Source: Ulota crispa (Eukaryota; Streptophyta; Bryopsida; Orthotrichales; Orthotrichaceae). From it: a stretch of 64,000 nucleotides of DNA. The translations under genes and the position numbers were made by a program. Positions within the stretch are counted from its first letter, which is position 1. Each line of letters begins with the position of its first letter. Shown in pieces: positions 1 through 64,000 of the stretch. The stretch covers positions 15,844,539 to 15,908,538 of the forward strand of contig OY987248.1 of NCBI GenBank assembly GCA_963920765.1, written 5' to 3'. A model generated the notes under the pieces. The model saw nothing but the letters and a program-made list of their open reading frames with translations. It was not told the origin of the DNA and searched no databases.

Positions 1-1002
1 AATATGATTAATTAAACAATTAGGGATAATTAGAGAAAAAAACAAACAAAAAAAAAAGTAAAAGTAAAAGAGTGTAGAATATGAGTATAAAAGAAGGAAG
101 GAAAATGTTTAATAATCATGATGAGAAATGAATTATGAATTATGATACTATTGTTTGGAGATTTATTATGTTATGAAACATATATGTATGTTTGTTTAGG
201 TTTTGTTATTATTTATTAATTCATTTTACTTGACCAATTTCTTTGTGAAATAAACCATGTCTTTTCCTAATATAAAACTCCTGCCTCAACATTATTCTAC
301 TCTTCCTATGTGTGTTCTATTTTGGACAAGTTCCTTTATAGATTTTACTAGTCTTATTTGAAATAGTCAAGTAAACATTGGTTCAAATTCAACTAGTTTG
401 AAAATACAAGCTAGTATAAAAATGGCATTTCATAGGCATCATGCACCTTTGATCAATGTGACCTTGTCATTCATGCTTAATAAGGCAAAGAACATTTCCA
501 TTTCTTAGATGGAAAAGAGTCCAAACATTACAAGCACGTACGTTTCATAATTTTTGAACCTACTCAATCCACTTGTGTTGGTTGCTTGTAGAATTTGTAA
601 TCCATTGACAACATGCATCAATTGCAAACTTCAATGGCTCTTTTACTACTAAGAAGCCAAAATTCTTGGCTTTAGTAGTCAAGGTCCACATCATTTTTCA
701 CCAAAATGGGATGTCTTTTTAAATGACTTGTGGCCGGGAACAATCTCTCTTTCACAATTACAATGATTGATAAAGCATATTTTGACACATGTAATGATAT
801 GCATAGTATTTGCTACTAAAGAAGAAAAGAAATAAGAAGAGGGAGGCACAAGAAATCAAAGAAGGAAATGAAAATGAGAATTATGAATATGTTTTGACAC
901 TAAATGGAACATATCTAAATGATGGTCGCCTACCTTTCAAAAAAATTATTTGAAGGTAGATATTGAAAGACATTAACATTTATTTGAGCACCTTAAAGAA
1001 GC
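1..1002. other. AT-rich intergenic stretch
   Basis: No reading frame, RNA gene or clear repeat boundary is visible. It runs directly into the retrotransposon relic that becomes readable near 1003 and may hold more of that element's decayed 5' part, but nothing in it can be matched. Confidence 0.5.
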
Positions 1003-2757
1003 AAGAAGGGTGGTTAGATAAAACTTTTAAGGATATTAGACATCAATCTTATGACTTTCTCTTGGAAAATGATTTTTTATGGAAGAAGCCAAAAGAAAAG
1101 ACATAGTACCATTAAATGTGGTTGATGATGTAGAAATTAAAAGTCAAATTCTTAAAGAGCTTCATAATGCTCTTTGGGTAAGGCATAGAGGAATTTGGGC
1201 AACTAAAATCAAAGAACGATATTGGTGAAAAAGCTTATATAAAGATGTGGAAAAATTTATAGGTTCTTGTGTTAATTGTCAACTACAATTCAAGATGCGG
1301 TATAAAGATGAACACCAGAAATATCCATTTTTCATACATTTTCAATGAGCCATTAACTTAGTAGCAATGTCATTGGAGTTGTGGGGCATGAAACTCATTG
1401 TTTTGGTTAGAGAAGAGCTTTCAAACTTTGTAGAAGGTAGAGCTTTAACCCCTCACCGGCCAAGGCCCAAATTGGGCCTCCTTGAATTTATTCAAAGTTG
1501 TGTGACCCTTTTTAAGGTTTTTTTCAGTGATTATTTTTATTTTGAATTCTTATTGAAGTCTAGTTTTAGCATTAGGAGTCTGATTTTGAAGATGAATTAA
1601 AGTGATTTGTCTATTCAATATTTTGTGCAAGGGTGTCCATTGTAAATCTTCACTTTCTAGTGTTGAAGGCTCTTGGAAATGAGCTTCAAGTGCACTAGAA
1701 CTTGAAGAAAAAATCGCATTAAAAATTCAACTTAGAAAATTGTAGATTTTGAGAAGCCGTAAATTGATTGGGGTTATGCATGTTATACTTTATATACTTA
1801 GATTCTTTTGGTACCCTCAATTTTAACTTTGAGATGCAAAAAGAGGATTGAAAGACTTCAAATCACTTTTGCATTTTTAACACCTTCATGATCAAACATT
1901 ATAATCTTTCAATCCACAAGTGATATTGTTGTGATTTATTTTCCTATGTGATCTCTAACATGTCTACTTTGAATGTGTACGGTTGCACTTTAGAGAAAAT
2001 TGATAAGATTGATCAGAATGCCAGCATTTTATTCACTTTTAAGCAAATACTGAGATACTCAAAAATACCATGGGGGTGAAGGGTTAAGGAGCAAATCTAT
2101 TGATGGAGTTTGCAAATTTATACTTGAAGACATTTTTAATAGATATGGCAATATTGAAAAAATGAAAACAGATCATAGTGAAATAATTGCAATAGAATCT
2201 AACACATTCAAAAAACATATATGGAGTGAAATTGAATCTTATCGTTGCTTATATTTTTGAAGCAAAAGGTAAAAGTGAGAGAGGGCATCTTCCTATCATT
2301 AATGCTTTAATTAAAACATGCCAAGAGAAGCCAAAACGATGATCTAAATCATTACCATTTGCATTTTGACCAAATGGAATTACCCATAAGTTAATATAAA
2401 TTCAAATTACATACCAATTGAACTTATGTTGGGGCAAATTCCAATTATGTCTATAAAAGATATAGTGCATATATGGGTGTTTTTGGATTGGATGGATGAT
2501 ATTCCAAGAGAAAGATCACTGAAGCATTAGACACAACAACTTGCAAGATTGCCTAAAGACCAAGAGGTGGCACAACTCTACTTGTTCAACTTTTTTCAAA
2601 ATCCATTGGACACTCTTAAATTATTTACTAACAACTGGAAGGTCCATTATATTCCAAGACAATAAGAATAATGCAAGAATACAACAATAGAATTTTAAAA
2701 AATGCATTGCTAACTTTAATTCAAGATAGTTTTCATAATATGTGAAGGAAGATTTCC
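1003..2757 (+). pseudogene. Ty3/gypsy retrotransposon pol relic (integrase region), interrupted by a TTAA MITE
   Basis: Decayed polyprotein of an LTR retrotransposon; the live family copies itself through RNA and inserts with its integrase. Reading across frameshifts and stops, about 1120-1290 encodes the zinc-binding HHCC part of integrase (HNALWVRHRG, then CVNC). About 1370-1445 encodes the start of the catalytic core (LVREELSNFVEGRAL, a typical gypsy core stretch). The core resumes at about 2088 with the TDHSE-like segment that normally holds the second catalytic Asp. About 2400-2650 resembles the integrase C-terminal region (ELMLGQ, WMDDIPRE, LARLPKDQEVA). Several stops and frameshifts make it dead. 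No LTRs, gag or reverse transcriptase were recognised here. The element at 1445-2087 splits the integrase core. Assignment to Ty3/gypsy is from motif style, not from a search. Confidence 0.7.
1445..2087. mobile_element. TTAA-flanked piggyBac-like non-autonomous element inside gypsy integrase
   Basis: A 643-bp insert bounded by TTAA on both sides. It begins TTAACCCCTCACCGG and ends GGGGTGAAGGGTTAA, an imperfect inverted repeat. No transposase is encoded. The flanking retrotransposon integrase reads in frame on each side of the insert and continues in the same frame when one TTAA and the insert are discounted. The boundaries are therefore exact and the target duplication is TTAA (or the central TA, which cannot be told apart here). 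A diverged relative lies at about 22860-23540 in the opposite orientation, sharing much of the internal sequence. Confidence 0.8.
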
Positions 2758-3137
2758 TAGTTTCTATTTTGGTCTTGGAACACAATTATGCCTTGTAATA
2801 TTGTGTTTGGATTATTATGCCTTACTCCACTACCATATTTCAAAAAAGCTATAATTTTCATGGAAATTTTGACAAAGACTTCAATTGATGAATGTTGAAT
2901 TTTGTCTAGAAAAGGCTCTATAGAAAACTCACCCAAAACCACATACTATAGGAAAGACAAGACTCATACATATTTACAAAATTGGTATCAATTTAAAAAC
3001 GTAATACAATATATAGAAAAGTTGTCAATATCTTGTGAGATTTGTTTATTCCATGGAGAAAACAATTCCAAGAACATTCTAATTTTTGGATTATTACTAT
3101 TTTTGCCAACTTTGTCCTCTAGGTATAAAAAAATAAA

Positions 3138-3507
3138 GGAAAATTTTATGGATACCCCTGAAGTTTGCTATATTTTCATAGATACCCCTTCTTTCAACCC
3201 TTGGACCAAAAATTTTAGGTGTTTGTTTTGTTGTGCACTCCACTTCCCTTTTCCCTTTATGCGCACGCATTACAAGAAAGAAGTAAACAAGAAATAAGTA
3301 ATGTGCCCACAAAGGGAGGAGGAAGTGACATGCACAACAAAACAAATGCCAATTTTTTTGGTCCGAAAATATTTGTGATATTTTTGAAAAAACAAGGATA
3401 TCTATGAAAATATTGCAAACCTCAGGGGTATCTGTGAAAATACTGCAAACCTCATGGGTATCTGTGAAAATACTGCAAACCTCAGGGGTATCCATGAAAT
3501 TTTCCCT
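3138..3507. mobile_element. Mutator-like foldback MITE with 30-bp repeat units, copy 1
   Basis: A 370-bp inverted-repeat element. The left end GGAAAATTTTATGGATACCC mirrors the right end, which finishes ATGAAATTTTCCCT. It is flanked by a perfect 10-bp duplication, aaaaaataaa, at 3128-3137 and 3508-3517; 9-10 bp duplications are typical of Mutator-like elements. Inside the ends lie copies of a 30-bp unit (about one and a half on the left, four on the right). The core inverted segment includes a TTGGACCAAAAATTTTAGG-like stretch. The 3097-3639 reading frames are artefacts of this repeat. The same family appears at 35643-36221. The target duplication is low-complexity, which lowers certainty slightly. 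Confidence 0.75.
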
Positions 3508-4015
3508 AAAAAATAAAACCATAATCATGTAGTTACCGAGTACATTTTGAAGTACAGAGATTGACCGACAGAATGGCGGGATACGAAATGTACCGAGGAT
3601 GTACATATGATAAATCAAGACAGGCTCAGTAAATGCCACGGTGAGTTGGTAGATGCAGGGACCTACAGGCTTTGACCTAAACTGAAATCAGTGACTCGAA
3701 TTCGTGTGAGGGCAGAACGTGAAGCTCTGGAGTTGCGAGGAGTGCAATCCGTGCGTAGAGTAGCTTGATCCGGTAGTATTTTGGCAGTGAGGATCGAAGA
3801 AATGGCTTAACTTATTTCAAGCTAGTATTGTGATGCTGTCTGTGTCGAAATGCCGAAGAGAACGAATATAAATTTGATAGATTGGTGGATTGGAAGGGAT
3901 TGATTTGATCGAACAAGTTTGATCGCATCGGGATTGGATTGCAGACGTGATGCTGCTGGCATTTTGAGAGCGCATTGAAGGACGAAGAAGACGCACTACT
4001 TACGGCGCTAAGAGG
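3508..4015 (+). promoter_or_regulatory. MON2 upstream region and probable 5' UTR
   Basis: From about 3540 the base composition shifts from AT-rich intergenic DNA to a mixed, more GC-rich sequence that continues into the first coding exon at 4016. No TATA box or start site can be placed with confidence. The region most likely holds the core promoter and 5' leader of MON2. Confidence 0.4.
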
Positions 4016-7000
4016 ATGGCGCTCATAGCGTCGTTGGAAAGCGATCTGCGGTTGCTTTCCGCAGAAGCTCGCCGCAAGTTTCCTGCTATCAAAGACGCTG
4101 CGGATCGATCCATATTCAAGGCATGATACTAAACCCTAGGTTTCTCAAGCTTGTTTGTTGTCATTGGTTTCTCGTGACGACGGCATTGTAATTGTAATAT
4201 CAGAATGTAATTGCTTGAGGGAACTTAGGTTCGGTCTTCTGGCCCTGGCTGAATCGTACTGTTAAATGCACGTCATTGTCGTGTCACGACGTTAAATAGC
4301 TTGCAATGTAGTCATATTTAAGGCCTTAGAAAATGATGGAGACAAATGAAATTGTGTAACTGTGCAATATTGTTGTATCGCCCTAGAGAGAGAGCATCCT
4401 CGTCTCCTGAATACAACGATTAAGGTAGGAGGCTCATAAACCACGCATCTAAGAGCTTTTTGCCATTTCAGGGAAGCTGAACTGCTTGAAACAATTTTCA
4501 GTAAATTTCAGTAGGAAGAAAAATGGAATTCGCATCTAACCTAAGTTGTTTCATATTTTTTGGACCTTCGTGGAATTAGTTATGAATTTTTGAAGTTCAA
4601 ACGCAGTGGTCATTAAAACCGATCACCCCTTGAAATATACACCGTTGGTACATGAAAGAAAGCAAAATGTACCTCTCGGCCTTGATTGGTTTTATAGCCC
4701 GGTCGGTATGAGCCTCTTACCTTGGACTATGTCTTGTAGTGTTGTCGTGACAGGGAAGCTATTTTCTCTTAGGTTACTCATGTTTGTTAGTCTGTTCGCA
4801 TCGTGATTACTAAGTCTTTACGTGAATAATCGGAAGCTGTAAATTCATTGATTAGTCTCTTCACTATTAATGAGACGCCGGAAAGCAGATCCTATTTGAT
4901 ATCCCCTCTCAGAGACTATCTTTAGAAGTACTAAAGGAGGAGACAAAATTTGCTGTCGAAGAATGCTAATTGGCATGTTATGGAGCAAGTAAGGATGTTA
5001 TTTCTAGCAATCGAGTCGTGTTATTTGACGAAGAGGACCATATTCTAAATGCTATTAAGATCAAATTCTTAACATTGGACAGGAACTAAGTTGACGTTCC
5101 TGCGGGGAAGGACGATAAATTGACTAATCGGTTCTAGCACTTGAAAGATTACTTTGGCGCACATAATTAGAGTCTTTGACCATTTGTATTTCTCGATGTA
5201 ACAATCTTCCCTGGTGTGGTCAATTTTTGAGCATGTCATCCATGGATTTTCAGTCGCTACCAATTCATCTCCTAAATATCTGGTTGTCTGCATATAGAAT
5301 TGGATTCGAGTTTGGAGTATTGTATTAAAGGAGATTCACAATGTGCAGGTCCGCTTGGCATCAAATGCAAGCCAATTAGTGGGGAGTGATGAAATTCTGA
5401 AGACCTTTCTGCTAGCTTGTGAAAGTAGAAATAATAAGCTGAGCACCATGGGATTGGCGGGCGTGGACAAATTAATTGCTCACGATGCTGTTGCGCCATC
5501 AGTTCTTCCGTTCATTTTGGCTACTTTGAAGGAGGTCAGCAATTCGTTTTTGCAGATTACATCTCGTACCACTTCACCTTGCTCTTGGTATTATCATTGT
5601 TAAATTTCTTCCTGCATTTAAATGCCAAAGAGATGGCCCCAGAAATATCAGATTGCTGTGACTTCTATCAAGTTTAAACACGGCAATTTCTATTTCTATC
5701 GGTTTGTTATTTGGTCAGGTTTGCGTAATTACTGAGATTTGTCAAAGTGTCTCTAGTAACTGTTTTTTTTTGGCGCAGCGCTCGGACATAACCGAAGAGA
5801 TCGTGCAACTTAAGACTCTTCAGTTATCATTGACGATACTTCAGTCGCAGCTGTATCCAAAAGATGAGGTTGAGTTCACGACCAAATAGGAAGTAAAACA
5901 TGAGGGATAGACTCCTTGTGGTTTAGGGATTAGAAATGTTTCCTTGTTTAACCAGTCATGTTATATGCGTCGTACTTGCAAATTTGTGTTCATGTTAGCT
6001 CTTGTAGGTTTGTATCCTCTATCCTGAGTTCTGTGTCCTGTGTCCTGAGTTCCTCTATAAAAGATGAAAGTCGTTTCGTATTGAGAACATTTGATTCAAA
6101 TGTCTCTAGCATCATATACCTGGTGCAAGTCGTTATGGCACTAGGTTATATGTGTTCCGTTCTATTTATGTCAGTTTTTTGGGTTTATCTGTATCGCAAC
6201 GACTTTCCGCTTTGAATGCAATGATGTGATCTACTTGCATGTTCCCTCTATATAATCTTTTTCACTTTTGTCAATGCTTATTTTTGATGTCTACAGAATC
6301 AGATGGCAATAATACTTGGACTTTGCCTGCGACTTCTTGGAAATAATCGTAATTCTGACAGTGTCCACAGGTACGTGGTTCGTGGTCTTGATCTTCTCGT
6401 GGTCTGATGAAGTAAGATTTTGATTACGAAGCTGCTTCTAAAATTATATCGTCGTTTGCAGTACTGCAAATGCAACTGTACGGCAAGCGGTAGCCCTTAT
6501 ATTTGACAGCGTTCTGAGTGCTGAGGGCTTGCCAGTTTTATACTATGGAGGTACTGGTGGCTGGTCATCTTCTTCCAATTCTGTAGCTGGTGAAGTCAGC
6601 CGCAGCATAATCATATCAGAGTATGTGTGTGCTACGTGTTGAGTGTATCAATTGGTTGTGTGCCAATGTAGGCATTCCTAAAAGTTGGCTTGTACAGATG
6701 CATGTAACTTTTTACACCTCGCTTTTATTTGTTTGTTGGATGTTGGGCATCTGTTGTTGGCGCCTCTTCCACTGGTTATTATCACTTGTTACATACATAC
6801 TGAATACTTCCGTCCTTGCAATTCTGATGATGTAATGCAAGTCCACGGGTTTGATGATCATGAATGTCCCTACGTTCTTGTCAAATATTGGCAACTTTGT
6901 GCTTGTTATTGTAACTCACAAAGCTAGTTTCTCTCGTACTACTTTGTGGCAAGACTGCTCAAAAGTTTTTTCAGAAGGAATGTGAACATGTGCACATATA

Positions 7001-10000
7001 TTCTCACATATATGAGCCTGCAATCGACCCAATTTTAGTACCTTGAATTTTCAGATGTGTTTCTCAAACCCGGTCCCTTTTAATTCGCAGGCTTGTTGAA
7101 GATGTTATCGTTGACATTCAGCCACTTTTGGCAACAGAAAATATAACTTTATCTGAAGAAGGAAGGCTAGGTCTGCACCTTTTCGAGGATCTTACTGCGT
7201 TTGCAGGGGCTGGATCGGTAAGTGGGTCTTTCCTTTATTGAGAGAACAACATCACTACCAAGTTCTGTGTTTGGTGGAACCAACCTAATGGCTTCTGTGT
7301 TTGACGAATTTTTGCAGGCAACGTGGCTCCAAGTTCCTCAACTTCAAAGAAGTTTTGCACTAGATATGCTAGAGTGAGTGAATGGACATGTTCTTACACG
7401 TCCAACTTTTCTTTGGCGAGTCGTTCATCGTCCAATGACTAAATGCGAGAATATCTTAGTTTTCTTGAGCATGCCAAAACTTCCAACAGTTGGTGATATC
7501 ATTAAAGAATGTGCTTCAGCGGATCGTGTGCTGCCTCTTGTACTGGGTAATAGCTGACAAGTGTCCTGTGAATGTATTACAGGTATGTTTTGTCGCACTA
7601 CGCAGTTATTTTCAAGAGGCTGAGTCCTTTTGCGCAGGTATTTTATTCGTTGCATATAGGCGGATGGAGATTGTACTAGTTAGGCGATGCTTCGTGCAGC
7701 TTTGAATAAGGTTCATGTGTCGTCTGATTTTCATTTGCAAAACGGGTGAAGGTTTTGAAGCACCAAGTTTGCTCGCTGCTTATGACATCTCTCCGCACTT
7801 CAAATGAGGTATTATTGGTTTTTTTACTCTATTTTATTTGACTTTCAACATAGTTGTTTCAATCTCTTCTTCTTTGTGGACTCAATATTTTAATCCTCAA
7901 TCTTTTCCTTCTTCTCCTCCCTATACACCTCAAATACAAACTGCAGATGACTTACAACATCCATGCATATGAGGATGTCGATTGGTCTGATTCAAGCTAT
8001 ACACTTCATACGTATTGGGCAGAAATCCAAGTGATTTTACAGTAAATTTTCTTTATTTATGTGGGACTATGAACTGGATTTATGTTATTAAAGGTTATCG
8101 TGGTCCTGCTCTTTCTGATATATATGGACTGTCGAGTATGTTGCTACATGAGTCACCTACTTGCTTGCCGAGCTGTACATAATGTAATGTTTGTGGAGAA
8201 TTCAGCAGCCTTATTTATTTATTTATTTATATAATGTGACATTTGCTTTTTGTGTGTAATATGTTATTACAGATCGATTCTTTAGCTGGTGAACCAGCTT
8301 TTAGGCGCTTGCTCCTACGAACCGTAGCAAGTGTAACCCGACTATACAATTCTATGCTGACCACAGAGTGTGAGGTGAGAGTATTCAATTGTCATGCCAA
8401 AAATGATATAACTTCGAAGCTTTGATTTTGCAAATACATTTTATTATCTAATATATGTAGAATTTGCTATAGGGCGTATCTTAAAAGGTGCCGAAGATTT
8501 GGAGGGGTTGTGCTAATTATATCAGATTTTTATGATCATCTTGTTGATAAGGAGTGATGCAGGCTTATCGGCACTGTACCTGTTTTGGTCGGTGGAAATT
8601 TTGTTAGATTCCTCGTCTTCATTCCTTTGTTACAGAAAGCTAAAAGGAAACCACAAATCGTTGTCGTGATTTGATCGACAAGTGCCAGTGGTATAAGACG
8701 TGACAAACGCCATCAGGAAATGTGATATACTTACCTGCAAGTCTTATGGCAGGTGTTTATGAGCATGCTCATCAAAAGCATAGATTTAGATTTACCACCT
8801 TGGCACCATATCATGGTGCTTGAGACATTGCGGGTAAGAGCATCCTCTTTAGTCTTCTGATTTAACTGAAATATAGCTTTGTTAAGCGCTCCTTTTAAGC
8901 TTCTTGTACTTTCCAGAGAATCTGCATGCATGAGGTGACAGCTTTGATCCCAAATCTAAAATGTTTTCAGGGACTATGCGTAGAGCCAAGAATGTTGTGC
9001 CTTCTATTCAAAACTTTTGACTTGTAAGTGTGACTGCGGGACTTTTATCAATATTATTCGTTTCTAGACTGTTCTCTCAGTGTGTATTAGATCATTCTGT
9101 GCCTCTATGATTGTTGCTGCTATATTGATAATATTTTAGAGAATTTTCCAGCTAGGCCCTGCTAGTTTGATTGCATGAGTACTTCGTTCAAATAGTGGCG
9201 TGTATCCGTGGGTGGGCATTGAGGTTGTCTGCGTATGGGAGGTGCACTGATTCTAGCTTTCTTGATTATAAGATGACTGGCAAAATATCTGGACTGAATA
9301 CCATTACGCATTCAGGAACCTCAATAATACAGACATGGTGGCGAACATAGTTCATACTCTGGCTAGAGTCGTGACAAGGATTGAGGTTACAAACTGCTTC
9401 TCTTACTTCGTTTTGCATTATTTTACTTACATACGTGGAAGCTGCATTTTGCAGATAGGGTTTTTTCCCCTTTTAGTTGCTTCATGTCACTTTTGGTAAT
9501 TAGGAGTTCGTTTCTGTTACATGTTCATTTTCTTAGGGCTGAAGTAATATTTCGTTTAGTTGTCTTGCGGGTGTCAGTTGTAATAGTGAGATTATTGGCT
9601 TTGTGCTCATGAACTGTAAATTTGCAGCTGCTTGATGGCAGTGAGGAGACATTGATAGCTGTTGCGGGCATGTTCCATTGCAAGTCTAAAGGTTAGACAG
9701 CTTCACTCTAGGCATGGCATCGACCATTAGACCTTGGGAGTACACATATGCACCTGGAAACTGATTATCACACTATCATATATAACTCGGGAATGCATCT
9801 CTAGGTCAAATGTCTTGAGGATTTTTGCAGGAGTGTGGGCGTTCTATACAGGATCACAATTATTATTTATTCCTTCCATCTGTACAAATGTTAGGTATAG
9901 AGTGGACACCAGAGGGAGATCCAAGCGGAATGGGAGCATTGATCGCAAGTGAGGCGCAGGCTGTTACATTAGCTGCAGAGGGTTTGCTGGGAGTCATTTT

Positions 10001-13000
10001 TACAGTAGCTACTTTGACCGATGAAGCGGTGGGTTTGGAGGAGGTGGGATGCCATTTTGCTTTCTTTGTGTTGGTCCAGTTTTTTATGTTTATGGAGTGG
10101 TTGTTGCACTACTTTCTTTCTCAGGAAGAAAAATCCTTAGCTCTTGAAGCACATCCATAAGCTTAATGATTCGTTTATCATAGGGACGTGTGCGTTTTCG
10201 CTGGTCTTGATTGGATAACTGCAAAGTTGTTTTGTTTCATAAGGGATAATGATTGTTGATTGCAGCTGATAGATTCTGCTTCTGCCCCTATACCCAATTC
10301 GGAAGCATTTACAAAAACCTCCAACACCAAAGATATTGTTTCAGTATGTACGGCCTTGGTGAATTCTGTTTGGCGACCATTACTCGAAGCTCTTACTTTC
10401 ATTCTGGCAAGGTGAATTTTCTGAATCTTCTTTGACATTGCTTTTCATAGAAATTGAGGTGAGGTCAGTGGTCTACTGGTATCATCTCTGCCCAATGTGA
10501 ATATTTTTTACTTGCTGGCGGACAGTGTGCTCCATTATCTTGGAAGATCTGAGTCTTGTCTCCATTCATAGGAGATTTTGTTTGTTTGGTGGTTGTTCTC
10601 TGGATTGTTAGGTGTATGATTTGTAGATTTGAAGCTCTATCATATATACTGGTTGTTTTTAGGACACAAGGCGAGGCAATAGTATCTGAAATCTTCAAGG
10701 GATATCAAGCCTTTACAAAGGTATCTCATTTCAGTTGTTTTTTTTAAGCTTTTTCTTTGGGACCTGGACTTTCTGTTACTCTTGCAACTTTAATTTCTAT
10801 TGAGAATATTAGCTTAGCGGAGGGGTTGTTTTTTCGTTTGACTTCCTGTGCTATGCCTTAGGTCCTCTTTTTTTCAGGGGGGTAGCCGAAGTTTGAATGA
10901 GACATATCTAAGCGTATTTTGCAGCAATCTTCAGAATGCTTAATGCGTTCTTATTTCCGTTCCTGGTGGAAACTTGCTGTAGGCCTGCGGCGTTCTCTAT
11001 GCGGTTGAGCCACGGGACTCTTTTCTTGCGTCACTCTGCAGATTTACATTCGCATTTCAAAACGACCCGAACAGATCATGGTTCACTCTGATAGTCCTCA
11101 ACTCTCTCCACATTCTATTTATGTCGGGAGCACAAATTATTTTCAACTTTCTAAGCCTCAATTATGCGAGCATCTAGTTTCTTACATGGAAGATCCTTTT
11201 GAATGCAGGGCTGGTACAGCATCTTCGGGGGGTAAAAGACCTGATTTTGTTGATCAACGGGAACCGGTTGTTTTAAGCTACAAAAATATCCAGGTGTGGA
11301 CTCTGTTCTACTAAGCTAATAGTCCTTTGGATGGGGAAGTCAGTATTTGAGTTTCCTCCATACATCACTGAAGAGCACCTTTGACTATATTTTGAAGGTT
11401 ATCGTTTTGGAAAGTTTGCCTTGTAATGCTCTTCTTCTCGTTTGTGCAGCTTTTGTATAACTATTCTTGTCTATTCAATTTCGAGACAATATGCTATCTA
11501 GAGATTAAGAATTATAATGCGTAGGAACTTAGACACTGTTGATTGCTCGAGATGGTGGGCCTTCCTCATCGTCTTCGTCATAAATGATATTCAGATGAAA
11601 AACGTCTTTACAAACCATCATTTAGTTTCTATGCATGTGAAGTTGGAGTTGTGCAGCTTTTGAAAAGGCTGTTAGTGGCGTGCTGATTTGAGAGCTGCCT
11701 TGCATTCCGTTTACATCGTTGGAGTTTTCCAGGCAATGAGGACTCTTTTCAACATTTCACACCAGTTAAACTTGGTGTTGGGTCCGACCTCTTGGATACT
11801 GGTAGGTGACTTTGTATTAGTGTTATTAACTTTTTCTAGTTCAGTTTTCTTTCTAAATTTTTGTCCACCCCACTTGATGTGGTTTATCTATTGAGGAGTA
11901 GTTTTAGTAGTATGTAAATTATAAAAAGTTTCTTATAGTCAGGCTTGAGACGTCAATATAGTGTTAGGTTCCTTTAAGGCAATTTAATATTTGGGATATG
12001 GCAATATTAGGCTCTTGCCAATATGAGCATGTTTTTTAATAATTAAAGTTTAATGCGGCAAGAGAATGAGTATAACCGTATTGCATTCTCTATGTCTAAT
12101 GGTTTGATGTTGATTGAAAAAGAGTGAGGACTTTTTCTAGGTAACCGAAGTTGTCAACGATACGATTCCCTCTGTATATTGCAAACCGAGACTTGTTGCG
12201 TATGATTGGACTAAATTGTGGATTGATATGTTTAGGTATTGGAAACACTAGAAGTAATGGATATGGTGATGCATTCTGCTCATTCCCTTAGTCAGGTACG
12301 TATGGTATTCAGATACAATGGGAAATCAACTTACATAAATTGTACCGTATGTACAATTTGCAGTAATGCTAAAGTCATCCCCTTGTTTTGTGTATAACCA
12401 TGTCAGAATTAGTAGTTTCTATTCATCCAGTAGATTCAAGTTTGGAAGCTTTGTCTTTGACTTGTGCTTCCCTTCAGCTTGCGAGATGTTGGAGAGTGAC
12501 AGACTCTTCGTCTCATGTGATTAGAGGTAGTATAATAGGTCAAGAGTTTGAATGCTTACTGCATCCTTCAGTGTGTGGGGTTCTTTTGTCAAAGTCTTAT
12601 ACAAATTATCTTGTTGAACAATTATGAATTTATTTTAGAGTTTTCTCAAGTTGGACCAAATTGGAAGTTTGTGACCTTTTACAGCTTTGTTTCCAGGATG
12701 GTATAGGCAATGCTGCTCGTATACGGGAACCAAGCAGTGAACTTAGCATCTTAACAATGTATGATGCTCAGGTAGGTCAATTGCTTTTGAAATGTTGTCT
12801 ATTTATTTTGGTCATCTCTCTAGTTTGGTTGTTCTTTGGTACTAATGCTCAATGTCAACTTCCAGCTAATTCTACTGAATCTGATGTTTATTGAAACCTC
12901 TGTATAAAGCTCTCTACTATACCATGACTTCTGCCTTCATATCCGAGGATTTGATTGTGCTTCTTGTATGAATGCCCAAATTGCTTAAATTTTCAACTGA

Positions 13001-16000
13001 AATAATTTTATATTTGCTAGCTCTTGGTGTGCTTAAATGAGTACAGGTTTGGTCTCGAAGTTCATGAGCTTTTAGCTCTATCTTTCAAGACTTAATATAC
13101 CTTCGAATCTTTTGTAGTGTTTCTTAACTCTTGCGTATTTCATTCTATTATTCCAGTCTCTAATTTTTCTGTCTTTCGTGTGGCCAGGTGTTTGAAAGTA
13201 CTGGAAAGATGAGTATTCCTGCGCTCTCTTTCTTTCTCACTGCTCTGCGCCAGGTGTCCAATACGTTCGTGAGCGGGCTTGCTAGTACTTTCTCCACTGT
13301 CAGTGGCAGTGCAGCAAACAACCTGACTGGCCAATCTGCACTGAAAATGTGGGCTGTGGAGCGCATGTTGAGTACTCTTATGTTTAACGTGCATCGTAAG
13401 GCACTTCTAGAATGTTGCAATAACTTCTCTGTGCCTTTTCTTTGGCATCTTGTTACGCTCTTTAGTCTTCCATTGTGTCCATGTGCATGTTCAGCAGACT
13501 TGTAAGGCCTTGGTACTGTCAAAATAAATATCTTCTATTTCGTATTTGCAATAGGTTTGGAGCTTGTGTGGGATCAGGTGACAGACCACCTTTTGGAGGT
13601 AAGGATGGATTTTGGCACTGATTAGGTTCATGAACTTCTGACCTTTCATTTTAAACCTTGTTTATTTCCTTCACCTAGAGAATAACCTATCAGTTCCAGA
13701 TTTTAAACTACTTGTGGTTGACCTTTGAGCTCTTGACGAGACGAATCCTACATTTTTACATGTTTCTAACACCAGGACTCAGTAGATGCCCGTTAATGAA
13801 TGAGGTGATTCTTCTCCAGTTGGCAGAGAATGAAAGTCAGCAGGTGCGTACTGCTGCACTTGATGCCTTAGATCGAGCAATCTGTGGGACTTTGGCGAGC
13901 CCACAGTACCACAGGGCTGGAGCGGACAAAGACTTTAATGATGAAGGTAATGGTGGTTTACAACTCGTACAAGGTAGTGACACAAAGAATCTCAATGGCG
14001 ATTCAAGTATTCCGATAAGCAAGCAGGAGTACATCCCATTTGAGTGTACATTGTTGCAGCCACTCAGCATATTATATAATCATGGGCGCATCATGGACGT
14101 CCGTACTGGAGCTCTCAGAATCTTATTACATGTCCTGGAGGTGAGTCCTGCTGGTAGGTTCACAGAAAAGTGAGTCGTGTTTGAGGTCATTTGGCTATTG
14201 TCGTAATGTTTATTGACCTCTTCTCTATGAATGTTTATTGGCCTGCAATTACGAACCACAATGGTTAATTAACAATCTTTGTGGTTTCCACTCTATCGTG
14301 GATGAACAAAAACGGTGTTTACTAATACCGTACATGGTTTGCAGGATTGGCTTTGCTGCAATAATCTTGAGGTGATAGTGTTGTAATCAAATCCTTGTGG
14401 GTATGCAGAGGCATGCTGAAAAATTGGATCACAGTTGGCCAAGTGTTTTAGAGCTTCTCAGGTGATTCGAAGCATCCAAGTGTTTTTCCTCAATTTTTAG
14501 CATTACATTTCTAACGTATCGCTCATGAATTCTATATAGTCTTGCTCTTAAATTTGAAAGGTAGAAGTACAAATTGGCTCACTGTATTGGACATTTTTGT
14601 GATTCCTAGATCTTCCTCTGCTGATCTATGTCGATTGTTCATTTGGAATGGGGTAACTCTCTTCACTTGAAATATAAGAATTGATGGGTACATACACACT
14701 TTTCTGACATCTTCTGCCTCTTGCAGGCTAGTTGCAAATGCTTCAGAAAAGGATCTTGTTCCCCTGGGATTTCAGGTCAGATTATGTAGGCCGTTTGTAA
14801 GAGCTTATTGGAAATGTGATTATTCTGTTCGTTTGATTTTACATAAAACTTGTCTATTTGTTCACTCACTCATTTCCTAGTGCAGAACCTCCGTATTATC
14901 ATGAACGATGGGCTGCTCTCAATACCAGCAGATGCTTTGGAGCTGTAAGTTTTCATCACCAACCCAAACCTTGATGAATATCCTGAGTGAAGGTAGTCAA
15001 GAGAAATCAAACTGCTAGCTGAACCTTCATGATGCCATTTGTCTGCCAATTTTTATGGCTCATGAAGGTTTGACTGCAGTTTGTTTTTCCTGCTATTTAT
15101 CTGTCGAGAAATGTGCGAGTCTCTTATACTTTTTTATGCTTCCAACTTCTCGTTATATCTATTTTTCTATCATCTTCATCTTTGAGGCATGTAGAATGGA
15201 CTACCTCTAATTTAGCTTCCTTAAAGAGCATCTACAGAAACGTACTCTTCTCTCCTCCATTCCTGGTGTCAAACTTGGTTATAGTTGTTTATCGTTTGCT
15301 CTGCTTTATAGCCTTTAGGTTGATGTTTTTATTGCTTCTAAATGCTTAAGAGTGCCGATTGCATGCTGTAGTGAGTGTTTATAGTGGTCTTCTTGTACTT
15401 CTTGCAGATGTATCGAGGTTGCTGGAGCATATGTAGTGCAAAAGAAGGATGTGAACATAAGCCTGACATCTATTGGAACCTTGTGGACAACGGCTGATTT
15501 TTTCGCAAGAGGCGTCAATCATGATATTTGCAAAGCACAGGGGCTTAGTATGTTTCTATCACGACATTAACATTTGAATAACCTTCTCTGACTGACTAAC
15601 ATTGATGAGGAAGGGCATTGTCAGGATTGGAGCATTCTATGGATTCTTTTGATCGACTATCGAAACTGACAATCATGCTGCTTGTGCTTGATAAACTTTA
15701 CGCAGGACGAATGAGTGGCCAATTCGCACCAATAAATGTGCCTGGCACTCCAGACACTGGGAGGTCTGACTTCGAAAGTGAGATTGACGTTGAAGCGTCC
15801 GTATCACCACCTGACAAAAGGCTTGACGTGGATAATGATGCACTTTTGCTGGCCGTTTATGGCGTTATTCAAGGATTTGTCACTGATGAGAGACCAGAGG
15901 TACTGTCTGAGTAGCCTTCTTACAGTAGTCTCCAGGAAGCTGATTTATTTGCTTTAGCAACTATTATTAGAACATAATGTGTATTACGAGAATGTGATCT

Positions 16001-19000
16001 TTGCCCTCAGAAACAAAACGAAAGGTACGATAGTGGACTATGGCGCAACCAATAAATCCGATTTCAGTCAGACTGAATCTGAATCGTATATAAATTTCAA
16101 ACTGGTTTAGTGGTTATTATCATGAAAAACTGTTGTATCAAGATGTAAATCTTTATAGATTACATCGATTTAATATGACCAGCTACGGAAAGAAAGTTTG
16201 ATGATACTAATTATCAGTAGGGTTCATGTGGCTTGTTGCATAATTTCTATTTGTATTCCTTGTTAATTTACACTTGTATTATGTATTCAAGTGATTCAAT
16301 CAAATTTTGTTCCTTCTGTTGCAACGCAACAACATCCGGCTTCTGCTCAATCCTCGTTTAAGGGCACTGGATGTGCTATTCACGGAAACTACAATTGTCG
16401 TTGTGCTGACGTTACATTTATTTTTCAGATCCGTCATTCTGCTATTCGCACCCTCTTCCAGTCTATCAGCAGCCATGGACATCAACTCTCAACGGCTATG
16501 TGGGAGCACTGCATAGGGGCCCTGGTGTTTCCAATGGTTGATACTGTGCGAACACTGGTATGTGTCCATGTCTGATTTTTTCTGCTGAAGATTTTAGTGG
16601 TATTGATGACCAGTCAATCAACATAAGACGCGTCATGCTCATGAATTTCTAAATTCTGATTGGTTTAGCTGTTATATACATATGGTCTTGTTCAACATCA
16701 TTATTTGGGTTTGTCCTAGGCATCAACTTCATCACAAGATGAATGGCATGGAAAAGAGCTTGGAACAGAGGGAGGTAAAGCTGTCCACATGCTTGTTCAT
16801 CACAGGTATTTTGCCTGCTGCTCGTCTTTCGATTCAAGTTCATGGAATGGCCTTCTGTCTAGTTTCGTTAATCCACTGTTTTTTTTATAAGGTGGATCGA
16901 AATATCCATTTTGATCTTGCGTGTGGCCTCTCAATCAACTTGAGCATTGAACCAATGGGATGTTTCTAGAACGTATAGAATCACTTTTAACGTACTAAGT
17001 TTGCCCCAATCTTATAGTAGCGCCATTGAAATCATGTTCTCTCTGATTGGTAGTCGGAACACAGCTCAGAAGCAATGGGACGAAACTCTGGTCTTGATGC
17101 TTGGTGGCACGAGTCGTCTGTTTAAATCTTACTTCAAGGTTTTCCAAAGCCTAAGTGATTTCAAGCATCGTAAGTATTTCCTCTAAGGTGCAAGATTGTC
17201 TGTCCCTCTTGCTCATTCTGCATCTATCTTGTCTGCAAAATTCCATTTCGTTGAGAAAATATGATGTGCTTCCTCACGGAGTGTGTTAATTAAAGTAAAC
17301 GAACGTGTTTCCAGTCAAAATTAATCTGGATGGTCCTTGTGCGTGCAGGATGGGCGATACTTCTAGCATTTTTTGGCGAGAGTATTGTACAGGGCAGTAA
17401 GGAGGTGTCTCTTGCGGCAATCGCATCCCTTAACCCTCTTCTTATATCTCATGCTGCTAAGGTAACGATATTTTCGTTGGTTATCTCTGCTGATTTGTAC
17501 CTTGTATTTTCTATTTATTGCTATTATGGAGCATGCCTTACGTAAGATATTCAAAGTGTCAGGTTTGGTCCATGATATTGTTTCATACAATATAATGGAA
17601 ATAGCTCCATAAAATTTGAGATTAAATAGAACAAATCAGGTTCCACACGTGATGATATTGAGTGCACGTGAGATATTTGCCCCACTAGGCAACCAGCCGT
17701 ATTCCCTGAATGTCATTGCTGTGTACAGTAGAGTTGTGCACACTTTATTGATTTTTTCTGTATGCGTCTGTATGCTTCAGGATAACTTGCCACCTCACTA
17801 CTTTGAGACTGCATTTTCAATGTATGAATCAATAATACCAAATATTGTTCAATCTGATAGCCGGGTGGTTCCGAAGGTTCAAAAGGAGCTACTTCAAAGC
17901 CTGTGTACGTGGTCTTACTGAAAACACAAACGAGTGAACTTTGCTTTATCGTTACATAAACTCAAAGAGGAGCCTCTTTTCACGTGAATGTTTGTCGTGA
18001 TGATGTCCAAGTACAACTACCGTCTTACTCTTCTCCTCGCTAAATATATTTCCTTGTTGGGTGCAGGTGATCTCTATTGTAACGGTCATCAATTATTCTC
18101 AACAAGTTGCTATTTGCGATTGCTGGTTTTGGTGGACCTTTTTGTTTGGATCCCAACACCTCCAGGAGACTTGGCACCAATAAGTCAGGTTTGACATTGC
18201 GATGTCTCTGTAGGTGCTTTTTACTACTTTAAGCCCTTCTGCAGAAAGGGTCTTAGGTGGGTCAAGGTATTCCCTTCATTCAAGGTACTAACTGTTTTTT
18301 TTCCTCTTTGTAGGTTCAGCAGGCGATTCTTGCTGTTTTACCCCTCGTAAAGCCAGCTAATGATTATCTTTCTCCATTATGGCTTACTTTTATCTATCAA
18401 ATTCTGTCATACTTACCCGAAGGGCACCACTCGAAAGCTGTGTTGCCTCAAGTGGATTACTTGAAAACAGAGGATAGCAATAGGAGCTTGTTCACGTTTC
18501 TGAGCTCAAAAGCAAACGGACGTTCCTCTATCGTGTCAAAGCCAAACGATTCAACCGATTCGAAGGAAGCTCGTGGAAACGGATCTTCAACGCAAGGACT
18601 AACTGTTGGGATTTATAATCATCAAGTTGTTGCTGTTCCAGAAAAGTCATCTCTGGCACTCTCAACGGCGTTCTCGGAGAAGTTGATCAAGGTTGTGCTT
18701 GAGTTACATCAGGCTTGTCCGCCAACTGCTGCAGCAACTGGTATACCTGACATTGTTGCTGCGTTTGGGAGGTATGTGAAAGACTTAGGGATGCCTTGAC
18801 TGTGGGACTTCTTGCGATTCATGAAGGTGTATATGTGTCTACCATGTCTTTTCAGTCCTAGCTGCTGAAATCTGTATTCTCCTTCCAGGTTCAGTCCTGA
18901 CCAAAGATTGTTACGAAGTCATATCTGCAGTTGTTAGCCCTAATTCGTGGTTTTCATCAGATGCATGGCTACTCGTCGGGATAGCCCGAAGGAGAAGTTA

Positions 19001-21455
19001 TGGAAGACAGCAGTGAATGCCTTTATTTCTGTGCTTCGAAGGGCTTTGATCTGTGACACTACGGATAAAGATCATCATATTGCACAGGAAAATCTGGTTG
19101 CTAGCGGAACTATCAGATCAAGATTTTGGAAGGAAGTTGCAGATGTGTACGATAAATTTATAGTGGGAGCATGTGGACGAGCCATTTCTCTACCAGCTGG
19201 TGTAACTATCGAACCACAAGTACTGGATGCTGATGAGCAATTAGAGAACATGGTGCTGTGTTTTCTAACTGATGAGCTCTTAACCTGTTGTCAAGATGCA
19301 CCTCGTGAGGTATGACTGCTACTGATGCACTCGTGCATGACTGAATAATTTGTATAAACCACAGTTTTATATATCCGTATATTCTGCGCCATAGCGTTTG
19401 GGCCGTGTACTCACCGAGTTAAAATGTGACTTATTTTAGAGGTTATAATCCATTATCCATGAGAGCCACATCAGTGTCCAGTGTTTGAATCATTTGGAGT
19501 CAGTACAGCTTTTCTGAGATATGAACTTTTCTCTCTAAAATGTTCCTCACTCACAAGCTCATAACGATGCAGTTTATAGCTGCTATAACGCAAGATGATG
19601 TTGCTTAGACATATATCCACTTAATGGAAGTTGCTTTTATCGAGTCAGGAAACCAGGTTTGTATTGTACGCTGTAACTTTTATCACCTAGATAGTGAAAG
19701 ATAATTATCGCGTTGATTGATCAGCTATTTCTATCAATGCAAATTTAGAAGTGGTGGTCGTTCTTTTCCCTTTCATATTTGAAATCCCGTTCTTACAGTT
19801 AACCAATTGTGCTATAAACTTTCCGTGTTTGTGGAACAGGTTCTACATCATTTAGTAGGAGTCGTTGATCGATGTGCAGCAAGAACCTCGGCTTTACCTA
19901 ACTCGAGTGTCATTCTTTTACCCGCCCATTGCGGCCGATTCTCTTTGTCTTGTCTGGAGAAGCTCTTTGCGCTTTGCAGGTATAATTATCCTTTTCAAGG
20001 CTACAGCTGAAATTTCCTCTATTAACGAGTTTTGTAATCGTTATCGAAGAATAGTAGCGTAGATCCTGCAGAAGTTCTGTAGGCCTCTCACTTGCCTTCC
20101 TTGGCAAGAACGCGAAGGCTCTTTCTAGCTTTTTAACGACTTTATCCAAGCAAGGACGCTGCTGTCTTCTTTCTCCTTTTATATAGTGAAGCCATCTTTA
20201 GAATCCTAAAGTTCTCGCTGTTGAGCTTTTTCCCTCGTACATCATATGTCCAATTTTGACCTCACTATTCACATGTGCTTTTGGCAGTTGTGAGCTTGAC
20301 TTAACAGGTGAATCTTCAAAGGTGATTGTTAGCCAAATTGCTGCACCTATCTTAGTAGCCCGATGCAAGGCTATTCTACATCATTTTGCTGAAACTGAGA
20401 AACAATTTGGTACGTTCACCACATTTATTTTTTAGATTCATTTCACAGCCTTGTAACTATGTAGTCTGGAAACTTTCAAGAACTGGACTTACTATTGAGC
20501 ATGGGCACTTTAGAAGATGACATTACATTTTATTCATCAAGAATGACGTAACGATTTGTTAGCAATGACTTATTGTGACATCATGCAGATACTTTTCTGA
20601 ATGACGGACGACTTTTTGTCTGTCGAAACCTATTTGAATTTATTAACATGTTATCTCGGAGGGAGAGATTTTCTGATTTGCACATATTTTTAAGTATGTG
20701 CGCTGAGTGATATTAGTAGCCTATACAACATCATACATCTGTGGTGTCTGTTTACTTCGGTTTTTGGCTACCAAGATAGCACAGTGTATAGAAGAGTCTT
20801 CACTGAGGTCTGTATAGGAGTACAACGGCAAATGCTACTGCTTCTGATTTCAATAATCTTCTTCATTGTGCAGGGAACTCCTCGCATCCTAAGATTATTT
20901 TGGATGAAATTTCATTCGTTCTTCGGGGGCTTGCAAAGCTTATGCTGCATCCTCTTACTGCTATGCATATCAATATTCCAGTGCGCATGAGTGAAAGTAG
21001 AGCTGAGCAAAACCTGTATGAACAGGACTCCAGATTGGGTTCTTCTAGCACTTTCCGAAACGTGAAATTACAATCACTTTTAGGCTCTGATCGAGCTCAT
21101 TTATTTCTGCTCTATACCAACTTCTGTGAGCTTTTAACAACAAGGTATGATTTTCTCTCTCTTTCTTTGCATACATTTGGTTGATGTTCTTCGTTCTTTG
21201 GAATTCTTCAATTCATCTGATCGCGGAACATTTTGTTGTGGCACACTTAAATTGATAGCAGTGAGTTGTTGACTGATTGGAGCAATCTCGTAGCAGTTAC
21301 CTGAATGAGAAAATCTTACTGCTGATTCTCAAACTTTTCTGATTTGATCTGATTTTAATACATAAATTGTTGTGTTCCTTTATGGCAGGGTACTGGAAAT
21401 TAGGGAGCAACTTCAAGCACTACTTGTGCTTGTTGGTTCAGAGCTGGGCTTGTAG
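4016..21455 (+). CDS. MON2: MON2 homologue, Arf-GEF-like Golgi/TGN trafficking scaffold, 42 exons
   Basis: Large HEAT/armadillo-type protein related to the Sec7 Arf-GEFs but without a Sec7 domain. Family members work with Dop1 at the late Golgi/TGN in endosome-Golgi traffic. Coding exons: 4016-4120, 5349-5534, 5779-5868, 6297-6370, 6462-6620, 7091-7217, 7318-7373, 7583-7637, 7752-7808, 8273-8374, 8753-8833, 8971-9023, 9316-9385, 9628-9691, 9895-10028, 10266-10411, 10663-10720, 10983-11080, 11209-11293, 11733-11801, 12236-12295, 12697-12771, 13188-13395, 13555-13598, 13820-14140, 14409-14461, 14727-14775, 14886-14944, 15408-15547, 15625-15899, 16429-16557, 16720-16805, 17054-17169, 17349-17461, 17781-17904, 18067-18188, 18314-18771, 18961-19309, 19840-19979, 20288-20409, 20874-21144, 21389-21455. 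They sum to 5250 nt (1749 aa), all phases agree, and all but the first intron are GT-AG. The start MALIASLESDLRLLSAEARR and blocks such as SQDEWHGKELGTEGGKAVHM and QKQWDETLVLMLGG match plant MON2. It is somewhat longer than I recall for the flowering-plant protein (about 1630 aa). The exon 9 acceptor at 7751 lacks an adjacent pyrimidine tract. Confidence 0.95.
4121..5348 (+). other. MON2 intron 1, a GC-AG intron carrying a MITE
   Basis: The first coding exon ends ...TTCAAG followed by GCATGA, and exon 2 begins after ATGTGCAG. Joining at these points keeps the frame and reproduces the conserved protein (SIFK then VRLASN). The donor must therefore be GC rather than GT. At 1228 bp it is one of the longer introns of the gene and holds the TA-flanked MITE at 4423-4722. 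Confidence 0.75.
4423..4722. mobile_element. TA-flanked MITE (AGGTAGGAGGCTC family), copy in MON2 intron 1
   Basis: Left end TA/AGGTAGGAGGCTCATAAA, right end GAGCCTCTTACCT. The body aligns by eye along its length with the copies at 51175-51501 and 62268-62590; shared words include GCATCTAA, AGTTGTTTCATA and GGAATTAGTT. The right TA has decayed to TG, so this is an old copy. Class (Tc1/mariner-like, Stowaway type) is inferred from the TA target only. Confidence 0.65.
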
Positions 21456-22317
21456 TTATGTTCAATTTATTTCCAAGGTAACTTACATGAGATTATTGCA
21501 CCTCTCCTTTCACATGGTGCGGATACATTGTAGATTAGTAGATCTTGTTAGCCTTCCGTGTTGACGAGAAGGCTCACGGTGTAGCATATTTGATAAAATT
21601 GAATGATCGCTGATTATTTTCCTTCGCAAAGCTACTTTAAAGTCTGCTCTTTTTTTTCGTTTATCATCTAAAAGGGAGCAAGCAAGCATGGATAGTTGCG
21701 TGAATGAGACCCAAACGAAGCAAATATACAGAGTGCACTAGGTTGCAACTCTGATAAACATGACTAGTTATTCATCATTGTGTGCTAATCTGTCCGTACT
21801 GGTACATTTGGCGACTATCTACTGGATCCATCAATATATTCGTTCGTAAGATGTAAGCACCGACCTACAGCTCAGGAATATTATTAGCTTGATTACTGCC
21901 AGAAGGATGAGATGCATACTAAACTTAAGGCGGCAGCGATTGAAGTAAGTTGTGCCAAAGCATTTGTTGTGAAACTTCATGGGATTCATGCGTTGTTCAC
22001 GTAAGATCGAGAAGATTCTTGAGAAGTGTCCGCTTCATTCTGTGGTTTTCTAGGACCTTCTATTGTCGTTTTCCGAAGTCACATGGACTTGCTGCACACG
22101 TAGTATATGATATTTTTATCAAAAACTGAAATAAACGTGATTTCTTTAAATTTGTTTTGATAATACAACAATCAAAAGCCTTCAAAACTTCGTTGGAGGG
22201 GATACGTGTAAAGCATAAAGTTGATCGTGTTAGTGAAACCTATGAATAATTTTATCTGCATTTTCTTGACCAAAAGTGCACCAAAAAAACGTCTTGTACA
22301 GAAGCTTCTCTTAGCCC
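21456..22317. other. MON2 3' UTR and downstream intergenic DNA
   Basis: The stop codon at 21453-21455 is followed by mixed-composition sequence to about 22100, consistent with a 3' UTR. An AATAAA hexamer at about 22130 could be a poly(A) signal but is 675 nt from the stop. Nothing else is recognisable. Confidence 0.4.
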
Positions 22318-22856
22318 TTAACCCGTAAAGGATGAGGCAGTCCTTTGCGACCGGTAGAATACGGGGTATTTTTCTTGTATTTGAAGTGCATTCACACCTT
22401 CATTACATTTGAGGTCAACAAAGAAGTTACAATATAGATTAATGTTGTTCTAGTGAGGTAGTCAAGATCCCAAATTAAAACTTTTTGTTGGTAGCAAATG
22501 CTAGTGTACATAGTATGTATTATAGTAGCCTTGTCCCTTAAGGATTAAAGGCCAAGCAGTTTTTTATTTGATTTTTTAGAAGTGATCATAAACACACGGT
22601 CCATCATAGAATGCAAAAAACTACCTCATTATTTGAACTAGTAGTTTTAGGTAACCCAAATTGTGAGAAATTTTAGAGTCACAATGTTAGGTCCCAAGCT
22701 GCCTTTACTATAAATTTCATGAGGGCACCATGCACTATTGACCTTTGCAACTTTTGAAAATAATATTTTAATGTGTGGGCACCACCATAGATATTAGTGT
22801 TCACCCTAAACATTGTACATGGGTAGGCACAAAGAGCACCCCATGTCTAAGGGTTA
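22318..22856. mobile_element. TTAA-flanked piggyBac-like MITE
   Basis: About 539 bp bounded by TTAACCCGTAAAGGATG on the left and GTCTAAGGGTTAA on the right. Only the outer 8-9 bases of the ends mirror each other clearly, so the copy is diverged. No coding capacity was seen. Pairing of these two ends is inferred from the shared family signature. Confidence 0.5.
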
Positions 22857-22859
22857 AAG

Positions 22860-23540
22860 AAGTACATTGCAAAGCATTCTTTCACAAACATAGAAGAGAA
22901 CAAAGAGAAAACATGGCCATTGTAGTCTTATGTCCACATTGAAGGTAGATATTTTTTTCATAATAAGATAGCTCTACACATTTAGAAGCATTCCGTTTGT
23001 AATTGTACAAACTTAAAATAAACACGTTAGAGATTACATGAAAAAGGAAAACAGAATAATATCACTTATAGTTTGAAGTATTATAATATTTGAACATGAG
23101 GGTGTTAAAACTACAAAATTGACTTGAAGTCTTCCAATCCTCATTTTCACATGTCAAATCTAAAAGTTGGTCACTGAAAAAATATGAGGTTTACAATCGT
23201 TACATGCTTAACTTTACTCAAATTATGACTTTAAAAGTTTTACTCCTATTATTCTTTATATGGATTTGTAATGTGAATTTTTCTCCAAGCTCTATTGTAT
23301 TTAAGGCTCACTTTCAAGATCTTCTGACACTAGAAAACTCAAGGTTGCAATGGACATCCTTATACAAAAACTTGAGTAAAAAAAATAAAAACTTTCATTT
23401 TCAAAATCAGGTTCTTGATGTTGAAGATAGACTTCAATACAAACTTATATTGAAAACAAATACCGAAAATAGTGATTTGATAAGGTTTTATTCATCTTCA
23501 AAGTTTTGTAACGACCCAAATCTGGTCGGTTGAGCATTTA
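22860..23540 (-). mobile_element. Diverged, truncated copy of the 1445-2087 element
   Basis: Read on the - strand, 23540 to about 22980 follows the internal sequence of the element at 1445-2087 over several hundred bases, including GTGTCCATTG, TTCTAGTGT, GACTTCAA and TCTAACRTGT-type words in the same order. The terminal TTAA is not intact: the outer end reads atcccctaaatgc. No target duplication is visible. The reading frame at 23204-23533 falls entirely in this repeat and is not a gene. Confidence 0.55.
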
Positions 23541-24440
23541 GGGGATAGTCGTATTACATCAGCGTGCTCCAGAGTACACTACAGGAAATCCATTAGCCCT
23601 CCCATGCACAGTCGTTGTGGTTGCACAAACACAGCGAGACAATAACTCGTGGTCACAAGATCACCCTAGTACTCAATCTTGTTGCATGCGCGGTAAGATA
23701 ACTTAACCACATCTAGAATGAATACATATTGCATGACACTTATAACCATGCACGACACATATACTCGTTAGCTCAAAAGTAATTCCATCACCAAGCGGGA
23801 CAAACCCTAAGCCTTATCTTGGTGGACTCGAATTATTGATAACTTTTTTTTTGACAAAGCCTTAGGCTAACCACTGTTGTTGGATATAAGTGTCACGCAC
23901 CGTACGAAGACTGAGTTCAAACGCGAACCTCAGATCCAACAGATTCCAGTACCTCCATGGTTGAGCATTAGGAAAAAGTAACGCCAAAAAAAGCAACTGC
24001 AGAAGAGCATCAGACATACTTGGGACCTGCGGAACTAAGCAACTGCTAAATGCAACCAGGATACCCACATTGAAAGAGGTACAACAGCATTGAGCACTTG
24101 TGACTACATTTTATAAAAATATGAGGGTATTTGCACAGGGCCCTTAAAACACTGCCACAGACTCAGTACACACACAAAGCTCCATACACAAAACTACTCA
24201 AGCCATAAATGAGAACCTTCGACGTGAAAACATGCAGAAAAACCGACAATGAACAGACTCAGCTCATCAGAGAGTGCTAACAAGAGGTCTTGCATATCTT
24301 GCATATATAAAAGAGTAACTAGCGAAGCCATAAATGAAAGACCACAGATGTGGAAACATTCCCAAAAAAGCTCTGAGCGTATCTAGCAAACCAGTCACAA
24401 CACAACATGCTCCGCATTGGCATCAATGACAGACACGTTG
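23541..24440. other. Intergenic DNA and distal 3' region of the TAF15b-like gene
   Basis: Mixed-composition sequence with no recognisable open frame, RNA or repeat ends. The part nearest 24440 probably belongs to the 3' UTR of the - strand gene that ends at 24746, because the composition is continuous with it. Confidence 0.35.
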
Positions 24441-24745
24441 CAGTCGACAAAGTTAAGTTTCACGTCTGTGCTAGACATGATGGTACAAGGTAAGAGAGAC
24501 GAACAACTAAAAAGGCAGAAAGAACCTTGAAACTTAAAATCGACGGGCCAGGGAGGGGGAGCTCGACTCCCTTCAGCCCAGTTCGCAACACAACCGTCTG
24601 CAACCCCAACGAAATAATTTCAGATTTGTCCACTTCCATACTCAATAGTTGTGTCAGAAACGAATGTAACAGGGAATGAGCCGAGGAAGCAAGTACAAAA
24701 CTAAGGGTACAATTTTAAAGAGAAAAACCGCTACCTTGACGAAAA

Positions 24746-25831
24746 TTAGTAAGGACGAGCACGATAGCCACCTCCATCCCGTCTATCAGGACCACCACCA
24801 CCACCACGGTGCCCGCCACGGTATCCACCACCACCCCCGCCCTGCGGTGGAGGCTTCGGAGCTGATTTAGCAGCCATGGACACTTTGATCTTATGACCTC
24901 TCATGTCATAATCGTTAAAAAAGCCACCTGCTGAATGGGCTGCATGCGGATCTTCATAGCTCAACACAGCATCGCCTTTGTTCTTCTTGTTATCATCCTG
25001 GTAGATCTTGATGTTGTACGGCCACTGATCCTTATACCCACGCTTCTGTTTTATTCTGGCGACCTGACCAATACCGCCGAACAGATCTCGCAGCTCCTCT
25101 TCCGTTATATCTAACGGCAGCCCTGCTATGTAGATTCTGGCGTTGTCGCAATGGTCGTCACAATTCTCATCACATTGCTTCACCGCCGCCTCCTCCTTGC
25201 CTTGGTCTCCGCCATCCTTCACGTCGTCCCTGGACTGAGCTCCATATCCTCCTCCTCCTCCACGGCTGTCATACGCTCTCCCCTGGTCCCTATCGCCGCC
25301 CCTGCCACCATACCCTCCCTGTGCAGGCTCGTCGTAACTGTTTCCTCCACCGCCTTGTCTCCCACCGTATCCACCTTGCTCGCCACTGCCTGCCGTTTGT
25401 GGCTTCGGCGCTTGACATTTGTTGCACTCCATTCTTCTTGCGAAATTCACGTTGCCGCAACTGAGATTCGGACATGTCCAATCGCCGCTTCTGTCCCCGC
25501 CACCGCCACCGCCGCCTCCTCTCGAGCCTCCTCGGTCGTATCCTCCTCCACCACTGCCGCCGTATCCACCACCGCCATAGCCTCCTCCTCCGCTACCACC
25601 ATAGCCTCCTCCTCCTCCACCACCATAGCCTCCTCCTCCACCGTATCCTCCTCCTCCACTGCCGCCGCCACTTCCACCATATCCTCCTCGCCCTCCACCG
25701 CCTCCGTCTCGAAACCCGCCCCGCTGACCTCCTCCGCCTCGCGAGCCTCCGCGATCCCCTACGGCTCCCCCCGGACCTCCTCCATCGCGATACCGACTGC
25801 CCCCGCCCCCTCCTCCGCCGTAGTTCGACAT
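24746..25831 (-). CDS. TAF15b: TAF15b-type RNA-binding protein (glycine-rich, RanBP2 zinc finger, RRM)
   Basis: Single coding exon, 361 aa from the chosen start MSNYGGGG. Order: a Gly/Tyr/Arg-rich low-complexity N-terminus (residues 1-115, GGYGG and RGG repeats); a RanBP2-type zinc finger (118-139; W118, C120, C125, C136, C139); a second Gly-rich linker; one RRM (about 231-319) whose RNP2-like strand is IYIAGL; and an RGG tail ending RARPY. The unusually conserved block [19 protein letters not shown] in the RRM is the hallmark of the plant TAF15b branch of the FUS/EWS/TAF15 family. These proteins are nuclear, bind RNA, and are linked to TFIID and RNA processing bodies. An in-frame ATG 12 codons upstream (25867) is possible, but the sequence from MSNYGG fits the family better. 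A leader intron probably lies upstream. Confidence 0.9.
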
Positions 25832-25880
25832 CGCCGCTCCCGCCACCACTGCTCGAATATCTTTCAATCAATCAATCAAC

Positions 25881-26212
25881 CTAACAAATCGCTGGCCGGA
25901 TACCTCATACGCCAGTACTCCGTCGGCCGCCCGCTACACACACGATCAAAGTTCAAAACCTCGCTCGCTCACATAAATCACCAGAAACCAGACCACGAAA
26001 AGAACAACACGAAAATGACCAGCAAGTGCACGATGCGCTCGCTCTTATGAAAGCCCGCACGAAGTTCACCACGCCATAGCGCGATCCCACGGACACAACA
26101 CAATCGGCCGAACCAGGTTAACTTACCACCGACGGAACCCTAATATTGTTCCAAATAGGAGTTCCTAAAGCGAAATGAACCGGTAAAAAGAGATGATCGC
26201 GTGAGTGCGTAC
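25881..26212 (-). other. Probable 5'-leader intron of the TAF15b-like gene
   Basis: On the - strand a good donor, CGCTCAG/GTACGC, lies at 26213/26212 and an acceptor, TTTGTTAG/GTTG, at 25881. They remove 332 bp just upstream of the start codon. The GC-rich stretch 26213 to about 26440 would be the first, non-coding exon. Long 5'-leader introns are common in plant RNA-binding protein genes. Inferred from splice sites and composition only. Confidence 0.45.
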
Positions 26213-26444
26213 CTGAGCGATGGCCGAGGCCGTGCGTGTCGAAACGATGACCAACCGGCGACGAAGGACGCCGTTGCCGAGTGCCAGAAGGGAAGGTGGA
26301 GCGCGATATGGCGATGGCGAGGCCGAAACTCGAAACCCTAGAATCGTTCTGCCTTTCTGCCCGTCGGAGCTCACTCGCTTGTCTGAGGTCGTTCCAGGGG
26401 CGTTCCCTCGTTCCCCTGTTCGCAACGGTCACTAGCTCGACCAA

Positions 26445-27362
26445 AGAGCTCTCTTTGGAGTCAACGGATGGTGCGTTTTTGCAATTATTTCCATTGAGTT
26501 GGGACCAGAGTCCGGGAAATATTTGAGATTTTTCGGTTGCTTTCCTTCATTTGCGGTATTGAACCGGTTTATCAAGGAACTCCTTCGGTTATTTCAAAAA
26601 ACTTAATTGGTGTTTAGTCGAAGTTTATAAATTGAAAACGTTTTTTTTTTTTTCATTTCAGTGGGTTAGCTTTGAACTAGTGGTTGATTATTCTTGGACC
26701 TTGGTCGGCACCAAAGATCTTAATTTTACTATTTGTAAGGTAGTGTGAGTTGCCATCTTCAATCTTAACATTAGGTTGTTTGATTGGATGTTTGGATGTT
26801 TGGATGTTTGGATGTTTATTTGGAAGTTTGTCACATTGAGATCTCCCAGACTGTGTGTCCTCCTGTCGCGTGCTTGGTACTATTGGAAAGTTCTTGACAA
26901 GGAAGGGTGTACGGGCTTGGTTTGGTGGCATTTGGGCCTATGGTGGGAAAGATATGGAATTTCAAATTTTTTTTATGGATTGAAAATTTAGAAAAATACA
27001 AGTTGGCCAAAGGCAAGTTCTATGTAAAAATATGGTAGAGTACAAGTTTAAGCAAAGTATAATTTGGATGTCTACTTAAAAATAAAGTAAAGTACAAATT
27101 TTACTAAAGAAAAGTACAAGTACAAGTACAAGTTTAACTATAGATGGCATGAGAAGATGGCATGGGGGCATGGGGGGAGGTGAAATTTGGGCCAAGAGCA
27201 CGGGGCCACACTAGTCTTCAATGAAATAATGTACACAAATAGGCATATTAGGTTGCCCTATACTATTTTCTCAACATTCACATTACATAAAATATGATTC
27301 TTTATGCAATGTTTGTAACTATTGTATAATTTATTTAGCAGACACATAATCATAATTACAAA
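26445..27362. repeat. Intergenic DNA with an 8-bp x 4 tandem repeat
   Basis: Low-complexity AT-rich sequence. At 26784-26815 the unit TTGGATGT is repeated four times. Short runs of AAGTACAAGTAC occur near 27110. No gene is visible. Confidence 0.6.
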
Positions 27363-27734
27363 TCTCTATATATAATTGATTACGGTGTCAGTCACTTAGG
27401 GTCGGGCATGATTGGGACAGAAATAGAATACGATGGTGAGTCAGTTAGGTTGGGCATCATTAGAATTGGAAAATTATAAATGGAATAAAGCAAAATCACC
27501 TATGACTCTCTTTTATCTGCTTCACTAGACGTTAACAATATGTCAATGGCAATTGCACCACAACTTCTCTCAGCCAAAAGAGGGCACGGGAACAAGGAAA
27601 CACGGGAATAGGAGGACACAAGGATAGGGGGAACTAGGATAGAGTGGCACAAGGAAAGAGGAGCATATGAATAGGGGGGCACAGAGATAGGGGTGGAGGG
27701 CATAATCCCGTCAGTACAATGGGCAATATACTAG
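27363..27734 (+). mobile_element. Helitron-like non-autonomous element with internal minisatellite
   Basis: Starts A/TCTCTATATATAAT and ends CAATATACTAG/T, matching the Helitron rules: 5' TC, 3' CTRR, insertion between A and T, no target duplication. The interior holds degenerate 15-16 bp repeats of the type GGCACAAGGATAGGGG (about 27575-27690). A relative in reverse orientation lies at 54218 to about 54544, sharing the ends, the minisatellite and the block TGCACCACAACTT. No clear 3' hairpin was seen, so the class is tentative. Confidence 0.5.
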
Positions 27735-28296
27735 TTTTATATAATATTAATACACATTAACAAGACCAACATAGTTTACAAACCAACGTATCAAATCTTC
27801 AAACAACAAACCTCTATGTGTCATCTACTTAATGTGAAAGTGATACATTTTACATATAAATAATTTTAATAGGAGTAAGGCAACTTAAATTGAAAGAAAA
27901 CCTAATGAGGATGTTCAATGTCGTTGCTTACTTCCTCAATCTAAATATATTTGTATAATACGGATTAAATGTTGTTTGATTCATCTAGTATCAAGTGTAA
28001 ATTAGTGTATTTTGTAGTAGGACCATATTGATCTTAGAAAGCAAATTAGAGAATTCATTCATTCTAAAAAATGGAGAATTTCTTATCAAATATTCCCTTC
28101 ACTATATGTGTGTTATTTTTTGAAAAACTAATGCAAAATAAGAAACCTTAAATGTCATACTCTACTAAATTTGGATTATTCATGTATTTGTGAACTATGC
28201 ATATAATTATGAGATGCAAAAACATTGGGAGATTTTCCAATGTTTGTGCAAAATGAGGCAGAATATCTTGAGATCTCCCAAAGCTTAGACAAAATA
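27735..28296. other. AT-rich intergenic DNA
   Basis: No gene, RNA or repeat boundary is recognisable. Confidence 0.5.
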
Positions 28297-28459
28297 CTCC
28301 CTCTATCCTATTATAAACTACCAAAAAACTTCTCCATGAGGGATTAAGTGTATTTTTAATCATTATGCTAATGACAAATGCATTCTAGAATCAATATACC
28401 ACCTACCAAATATTTGCAAAATCGTCAAATTAACAATGTTTTCTTAAATTAGCTTTTTT

Positions 28460-28659
28460 NNNNNNNNNNNNNNNNNNNNNNNNNNNNNNNNNNNNNNNNN
28501 NNNNNNNNNNNNNNNNNNNNNNNNNNNNNNNNNNNNNNNNNNNNNNNNNNNNNNNNNNNNNNNNNNNNNNNNNNNNNNNNNNNNNNNNNNNNNNNNNNNN
28601 NNNNNNNNNNNNNNNNNNNNNNNNNNNNNNNNNNNNNNNNNNNNNNNNNNNNNNNNNNN
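28460..28659. other. Assembly gap (200 N)
   Basis: Exactly 200 unknown bases. The round number suggests an arbitrary scaffold gap rather than a measured length. It truncates the plastid-like tRNA-Tyr. Confidence 0.99.
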
Positions 28660-28731
28660 TGGATTTGAACCAGCGTAGGCATTGCCAGCAGATTTACAGT
28701 CTGTCCCCATTAACCGCTCAAGCATCGACCC
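28660..28731 (-). pseudogene. trnY-GUA: Plastid-derived tRNA-Tyr (GUA), truncated by the gap
   Basis: Read on the - strand from 28731, the sequence begins GGGTCGATGC, has the D-arm block GAGCGGTTAATGGGGAC, the anticodon loop CTGTAAA (anticodon GUA), a long variable arm, and the T-arm GGTTCAAATCC before entering the gap. The long variable arm (class II) and these blocks are those of plastid/bacterial tRNA-Tyr, not the intron-bearing nuclear type. Several substitutions, and a mismatch at the first anticodon-stem pair, suggest a decayed nuclear copy of plastid DNA. The last 12-14 bases are missing. Confidence 0.8.
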
Positions 28732-28863
28732 AAAAAAAGAAAAAAGAAAAAAGAAAAACAACAAAGTTAAATTTAATTTAATTTTATTGTTTTCTTTTTC
28801 TTTTTCAATTATTACATTATAAATTTTGGATAATAATTAAATCTTAAATTTTTTTTTTCATAA

Positions 28864-28886
28864 TACCCCAAGGGAATTCAAATCCC
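28864..28886 (-). pseudogene. trnE-UUC: 3' remnant of plastid tRNA-Glu (UUC)
   Basis: On the - strand the stretch ACGGGGATTTGAATTCCC followed by TTGGGGTA resembles the T-arm and acceptor end of plastid trnE-UUC, with G-to-A and C-to-T type changes. It lies 132 bp upstream of the trnY remnant in the same orientation, the order of the plastid trnE-trnY-trnD cluster. Only about 23 bases are recognisable. Confidence 0.5.
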
Positions 28887-29347
28887 CGTCTCAAGTTTTT
28901 ATGTTGCCTTTTAGACACCCTAATTCCATGCAAAAAGTACCATTTTTGTGCATTGTTTGTAAAAAATGCCGGCTCCTCATTATTTTAGTTTTTGTAATGA
29001 TGACACATGCATTCTAGAATCAATGTACCATCTACCAAATGTGTGCAAAATCTTCAGCTTTGATGTTGCCGTTTGGTCACCCAAATTCCATGCAAAAAGT
29101 ACCATATTTGTACATGTTGCTAGCTCCTCATTATTGATGATTTAAAAATTAGTAGCAACAATGGTACCTCATATGGGCAAGGCCAAGCTTGTCAGGAGAG
29201 GAATGCTCTCTAATTGCTTAACTTGCCCCCATGAGATCATTGGACATGACAAACACTTTCTCAACAATTGAAATTAGCAAAAGGGAGCTTTTTAGTGGGA
29301 CAAGAACTATGCTTGATTTGGAGGTTTATATTGGGACACAAGGAGTA

Positions 29348-30414
29348 TTAAATAATCTCTTAGACAAACCCAATAAAGGACTTTGTGTTTTATTATTATT
29401 GTTACTATTATACATGGACTTTGCAAAATTCATATTTAGTTATATACGGCACCTAGTTGGAAAATTGCAGTTGTTGCTTCTTGAAGATGAGTGCAATTTT
29501 CATTAATGAAATTGAATCAAAATATAAGATTTCTTGAAGGCAAACACAAGAAGATTCAAGGCCAGCAAAAACGTGTTTCTTAAATAACGTAAGTAAGAGA
29601 TTGAAAGGGATTAAAATTCAAATGATTTTCTTTTATAATTGCTTTCCTAAACAAGTATGTAGCCAACAAAAAAAACATATAGTTCATACACATTTAGTCA
29701 AGTGGCGCTTAGTGGATTTGTTGGTTTTGATGTCTTTCTTGATAGTGTGATACTTCTAGATTTTGCTTGCCTAAGTTTGGATTTTTGTTTTAGAAATAAA
29801 GAAATGATGCTGTAAATTAGTTTCTTTGTTTTAAAACTCCATGTAATTTGATTTGTAGAATGTAAACAATATACTATGTATTTTGTAATAGTGTATGTCC
29901 TATGTTTGATTTTGGTGTTTGTGGGTGCAGGGACATGTTTTACTTAGGTTGAATACGTATTTTGACATTTCTAAAATGCATGTAGACCATCTATGCCTTC
30001 AAAATTAAAAATCAATAAATAGACTTAGGTTTTATTTTTTACTTTTAAGTGACGAAACATAGTATCATGTTGGTTTTCCTGTATCTTGTATAGAAATTGG
30101 TATAATTGCACGATGGACTAAATTATTTATAAATTCGTTCTAAATTCACACACAAAATGTGTATTCCACATTAAACTACTTCTATTATATACCAATCTTA
30201 CTTTTTGTTTTTAACTTAGAGAAATTCCAAAATAAATAAATAAATGTGTTTAAGAAAATCATACTACATAACATTCATGTGAGCTGCCTTGGAGGGTGTG
30301 GAATATTCCACACCCATCTTTAACTATGGAAACACTTGGTTGAATTTGTCAGAGAGTCTATGAAAGTGAAGCTCAGTTTAGTGCACATACGTCAATGTGG
30401 GGGGCCAGCCATGT

Positions 30415-30448
<34 letters not shown>

Positions 30449-30682
30449 TGTTTTTTGTTTTTTGGTCAAGATGAAGTTCATGGATGATACCTGAAGAGAG
30501 GGTAAGATAGCCTCTCTTTAGGCTACTCAATGTTATGTAGATTGGCCAATGAAATGATAAATAAAAAAGTGAATATTTTAAAATTGCTCAAATTCATTGT
30601 TCACGTTTTGTGGTTTTCTCAAATTGTTGCATCATTTTGTTCCTTTAATCTTGTAGTTGTTTTACTTTGCAATACATTTTTT
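29348..30682. other. AT-rich intergenic DNA with a poly(A) tract
   Basis: No gene recognised. A run of 31 A residues lies at 30416-30446; no element could be anchored to it. Confidence 0.5.
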
Positions 30683-31620
30683 TTAACCCCTAAAGGCCCA
30701 GCTGTCCCCCTAGGGACGATTGAGATTTTGGACATGTACCTATAGCTAATCTAGTTTTTGTGATTTTTTAAAACTTTTATTGAAGGTGGGGAATTCTAAG
30801 ACCTACCCGGGAATCTAATTTTTTTGTCATTCTAACATTTGACAAAGAAGTTATGCAAGAATTTCTGCTGCTCGATGGAGGGAGGGCAATCCAGGCAGCC
30901 CAAAAACTTCTTAAAAATTTGTATTTTCTAAAAATAGAAATCTGAAATTGATTCTCTAGATTTTTTATATGTGGGAAGCTTTGAATCATTCAACTTCAAT
31001 TAATGAGATGAAAGTTACGAGATGTTTTAGTTTGTGGGCAGTTATGGATTCTCTACTCTAAAATAAACTTTGAAGTCCTTCATTTTCCACAATTTTCAAT
31101 ATTTTGGAAAAAAAACTAAACCTAAGGAAGTAAATTATTTATCACCACATTATAACCTTTGGGATTTTCATTTTTTCATTTTAATGACTAAATTCTTAAC
31201 AATTTAGTGATTTGACTCATTCTCTACTTCTTTTTACTTATTATTTTTCCCCATGTGTTGTATAGTTCCAATTGACTTGAAAATTCTCCCACACATACTT
31301 AACTTGGTCTGCTACATGGAAAAATCAACCTCAACTTTGTGTAGAGTAATTTTTTTCATGTAAGTGTGGACAAAGGCTTCTAAATTTTTTTGGACGACAC
31401 AAAAAGAAACCATTTTTTCACTTTAGATGTAAATATCTCCCTCCTCTCCATCTAGAATGATCTGATTTTTTCTCACAAGTACCTCTACTAATCTAAGACA
31501 TTATCCTACGATTAGATTTGCAAAACAAACTTTATTTCCTACTTTTCTACTCATTCTCCCCAAAGTGACAGTTAACAGTGACTTTCATTGGAGAAAATTG
31601 CTTGGGCCTTTAGGGGTTAA
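30683..31620. mobile_element. TTAA-flanked piggyBac-like element, 938 bp
   Basis: Perfect 18-bp terminal inverted repeats: TTAACCCCTAAAGGCCCA at 30683-30700 and its complement at 31603-31620. Next to the left end is a small palindrome, GTCCCCCTAGGGAC. No transposase frame is present. A second copy at 57137-58515 matches along almost the whole length, which defines both ends independently. The layout CCC...GGG inside TTAA is the piggyBac signature. Confidence 0.8.
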
Positions 31621-32188
31621 ATAGCTTCATGAAGACCAACTATGAAATGAGGCTTTTAGAAAACCATCATTTTGAGATGATGCGGGAAAATCAAAATCAA
31701 GTAATTAATAAAAGAAAAATATGTAGGTACTGTACTCTACACATGGAAATGCTTCTTGGGTTGCAATCAATATTGTGCGCATGCAATATTGAGAAACCTT
31801 AAATCTAGAAATTTCCAAAATGTAAGAACATTTTATACTAATCTTTGAGAAGACATAGCAGTAGATAGAATGACCACTTACAATTTCATTAGGTTAGTCA
31901 ATGAGTGCAAATGTTGTAGTTGCAAATAAAGTTTCACTCTCATGCTAAAAAACCCTTTGAACCCCCACTTTCCATTTTTACAAATTACTAAACACAATGC
32001 TTCATTGAAGACCAATTTAGATTTTGTTGTTGTCTAATGTTTGCCCAACATCTCTTGCCCATTTTTTGTGCCTCCCACAAATTTTGTTGTGCTATTTTAC
32101 AAACTTTATTGTTACCATGACTTTATTGTTATTATGTTTTGCTAGAACACAAAGGAAATAATGAAAAAAAGGTAACTCCAAATTACTC
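31621..32188. other. AT-rich intergenic DNA
   Basis: No gene, RNA or repeat boundary is visible. Confidence 0.5.
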
Positions 32189-32191
32189 TAA

Positions 32192-32477
32192 GGCCCGATT
32201 CAAACTAGCAACCGGCCAAAAAAAAATTGATTGATTGAAATTTGGGATTTGTGTGCTACAAGGTTCAGACTATGGGTTTGTCCGGTACTTTAACATCCAT
32301 GTTCACCAACCAATATAGCCACTTCAACAGCTAGGATAGTGAGTTTTGGGGCTTGCTCTAAAAGTGATACCAAACTTGTCAGGTAGAAGCACACTCTTGG
32401 ATGACACATGATGACATGGAAGAGTTTCCAGGGTACCGATTTTTGTGTCTCGACCGGTTGCTAGTTTGAACCAAGCC
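32192..32477. mobile_element. Tourist-like (PIF/Harbinger) MITE
   Basis: 286 bp with near-identical inverted ends: GGCCCGATTCAAACTAGC on the left and, on the opposite strand, GGCTTGGTTCAAACTAGC from the right. It is flanked by a TAA duplication at 32189-32191 and 32478-32480. A 3-bp TWA target and a GGC start are characteristic of Tourist MITEs. No coding sequence. Confidence 0.7.
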
Positions 32478-32480
32478 TAA

Positions 32481-33378
32481 GATAGTTTTATCCTACCCTG
32501 AAGTACCTCAACTAACAAAAAGGTTTAGATTTGAGGTACTATACTCTTCAGATATACTTAGCACAATACAAAGTGAAACATAGTTACAACGACATTATTA
32601 CTTCTGTAAACTTAAGCATAGAACACTACAGTAGTACGATATCAGATATTGAAACCAGTTATGAAAAATTTGCCAGAACATGGCTTGTCTACGTAGCACT
32701 CATCTTTACTCCTAGTATATTTCAAGTGTTGGTTTCCGAAAGGCATGACTTGCCTCCAATGACGAAGTGTACAGACTGGTGAACAATACTATATATGCAC
32801 ACACAAAACTCATTTCCATACACACAGTTTGCAGAGTCTTTAAACCAGCATGGCTCTAGAGAAGTCCAGAAAAAATCAACTCCACCTCAGTTGACGTAAT
32901 TCCACTGTATAATTGACAGACGTCAAAATACTAATAAAAGTGAAACCAAAACCTTTCAATATTCCTTGAAACTTTACTTGAAAAGATGAGGTGCAACAGA
33001 AGTACTTAGATCAGCCTATTCAATCCACACAAACAAGGAAAACCCTAACTCTCAGAAAAACACCTTCTCTCCTGTACAGTACATCACCTAAACTCCCATG
33101 TCCTATGCAATAGAAGAATCCACACAAATAACAGCCCACTGCCACCAAAGTGTCCAGTTTACCAAACTTTTCTTACAAGAGGTCTACACGATCCCAAATA
33201 CACAACAACCTTCCAACACCAAAAAGAAAATGAGAAAAACAGAAAAAACAAAAAAACAGAAAAACAGAGAATGAGAAAAAGAGAAAATGAGAATATGAGA
33301 AAAAGAGGAAAAGAGAAATAGTGGGACAGAGGAAGAGAGGAAAAGAAATCCCTTTGTGTTAGAGAAGAGTCAGCTGGA
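32481..33378 (-). other. Intergenic DNA and VPS29 3' UTR
   Basis: The part adjoining 33378 has the purine-rich, mixed composition of a transcribed trailer (read on the - strand it is T/C-rich, with CTTTTTCTC-type runs at 33230-33350). No separate gene is visible. The reading frames here are shadows of low-complexity sequence. Confidence 0.4.
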
Positions 33379-35345
33379 TCATTGTGGCTTTTTGAAGTCA
33401 ATCTTGTCGACCTTAACCTCCCCATCCACAAGCTCATACACATACACCACCACTCGAAGTCCATCGATGTCCATGAGCACAAAGCTGGGATTCACATCAT
33501 AGGTGATGCTGCTGTAAGCTCCTGTTGCAGATCCAGGATTAATGATCACTCCTCCCTCGTGCTTGTACGCTTTGAACTGATGCGTGTGGCCCGTTATCAA
33601 GATGTCCACGTCCAGCTGCCGTTGTAGCATCGCCAGGGAATCCAAATCTCCCCATGGCACAACCTGCAGATCGAGAAAACAGGAAACCCTAAACCTCAGA
33701 AAGCCATATGAACCAAACAAACAATCTCTGTACAAAAATCGCAGTACAGTAAAGACAACATAATATACACCATCTCTACAATAAACCTTTCTTCCTTCGT
33801 CAATTTTGGATGCACGTTACAACTCTCTTTCATTTCTCATCAAGCTCATGTAAGAATTGACTAGTCTCACATTAGTAACTCAAAACACAAAACTCTAAAC
33901 CTCAGAAAGCCATAAAACCAAACAATCTCTGTAAGAAAATCGCAATAAAGTGAAGACAACATAACATACACCATCTCTACAATACTGTAGAACTCTAAAC
34001 TAATATGCTTGGGATTGGGTGGGTACACTGGTTTGTGGAGGTTATAGTAGGGTAGGTAGTGTTGGAATAGGTGAGATACTAGTTTAGAGGATATTAGTTT
34101 AGAGGAGTTCTACTGTAAACCTTTTCATCCTTCGTAACTTTTGAATGCGCGATACGATTCCCTTTCATTTCTCAACAAGTTCATGTAAGAATTGACTAGT
34201 CTCACATTAGTAACTCAAAGCACAAAACCCTAAACCTCAGAAAGCCATAAAAACCAAATAATCTCTGTACAAAAATTGCAGTGAAGTAAAGACAACATAA
34301 TATACACCATCTCTACAATAAACCTTTCATCCTTTGTAACCTTTGAGTGCACATTACGACTCTCTTTCTTCTCAACAAGTTAATGTAAGAATTGACTAGT
34401 CTCAGCAGCTGAAGGTCGGTGCCAGAAAAAAAACCTGATAGAACGAAACCCTAAGATACAACGACGTTTGATCAAAAGTCCGCGAGATCTGCTACTTAAG
34501 AAATGGTGAACATAATTAAGAAATGGTGATTATAATCAGAAGCAGAGTGTATGTTACCTGATGGCCGTGACAGATGCCGAGTTTGAAAGCGCCAATAGTC
34601 AACTGCTTCGTCTCCGGGTAGCGAGTATCCTCGTCGTACTCCCCGCGCGTGATTTGTACATCCGAACACAACGACTTCAAGTAATCATGCACTTCCTACA
34701 ATTCCCACCGTCATCCAGTTAAAAACAACAAACCCTAATTCTCAAACAGAGACTCTAAGATAATCGTGTTAAAAACGGGGCCCCCAATTCCACCGTCATC
34801 CAGGTTAAAACAACCAAACCCTGATTCTAGATCACAAAGCAAAGACTTTAAGCAGATCGTTTAAAAATGGGGCCTACAATTCCACCGTCCACCGTCATCC
34901 AGTTAAAAACAACAAAACCCTAATTGTAGACCACAAAGCAAAGACTTTAAGCAAATCCTGTGTAAGAACGGGGACAAGAGAGAAAACCTTGATGCCGAGA
35001 TTGCCAGGGCCGTCATCCAGTTTAAACAACAAACCCTAATTCTCGATCACAAATAGAGACTTTAAGCAAATTGTATAAGAACGGGGAAGAGAGAGAAAAC
35101 CTTGATGCAGAGATAACCTGGGCCGTCATCCAGTTAAAACAACAAACCCTAATCCTTGATCACAAACAATGTTATTAAGCAAATCGTGTAAGAATGGGGA
35201 CAAGAGAGAAAACCTTGATGCAGAGGTTGCCGGGGCTGAGGATATGCTGGATCTTTCCAGGGACCAGCATGGACTTGAACTTGGCAGGCAGATCCGCAGC
35301 TCGGTGCGGGATGTGCAGGTCTCCTAGCGCCAGCACCAGCACCAT
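33379..35345 (-). CDS. VPS29: VPS29, retromer core subunit
   Basis: Metallophosphoesterase-fold subunit of the retromer (VPS26-VPS29-VPS35), which returns vacuolar sorting receptors from endosomes. Three exons on the - strand: 35345-35214, 34695-34558 and 33663-33379. They give 44+46+94 = 184 aa, close to the usual plant length (about 190). Start [15 protein letters not shown]; phosphoesterase-like motifs GDLH (residues 8-11), GEYDED, CHGHQVVPWGD and [11 protein letters not shown]; the block [20 protein letters not shown] and the end KIDFKKPQ are diagnostic. Both introns are phase 0 and GT-AG. Intron 2 (33664-34557) and intron 1 (34696-35213) are both built of tandem repeats, and intron 2 holds a MITE. 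Confidence 0.95.
33688..34420. repeat. Tandem repeat of about 200 bp, three units, in VPS29 intron 2
   Basis: Units begin at the word CCTAAACCTCAGAAAGCCAT or close variants near 33688, 33895 and 34227. Unit 1 is about 207 bp. Unit 2 is longer because the 131-bp MITE at 33985-34115 sits in it. Unit 3 decays near 34420. Units share the ACACCATCTCTACAATA and AATTGACTAGTCTCA words. Confidence 0.8.
33985..34115. mobile_element. TA-flanked MITE (CNGTAGAACTC family) in VPS29 intron 2
   Basis: 131 bp with inverted ends CTGTAGAACTCTAAACTAAT and, from the right, CAGTAGAACTCCTCTAAACT. TA lies at 33983-33984 and 34116-34117. The neighbouring repeat units at about 33777 and about 34317 show the unoccupied site ACAATAAACC, so the insertion and TA duplication can be read within the locus. 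A second copy lies at 53483-53716. Confidence 0.85.
34699..35213. repeat. Tandem repeat of about 100-115 bp in VPS29 intron 1, including copies of the exon 1 splice donor
   Basis: Five units marked by the word CCGTCATCCAG (near 34711, 34794, 34895, 35012 and 35123). The last two inter-unit segments repeat the end of exon 1 with its donor: the word AACCTTGATGC (read on the + strand) occurs at the true donor (35212) and again near 34987 and 35099. The earliest units also carry AATTCCACC, a copy of sequence next to the exon 2 acceptor. Confidence 0.8.
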
Positions 35346-35642
35346 CTTGAGACCTGCACTGGGGTTTGGTTGTTTTGCTGCAAAAAAGGTGAAAAATCGG
35401 TCGAGGTGAGGTGCTTTTACTCGGTCACGATGCGCTCCGCCATTCAGTGAGAAAGCACCGAGCAGAGTGATTTTTCTTCACGATCGCAAGCTTGATGGTG
35501 CGCAAAAACTTGCATTCTTGCACCGATTGCGTCTCTCTCGAAGTGCAATGAACACGACGCCGGTAGTAGTGCACTGCCAAGTGTCGTTTTCAAAAATTAG
35601 GTCAAGTGGCTAAAAACACCGCTGAATGGGCTCAAACTTCAA
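35346..35642 (-). promoter_or_regulatory. VPS29 5' leader and upstream region
   Basis: Upstream of the start codon on the - strand the sequence is GC-rich to about 35560 and then becomes AT-rich. The 5' UTR and promoter most likely lie here, ending at the repeat element that starts at 35643. No core element is identifiable. Confidence 0.4.
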
Positions 35643-36221
35643 GGGAAAGTTTCATAGATACCTTTGAAGTTTTGCAATATTTTCATAGATACTCCTGAAG
35701 TTTGCAATACTTTTATAGATACCCCTGAAGTTTGCAATACTTTCATAGATACCCCTAAAGTTTGCAATACTTTCATAGATACCCCTAAAGTTTGCAATAC
35801 TTTCATAGATACCCTTGAAGTTTGCAATATTTTCACAGATACCTTTGAAGTTTGCAATATTTTCATAGATACCTTTGAAGTTTGCAATATTTTCATAGAT
35901 ACCCTTGAAGTTTGCAATATTTTCATAGATATACCTTGCTTTTTTTTTTATAGAAATTGCACAACTACCTTTGGACCATGATTTTTAGGCATTTATTTAT
36001 TTGTTGTGCTTGTACTTCTTTTCATGACCAATATTGAAGAAGGGAATGCAATGAGCCAAAAAAAGAAGCAAGGAAGAACCTAGGGAAGTGGCATGCACAA
36101 TAACAAAACAAACGCATGAATACTTTGGTCCATGGTCCAAGGATATTAATGCAATTTCTGAAAAAAGCAAGCGTATTTATGAAAATACTGCAAACTTCAA
36201 GGGTATCCATGAGATTTTCCC
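35643..36221. mobile_element. Mutator-like foldback MITE with nine 30-bp units, copy 2
   Basis: A 579-bp element with inverted ends GGGAAAGTTTCATAGATACC and, from the right, GGGAAAATCTCATGGATACC. It is flanked by a perfect 9-bp duplication AAACTTCAA (35634-35642 and 36222-36230). The left arm contains nine units of a 30-bp repeat (35654-35924); the right arm keeps only about two. The centre (TTGGACCATG, CAACAAAACAAAC-type words) matches the element at 3138-3507. Because 30 is divisible by three, the array stays open in several frames and creates false reading frames on both strands. Confidence 0.85.
35654..35924. repeat. Tandem array of nine 30-bp units
   Basis: Unit ATAGATACCCCTGAAGTTTG plus CAATACTTTC, with a one-base insertion in the first unit and scattered substitutions. 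Unit starts: 35654, 35685, 35715, 35745, 35775, 35805, 35835, 35865 and 35895. There are no spacers, so it is not a CRISPR-like array. Confidence 0.9.
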
Positions 36222-36230
36222 AAACTTCAA

Positions 36231-39200
36231 ATTTACACCAATTTTTCTGTACTTGTCCCTTAAACATGAATATTTTGTATGACTTGTACTTCTAAAATGT
36301 AGTGGTTTGTTGGACACTCCAAAATGAAAATGTACTTGTGACAACAAATAAATCCATATTGCTCAAGTTACATGGAAAATTCTACAAAGTATATAGAACG
36401 TTATACAAAGAATTACTCAAAAACAATGTGCGGGAAAAATTGGCGGCTAGTTCAAAGTTAGCCGATGGAATTGGGAAAAAAAACCAGTTACATTTTGAAA
36501 TTGTCACCAAAAAAACTGATTAGATTTTACTAAAAATTCTAAATATATTACATTACAATGTAAATTTAGAAACATATCTAGCACAATCCGGCAACAAACC
36601 AATTGAATACAAAAAATGCCAAATTTTAGCTAGTAAAATCCAAAAAAATTCCCGAGCACTACTCAAGAAGATAAATTCTTAAATCCTTAAAATTCCTCTA
36701 GACAATCATACTATTGTTTCAATTAATGTTATCAATAAGAATATTTGCACAAGAGATGCATATAACTTTATATAGAGTTTCCAATTGCAATTTGGGTTGG
36801 AGTTGAATTTTGATAGCATTATAATTAGAAAATCTCCTCTCATACATTGCTATACTAGGTAGTATTATCATCACCTTTCTTCAAAGCATGCATAACCTTG
36901 GCCACTTTGTTGTTCTTACAAAGTCCCATGTTTCCCACAAGAAATTATTGAGTACTATCTCCCTCAAAGTCTTTGCCATCTCCAAACACCCACAACAACA
37001 CCAATTGTGCTTTGTGTTAGGGATTCAAGCTTGTTGCAAAGTCTCTCAAACCACTTCTCTATGCATAATGTTTTCTTGTAATCAATTGCAAGATAATATA
37101 GAATCAAAAGTTTGCATGCATGGAACACTTGGAGGTCAAGGAACCTATCATTCAAGAGTATCCAAAACTCTTTACAATACTTAGCATCAAAAGCTCAACT
37201 TCTCTCAATAGTACCAAGACAATCAAAAGTACATTCTTTATAATGAGCATAAAACTTCTTTGTATCATCACCAAGAGCATAACCAATCTCATGAAAATTG
37301 TCAAATATCTTCAAAAATGGCCATAAGAATCTAAAAACTTTTCCGAATGTAAGGTTCCTCTTGGAAAGAAACCTTCATGTTAGCTCATCAAATCCAACAA
37401 ATAATTATTGATTTTTTATAAAAGTTCACAAAGAAAATCATTTGCATAGTTTTGTATTATAACACTCTCCAAAATACTGATGACAAGTAGCTCTATTTCA
37501 ACTAGTGTTTTGGATGGATCATTTTTTTCAAGTGGATATGTGACGTAAAGATTTCCAAATTATTGGTACTTTGGACATGCTCAAAAAAACTTGCCTTTCA
37601 TTTGAGGTTTTTTTGACATGTTACAAGCATGTTTTTTGTCAAAAATCAACCCTACTTGTGATGCATTTCTCCTACGGAATATTGAGGAACATAAAGTTCT
37701 TTGTTATTTTAAATTCAATAGAGAATATTTGGAGGGACACTACTGCTTTACCCTAAATTCGTAAGAGCTAGTTAAGGGCATTTTATATGAATACCCAGGC
37801 CAATTTGAAGTTGATCCAATTTGCAATCCATTGGGTAGTCAATTGAGCTAAATTCAAATTGGGCATTAATATAAAACCTTGGAGCCTAATTGATGGACCA
37901 ATTTCCATGTAACAAACTGAATCCATGTCCTTGAATTGAGTATAATTACCTTGTAGTGAACCAATTCTTTTTACTAAAGCTCAATTTTTTTGGAAATTGC
38001 CACATAAATAGCCAAGACCAATTGGGCCAACCCTCAATATAAAATTTTAGGGCCCAAATGATGACTCAATTTGACTATCTTAGCAATTCCGTTGGTCCAA
38101 TTTCATGGTTCTTCAATTGAATCAACAATTTGATTCTAATACAAAGTAGCTCTTAAATTTGCTAACAAAAAAAAGTTGCCTCAATATTTCTCATTTTTTT
38201 TACAAGTAAAAAATGAACTAGTTTAGATTTTGCCAAATTTAGCCACATGTGTGAACATATGGCATCAACATCTCCATCATCACTAATCAATGAAATGTTA
38301 AGCTTTAGTCTAACATTGAAATATATTTGCTTTGGTGAACATAGAAATTATTGTTGATTGATCTTTAGCACAAAATTTATATGGAATCAAGATGTTACTT
38401 CAATCATTCTTGGTTTAGACATTGAATTTTGATATTTTTGTGTTACTTCAAAAACTAAGAATACCATAATAATACATTTCACACTTCAATGTCTATTTTA
38501 ATATTGTTCAAGTATTCCTTGTTGGGTGGACATGAAATCAATACAAAAATAGGACTAAACATCACATACTTTATGTGAAGGTCTTAGTTTGTGCTTTTGT
38601 GTCTTTGTTTATAAATTCCCATAAAGCTAAAAGATACTACTATTCGAATTAGTGCAAGATTTCTTCACAATGATTTAGGTGAATTTTGTCTAAATAGTGA
38701 GAAAATGTGGGGTGGCATGCCCCTTACATTTACTTTTAACATTACCATTCAATTTTGGTCACAACGTTTTGTTGCCATTCAAATAACAACTTGGTAGCAC
38801 AGCCTTTGCGATGAGGCATCCTTCATATACTCTAATAGCAATACATGCTTGCAAAATCTCCTCAGAATTTTGGCAATTGTTTGAAACAGTATTTAAGACT
38901 ACATTACTTGAAACAGGCACAGTTACTGAAATAGCTTGTGTACCAATGAACAAAATAATTCTCTGGTGCAAAAAACATGTACGATTTTCTCATAAGTTCA
39001 TACACATCCAGAATGTTTACAGAGGTCTATTATAGGAGTCAAGTTTGCAGTTCTCTTGACAGTGAACTCATATTAGCAACAATCATTAACTAGACCAAAA
39101 GCTGGCCCGCTGCAATTCTGCATTTGTCTTGACCCAATGTTTACAATTAGCAAACATATCACTATAAAATCCTCCCATGACAAACACAAGATTAATTCAG

Positions 39201-39550
39201 CAGCTCACGAAGCAAAAACACATGCCAATGTTGCACATTTTCCACATGACGTTGCTAATGTCATTCCCATAGTATAAACCCTTCAAATTTTACAAAGTTC
39301 AAGCTTTCAAAAAACAAATTTAAAACCAAGAGGCCGTAAAAACAAGGAGATTTTGACACAATTCTGAAATACAAGTAGCCGTTGTTTCCAACTTCCAAAA
39401 CAAGAGCACAAAACAATAATGGCCAACAACAAGAACCAGATTATAACCTAACCTAGAACTATCCAAGCACAAAGCATGCTTTCCTAACCAATCTCCTCAT
39501 GGTACAAGCTGGTTTTACTCAGCAATGTCACATTATACCTTCATCTACAC
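36231..39550. other. AT-rich intergenic DNA, 3.3 kb
   Basis: No gene recognised. 37796-38130 is unusually rich in the word CCAATT and its variants (an old degenerate tandem or foldback repeat). 38750-39550 has mixed composition and may be an untranslated or non-coding transcribed region near the 3' end of the next gene. Nothing is diagnostic. Confidence 0.4.
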
Positions 39551-39661
39551 ATCACCTACAACATAAACCTAAACAATACATACTTTGCACAAAAGTTGCA
39601 CATCAAGAATAGGATTTTCATGAGCAGTAGTAATAAGTTAACGTTTTTCAGTTGAGGAAAG

Positions 39662-42289
39662 CTAAGAATGTGGATAACCAGGCTTTGTAGCTGGAGGGTA
39701 ACCTGCTGGAGGGTATCCTGCAGGAGGAGGTTGATAGGACTCCGCAGCTGGTGGATAACCAGGTCGGTCGGTTGTTGATGCAGAAGGGTACGCTGCATGT
39801 GACGGCGCAGATGCAGGTCCATACGGAGCTGCTCCACCTGGCATGGAGCCACCAGAGAGATTACCCTGACTTTGTGCCAACCGAACAGCCTCCTGCATGT
39901 TCTTTATTCCCTTGTCATAGTTTACGAACCCCATGTACCAGAACTCATGTCCATCTTTGGTCACCACCTGGATGTACTTGTCTGTCGGCTTCTTCTGATT
40001 TGCAATAGGCACAACTTCCCTCACCATGTCCAAGGGAAGGATGACCTGAACTCACAATCATGCCCACATGAAGAATATTTAGCTTCTTCATCGTAAAACC
40101 TGAAGAACTCAGAAACAGAAACAGAAGAGTAGCAAAGCCTGAACTCAATCCCTTAAGTGCCCAAATGGCCGAAATTGGTAGCTAGGGGAGTTGAGATATA
40201 CTCCCTCTGCCTCTCTAAAAAGCTCCAAATCATACACATTTCTTGTATCACTGCAAAGCTCCCTATTGCTGATTTCAAAAGATGAGAAAGCGTTTGCCAT
40301 GTTGAATGATTTCATGGAGCAAGTTAAGCGATTAGAGAGCATTCCTCTCCTAGCAAGCTTGGCCTTGCCCATATGAGGTACCATTTTTGTTATTAATCTC
40401 TAAATCATCAATAATGAGGAGCTGGTAGCATGCACAAATATGGTACTCTTTGCATGGAATTTGGGTGCCCAAAAGGCAACATCAAAACTAGAGATTTTGC
40501 ATACATTTGGTAAATGGTATATTGATTCTAGAACGCATGTGTCACTAGCACAAAGACTAAAAACACAGTTAATCATTTGCAAGGAATCTTTTTGGACGTT
40601 TTTAGAGGGACAGAGGGAGTATCATTTAGGTAGCTTCAACAGAAGTAACAAGGTGTACTAAAAAAGAGGAAGAAATTTCACCCTAAAATTTTGAATGATT
40701 ATAACAAGTTTTGAGAGTTGTTATGTTTCGCTATTAGTTTCCAGAGTGCAGTCTCTAGTTTTAGTTTGAGCACTTAAGAGTTGAAGTGCTAAAAAGTAAG
40801 CACACGTCTCGAACAATGACAGGAGCCATTTTGAATTCCTCAAGACTAAAATTGTAAATCCAAGGTGCATGGAACTAGAACAATACTACACGTACCTTGT
40901 AATAGCTGCTTTGTTGCTGCCCAGGAGTAGGGTGGTAAGTCAGCTCCCGGTCACTGCAGAAAGCGAACTTCAAATTCGTAATGTACAGTGTGCCACTGAC
41001 TGCGCCATTTGAAGTAGAAAGATGGCATGCATATGTTTTCTTCAAATTCTCATTCGGTTGAAATGGCCCAAACGTTTGCTTATACACGCCCTCAAAGCCT
41101 CCCTCCCTTAACAATCTCGTTCCATGAGTAATCCTTCCAATAGCAGCATCTGGAAGAGAGTTGCTTGTTTTCACTGCCAAAAAAGAAGTTCCAACACAAT
41201 AAATACCATGCTCAAGTAGAAGCATTCATGGCACATAAGGCAAAACCAAACTCCTATGTCGTAATAAAATACAGCATTCAAACAAAAACGCCATTTTGAA
41301 CTTACTATGGCCCCAGAAGCTCCCCGCCACACTCTCAGCCTGCTTTCCGAGCTTGTTCAAATAATCCATAGCACCTCCTGGTACTCCCACCAAGACTAGT
41401 TAGACACATCCTCCACTTGAAAAGAGACAAAAATCAACTATAAGAACTTATTTCTCTAATCCATTAACAAAACCAGTCCTAGGACAAGAATACTCCATTT
41501 TACAACCAATTAACTTTACTCTTCCGAAGCAACATCAAGTAATCCAAACATACACGTTTCTAACGCACAACCACATAAACTAGATGTAAGAAAAGAAAAA
41601 CTCCAGTAAGGTAGCAACACCCATAACCATCACTGTACCCATAACCATCACCTCTAAAATCTTGGAAAATTTGTGGAAGTGAATAGATGTAATTACAAGG
41701 ATGTACAACATGTGAATATGAAACCTTAGTGTTGGTATTAGGTGCAATTGCAATCGGCTCTTTAAAATTCACAATTTATTCTCACAGTATCCAAATAATA
41801 CATTCGAAAGTGCAAAATCATCATTTTTCTCTTCCTAATAGGATCCTATAATTTGCTACATGTTTATCAATAATCATCATGTTCAAAACCCTTAATTTGA
41901 CGGTTATGGGTGCTGCTACCTTAACAATAAGTATATTCAAGCATCCGAAACAGCCATATCTCTTCCAGCTCCCTCAAACAATACTTATACAAATTTCTTT
42001 TAAAAGAAGAATCTTAAACCAAGAAAGCTCAATTCACAACCGATAACAAGTTACAATCTACAAGCTCCAAATATTAAAGCAAACACTCCAAACACAACAA
42101 TCAGCTAACCTAGAAACAGAAAACAAGGAGCACTGTAAAATCCATGCACGGCCGTGTACCTCTTCCAGCTCCAGTGGTAGGAGTAGTAGTCGGCCTGCCA
42201 GAATCGGGATACGCCGACGTGCCAGCCGCACCGGCCACACCGCCGGGCACTCCTTGATTGTCATAGTGCGCATACGGATTTGCACTCAT
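39662..42289 (-). CDS. GEM-like GRAM-domain protein
   Basis: Relative of Arabidopsis GLABRA2 EXPRESSION MODULATOR and the ABA-responsive GRAM proteins, which are thought to bind membrane lipids or chromatin-associated partners. Four exons: 42289-42160, 41377-41306, 41173-40896, 40045-39662, giving 287 aa with consistent phases. The N-terminus is short and disordered (MSANPYAHYDN, Pro/Thr-rich). A family block follows (MDYLNKLGKQAESVAGSFWGH), then the GRAM domain (about residues 70-190), including GFEGVYKQTFGPFQPNE, KTYACHLSTSNGAVSGTLY and KDGHEFWYMGFVNYDKG. The tail is Pro/Tyr-rich with two GYPPA repeats ending PGYPHS; this tail is longer than in typical GEM proteins. Intron 3 carries a Stowaway MITE. 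The 5' leader appears to contain another intron with tandem repeats. Confidence 0.93.
40201..40619. mobile_element. Stowaway MITE in intron 3 of the GEM-like gene
   Basis: 419 bp with ends CTCCCTCTGCCTCTCTAAAAA and, from the right, CTCCCTCTGTCCCTCTAAAAA. TA flanks at 40199-40200 and 40620-40621. The body matches the element at 28297-29345 in reverse orientation. No coding sequence. Confidence 0.85.
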
Positions 42290-42361
42290 CCTTACAAATT
42301 CTTAATTCCGATCTCCAAACGTCGCTTCTGATAGCTTATGTCTCTGTGTAGCTTATATCTC

Positions 42362-42700
42362 TGCGTACAAAAACCACAACAACTCAAAACTACCGCGTGT
42401 GCAAATCTGAAGTCACCAAAAGAGCTTCGTTATAAAAATAGCTTATATCTCCGTGTCCAAACAAACAACCGCAACAACAATTCAAAACTCCCGCGTGTGC
42501 AAATCTAGTCACTGAAAGAGCATCGTTATAAAAATAGCTACCACAACAATAACAATTCAAAACTCTCGCGTGTACAAATCCAGTCACTGAAAAAGCATCG
42601 TTATAAAAATGGCTTATATCCATGTGTACAAACAATTACAATAACAATTCATAACTCCCGCGTGTACAAATCTGGTCACTGAAAGAGCAAATGGTCGCGA
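42362..42700. repeat. Four-unit tandem repeat in the 5' leader of the GEM-like gene
   Basis: Units of about 80-100 bp each contain AACTCYCGCGTGTRCAAATC and GTCACTGAAAGAGCATCGTT-type words (near 42380, 42478, 42558 and 42645). A donor-like CACCAG/GTTCGT at about 42732 on the - strand suggests these repeats lie in a 5' UTR intron between a first non-coding exon and the start-codon exon. Confidence 0.7.
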
Positions 42701-42732
42701 ATGAACAGGAACAAACGTAGAGTACGAACCTG

Positions 42733-43100
42733 GTGGTGATTTTGTGAGCTGAGGTGGACGAGAGGTTTGTGTATTGGAGTAATGAGAGAGATTGCGAGAG
42801 AGGAGCGGAGAAGGAAGGATTGTTACGGAGAAATACCGGAGTAGGGTTTCCGCGTGGAGGGCCTCGAAGAGGAAGAGAGGAAGAGGAAGAGGGGGAATAA
42901 AGTGGTCGGTCGGTCTGGCACTCTGTCTGGCATCGACCGGCGCCACCAAGTGATGCTGCCGACATGGCGCCGTCGTGGAACTGCGGCTGCGGCAGCGGCT
43001 ATTCGCGTTACGAAACGTTCTGTACTTGACATCGATGATTCCCAAGATGTCCACGTGGACTTGCGCTTTATTGGTTCTGGAACACGTCGGAGGAGCAGTC
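42733..43100 (-). promoter_or_regulatory. Probable first non-coding exon and promoter of the GEM-like gene
   Basis: GC-rich, CT-rich (on the - strand) sequence upstream of the leader intron, typical of a plant 5' UTR. The promoter would lie between it and the transposon beginning at 43137. The overlapping reading frames have no family features. Confidence 0.4.
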
Positions 43101-43136
43101 AGCAGGTTTTATTTTCTTGGGAAAATTTGATACATA

Positions 43137-44723
43137 CAGCGACTTCAAAAAATGAGTCTATGTGGGTTATTTGGGTCAGAAAAGTGACATTGTAAAGAGT
43201 ATGAAAAATCAAACCAAAAAAATTTAAATACAAAAGTTTGAGAGCATGAGGTAACACATCATTTCAAATAAAATTGAAAAAAATGCTACTAAATTTAAAA
43301 AATATATAATGCTAAAGTTGACTATGTACATAAATTCATTTTTTGAGGCTGGTATTCTTACAACTTCAAATGGGTGTAGAATTTAGAGAATTTGTGTTTT
43401 TTGGTGAATTTTTTATGGTTTCTCTTCTTGTCTCTTTGTAGAATATATTGTATTGTGTAGAAAGTGAAATTAGCATGATGAAGCCAATTTCAAGATAGAA
43501 AACAAGAGGTATTGATGTTCTTTTGATGAAAGATAAGAGTATAAGAGAGATTGCAAAATTTCTTGGTTTCACACAAAGTACTTTGAATAGAATGGGGAGG
43601 AAAATTTGTAGTAGCTTAGAATTGCCAAAACAAGATGCTCCAAAGATTTTTATTGCTTCATAAAGACGGCATGTAGTATGTTTGGTCATGGTTGGAGGGC
43701 TAGAAATGACATCACAAGTAGTAGAAGTATTGAAAGAGGGTAGAGAGGTAGGGTTTTGTGACAACACATTGTAGTAGGTTTTGAGAGATGCCAAATTGAG
43801 TGCTTGTGAGAAGGTGTCAAAGTCTTATTTGTCACGGAAACATGCACTCGCTTTGCAACAATTCACAAAAATTAAACAATAGAGGATTGGAAGAGATTTT
43901 TTTTCAATAATGAGAGGAAAATAATTTTTTTAATGCAAATGGGACTATGGGAGGGCCTACTGTTGGGTCAATGACAATGAAAGTTTGCTTGATTGAGGAG
44001 TGAAGCATGCAAAGAAGCACGGTAGAGGGTCTTTGATGCTATAGAGTTGCATGACATCAAGAGGTCTGGGTGATTTATAGAATGTGGATGGTTGTTTAAA
44101 TGCATAAGACTATATTTCAATCTTACATGAAGATTTGTACTTGGGTTTGGAAAGATTAAGATTTTTCAACATTGATGGAGTTATTTTTGAGCATGAGGAT
44201 GCTCCTATTTATAAAGCAAAGATTGTTCAAAAATGATTATAAGAGCATTATTTTACTATTTTAGAGTGACTAACTCAATCTTTGGACCCAAATCCTATGG
44301 ATCATGATTGGGAAATTTTCAAACGTTGTTTGAATTCCTACCCAACTCTTCAAGCGGATCTTTTACAATTATGGGAATATGTGCAAGACACTTTTAGAGC
44401 CATTACTACAAAACAATATGAGAGATTATATACTAGCATGCCAAGTCAAATTTTAGTTGTTTTGGTTGCTTATGACAAGTAGATAAAATTTTGATCACTT
44501 TGTATATACCACCTCAAAAAATGAGTCTATGTACATAGTCAACTTTAGCATTATGTATTTTTTAAATTTAGTAGCAATTTTTTTTCAATTTTTTTTGAGA
44601 TGATGTGTTACTTCATGCTCTCAAACTTTTGTGTTTAAATTTTTTTGGTTTGATTTTTCATACTCTCTACAATGTCACTTTTCTGACCCAAATACCCACA
44701 TAGACTCATTTTTGAAGTCACTG
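43137..44723 (+). mobile_element. Tc1/mariner element with long terminal inverted repeats
   Basis: 1587 bp. Ends CAGCGACTTCAAAAAATGAG and, from the right, CAGTGACTTCAAAAATGAG, part of inverted repeats of roughly 220 bp that stay alignable through TATGCTAAAG-type words. TA flanks at 43135-43136 and 44724-44725. The centre holds a dead transposase gene. CAGT ends, a TA target and the protein all agree on Tc1/mariner. Confidence 0.88.
43475..44482 (+). pseudogene. Tc1-like transposase, decayed
   Basis: With several stops and frameshifts the protein can be followed: a helix-turn-helix start (MKDKSIREIAKFLGFTQSTL), a catalytic-core stretch DWKRFFFNNERK, then FEHEDAPIYKAK, then SLDPNPMDHDWEIFKRCL and the C-terminal MPSQILVVL. 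Compared with the family, the first catalytic Asp reads Asn, the second reads Glu, and the final Glu reads Asp; the spacing of 34 residues between the last two is kept. Three in-frame stops lie between the last two catalytic positions. Non-functional. Confidence 0.8.
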
Positions 44724-44725
44724 TA

Positions 44726-45718
44726 ATTTACCCCCTGAAATTTGCGATACGGCAGACAGACCCAACTTTTAAGGTAGCACCATCCATAAGCATTGCATCC
44801 CCATGCCCGTCACCTGACAGTGGCAAGGATAATCAATAAAAAAACAAATGGTTGTGGGTGACTAAGTGATGGTTATGGGTGATGAAGTGATGGTTGTGGG
44901 TGACTAGCATGAGGTTTTGAGTACCCATCTCACTATTTAAGAATCAACAAGCCTTATGGTTAGCATCTCTTACACATGGTTCCTACAATTTCAATGATTT
45001 TGGACTTTGAAAAATCTTTGTGGACAAATGCTTGCAGTTGGAACCTTGAAATTGAAGCCCATATTTTTGGTTTCCATTTCCTAACATACAGTATTTTTTT
45101 CAAAGTTAGTCAATTGTTTTACCTATTCCAAAACCCCTATTTCCACGCTTATGGGTGCGCCTACCTTAAATATTGTTTTTTCGATGGTTGCGTGACGGTA
45201 ACCAACAATCAAAAATGCATGTAAGGAAAAATTGGACAAAAATGGATAGAATCAAGCACGATTGTGTTTTCATCCAAATCTACTAATACTTATACATTTC
45301 ATCCAAATTCAGACAAACTTGTTATGTGCTTGGGAAGGAACCTGGCAAATTCATTTGAATTTCATTTTGGCATAACATGTTTTGGGGGCTCCAAAAAAAC
45401 AACAAATTCCATACTCATCCATGTTCAATCACAAATATCTTAACATCCACATTGTTTTTTTAGATTTTTTTGGTGCCACCATCTAAAAGCCTTGAAGTTC
45501 AAGATCCTACAATGATAGTTTTGTTTCAATGTTTAGTAATGATTCTACAACAACAATTTCAAAACTTCAAATTGCCTTCTAAAAATAAGAAAAGTATTCT
45601 TGGGCATATAGGGGTTAAGGTGAAATGCGAGAATACCAAAATTTGGTGTTTGTTATAATCTTCTCTTGAGTTCCACTAGCTTAGGATCATACATACCAAA
45701 GTAGAGCTTTCCATTCAT
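44726..45718. other. AT-rich intergenic DNA with a short tandem repeat
   Basis: A 21-bp unit (ATGGTTGTGGGTGACTAAGTG) occurs three times at 44848-44910. Nothing else recognisable. Confidence 0.5.
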
Positions 45719-45811
45719 TAACCCTTAAACACCGAAGGGGACGATTTTTGTCCCTGCAAATACACGGGGCCCCATGTATCCACGGTGACCCCTCGGGCGC
45801 GGAAGGGTTAA
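45719..45811. mobile_element. Miniature TTAA palindrome, 93 bp
   Basis: Begins TTAACCCTTAAACACCGAAG and ends GCGGAAGGGTTAA. GC-rich palindromic interior (GGGGACGATTTTTGTCCC, CGGGGCCCC). Same terminal signature as the longer TTAA elements, so probably an extreme deletion derivative. Confidence 0.65.
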
Positions 45812-45961
45812 GACAAGATATAGGACTATAATTATTTTGAGCTTCAATTCTAACTGCAATAGCAAAGATTATCAGGACAAGCAGTCCCTCATACCAGCAT
45901 GTTGAACACATAAAGAAGAATAGTAACATTTGAAAAACAAAGGAACAATCTAAAGCAACCT

Positions 45962-46040
45962 TTAACCCCTAAATGCGTGAGGCACCAATTTCTAGTGTAA
46001 AGTCCACTAGAATTTGGTGCCGCAAGCATTTAGGGGTTAA
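45962..46040. mobile_element. Miniature TTAA palindrome, 79 bp
   Basis: Perfect 15-bp ends TTAACCCCTAAATGC / GCATTTAGGGGTTAA, with a further internal pairing GGCACCAATT...AATTTGGTGCC. It could fold into one long hairpin. No coding capacity. Confidence 0.75.
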
Positions 46041-46343
46041 ATGGTGAATATAATGTTTCACAAAAGTAATTCTACTGCTTTGGCCAAACAGATCTACACA
46101 GCAAATGCTATGATGGCTATGCCTTTTCATATACACAAATAAAAAGCATCCCTACTCTTCATTAGCTTGGTATGCATATTACTTCAATCTTTCCTGTTGT
46201 CAATAAGATCCACTTATAACACAAGCAGGCTTCCTCAAATCACAACCCACTCTTCAGATAACAAACTCTCTCTACACCACAAATTTGGCTGAGTTCAAGA
46301 AAACATTAACCATAAAACACATATATTTACAAAGAGATGTGTA
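46041..46343. other. Intergenic DNA
   Basis: Mixed-composition sequence between the small TTAA palindrome and the Tc1 element. Nothing recognisable. Confidence 0.5.
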
Positions 46344-47682
46344 CAGTGGCCTCAAATAAACTTTGTCGCTTTTTACTCTCGATATGGCCAGACGTGAAAC
46401 CCTTGACCTCCTTCTCTCCGCTCCCATTTTCTGCCTGCGTTGCTATGGATCCTCAAGTTTCGTCTAGGATTTGGTTGAGTGTTGAACAAAAGGCTTGTAT
46501 CATTGGAATGAAGATTGCAGGTACAAGAATGCCTAAGATTGCTTCTCTACTGAAGGTGTCAAAGCGACAAATCCAAAGGATTATGAAGCATGATCGAGAA
46601 GGAGGCTCGTTGCAGCCAAAGAAGAGTCTAGGTAGACCTACAAAACTCAAGGAGAGGCATGTTAGGACCTTAGTTCGCAAGATTAGAAGTGACACACGTG
46701 CTACCTTGGCTGAAATTACGAGCATTTTGCCAAAGAAGGTACATCCTGACACTGTAAGAAAGGCTCTTCATTCTACTAGACTATTTGCTCGAGTTGAATC
46801 CAAAAAACATTTTCTTAGCATTGTACACAAGGCAAAGAGGATAGAATTTGCCTTGCAACACAAGAATTGGACTGTGGAGAAGTGGAATAGAGTCATTTGG
46901 ATTGATGAGTCCACTTTTGAGATTGGGAAGAATATTTGCCAAGTGTTGGTATGGAGAAGGGCCTATGAATAGTACAACATGAACTATCTTACACCAACTT
47001 TTAAGTTTGGGTGCTCTTTAGTGATGATTTGGGGAGCATTTGCATGCAACAAGAAGAGCAGACTTGTTTGTATGGCCAAAGGACGTAGCACTGCTGTTGA
47101 TTTTGTGGAACAGGTGTACGATGGCAAGTTAATTCACTTTTTACCAACCATCAACCACCCCATCTTGATGGAAGATGGTGCCCCTGTCCATCGATTGAAG
47201 GCGCCAAAGGTATGGAGGGATTTGTGTTTGCTTAAAAAGCTTGAATGGCCAGCAAACACTCTAGATTTGAACCCTATTGAGAACGTTTGGGCCAAGATGA
47301 AAGGAGAGTTACAAAATGGCCTAAAGTTCAAAATGACAACAAGATGTGGGCACAGCTGCAAGATTTATGGGAAGGGCTTCTTCCAAAGTGGTTGCAAAGC
47401 TTAGTAGGCATGATTCTTGAACAAATCCAAGCTGTGATTGCTGCAAAAGGAGGGTCAACTCATTGGTAGCATACATTTAGCTTGTTTTCTTGATACATGT
47501 AGTATTGTACTTCTAAAGCGTTGAGATTTAGAGCAAAGCATCTCAATGTGCTTAAGAAGCTGTGTACCAATTTTCAGAGCAATCAAGTTTGAATTGGATG
47601 CATACTAGCTTCTTTTCTAACCGGAAATGGCCTCTCAAACAACGTAGGAAAAGAAACCGACATACTTTATTCAAAGGTACTG
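46344..47682 (+). mobile_element. Tc1-family (DD34E) transposon with nearly complete transposase
   Basis: 1339 bp. The left end CAGTGGCCTCAAATAAACTT and, from the right, CAGTACCTTTGAATAAAGTA are imperfect inverted repeats, with TA at 46342-46343 and 47683-47684. It carries a transposase pseudogene with only one stop and one frameshift, so it is younger than the element at 43137-44723. Confidence 0.85.
46445..47469 (+). pseudogene. Tc1-type DD34E transposase, one stop and one frameshift
   Basis: Starts MDPQVSSRIWLSVEQKACII. The N-terminal paired-like DNA-binding part has two helix-turn-helix segments (TRMPKIASLLKVSKRQIQRI; TLAEITSILPKKVHPDTVRK) with the GRP linker (LGRPTKL). Catalytic triad: Asp in WIDESTFE, Asp in MEDGAPVH, and Glu in LNPIENVW, with exactly 34 residues between the last two (DD34E). 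There is an in-frame TAG at 46969-46971 inside VWRRAYE*YN. A frameshift between about 47300 and 47320 moves the C-terminus (KWPKVQNDNKMWAQLQDLWE ... AKGG) into another frame. All catalytic residues survive. Confidence 0.88.
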
Positions 47683-47684
47683 TA

Positions 47685-49835
47685 CAACATTGTTAAATTA
47701 GAAGTTTTGAACACATTAAGTAGAGAGTTCAATCTAATCATGCAAAGACACACATTTCGGAACCATTTATCTACACCAATTGGAGAGCCAAAGGTTGAGA
47801 CTTTGCAATTCACATTAGGGGTTGTCACAGCTTCTCCACCCCATTCTCAATCTTTAGAGAATGAAGACATGCTAGGCCGTTCACAATTGGTGGGAGTCCC
47901 ATTAGATTTTTTCTTCTACTTGTGGGTGAAGAATCGTGTTGAGAAAACTTTGCATACAAAGTTCTAATTTGCAAAAATTTCTTTTTCACCCTTGCGTGAA
48001 GTCTTGCAGATCTCTATTTACCCACCACCTTTTACCTTTTTGTTTTGAGTAATCACTCTCTTATAGTCACAATTGCTATGTTTATTTTACTTATTCTCCA
48101 TTCTCCACCATCCGCAAAACGAGAGTCACACCTTTCTCTTCCATAGTTCTCATTCTTCACATCAATTTAGAAGGTGTGACTACCCCTACTATATCCCAAA
48201 TCCCACATCCCACACCTCACTAAGGTGTATTTTGGTGAAATGACAACATTTTTTGGAAGTTCTAGCTTGTCCCTAGAAATATGAGACTTTGCTATAAACT
48301 TGAGCCAATTGGTTTGCTCAACTCAACTTTCAGCCTAAGCCTCATGTATGCTTTCACATAAGTGACTCATAGCATTCTTGAGTCCTTTTTACCCTTAACA
48401 AACTCATTGGGACCTCACATTAACCATTTAACGACCACACCCATTTTCACAAAATCCACTGAAAATAGGGGCTATAAATTTAGATTTGGAATTGACTCAA
48501 ATATGGACCCATTTTCAATAATCCAACCGTACAAATGGGAAGTACACCTTGTTTATTGTAAAACATCTAAATTTCAGCTAGATTTACTGTTGGAGGTGAA
48601 ATATTATCATGATTGAGTTAGCCGTACGCAAAAAATCTCTTGTGTTTCATTCTTGTTTAGTTTTGAATCTTAACCTTTCATACAAGCTTTGATTGAGAAT
48701 AGCCTTACATTTCTAGAAAGCAGGGTTTCCCACCTTTCCAACAAGACTAGTTTCACACAAAATAGACAAAAATAGCAATCACAAGGTGTAGCTAAGTGGA
48801 CAAAAAGGGTCAAAAAACCCACTTTCTTGGCTACCCTAAAACCATTCTACAAGAAATTTGATAATTATTCTAGAAGATTCAATTGGTGAAAACAGTCAAG
48901 AATTGGCCTTAAATGTAGGATGACAAATTTTAAAGCCAAAATGACAACAACATTTCAATAGATCTTCAAATACTACAATTATGCTACTACCGTATATGAA
49001 AATAATACAAGCATATTTCTTAAGCAATTTGAATTTTTTTAGAATTGTGCAATTGAAATTTGACAATCTTCTTATGTATTATGTTGTTGCTTTGATCCAT
49101 CTTTGACAAAAATTGAATATGTATTTTGAAGCCATGCCATATAAACACTATTATTTATCAACTCACATACCCAATTGCATTATTATTTTTTTAGATGGAT
49201 GCAAAATTCTTGTGATCACATGCGTACTTCAAGACCAAATTCCAAATTATTGCGTGATTTCAACCTACAAGCCAAAAACCACTCCCAGCAACCACTCCAC
49301 TCCCAGCAACCAAAATATGGTCACGTGGTCCCAGCAACCAAAATATGGTCACGTGGTCCTGAAAGGGTTAAGGTGGTGGAACTTGCATTATGATACTTTC
49401 CAAACACCAGCAAATCAGCATATCTCAGAACATAGAAAGACATATTTCTCAAAAGGCTAAGAGAAACAATAACACAAAACCAGAGAAAACACTAGAAGAA
49501 AAACGTGTCCTAAATGACTGTAATTGAGTCATTGTATAGGTTTAGAACATTTGCAATCATTGTGAACCAATCGTTTGGAACATGTTTTTCTTCTAGTGAA
49601 ATGTGACAAATGAGACAAAGGAGACAACGACAAGGCCACTTCATTACAATAACATCATAATGTCCGATTTCAACAAATATTACAAATTTGTCCCCAGGTT
49701 GAGAAAATGGTTACCCAAATCACAAATCTCCCTTCCTGGCCTTACAAACATACAAAAAGCAGAGCCTATAAACAAACGACGAAGTGCTCCCTGGCACATT
49801 ACGGAGATCCCGAGGAATAACATCAATAACCATCT
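47685..49835. repeat. Intergenic DNA with a 28-bp direct duplication
   Basis: AT-rich with no gene recognised. A 28-bp unit (CCCAGCAACCAAAATATGGT...) is present twice at 49302-49357. The stretch nearest 49835 is probably the 3' UTR of the cystatin gene on the - strand. Confidence 0.5.
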
Positions 49836-52687
49836 TCAGCTCTGGCTTGTGGTATGCTTCACAGACCAGTCCCCATCACCGGTTCGGTGTACTTCTGAAT
49901 TGAACGACTCCTCCTTTTTACCCCGCTTTGTCTTCAGGAGCAAATACAAACGTGCTGCCCCGTCATCACTCTGTATACAACATTAGCACCATTGACTCTC
50001 ACAAGTTAGTTCATAAAAGACGACAACAGCAAAACGCTTTTCAACTAGTCCCCAAGAAAAAATCTTAAAAAATAAAAAGAATAAAAAGAGCTGAAAGAAA
50101 AAACAGAAAGTGGGTAATGTAAGTAGAATGAATAGAAAAACATCAGCTGCAAGAAAAAGAGGCGTTGGATGATATGTAAGGTAGGAGGCTGTAAAAGCGA
50201 CCATGTTTTAAATGCGTCATCTATCTAGGAATAGGAATAAGTGACGTTCTAAATGCGTCATCTATCTCGGAATAGGAATAAGTGACGTGTTCCTTCAGAT
50301 ATCTAGTACTGTCCTTGATGAGTTAGGTAGGCTTAAATGGTCGGTTTATAAACCTCCTACATTACTCAAGTTACCATATTACTATCATTGATGAGTTAAG
50401 TAGGTTTAAATGTTTGGTAGACTCGGTTTACGGACCTCCTACCTTACTCGAGTTACCATAGAAGCATAGATACAGTTCAAGAACAGGGCTTGAGAAATGT
50501 AAGAGAATATACTGACTCAGAATTCTACGGATTTTCTAAAGATTTGTGAGGTTTTCAAAGTGTTGATAGACAGGTGCGTATGTCATAAGGGGTACATTAC
50601 ATTCAGTCCTCACTAATTGCACTACCACGAGGATTACCGCACGACATATGTTATTACAGATATGGTAGATTCGCAGGGTATGCTTCTAGATGTGCAATTA
50701 GAGAGGTTTGTGAGTACTGGTAAAGGTTTGGGTTCTTTGGACTTTTATTGCAAAAGCAGGAGATTCAAGGCACGTGTGACAAAAAAAAACGGACCTCGGC
50801 TTCTGCAGACACGATTTCGCTAAGCTCAAAAGGGACAAGGGAGTTTGAGCTCCTGTTCAGTGATTGCAAGGTATGCTCAGCTGCCTCCTTCACGACTGGG
50901 TCGTCAGAAGGCACAGTCTGCTTTGGTGCACTGCCTTTTGCAGGGCCTTTAAGACGAGATATTCCTACACCGTGAAAAAAAAAAAAACAGAAAAGGCATG
51001 TATGGCTCAGAAACAGTCCCACCAACAAACATACCAAAAAAAACCCTGCCTGATTCTCTACTGCTCCAAATATCGTAATGAGCGTAGATACCCAATTTAG
51101 TGTGTCACAGCTCTTCAATTCACAAAGTTTTCTGGTATTTGAAATAGCGATTTCTTTGCAAACTTTTCGGTGTAAGGTAGGAGGCTCATGAATGGAGCAT
51201 CTAAGGGCTGAAACTGAATTTTGGGTAGGTGAAACTTCTTGAAATATTTTTCAAAATTTTTTTCTTGAAAGACAAGAAGAATCAGCATCTAACTCAAGTT
51301 GTTTCATAATTTTTGGAGTTTTGTGGTTTTAATTATGATATTTTGAAATGGAAAGGCCATAGGGTTCTAAAATGGAGCACCTCTTCAAATGTACATACTG
51401 TGTACATTGTTGAAGGACTATGAAAGATAACATGTACAAACTGAGTACATTTGAGGAGGTGCTCCATTTTAGAGTCTGCTCCAAATTAGAGCCTCCTACG
51501 TTAACAGGTGTTTTTTTTATGGATTTGTTTTGTTCTCGGAGGGTAGTTAATGTACTGGCACTTTATGATTAGTACCAAGAGATTAACTACCCAAAAAAGT
51601 GGGAGATGCAGTAATTTGTTAGTGTTGAGAAACTGAAAGGTTATGTTGTTGAGAGCTAAAACGGGAGAGAGGATAGGAGTATATATATATATGATATATA
51701 CACATATCAACCTGTTTTGACACCCAAGTCAGCGGAAGTTAGGTTCGCACCGTCTTTGGGTTTGAACTCCTCCAGCTTCTTGGGGGCTCCGCCGGGCTTC
51801 GCCCACACCTTGGCGTCGTAGTGCTTGGGCTGGCTCTTCTCCTCCACCTCCACCACCAGGTGGTACATGATCCCCGCCACCACCTGCTTCTGGCAGGACA
51901 CCACCTTGGAGAATTTCAACTTCTCCAAGCTATTCTGAAACACCCCACAACAAGCACAAACACACACACACAAAGGTTAGTCTTACAACAACCACCACCT
52001 CGGTAATCACGCTCACTCCCAAATGGGTTAACATAATCCCCGAACGTCATGATTCTCGAAGAAACCATACCTTAATTCCATACATGCCAAACTTTATAAA
52101 GCAAGTAATTATGAAAAATTATAAGGTATAAACTTATGACAAAGAACCCCAAACTATGAACTTAGTCCAAAAAAAGGCGAATAACCGAAAATTCAAGCCA
52201 ACATGTACACCATAATTCAAAACCATGGTTACGAAAAAAACCCCAAAGCCATGATTCTCGAAGACCCACATCTTAATTCCATATATGCCAAACTTATAAA
52301 GTAAAAAACAATAAAAAATTATAAGCTAGAAACTTATGAAAAAGAACCCCAAACTATGAACTTAGTCCAAAAAAAGGGCGAACAACCGAAAATTCAAGCC
52401 ACCACCATAACTCAAAACCATGGTTACGAAAAAAAAGCGTAAATTCCGAAAAAAATCCTCTACAACTTAAAAAGCAGGAGAACTGGAATTTCGTCAAAGT
52501 AGGGGAAGTTGTTTATGAAGTGGGCGTGATTCCCAAGGAAAACCCAAAAATTACTGCCAAACCGCATATTTTGCCCTTTTTCACGAACCTGGCGATTGTT
52601 GTGCTCGGAGACGGCAAAGTTGCCGATCTCGTCAACCTCCAAGCTGTTGGAGTCGTTTACATCCACATCCTTCTTGCCTCCCAACAT
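49836..52687 (-). CDS. Type II phytocystatin (cysteine protease inhibitor with C-terminal legumain-inhibitor extension)
   Basis: Four exons: 52687-52589, 51934-51712, 50964-50795 and 49970-49836. They total 627 nt, 208 aa, with consistent phases. The N-terminal cystatin domain blocks papain-like proteases. It has the Gly pair near the start (MLGGKKD), the plant signature EIGNFAVSEHNNRQ (usually LARFAVxEHN), the inhibitory loop QVVAG and the second-loop Trp (AKVWAKPG). The C-terminal extension has DDPVVKEAAEHTLQSLNRSS followed by NSLVPFEL; the SNSL motif there is the known legumain-binding site. It ends LLLKTKRGKKEESFNSEVHR...VKHTTSQS. A stop (tga at 51707-51709) lies just past the exon 2 donor and would give a 108-aa cystatin if intron 2 were retained. 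The ATG is preceded by an in-frame stop, and no signal peptide is visible, so cytosolic or a missing upstream exon. Introns 2 and 3 contain MITEs. Confidence 0.93.
50179..50444. mobile_element. TA-flanked MITE (AGGTAGGAGGCT family) in cystatin intron 3, internally duplicated
   Basis: Ends AGGTAGGAGGCTGTAAAAGC and, from the right, AGGTAGGAGGTCCGTAAACC, with TA on both sides. Inside are two direct duplications: a 41-bp unit at 50209-50289 and a 73-bp unit starting at 50315 and 50388. The body otherwise differs from the other family members. Confidence 0.65.
51175..51501. mobile_element. TA-flanked MITE (AGGTAGGAGGCTC family) in cystatin intron 2
   Basis: Ends AGGTAGGAGGCTCATGAATG and GAGCCTCCTACGT, with TA at 51173-51174 and 51502-51503. 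Contains a nested inverted pair around GGAGCACCTC...GAGGTGCTCC. The body matches the copies at 4423-4722 and 62268-62590. Confidence 0.8.
52048..52435. repeat. Two-unit direct repeat of about 200 bp in cystatin intron 1
   Basis: Units start at CATGATTCTCGAAGA near 52048 and 52250 and share ACCCCAAACTATGAACTTAG and CATGGTTACGAAAAAA. The second unit is slightly shortened at its end. Confidence 0.8.
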
Positions 52688-53482
52688 GATGATGGACAAC
52701 AGCTGCTCACAAATTCTTCAAACAATTACACAATCAAAGCTCTAGATGGCTGCTGCTGCTGCGGAGAAACCAAGGCTGTGATCAAAATACTTGCCCCGAG
52801 AGATTGTATCAAATAAGTTTAAGAGGTGAACGGAAGAGTACGATCACTGTGCCTCGTGGCAAGCCGATATGAATGGATGGTGGTTTTAAGGGACGCGGAT
52901 GTCTCGAGGTACAAGACGAGCGGACGATGGAGAATGCTCGGTAGCGGTGTGAACGGGGGTGCGAGCAAGGACAGCCTGGGGTTGTGACACGTGGGTTTTG
53001 CGGTGGGGGCACGTGGCTGGATGAGCGCGTCTAAAGCTGCGGTAGTGTATGTGCGTGGGTTTGCTTGCGTTTTTGAAAGATCTAGGGGTATACAAGATTT
53101 TCTTGGGGAAATGTGGAATTTTTTTGGTTTTTGTAGATTTTGGGGAATTTTGGGGTATATACGTGGGTTTGCTTTAGTATTACAAAATTATAAGATGTGG
53201 AAGAGTTTCTTGGGGAAGTGTGGATTTTTTTTTATTTTTGTAGATTTTGAGGAATTTTTAGGGGAATCATTAGTGCTGGGTGGACTGCTTGTTGGCTACG
53301 CGAAATCGTTCTGAATTTTGTACGGTCTTGGGAATGGAGGTGTTGTGTGCTTTTAATCTGTGTCACTCGTTTTGGAGCATCCACCGCATTGGTGGAAGGA
53401 AAACTTCAGCAACACTCAAAGCAAATCTGGTGTTGGATTTGAAAGGGGGAGTTTATTTATAACATTATCTGTATACTAAATA
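52688..53482. promoter_or_regulatory. Cystatin 5' leader, promoter and intergenic DNA
   Basis: Mixed to GC-rich sequence from the start codon to about 53060 (likely 5' UTR and promoter of the - strand cystatin gene), then T-rich, G/T-biased DNA with TTTTTGTAGATTTTGRGGAA repeated near 53120 and 53225. No core promoter motif can be placed. Confidence 0.4.
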
Positions 53483-53716
53483 CAGTAGAACTCCTCTAAA
53501 CTGATATGGTTGGGACCCAAGAACTAGATTAGTTTACATAGGTTATTAGCTAGGTATCTTGAGGTCAGTGCCAGGATAACATCAAGGAGTATTACTACTA
53601 TTGAATTAATTGTTTTGGTTTATGACTGACATATGATTTGACATTGAGATTTGTGTTGTATATTATATTATAGAGGATATTAGTTTTGAGGATATTAGTT
53701 TAGAGGAGTTCTACTT
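53483..53716. mobile_element. TA-flanked MITE (CNGTAGAACTC family), second copy
   Basis: 234 bp with ends CAGTAGAACTCCTCTAAACT and AGTTTAGAGGAGTTCTACTT, with TA at 53481-53482 and 53717-53718. It shares ends with the smaller copy at 33985-34115. Confidence 0.8.
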
Positions 53717-53718
53717 TA

Positions 53719-54217
53719 GTGCATTGAGCTTGCCCCCACTAATTTCTTGATATTTTACAGTATGTAAATACTTGTTGGTTCTATAGTATTTTGTATACTT
53801 TAATCATAGTTATTGTATTTAATAAATTTTTAAAGGGCATGACAACAATAACAAAGCTGTTGGAAAACAAATTAGCAATGTTAAGGTCGTAAATTATGTG
53901 AAATCTTGGTATTTAGTGAGTTGCATGAGCCTTCAACTCTTGAAGCAATCAAGCAATAAATCATGAGGCAACTTTTTAGGGAAAGACAACCTAATCATTA
54001 GAGCAACCTAAAATGCATTTTTTAGCGTATTAGAGCAAATGTTCCATTTTTTATTTTTCTTTGTCCACTCTTCCCTTTCAGTTTCTTTACTTCATTTGCT
54101 TCTCCCTTTATTTTCCTTTTTTTCATCCACTTAGCCTCCCTTTCTTTTTCTTTTATTTATCATACTTTCCCTTTCTTCTTTCTTTTACTTGGCTTAACTT
54201 CCATAATTATGAGTATA
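53719..54217. other. AT-rich intergenic DNA
   Basis: No gene recognised. The T/C-rich run at 54050-54190 gives a false open frame. Confidence 0.5.
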
Positions 54218-54544
54218 CTAGTATATTACCCGTTGTACCAACAAGATTATGCCCCCCATCCCTTATCCCCGTGCCCCCTATCCCTGTGCCCCCTATCCCC
54301 GTGCCCCCTATCCTTGTGCTCCCCTATCTCTATGCCCTCTTTTGGCCAAGAGAAAGTTGTGGTGCAACTACCAGTGACAGTGCAATTGCCAATGACTTGT
54401 TGTTAATGTCTAGTGAAGCCATAGGTGATTTTACTTTATTCCATTTATAACTTTCCAATCCCAGTCATGCCCAACCTTCCCCTAGTCATGCTCAACCCTA
54501 ACTAACTGAGAACTGATTGAACGGTATTCTTTTATTAATATAGA
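54218..54544 (-). mobile_element. Helitron-like element, second copy
   Basis: On the - strand it starts near TCTATATTAATAAAAG and ends GGGTAATATACTAG followed by T, the same 3' CTAG end as at 27734. It contains four or five 15-bp CCCCCTATCCCYGTG units (about 54255-54330). The outer 5' boundary is accurate only to a few bases. Confidence 0.5.
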
Positions 54545-57136
54545 TGTAGTCCTAGATAAGTACAACTATAAGCTTTATTAAATGGTCATCCAATAAAAGT
54601 GAAATTTACCCTTACTCTCTTTATGAAACTCCTAAACGCAGTGCAATGTGGTGAATTTAGCAATTCCCATTTCTTTTAATGCAAGACAATTTCATGTCAA
54701 AAATTTTGATGTTTATATTTTGAAGGCCCATTTCCCCTAACACATTAGACATGTATTGGTGACAAGTGTTTTTATTTCTTTCTTGACGCCGGTTCACACT
54801 CATAGTTTTAAGTTGCATTTCCAAATATGTAGGGAATGCATTAGAAAATCATGTTCTTTGAAATGACACATTCTCCCATTTCAAGCAACCAATGGGATGA
54901 TTTCACATGACCTCAAAAGATGGGAAACAATCATGTGGGTCTTTTTAGGTGATTGGGTTTTGAAACTTTGTAGTGATTTTAATTAATATTTATGAATTTT
55001 TAGTCACATTCATTCCTTTGCTACTCCTTACTAATGAGAATGAAATTTTTGATGACGCATTTGGAACTATGTTCATGACCAACTGAAAGTTGGAGAATTT
55101 TCTAGTGAAAATGGGGCATGAATTTAGAAGGTGAAATGGAATCAATTGTTTGCTACCTCTTGTACAAACTATTGTAACAATTTCAAACAATTACAAGAAC
55201 AAAAGGGAAGTTCTATGTTGTTTTAGAATCATAAAAACCAAGTATGACTAACAAGTTTTCAATGTAAAATTATTTGTTGTAAAATTTTCAATTGTGGACT
55301 GAAACGAAAGTTTGCTCCAAGTGTAAGAAATTACATGTGTTGTTATATGATTTTATGTTTTTGTCATATGATATACACTTTGTTGTAATACTCGATGATC
55401 TATTGCATTTACTGGATCTAGATGGTAAGGGAGGCGGCTTTGCATGTAGGGAAGTCACAATGAGGAAGTTTAAATACGTATTTTGAGTATTTTCCTTGAA
55501 AAAAGAAGCTAGTGCTATAAAGACAAAACTTCTCAACTGCTTCACTTTGTACATTCAGAAAATTGACACCAGAGGATTTCAAAATCTTATCAAAAACATA
55601 AATTTCTTGAGACGTTTCAGCATGAAAAACCATAGTTTCTCTCATGCAAAATATTATTTTTTAAAAAGAAAACCAAAAGGTTTTCTACTTAGCAAGGTGC
55701 AAGAAATTGCAAGTACAAGTTTTCTTGCTTGAAAGTACAAGGAAAACAACAAGAAACCATATTTGAAACCAGTGCACAAAATTGAGATTACTCTCTAGCA
55801 AAAATATCAGAGAGAAATACAAATCTACCAAAGAAACACGGTGAGCTTTGAAACCCCCTATCAAAAATTTATCATAATGGATTGTAATAATTGTGATGGT
55901 GGAATGATCAAGTGAGTTGCCGTATAAATGTAATACCAAATTTTTGATATTTATGGAGTTTATTTATATTGCTTAAAACGTATTTAGCTCTCAATACTTC
56001 AAAAAATCCAAAATAGTATCTAAGCATGCTTCTTAATATGAAGTTATCTTCTGTAATTGAAAGGATACTCTAAAAAAATTAGCATGCAGCTTTTGAACAC
56101 AATGTGAATGAACTATGAATTTGTTAAATGATCATTATAAATGTAGTTCAAAATCATTTCTGGGTTTTGGTGTTGAAAAGGTTTATGCACAAAAAAGGAT
56201 ATTTTGTCATAGAACACTTGAAGGTACTACTTTGATTCTTACAAAAATATATGTATTCTACAAAATTTGGGCACATCACAAGTCACATTGAAAAAAAATT
56301 AGATATTTTTTTTGTTACTTAAGGGGGTAATTTTTAGCACAAAAGATGTGCATATGGATGTTTTCCACATACCTATGCAATCAAATCTCAAAAATTCATC
56401 ACTAATGTTTTTCAATCAATTTTCTTGTAAATTCATGAATTTAGAATAAAATAACTCACCAAAAATGGAGTTTTGTTTTTTAGGAATCCAAATTTGGTAT
56501 GCTTCATTGGGATTGCATAAGAATCAAGTTTCTATGATTCAAATCAACAATATGTTGTTTAGGTTCCGTAATATGCAAAGTTCTTTTATCTCAAGAACAA
56601 GGTGACAAAAACTTATGAGAGAGCACTGTACAATACATCAAAGTTGTAGGTCTCCCAAAACCTTGATTTTGGTGAAAATGGGCTGGGCGCTCAGGGTTAA
56701 TCAATATATTAATAGCTTTTAGCAAATTTTATCCACAATTGGGAGGACTGCTCCTCATCAGTCATCAGTGTAACAAAATCCAGGATCTAATATAGGACGT
56801 TCGTGAATCTTCTAAAGGGGAGCTTGAAAACTGGAATCCAACATATGCTATTAGTGGGAAAGATATAATTAGTTCTTGTCCTTATCTACCGACTAAGGAT
56901 CATAGGTTAATATTTTTGTTATTTTAATAAATTTTCCCTAAAACCCTGGCACCTTCAGCCGTGAATATATTTGTTTGATAATATATAAGAATATATCCGC
57001 ATTATGATTGGTTGAGGGAGTATTGTGGTGCATTTGATAGTGACCTATTGTTAACGTCCGCTGAAGCAAGTCAATCTAATTGGTTGAGAGAGAGAGTGTT
57101 GTGGTGTAACTTCCATTGATCCATCATACTTCATTG
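54545..57136. other. AT-rich intergenic DNA, 2.6 kb
   Basis: No gene, RNA or complete element recognised. A lone end GCTCAGGGTTAA at 56687-56698 looks like one terminus of a TTAA element whose partner was not found. 57010-57136 shares words (TTGTGGTGC, TTGTTAACGTC) with the interior of the Helitron-like elements. Confidence 0.45.
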
Positions 57137-58515
57137 TTAACCCCTAAAGGTCCAGTTGTCCCCTTGGGGACAAATGGATTTTGGGCATGTACCTATAGCT
57201 AATATACTTTTTGTGATTTTTTAAAACTTTTATTAAAGGTGGGGAATTCAAGACCTACCCGAGCATCTAACTTTTTTGTCATTCTAACATTTGACGAAGA
57301 AATTATGCAAGAATTTTCACTGCCCAAGGGAGGGAGGGCAATCCGGGCAGCCCAAAACTTCTTTAAAAATTGTATTTTCTAAAAATAGAAATGTAAAATT
57401 GGTTCTTTAGATTTTTTCATATGTGGGAAGCTTTCAATCATTTAACTTCAATTGATGAGATGAAAGTTATGAGATGTTTTAGTTTGTGGGCAGTTATGGA
57501 TTCTCTACTCTAAAATAAACTTTGAAGTCCTTTATTTTCCACAATTTTCAATATTTTGGAAAAAAAACTAAACATAAGGAAGTAGATTGTTTATTACAAC
57601 ATTATAGCTGTTGAAATTTGCACTTTTCATTTTAATAATTAATTTCTTAACAATTTAGTGATTTGACTCATTCTCTACTTCTTTTTACTTACTATTTTTC
57701 CCCATGTGTTGTATAGTTCCAATTGATTTGAAAATTCTCCCACACATACCTAACTTGGTTTGCTACATGGAAAAAATAAACCCCAACATTGTGTAGAGTA
57801 ATTTTTTGGGGAAATTACAAATAGGGGCATGAAAATGAAAAATATTTCAGATAGGGGTACAATTTCAAATTTATTACAAATAAGGGCGCAATTTCAAAAT
57901 AATTTGTAAACTTTTGTAAATTTTTTTGCTTTGGACATTGGTTGATTCAGACATGTCACATGAAATGTTAGCTAACTTCCAAAAAACTTAAAGGCCTCTC
58001 CAAATCAAGCCTAAATAAAGAAATTTTAGTAAAGGGGATGACAATTTTTGGAAAGGCCTTTAAGTTTTTGGAAGTTGACTAACATTTCATGTGATATATC
58101 TAAATTAACCAATGTCCAAAGCAAAAAAAATTACAAAAATTTACAAATTATTTTGAAATTGCACCTGTATTTGTAATAAATTTGAAATTGTACCCCTATT
58201 TGAAATATTTTTCATATTCTTACCCCTATTTGTTATTTTCCCTAATTTTTTCATGTATGAGTGGTCAAAGGCTTCTGAAATTTACTAGCGGTAAGGAAAA
58301 AATCCTTTTCCCTTCACCTCAGATGTAAATATCTCCCTCCTCTCTATCTAGAATGACCTAATTTTTCCCACAAGTACCTCTTCTAGTCTAAGGCAAGATC
58401 CTATGGTTGGATTTGCAAAACAAACTTTATTTTCTATTTTTCTACTCATTCCCCCCAAAGTGGTAGTTAACAATGACTTTTATTGAAAAAAAGGGCTTGG
58501 GTCTTTAGGGGTTAA
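57137..58515. mobile_element. TTAA-flanked piggyBac-like element carrying a nested Mutator-like MITE
   Basis: Ends TTAACCCCTAAAGGTCCAG and GGGTCTTTAGGGGTTAA. Full-length relative of the element at 30683-31620, interrupted at 57808-58242. Without the nested insert and its duplicated 9 bp it would be about 935 bp, matching the 938-bp sister copy. No transposase. Confidence 0.85.
57808..58242. mobile_element. Mutator-like foldback MITE nested in the TTAA element
   Basis: 435 bp with inverted ends GGGGAAATTACAAATAGGGG and, from the right, GGGAAAATAACAAATAGGGG. The arms pair over most of their length (AACATTTCATGTGA, AAGGCCTTTAAGTTTTTGGA). It has a 9-bp duplication TAATTTTTT at 57799-57807 and 58243-58251. 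The sister copy at 30683-31620 shows the single unoccupied site near 31346. Confidence 0.85.
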
Positions 58516-58532
58516 CCACCACATGAGAGAGG

Positions 58533-58700
58533 GATACATGCGTAAAGTGGTTACATTGAGTCCTTTTAGAAAAAGATTGGTAGAGAAGAGAAAGATACAT
58601 GTGTAAAGTGGTTTATATTAAGTCCTTCTAACAGAGGACCAATAAGAGAGAGAAGAATACATGCGTAAAATGATTTACACTGAAACTTTACTTTGAAACA
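58533..58700. repeat. Three-unit tandem repeat of about 61 bp
   Basis: Units begin GATACATGCGTAAAGTGG near 58533, GATACATGTGTAAAGTGG near 58594 and GAATACATGCGTAAAATG near 58655. All are followed by a TTAAGTCCTT-like stretch and an AGAGAGA run. Confidence 0.7.
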
Positions 58701-58828
58701 AGTTGTTACATCCATTAATACAACGGGTACTTAAACTTGTTTTCAATATCAAGTTTCCTTTTATATTTATTTACTTTGACTGTGGTTTGATGATTGATTT
58801 CGTATGTGTTTGTAATTATATTTATTTC

Positions 58829-58958
58829 ATGGCTAAAAGGCAATACAAAGTCTTTATAAGAGAATATTTGCAGAAGATTCGGGAAGAGGTTCCCCACTTC
58901 AGAAAGGCCGAAATTGCTGAAATGCTCCATCAAGTAGGGATAAATGGGAAAACGGTAA
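58829..58958 (+). pseudogene. Possible exon fragment with HMG/YABBY-like helix, uncertain
   Basis: An ATG at 58829 opens a short frame, MAKRQYKVFIREYLQKIREE, continuing VPHFRKAEIAEMLHQVG. The pattern Y-x-x-F-I-(R/K)-E-x-(L/I)-Q-(K/R)-I-(R/K)...P resembles the start of the YABBY (HMG-like) domain. A potential donor (CAA/GTAGGG) lies near 58935. No neighbouring exon, zinc finger or remainder of the domain was found. It may be a transposon-captured gene fragment or chance. Confidence 0.2.
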
Positions 58959-59696
58959 TCACTGTAATTATCTTTGCAAGAATTTGGTTTAGATGGCCAA
59001 GTCTCGGGGCCAAGTATTGGATGCTTAACCAAAATGTAAACAAAAATATTTAATTGGCAACCATCATATTACATCAAAAAAATTAACTAAAAGAATCATT
59101 TGTAACTTGATCCAATGGAAAGTTGCAATGGGTTGAACATTGACTTTGTTTGTGTCGATCATTCTTGTTGTGAATATGTTGGTACTTTGATGCATTTAGC
59201 ATCTTTGGTGCATTGTTGCAAAATGCAATAAGTTGAAAACAACATTAAAAATCAACCAAATTGGTTACAAAGGGTTGGATTTTTGGTTTGTTTTAACTAA
59301 AATGAAGAAGAAATTTGGCAAGTTATTTGTAGAGAAAAGAGAAGTTCTTGGATAGTCAAAATTTGAGATAGCAAGTTTCATCCGGCCAAATTTGAGTCAT
59401 ATTTGATTGAAGGTTCATGAAGGGAGGGATAAAGAAATGGTTGAATGCAAAGATTCTCTTTAGAACTTGAAATGCTTTTGCATTGCTACGTTTTGAATGA
59501 TCATATATGTGAATGAAAAACATTGTTTTGTCTACGTTTTACATGTTTCATCCAAATTATTGGATGTGAATAGTTTTGTCTATTTATTGAAAATCCCAAT
59601 TTATGCCACCTTTGGAAAAACATTTAACAAAAACCTACTTTATATTTTAGGTGCCCAGGTGCCCCTATAATTAATTCTCTACTCATACCAAACTCA
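58959..59696. other. AT-rich intergenic DNA
   Basis: No gene recognised. Confidence 0.5.
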
Positions 59697-59945
59697 TTAA
59701 CCCTTGAGCGTCACAACTGTTGTTTTTCAAATCAAGATTCCAAGAATAGTCGAGTAGTCAAACCTTATAATCTTTGCATTTGTATGGTGGATTTTCACAA
59801 AAATTACAAATTCGCACTTGTCAGGTAGTAGCCAACAAATTTCTATGGTGAATTTTTCAATTATGGCTTATACTCCAAGTTATTTTCAGAACGCTCTCCC
59901 AAAATTTTCTGGACCCCTATTTTGTTTGTGACGCTCAAGGGTTAA
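59697..59945. mobile_element. TTAA-flanked piggyBac-like MITE, 249 bp
   Basis: Perfect 20-bp ends TTAACCCTTGAGCGTCACAA and TTGTGACGCTCAAGGGTTAA. Non-coding interior. One of the best-preserved ends of the family in this window. Confidence 0.85.
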
Positions 59946-62265
59946 ACAAAGTTATGATCAATTTTGCCATTTTTGTGATTAGCAAGGACGTCCTAGCCAC
60001 GCTCTGTTGACTATATTGTTATGAATCAGCTTTTGTAAAATTTACAAAAAAAATCCTTAGAACATCTACAATGCAACACTAGAGAATTGCAACCAAATGA
60101 AGTGTTGCATGGGGGCTTTGTTTTATTGAAAACTTGCATATCAAATTTCTTCTCTCATACATAAGATATAGATTTTTTTTAAAGCCTTGTATATTGCATA
60201 TAAAGGCTTTGTCAATGGCACATAGCAACAACGGAGGGATTTAAGATGCCCAAAAGATATTTTCTTCTTGGATAAGAAGAAGCTTGCTCCAATGTCACAA
60301 ATTGCTCTTTTTGCTCTTTTGCCATGCCTATGTTGAAGCATAATGCACTTCAACCAAGGGATTTTAATGCAACTCCAATCTTTTCCATACGCATTTGGTG
60401 CATGCATTGAAGATTCTCTCTAAAGCGTTTCCATGTCAGTTCTTTAGTTTTTCCTTAATAGTCACGGGTGCTTTCAAATGTGATTTTTGTAATTACCTCT
60501 CGATAGTAATTATGGCGCTAAAATTATATTAAAGTATAAAAATTAACACTTTGGTGTTCACTTATTGTTCACTTTTAATATGTGACAAAAGGAACTTTAC
60601 GGTAGAAATAGTACTAAATATAGACACATTTGTAAACACTCGAGGTCACTAATTTCTCATTCAAACTTAAATTGGTACAGGTTTATTACCTTCAAACTAA
60701 ATTTTTCATAGACTGGATCTTCTTCTAATGTCAGTTTTTTTGGTTTAGGAACATAGAGTTTTCATTTTCATTGCATTTTTTGGAGAAAAACTAATTTACA
60801 GTCTTTTTCACTGCTAATTCAGTGCTTGGTGTCTTTAACACCATATTAGGTAAATTGGGGAAAATAGTACATTCTGGGACTTTCACTATTTCTGTCATTA
60901 TGTAGAATTTAGCATATTACAAAAGAACAAGTGTGCATTTTCTTGTACAATAATGAAGTCTTAGTGATTGCCTCCTAAAATTTCAAATAATTATAACTTT
61001 GAGCTATAGTTATGCCTACATTTACTATGTGTAAGATTAAGATGGAGTATAGAATGGTCCCTCCATTTCTCCCAATTTACTTAATATGGTGTTCTTTTTA
61101 TTCTCCTACAATTTTAGAATATGATGTTGCATACAATTCAACGAAAGGAAGTTAGAGTTTTGGGTTCAAAATTAATTTTCAAATAAGGTCCTATTGCACT
61201 AGATGAGCCTAGAACTTCATACTCACTGCAACGTTCTCAAGGACTTTGGATATCTATCATGAGAACTTTGAGTAAATGCATACACCTAGCTTTATGAGTG
61301 AGACCCAAATAAAAAATGCCATATTAGTAGCTTAAGAAGCTAAACGTTTGCTAATTTTATTTTCCTCTCACTCATCAATTTCTAGAACTTCAAAAAGACA
61401 TGTTGCTTTTGGATTTGTTATCTTTATAACTTAAAAATCAATTTGGCCGCTTTTGCTTGTTTGCTTGCTATTAAATGGCTGCTCTTTCTAGTGATTGATG
61501 TGAATGTTGATAAGCTTATTTTAAATCTACAAACTCAAATATTTGTTTACCCATATTGACTGCCAATATGTTGCTGAAAACAAGGGTTTATAGTGGTATT
61601 TTAAGAATTGGTCAACATCTTCAAACAATGTTTTGATTATATGAGTGGGTAACCATATACATATTTTTATGATTTTGAAATCAATGTGAACAAAATAAGC
61701 CCAGTTGAGTTTGTATAAAAGATTATCCAGCGTTTGAAAAAGTAAAAATCAATTGGCATCACTATTGTCCTTAGGAGCCATTTGTGCTTATCCATTTGAA
61801 ACTCTCAAATTTTACACTCAAGATGTGTGGATGAGGGAGGTCATAAGTAGAATTTGGAGAAAAGACAAAGCACATATATTTAAGGCAGTATTTAGAATTG
61901 TTTTTGTTTACTAAAAAAGTTCTTGTCAATATATTGGATTAGAAGTGTTAATCTTCACTTTGAGAGTTGAGGGCAAATTTTTGATTGGCAAGATTAGAGC
62001 TCAATTTGTCTTGAGAATATCCCAATTAATCTTTTCTGAAGTATCTTTAAAGAAAGAGAGTTTTCCCACAACTTGCAAGAATGCAAGAAGTTTGAAAACC
62101 TCACATTTGTAGGACTCTTTCATCTCTAAATGCACTTGGTGTCATTGGAAAGAAAACAAAACATTCTATAAGTTCAATAAACAAATTAAAATATCCGCTA
62201 TGAGGCTGCAATTAAAAAACCATTATTCCTGCTTTTTGGCTAATCCATCCATTGAGAACTAATTG
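59946..62265. other. AT-rich intergenic DNA, 2.3 kb
   Basis: No gene, RNA or complete element recognised. The short frame at 60141-60407 (- strand) has no family features. Confidence 0.45.
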
Positions 62266-62267
62266 TA

Positions 62268-62590
62268 AGGTAAGAGGCTCGTAAACCGACCATCTAAGGG
62301 CTGAAACTGAATTTTGGCATGGTGGAACTTGAAATAGTTTTCACTAAGTTTTACTTGAAAGACAAGGAATTGGCATCTAACCCAAGTTTTTCCATATTTT
62401 TTGGAGCTTGATGGAATTAGTTGTGAAATTTTGAAGTGGAAAGGCCATAGGACTCTAAAACCGCCCACCTCCTCAAGTGTACGTCTAGTATACATTACTT
62501 AAAGGCTATGAATAAGAACATGTTTTGGTAGAGTTCATTTGGGGAGGTGAGTGACTTCAATGCCCTAACGGAGTTGGAGCCTCCTACCTT
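62268..62590. mobile_element. TA-flanked MITE (AGGTAGGAGGCTC family), intergenic copy
   Basis: Ends AGGTAAGAGGCTCGTAAACC and GAGCCTCCTACCT, with TA at 62266-62267 and 62591-62592. The body matches the copies at 4423-4722 and 51175-51501. Confidence 0.8.
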
Positions 62591-62592
62591 AT

Positions 62593-63894
62593 CACACATT
62601 TTTGACGATATGAACATGAACATAAAATAACTTCTCTTGGAAAAAGAATACAGTGCAAGGCACCATACACCAACAATTTTTTTGGCCAAAAATGCCAATA
62701 GTTGTTGACTTTGAATACCCTTCGTGCTCATAGTTACAAAGGCTTTCAAATTATTTGAGGAATGCAATGAACAACTCATATATTTGTCAAGTTTTTGTTG
62801 CGCACCCCAAAGTTCATAATTTACATGATATAGGGGCCACACATTATATCCAATGTAGAGTTACGTATTTAATATACAAACAAGGATAAAAGTAAAAAAC
62901 CCCTATTTTATAATTTTCAATTTAACCTCCTATCACACCCTTACACTAATTTTGAGCTACAAAGATAATCAAAATTTCCAAATTTGGTCTTGAGGTGATA
63001 AAGCTCCAATCCCTACGTAAGGCAAAAATCCACAATGCAACTTACAACTTCGAATTGGGTCTATTAATGACCTAGATGACAAATAGAAGGCATAGTATGT
63101 ACGAAGACACAAGCATAATGTTGCACTTAATGTTCTGAAATATTTGCATTCTCCGAAATATCCTCACCTTCAGTGAACTTCTTGCATAACAATTCCAGGC
63201 ACAGGAGAGACTGCTCAAATCAAGACCCTAAAGTTTCGTTTCATTACGTTAGTGGATAATCAAGCTCTGTTATCTCAAACCCCGTAGGTGATAAATTTTC
63301 AAAACACAGTACCATTAAAAATCAAGATCAGATGACCGTGACAAAGACAGAATCAATCTCTTGGATAGAGAACACCACAACATTAGAAGGTGGTACATTT
63401 AAAACACCTAGGAGTACCATTTCATGTCCTACAATGCCAGCATAGAATTAAAAAAAAAGGAAAGCTTCCAACACACTCCACCTACCCGAACAAAGAGCGT
63501 TGGTTCTAAATACTAGAGAAATTCACATTTATTCCCCGAGAAACTGGAAGGAGCACACACACATGGATGAACCAGTCCCTTCACCCTGGAGCCAATAAAG
63601 AATATCTCGGAACAAGCTAAAGAAGTCCAAGTCCTACCCCAACTTTGATGCGGCATCTTTTTTTTCTCTGCGCCCATCTCGATTATTATTTTACAGCCAA
63701 AAAATCGAAACCCCCGGCAGTGTACGAGTGTCCTTATCACCAAGCTTGATACTGAGTAGTAAAGGTGACGTGCCCTTTGCATAAGGTCGAGGTGGCACTG
63801 TCCCAACAAGCACTCTCCTATCCCACAGTAGGGATTGGATTTTGTGTTGATGACATCTTAACTCTTTACAAGCGTATTACCATAAACATCCCGC
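62593..63894 (-). other. Intergenic DNA and probable 3' UTR of the HECT gene
   Basis: From about 63140 the composition becomes gene-like and continues to the stop codon at 63895, consistent with a trailer of several hundred bases. On the - strand an AATAAA hexamer lies at 63533-63528, about 360 nt past the stop. The frame at 63513-63809 lies in this trailer and has no family features. Confidence 0.45.
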
Positions 63895-64000
63895 CTAAGC
63901 AAAGCCAAACCCTTCTGCTATGTGACACTCAGTAATTGCCAGCAGACGTGCACACATCATATCATAGGTTGGGTACGCAGGAAGAACCAGCTGGTAGAAG
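63895..64000 (-). CDS. HECT-type E3 ubiquitin ligase, C-terminal end (partial)
   Basis: The last 34 codons plus one base, cut by the window edge. The frame reads FYQLVLPAYPTYDMMCARLL, then AITECHIAEGFGFA and a TAG stop. This matches the end of the HECT C-lobe: the (TC)FxxLxLPxYxxxxxMxxRLxxAI pattern just after the catalytic Cys, and the terminal EGFGFA motif with the conserved Phe four residues or fewer from the end. The lone base c at 64000 would fit the third base of a TGC codon at the catalytic Cys. HECT ligases form a thioester with ubiquitin on that Cys and pass it to substrates. The FYQL and PxYPT spacing resembles plant UPL5 most, but the fragment is too short to name the subfamily. 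Confidence 0.75.
   Translation of the reverse strand, partial: FYQLVLPAYPTYDMMCARLLAITECHIAEGFGFA

Follow-up and report, generated by a model that had tools for sequence, protein, structure and literature searches.

We analysed a 64,000-nucleotide stretch of Ulota crispa DNA (the window), which contains a set of small TTAA-bounded elements (Table 1), a Tc1-like transposase (HTH_Tnp_Tc3_2 and DDE_3; frames 46316-46969 and 46973-47401) and a gene for a GRAM-domain protein, GEM-like in look, which we take to be a plant assignment. The first-pass annotation had placed the elements in a plant genome; the land-plant assignment held and was refined to a moss, since a LEAFY gene on contig C4 matched PDB entry 4bhk, presumably from Physcomitrium, at 100 of 102 residues. 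The annotation had further described seven places reading TTAACCC...GGGTTAA, and all seven were recovered with one-base shifts at two of them (45718 instead of 45719, and 22857 instead of 22856), whereas only three of the four elements credited with perfect inverted ends of 15-20 nt had them (59697, 30683 and 45962).

Table 1. TTAA-bounded features of the window
Feature	Coordinates	Strand	Perfect inverted ends incl. TTAA (nt)	Details
piggyBac-type non-autonomous element	1445..2087	.	7	643 bp; ends TTAACCCCTCACCGG / TTAACCCTTCACCCC; copy in L001
piggyBac-type non-autonomous element	22318..22548	.	7	~231 bp (the 7 nt belong to the ends as first paired); right TTAA 22545-22548 adjoins degraded end
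Right terminus GGGTTAA, separate element	22851..22857	.		left end not placed
piggyBac-type MITE	30683..31620	.	18	938 bp
piggyBac-type MITE	45718..45811	.	9	94 bp; 3 further places
piggyBac-type MITE	45962..46040	.	15	79 bp; almost entire palindrome
30683-family second copy	57137..58515	.	13	1379 bp owing to nested insert ~57808-58242
piggyBac-type MITE	59697..59945	.	20	249 bp

Repeat families in the window

Short terminal inverted repeats starting with CC were present, and in some window copies they had decayed to 7-9 nt including the TTAA. Exact TTAACCCCTAAA ends occurred 30,972 times in the moss genome. The 30683-31620 element was found at 40 places including itself (40 scored of 8489 first-look candidates), most of them full length and the others at 89-91%, with a mean divergence of 4.9% among 30 copies of the family; the second window copy matched it at 90.5% over 686 bp and 82.7% over 272 bp. 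The 59697-59945 element was likewise found at 40 places including itself (40 scored of 146 candidates); the places other than the window copy matched at 77-86%, and 18 of the 40 were full length, counting the window copy. A search in which 40 of 310 candidates were scored placed the 79-bp element at 36 sites besides itself, with ends mostly exact or near-exact, and yielded the further places of 45718-45811.

A full-length copy of 1445-2087 with the same ends lies at L001:854-1507 (83.8%). The first 21 bases of 1445-2087 matched a 5-kb transposase-bearing element, described below, at 18 positions; this pair of ends was absent from the 24 best of a shuffle test, so we regard the link as weak. 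The pairing of ends at 22318-22856 proved wrong: relatives at L005, L026, L032 and L006 all begin opposite 22318, and the one in L005 runs out opposite about 22549, at the right TTAA given in Table 1. We rejected 22318-22856 in favour of the shorter interval; the TTAA at 22857 is part of a neighbouring element. The sequence at 22560-22772 was similar to L014 and L028.

TTAA as the target site

In the genome, a TTAA directly preceded 1448 of 1727 copies of the 16-base end motif (83.8%), close to the 82% expected if every copy once had it and decay ran at 4.9% per site; TTAA starts at 0.57% of window positions. TTAA was present on both sides in 24 of the 30 copies with the best scores, a set that includes the window's own. 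Ends lacking a consistent TTAA across the genome, the outcome that the first-pass annotation had set against its own reading, were not what we found. The TTAACCC/GGGTTAA motif occurred 19 times in the window, compared to a mean of 8.63 and a maximum of 18 in 100 dinucleotide shuffles. We also scanned the window for inverted 16-mers with at least 13 matches adjoining a given 4-mer. TTAA gave five pairs, consisting of three known elements and two pairs in one long inverted repeat (43-45 kb); 13 other 4-mers gave 0 to 8 pairs (TGCA 8, AATT 7), so inverted ends in the window by themselves do not favour TTAA. The case for TTAA elements rests on the genome and not on the window.

TTAA is a palindrome, and filled sites alone therefore cannot separate a target from part of an inverted repeat. 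A direct repeat outside the TTAA was absent in 21 of 30 copies and measured 1 bp in six, 2 bp in two and 3 bp in one. Paralogous empty sites retained a single TTAA for three of four insertions (L010, L020 and L033) and were ambiguous for L015, with a decayed or misaligned TTAA in some of the spanning matches shown (two of four for L020, three of four for L033 and the only one for L015). The genome-wide count and the empty sites agree with the earlier proposal of a 4-bp TTAA target rather than TA.

Transposases of the piggyBac superfamily elsewhere in the genome

An autonomous piggyBac elsewhere in this genome had been suggested as one of two options, the other being a TTAA target adopted by another superfamily, together with a search for a DDE_Tnp_1_7 partner. 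The search returned at least 120 matches to PF13843 (DDE_Tnp_1_7) on contigs C1-C11, the best at 254.5 bits (116 of 528 candidates scored), and all the matches listed were above the curated cut-off; where ends could be resolved, the transposases lay in elements with TTAACCC-type ends. PF13843 had no match in 14 control genomes, which has little bearing on eukaryotes. PF13843 was the only family reported by hmmscan for two transposase frames. Two entries were the only solved relatives of the moss transposases at E <= 0.1: 6x67, which we take to be Trichoplusia ni piggyBac (E 9.8e-18 for L070 and 2e-13 for L069), and piggyBat, 9c0f (1.1e-13 and 1.7e-10, respectively).

The 31 aligned copies fell into nine transposase groups. 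The aspartates D268, D346 and D447 (6x67 numbering), presumably the catalytic residues, were kept at 28, 23 and 26 of the 31 loci and all three at 20; 13 of the 16 departures were D to N. Faults were seen in 30 of the 31 aligned domains, with an in-frame stop in 29 and N at position 447 in L070, leaving L049 as the sole aligned domain with neither a stop nor a missing triad aspartate. Judged from the reading frames, nearly all the sampled transposases appear to be broken; beyond the 31, some further listed PF13843 places had no stops. A Cys/His-rich tail was seen by eye in the L069 frame, which gave no profile match for a C-terminal cysteine-rich domain. Relatives of three aligned moss transposases were sought in viral and genome contig collections, where 33 and 47 pattern stretches were recovered and none passed; these collections hold no eukaryote genomes, so the null scans say little on origin.

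Two copies of a 5-kb element carry a transposase between TTAA-bounded ends. On C3 this element (A) spans 5027 bp, from TTAACCCCTCATCGCC to TTAACCCTTCATTGCC, and a copy on C10 shares 90.5% identity with it over 5029 bp. Homology stops at the same ends in both, and the first TTAA of the C10 copy reads TTCA. This is the only element with both ends established, and its group differs from the lineage related to the 30683 family. Other transposase loci had the 3' end only (L069, L055, L044 and perhaps L060). End motifs within 1500 bp either side of 30 transposase domains comprised four GGGTTAA, all downstream, and 26 of the 30 loci had none within 1500 bp downstream.

Three loci of one lineage (L069, L055 and L068) have a common 3' region, the match between L069 and L055 stopping exactly at GGGGTTAA; L068 was read less far. 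Positions 466-938 of the 30683-31620 element (about 470 bp) are homologous to this region, and for the one pair compared, the 30683 family matched L069 at 60% over 500 bp (E 1.9e-20), a similarity that is old and partial. No 5' end was found for the L069/L055 lineage. The interval L069:1417-7437 failed as a single element because 1417-2342 is an independent MITE family found at 40 places including its own (40 scored of 1770 candidates); the 3' end at 7437 was upheld by later comparison. We also dropped L070:729-7335 as an element, since 729-1637 there resembles a MITE as well.

Probable non-autonomous piggyBac elements in a moss

The TTAA target, the PF13843 transposases and the shared 3' sequence together argue that the nuclear genome of this moss carries piggyBac transposons and that the window elements are non-autonomous ones, a reading to which we assign a probability of roughly 0.93. 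On this view, larger elements bounded by TTAA at other genomic places would encode a DDD transposase of the piggyBac superfamily that binds the CCC-starting ends of the small elements, cuts them out at TTAA and reinserts them at another TTAA, leaving TTAA on both sides. Such a transposase presumably moved the MITEs in trans, excision would be seamless, and some copy may still be working.

It is unlikely that the small elements owe their movement to another TTAA superfamily or to a relative of PIF/Harbinger, with the piggyBac transposases as bystanders. Kolobok and Sola3 have TTAA targets, and the link between window MITEs and transposase-bearing elements consists of 3' sequence only; on the other hand, ends of this kind also occur on the transposase-bearing elements, and 3' sequence is common to the main (30683) MITE family and one transposase lineage. 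A 3-bp TWA duplication of the Tourist type (TTA or TAA) would not leave the 4-bp TTAA seen on both sides. Still less probable is a Tc1/mariner-type origin, in which the target would be TA and the reading (T)TA-ACCC of the inverted ends a coincidence. Two of the elements have the window's Tc1-like gene some 300 bp away, and TA is the centre of TTAA, but that gene comes with different ends, CAGTGGCC and CAGTACC, which adjoin TA at 46342-46343 and 47683-47684, and we rejected it as the partner; a different, well-known plant transposase, which had been named beforehand as evidence against piggyBac, did not turn up in that role among the elements whose ends were resolved. The outer T and A, free in a Stowaway-type TA target, are kept here far above the background of TTAA in the window, and a single TTAA remains at the empty sites of three out of four insertions. 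We give hardly any weight to TTAA being part of the inverted repeat, with the true target duplication outside or absent, which its palindromic nature would allow: the outer direct repeats are absent or at most 3 bp, and one TTAA is retained at three empty sites. Least credible of all is that animal or protist DNA contaminates the assembly, an idea prompted by how seldom, if ever, piggyBac is reported from plants: the transposases are spread over C1-C11, C4 holds several along with the moss LEAFY gene, and the window itself encodes the GRAM-domain protein.

Under the piggyBac reading, we tentatively propose that mosses harbor native, long-resident lineages of piggyBac, which diversified within land plants and gave rise to a very large TTAA MITE population; a few listed transposase frames are uninterrupted, so some of these lineages may have stayed mobile. 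As far as the literature examined goes, a land-plant piggyBac population of this kind, its 31 aligned copies falling into nine transposase groups and its exact ends numbering 30,972, is new. It adds a transposase-backed superfamily to the TIR transposons of land plants and raises the question of an early green ancestor versus horizontal transfer, once or several times. The 79-bp family raises another, namely the minimum length at which a piggyBac element remains mobile. piggyBac serves as a genetic tool that can leave without trace, and a native moss version would be an obvious choice for tagging bryophytes.

The closest known system is piggyBac (IFP2) of T. ni, which has a TTAA target and CCC-starting ends and shares the PF13843 transposase and the D268/D346/D447 triad. 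IFP2 is about 2.5 kb long, whereas the fully bounded moss element is about 5 kb, and the moss transposases are 21-28% identical to it in the aligned domain and reside in a different host. piggyBat of Myotis lucifugus, from a mammal host, is of low similarity. Papers on coral and ciliate MITEs have the terms piggyBac and MITE or TTAA in the text available (PMC2872659, PMC9942856); unlike those animal and protist TTAA MITEs, the present ones have a moss host, and they include a near-palindrome of 79 bp that is present in dozens of copies. Titles and opening abstract lines of the literature on piggyBac with mosses, Marchantia and Physcomitrium yielded no piggyBac native to a bryophyte, and an earlier report elsewhere is possible; in the available text, PMC10619864 has only the word piggybacking and PMC8583499 has piggyBac in a reference only. 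As far as the consulted parts of the plant reviews extend, a 2008 survey states that only five superfamilies had been described in plants (PMC2528002), and a 2022 review lists six superfamilies of land-plant TIR transposons with zero occurrences of piggyBac (PMC9033089). PiggyBac does appear in the corresponding parts of three other papers, with 1230 copies (122,417 bp) in the C-Fern assembly (PMC6890710), as one of seven angiosperm MITE superfamilies in a review (PMC10004981), and as isolated from insects, fungi and plants in an animal survey (PMC10813416). In those parts the plant-survey entries are labels that come without a transposase, a target site or an element structure.

Window elements and their TTAA boundaries

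The first-pass annotation had described seven TTAACCC...GGGTTAA elements in this stretch; the motifs were present at all seven places, but the pairing at 22318-22856 was wrong, and that interval was ruled out as one element. We found 19 end-motif matches in the window, above every one of 100 shuffles (mean 8.63, maximum 18), and the elements have perfect inverted ends of 7 to 20 nt. A control confined to the window yielded five inverted 16-mer pairs beside TTAA and 0 to 8 beside 13 other 4-mers, which argues against a strong reading. Genome searches recovered families with matching boundaries for the window elements.

Features of the window and their relatives in the genome
Feature	Position	Strand	Details
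Element	1445-2087		full-length copy present in locus L001
Element	22318-22548		about 231 bp, as shown by relatives
Element, 30683 family	30683-31620		45 match rows; among the best 40 scored of 8489 first-look candidates, 39 others at 89-91%, the majority full length
Inverted repeat	40198-40622		ATACTCCCTCTG...CAGAGGGAGTAT
Inverted repeat, about 220 bp	43135-43355 and 44506-44725		94% identity, spacing 1.15 kb
Element	45718-45811		3 further genome places
Element	45962-46040		36 further places, self not counted
Tc1-like transposon	46342-47684	+	HTH_Tnp_Tc3_2 plus DDE_3 domains; its inverted ends, each next to TA, read CAGTGGCC and CAGTACC
Element, 30683 family	57137-58515		carries nested insert
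Near-palindromic insert, about 435 bp	57808-58242		inside the 57137 MITE; TAATTTTTT on both flanks (57799-57807, 58243-58251), once in the 30683 copy
Element	59697-59945		40 places scored of 146 candidates, own place counted

The 79-bp near-perfect palindrome at 45962 is present in dozens of copies and behaves like a full element; for a cut-and-paste element it is very small. The insert nested in the 57137 MITE shows an apparent 9-bp duplication, which is Mutator-like, and the inverted repeat at 40198 resembles Stowaway ends.

In the 30683 family, TTAA stood at both sides in 24 of the 30 best-scoring copies, the window's own included (the other six being L011, L022, L026, L027, L034 and L036), and the direct repeat outside TTAA was 0 bp in 21 of the 30 and never longer than 3 bp. 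Across the genome, CCCCTAAAGGCCCAAG was counted 1727 times (885 + 842) and its reversed control pattern not once; 1448 of the 1727 (739 + 709) directly follow TTAA, compared to a background in which TTAA begins at 0.57% of window positions. Since per-site divergence of the 30 copies from their majority sequence is 4.9%, a universal TTAA would be predicted to survive decay in 0.951^4 = 82% of cases; 83.8% was observed. For an empty-site test, 47 of 48 TTAA-bounded pairs in 354 kb of fetched sequence were joined at a single TTAA and compared against the same 354 kb. Junction-spanning matches were recovered for four insertions: L010 (one empty site, TTAA kept), L020 (four, TTAA intact in two), L033 (eleven targets in a repeat-rich context, TTAA intact in one of four shown) and L015 (one, TTAA not kept, alignment uncertain).

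The genome holds 30,972 occurrences of TTAACCCCTAAA (15,477 + 15,495; reversed pattern, 77), a count that may pool ends from several families, suggesting by order of magnitude ten thousand elements or more. A second TTAACCC followed the first within 0-10 bases 701 + 645 times, and the reversed pattern was counted 195 + 190 times; element ends often abut, perhaps through insertion into another element's terminal TTAA.

Transposase genes and their surroundings

A DDE_Tnp_1_7 (PF13843) partner, which the first-pass annotation had proposed to look for, was found: at least 120 matches on contigs C1 to C11 (E <= 0.01, all listed matches exceeding the cut-off; 116 scored out of 528 first-look candidates), and no PF13843 match in 14 control genomes. 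Two transposase frames matched PF13843 alone in Pfam, and 6x67 (T. ni piggyBac) and piggyBat 9c0f, with no others, in PDB (E <= 0.1).

We aligned 31 loci, the 30 best plus L070. In 6x67 numbering, the triad was kept at D268 in 28, D346 in 23 and D447 in 26, with all three in 20; L070 lacks the third aspartate. At least one stop lies inside the domain in 29 of the 31, and L049 is the sole locus with a complete triad and no stop. Of 16 triad aspartate losses, 13 are D to N, and among MITE copies C>T and G>A together account for 655 of 1375 changes, a pattern that would fit methylated, decaying DNA. The 31 transposases form nine groups at 50% identity, with a median pairwise identity of 35% and 21-28% identity to T. 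ni piggyBac, which argues that they are old and diverse, rather than one recent arrival.

Two transposase-bearing elements, on C3 and C10, share 90.5% identity across 5029 bp; the homology limits on C3 are TTAACCCCTCATCGCC and TTAACCCTTCATTGCC, and the C10 copy has its first TTAA replaced by TTCA. Within 1500 bp each side of 30 transposase loci there was no TTAACCC, and GGGTTAA occurred only four times, all downstream (L039, L044, L048, L060); the ends at the other 26 are further out or decayed.

Relation of the 30683 MITEs to a transposase lineage

L055 is an independent locus of the same transposase group as L069 (L041 among the 31), with the 3' terminus GGGGTTAA. Their 3' regions align over 643 bp (61%, E 7e-33) and both stop at the terminal TTAA; the alignment of L068, of the same lineage, covers 333 bp and reaches no end. 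MITE 30683, from position 466 to its end, aligns with L069:6955-7437 (500 bp at 60%; E 1.9e-20 when only this pair was searched). Among the 40 places scored of 3057 candidates, relatives of the L069 3' part mostly cover its last 590-650 bp and mostly end at the same position or a few bases off. The 30683-type MITEs thus look like internal-deletion derivatives of the L069 lineage. A long CATA tetranucleotide expansion (L069:5866-6480) is sited between transposase and 3' end.

Host and classification

The LEAFY DNA-binding exon shares 100 of 102 residues with PDB 4bhk and scores 235.8 bits against it, compared to 166 bits or lower for four other LFY chains; 4bhk is from Physcomitrium patens and 2vy1 from Arabidopsis. 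Besides this LEAFY gene on C4, SAM_LFY gave five more weak, over-cut-off matches on C1, C3, C10, C5 and C2. The host genome is that of a moss. A LEAFY survey (PMC6588583) places type II LFY genes mainly in mosses, as the type of class Bryopsida. In the literature searched, piggyBac appears in the host group as a label only. The piggyBac-like reading in a plant stands, with a PF13843 transposase in the same genome, and the window elements are of the piggyBac type, a known kind of element.
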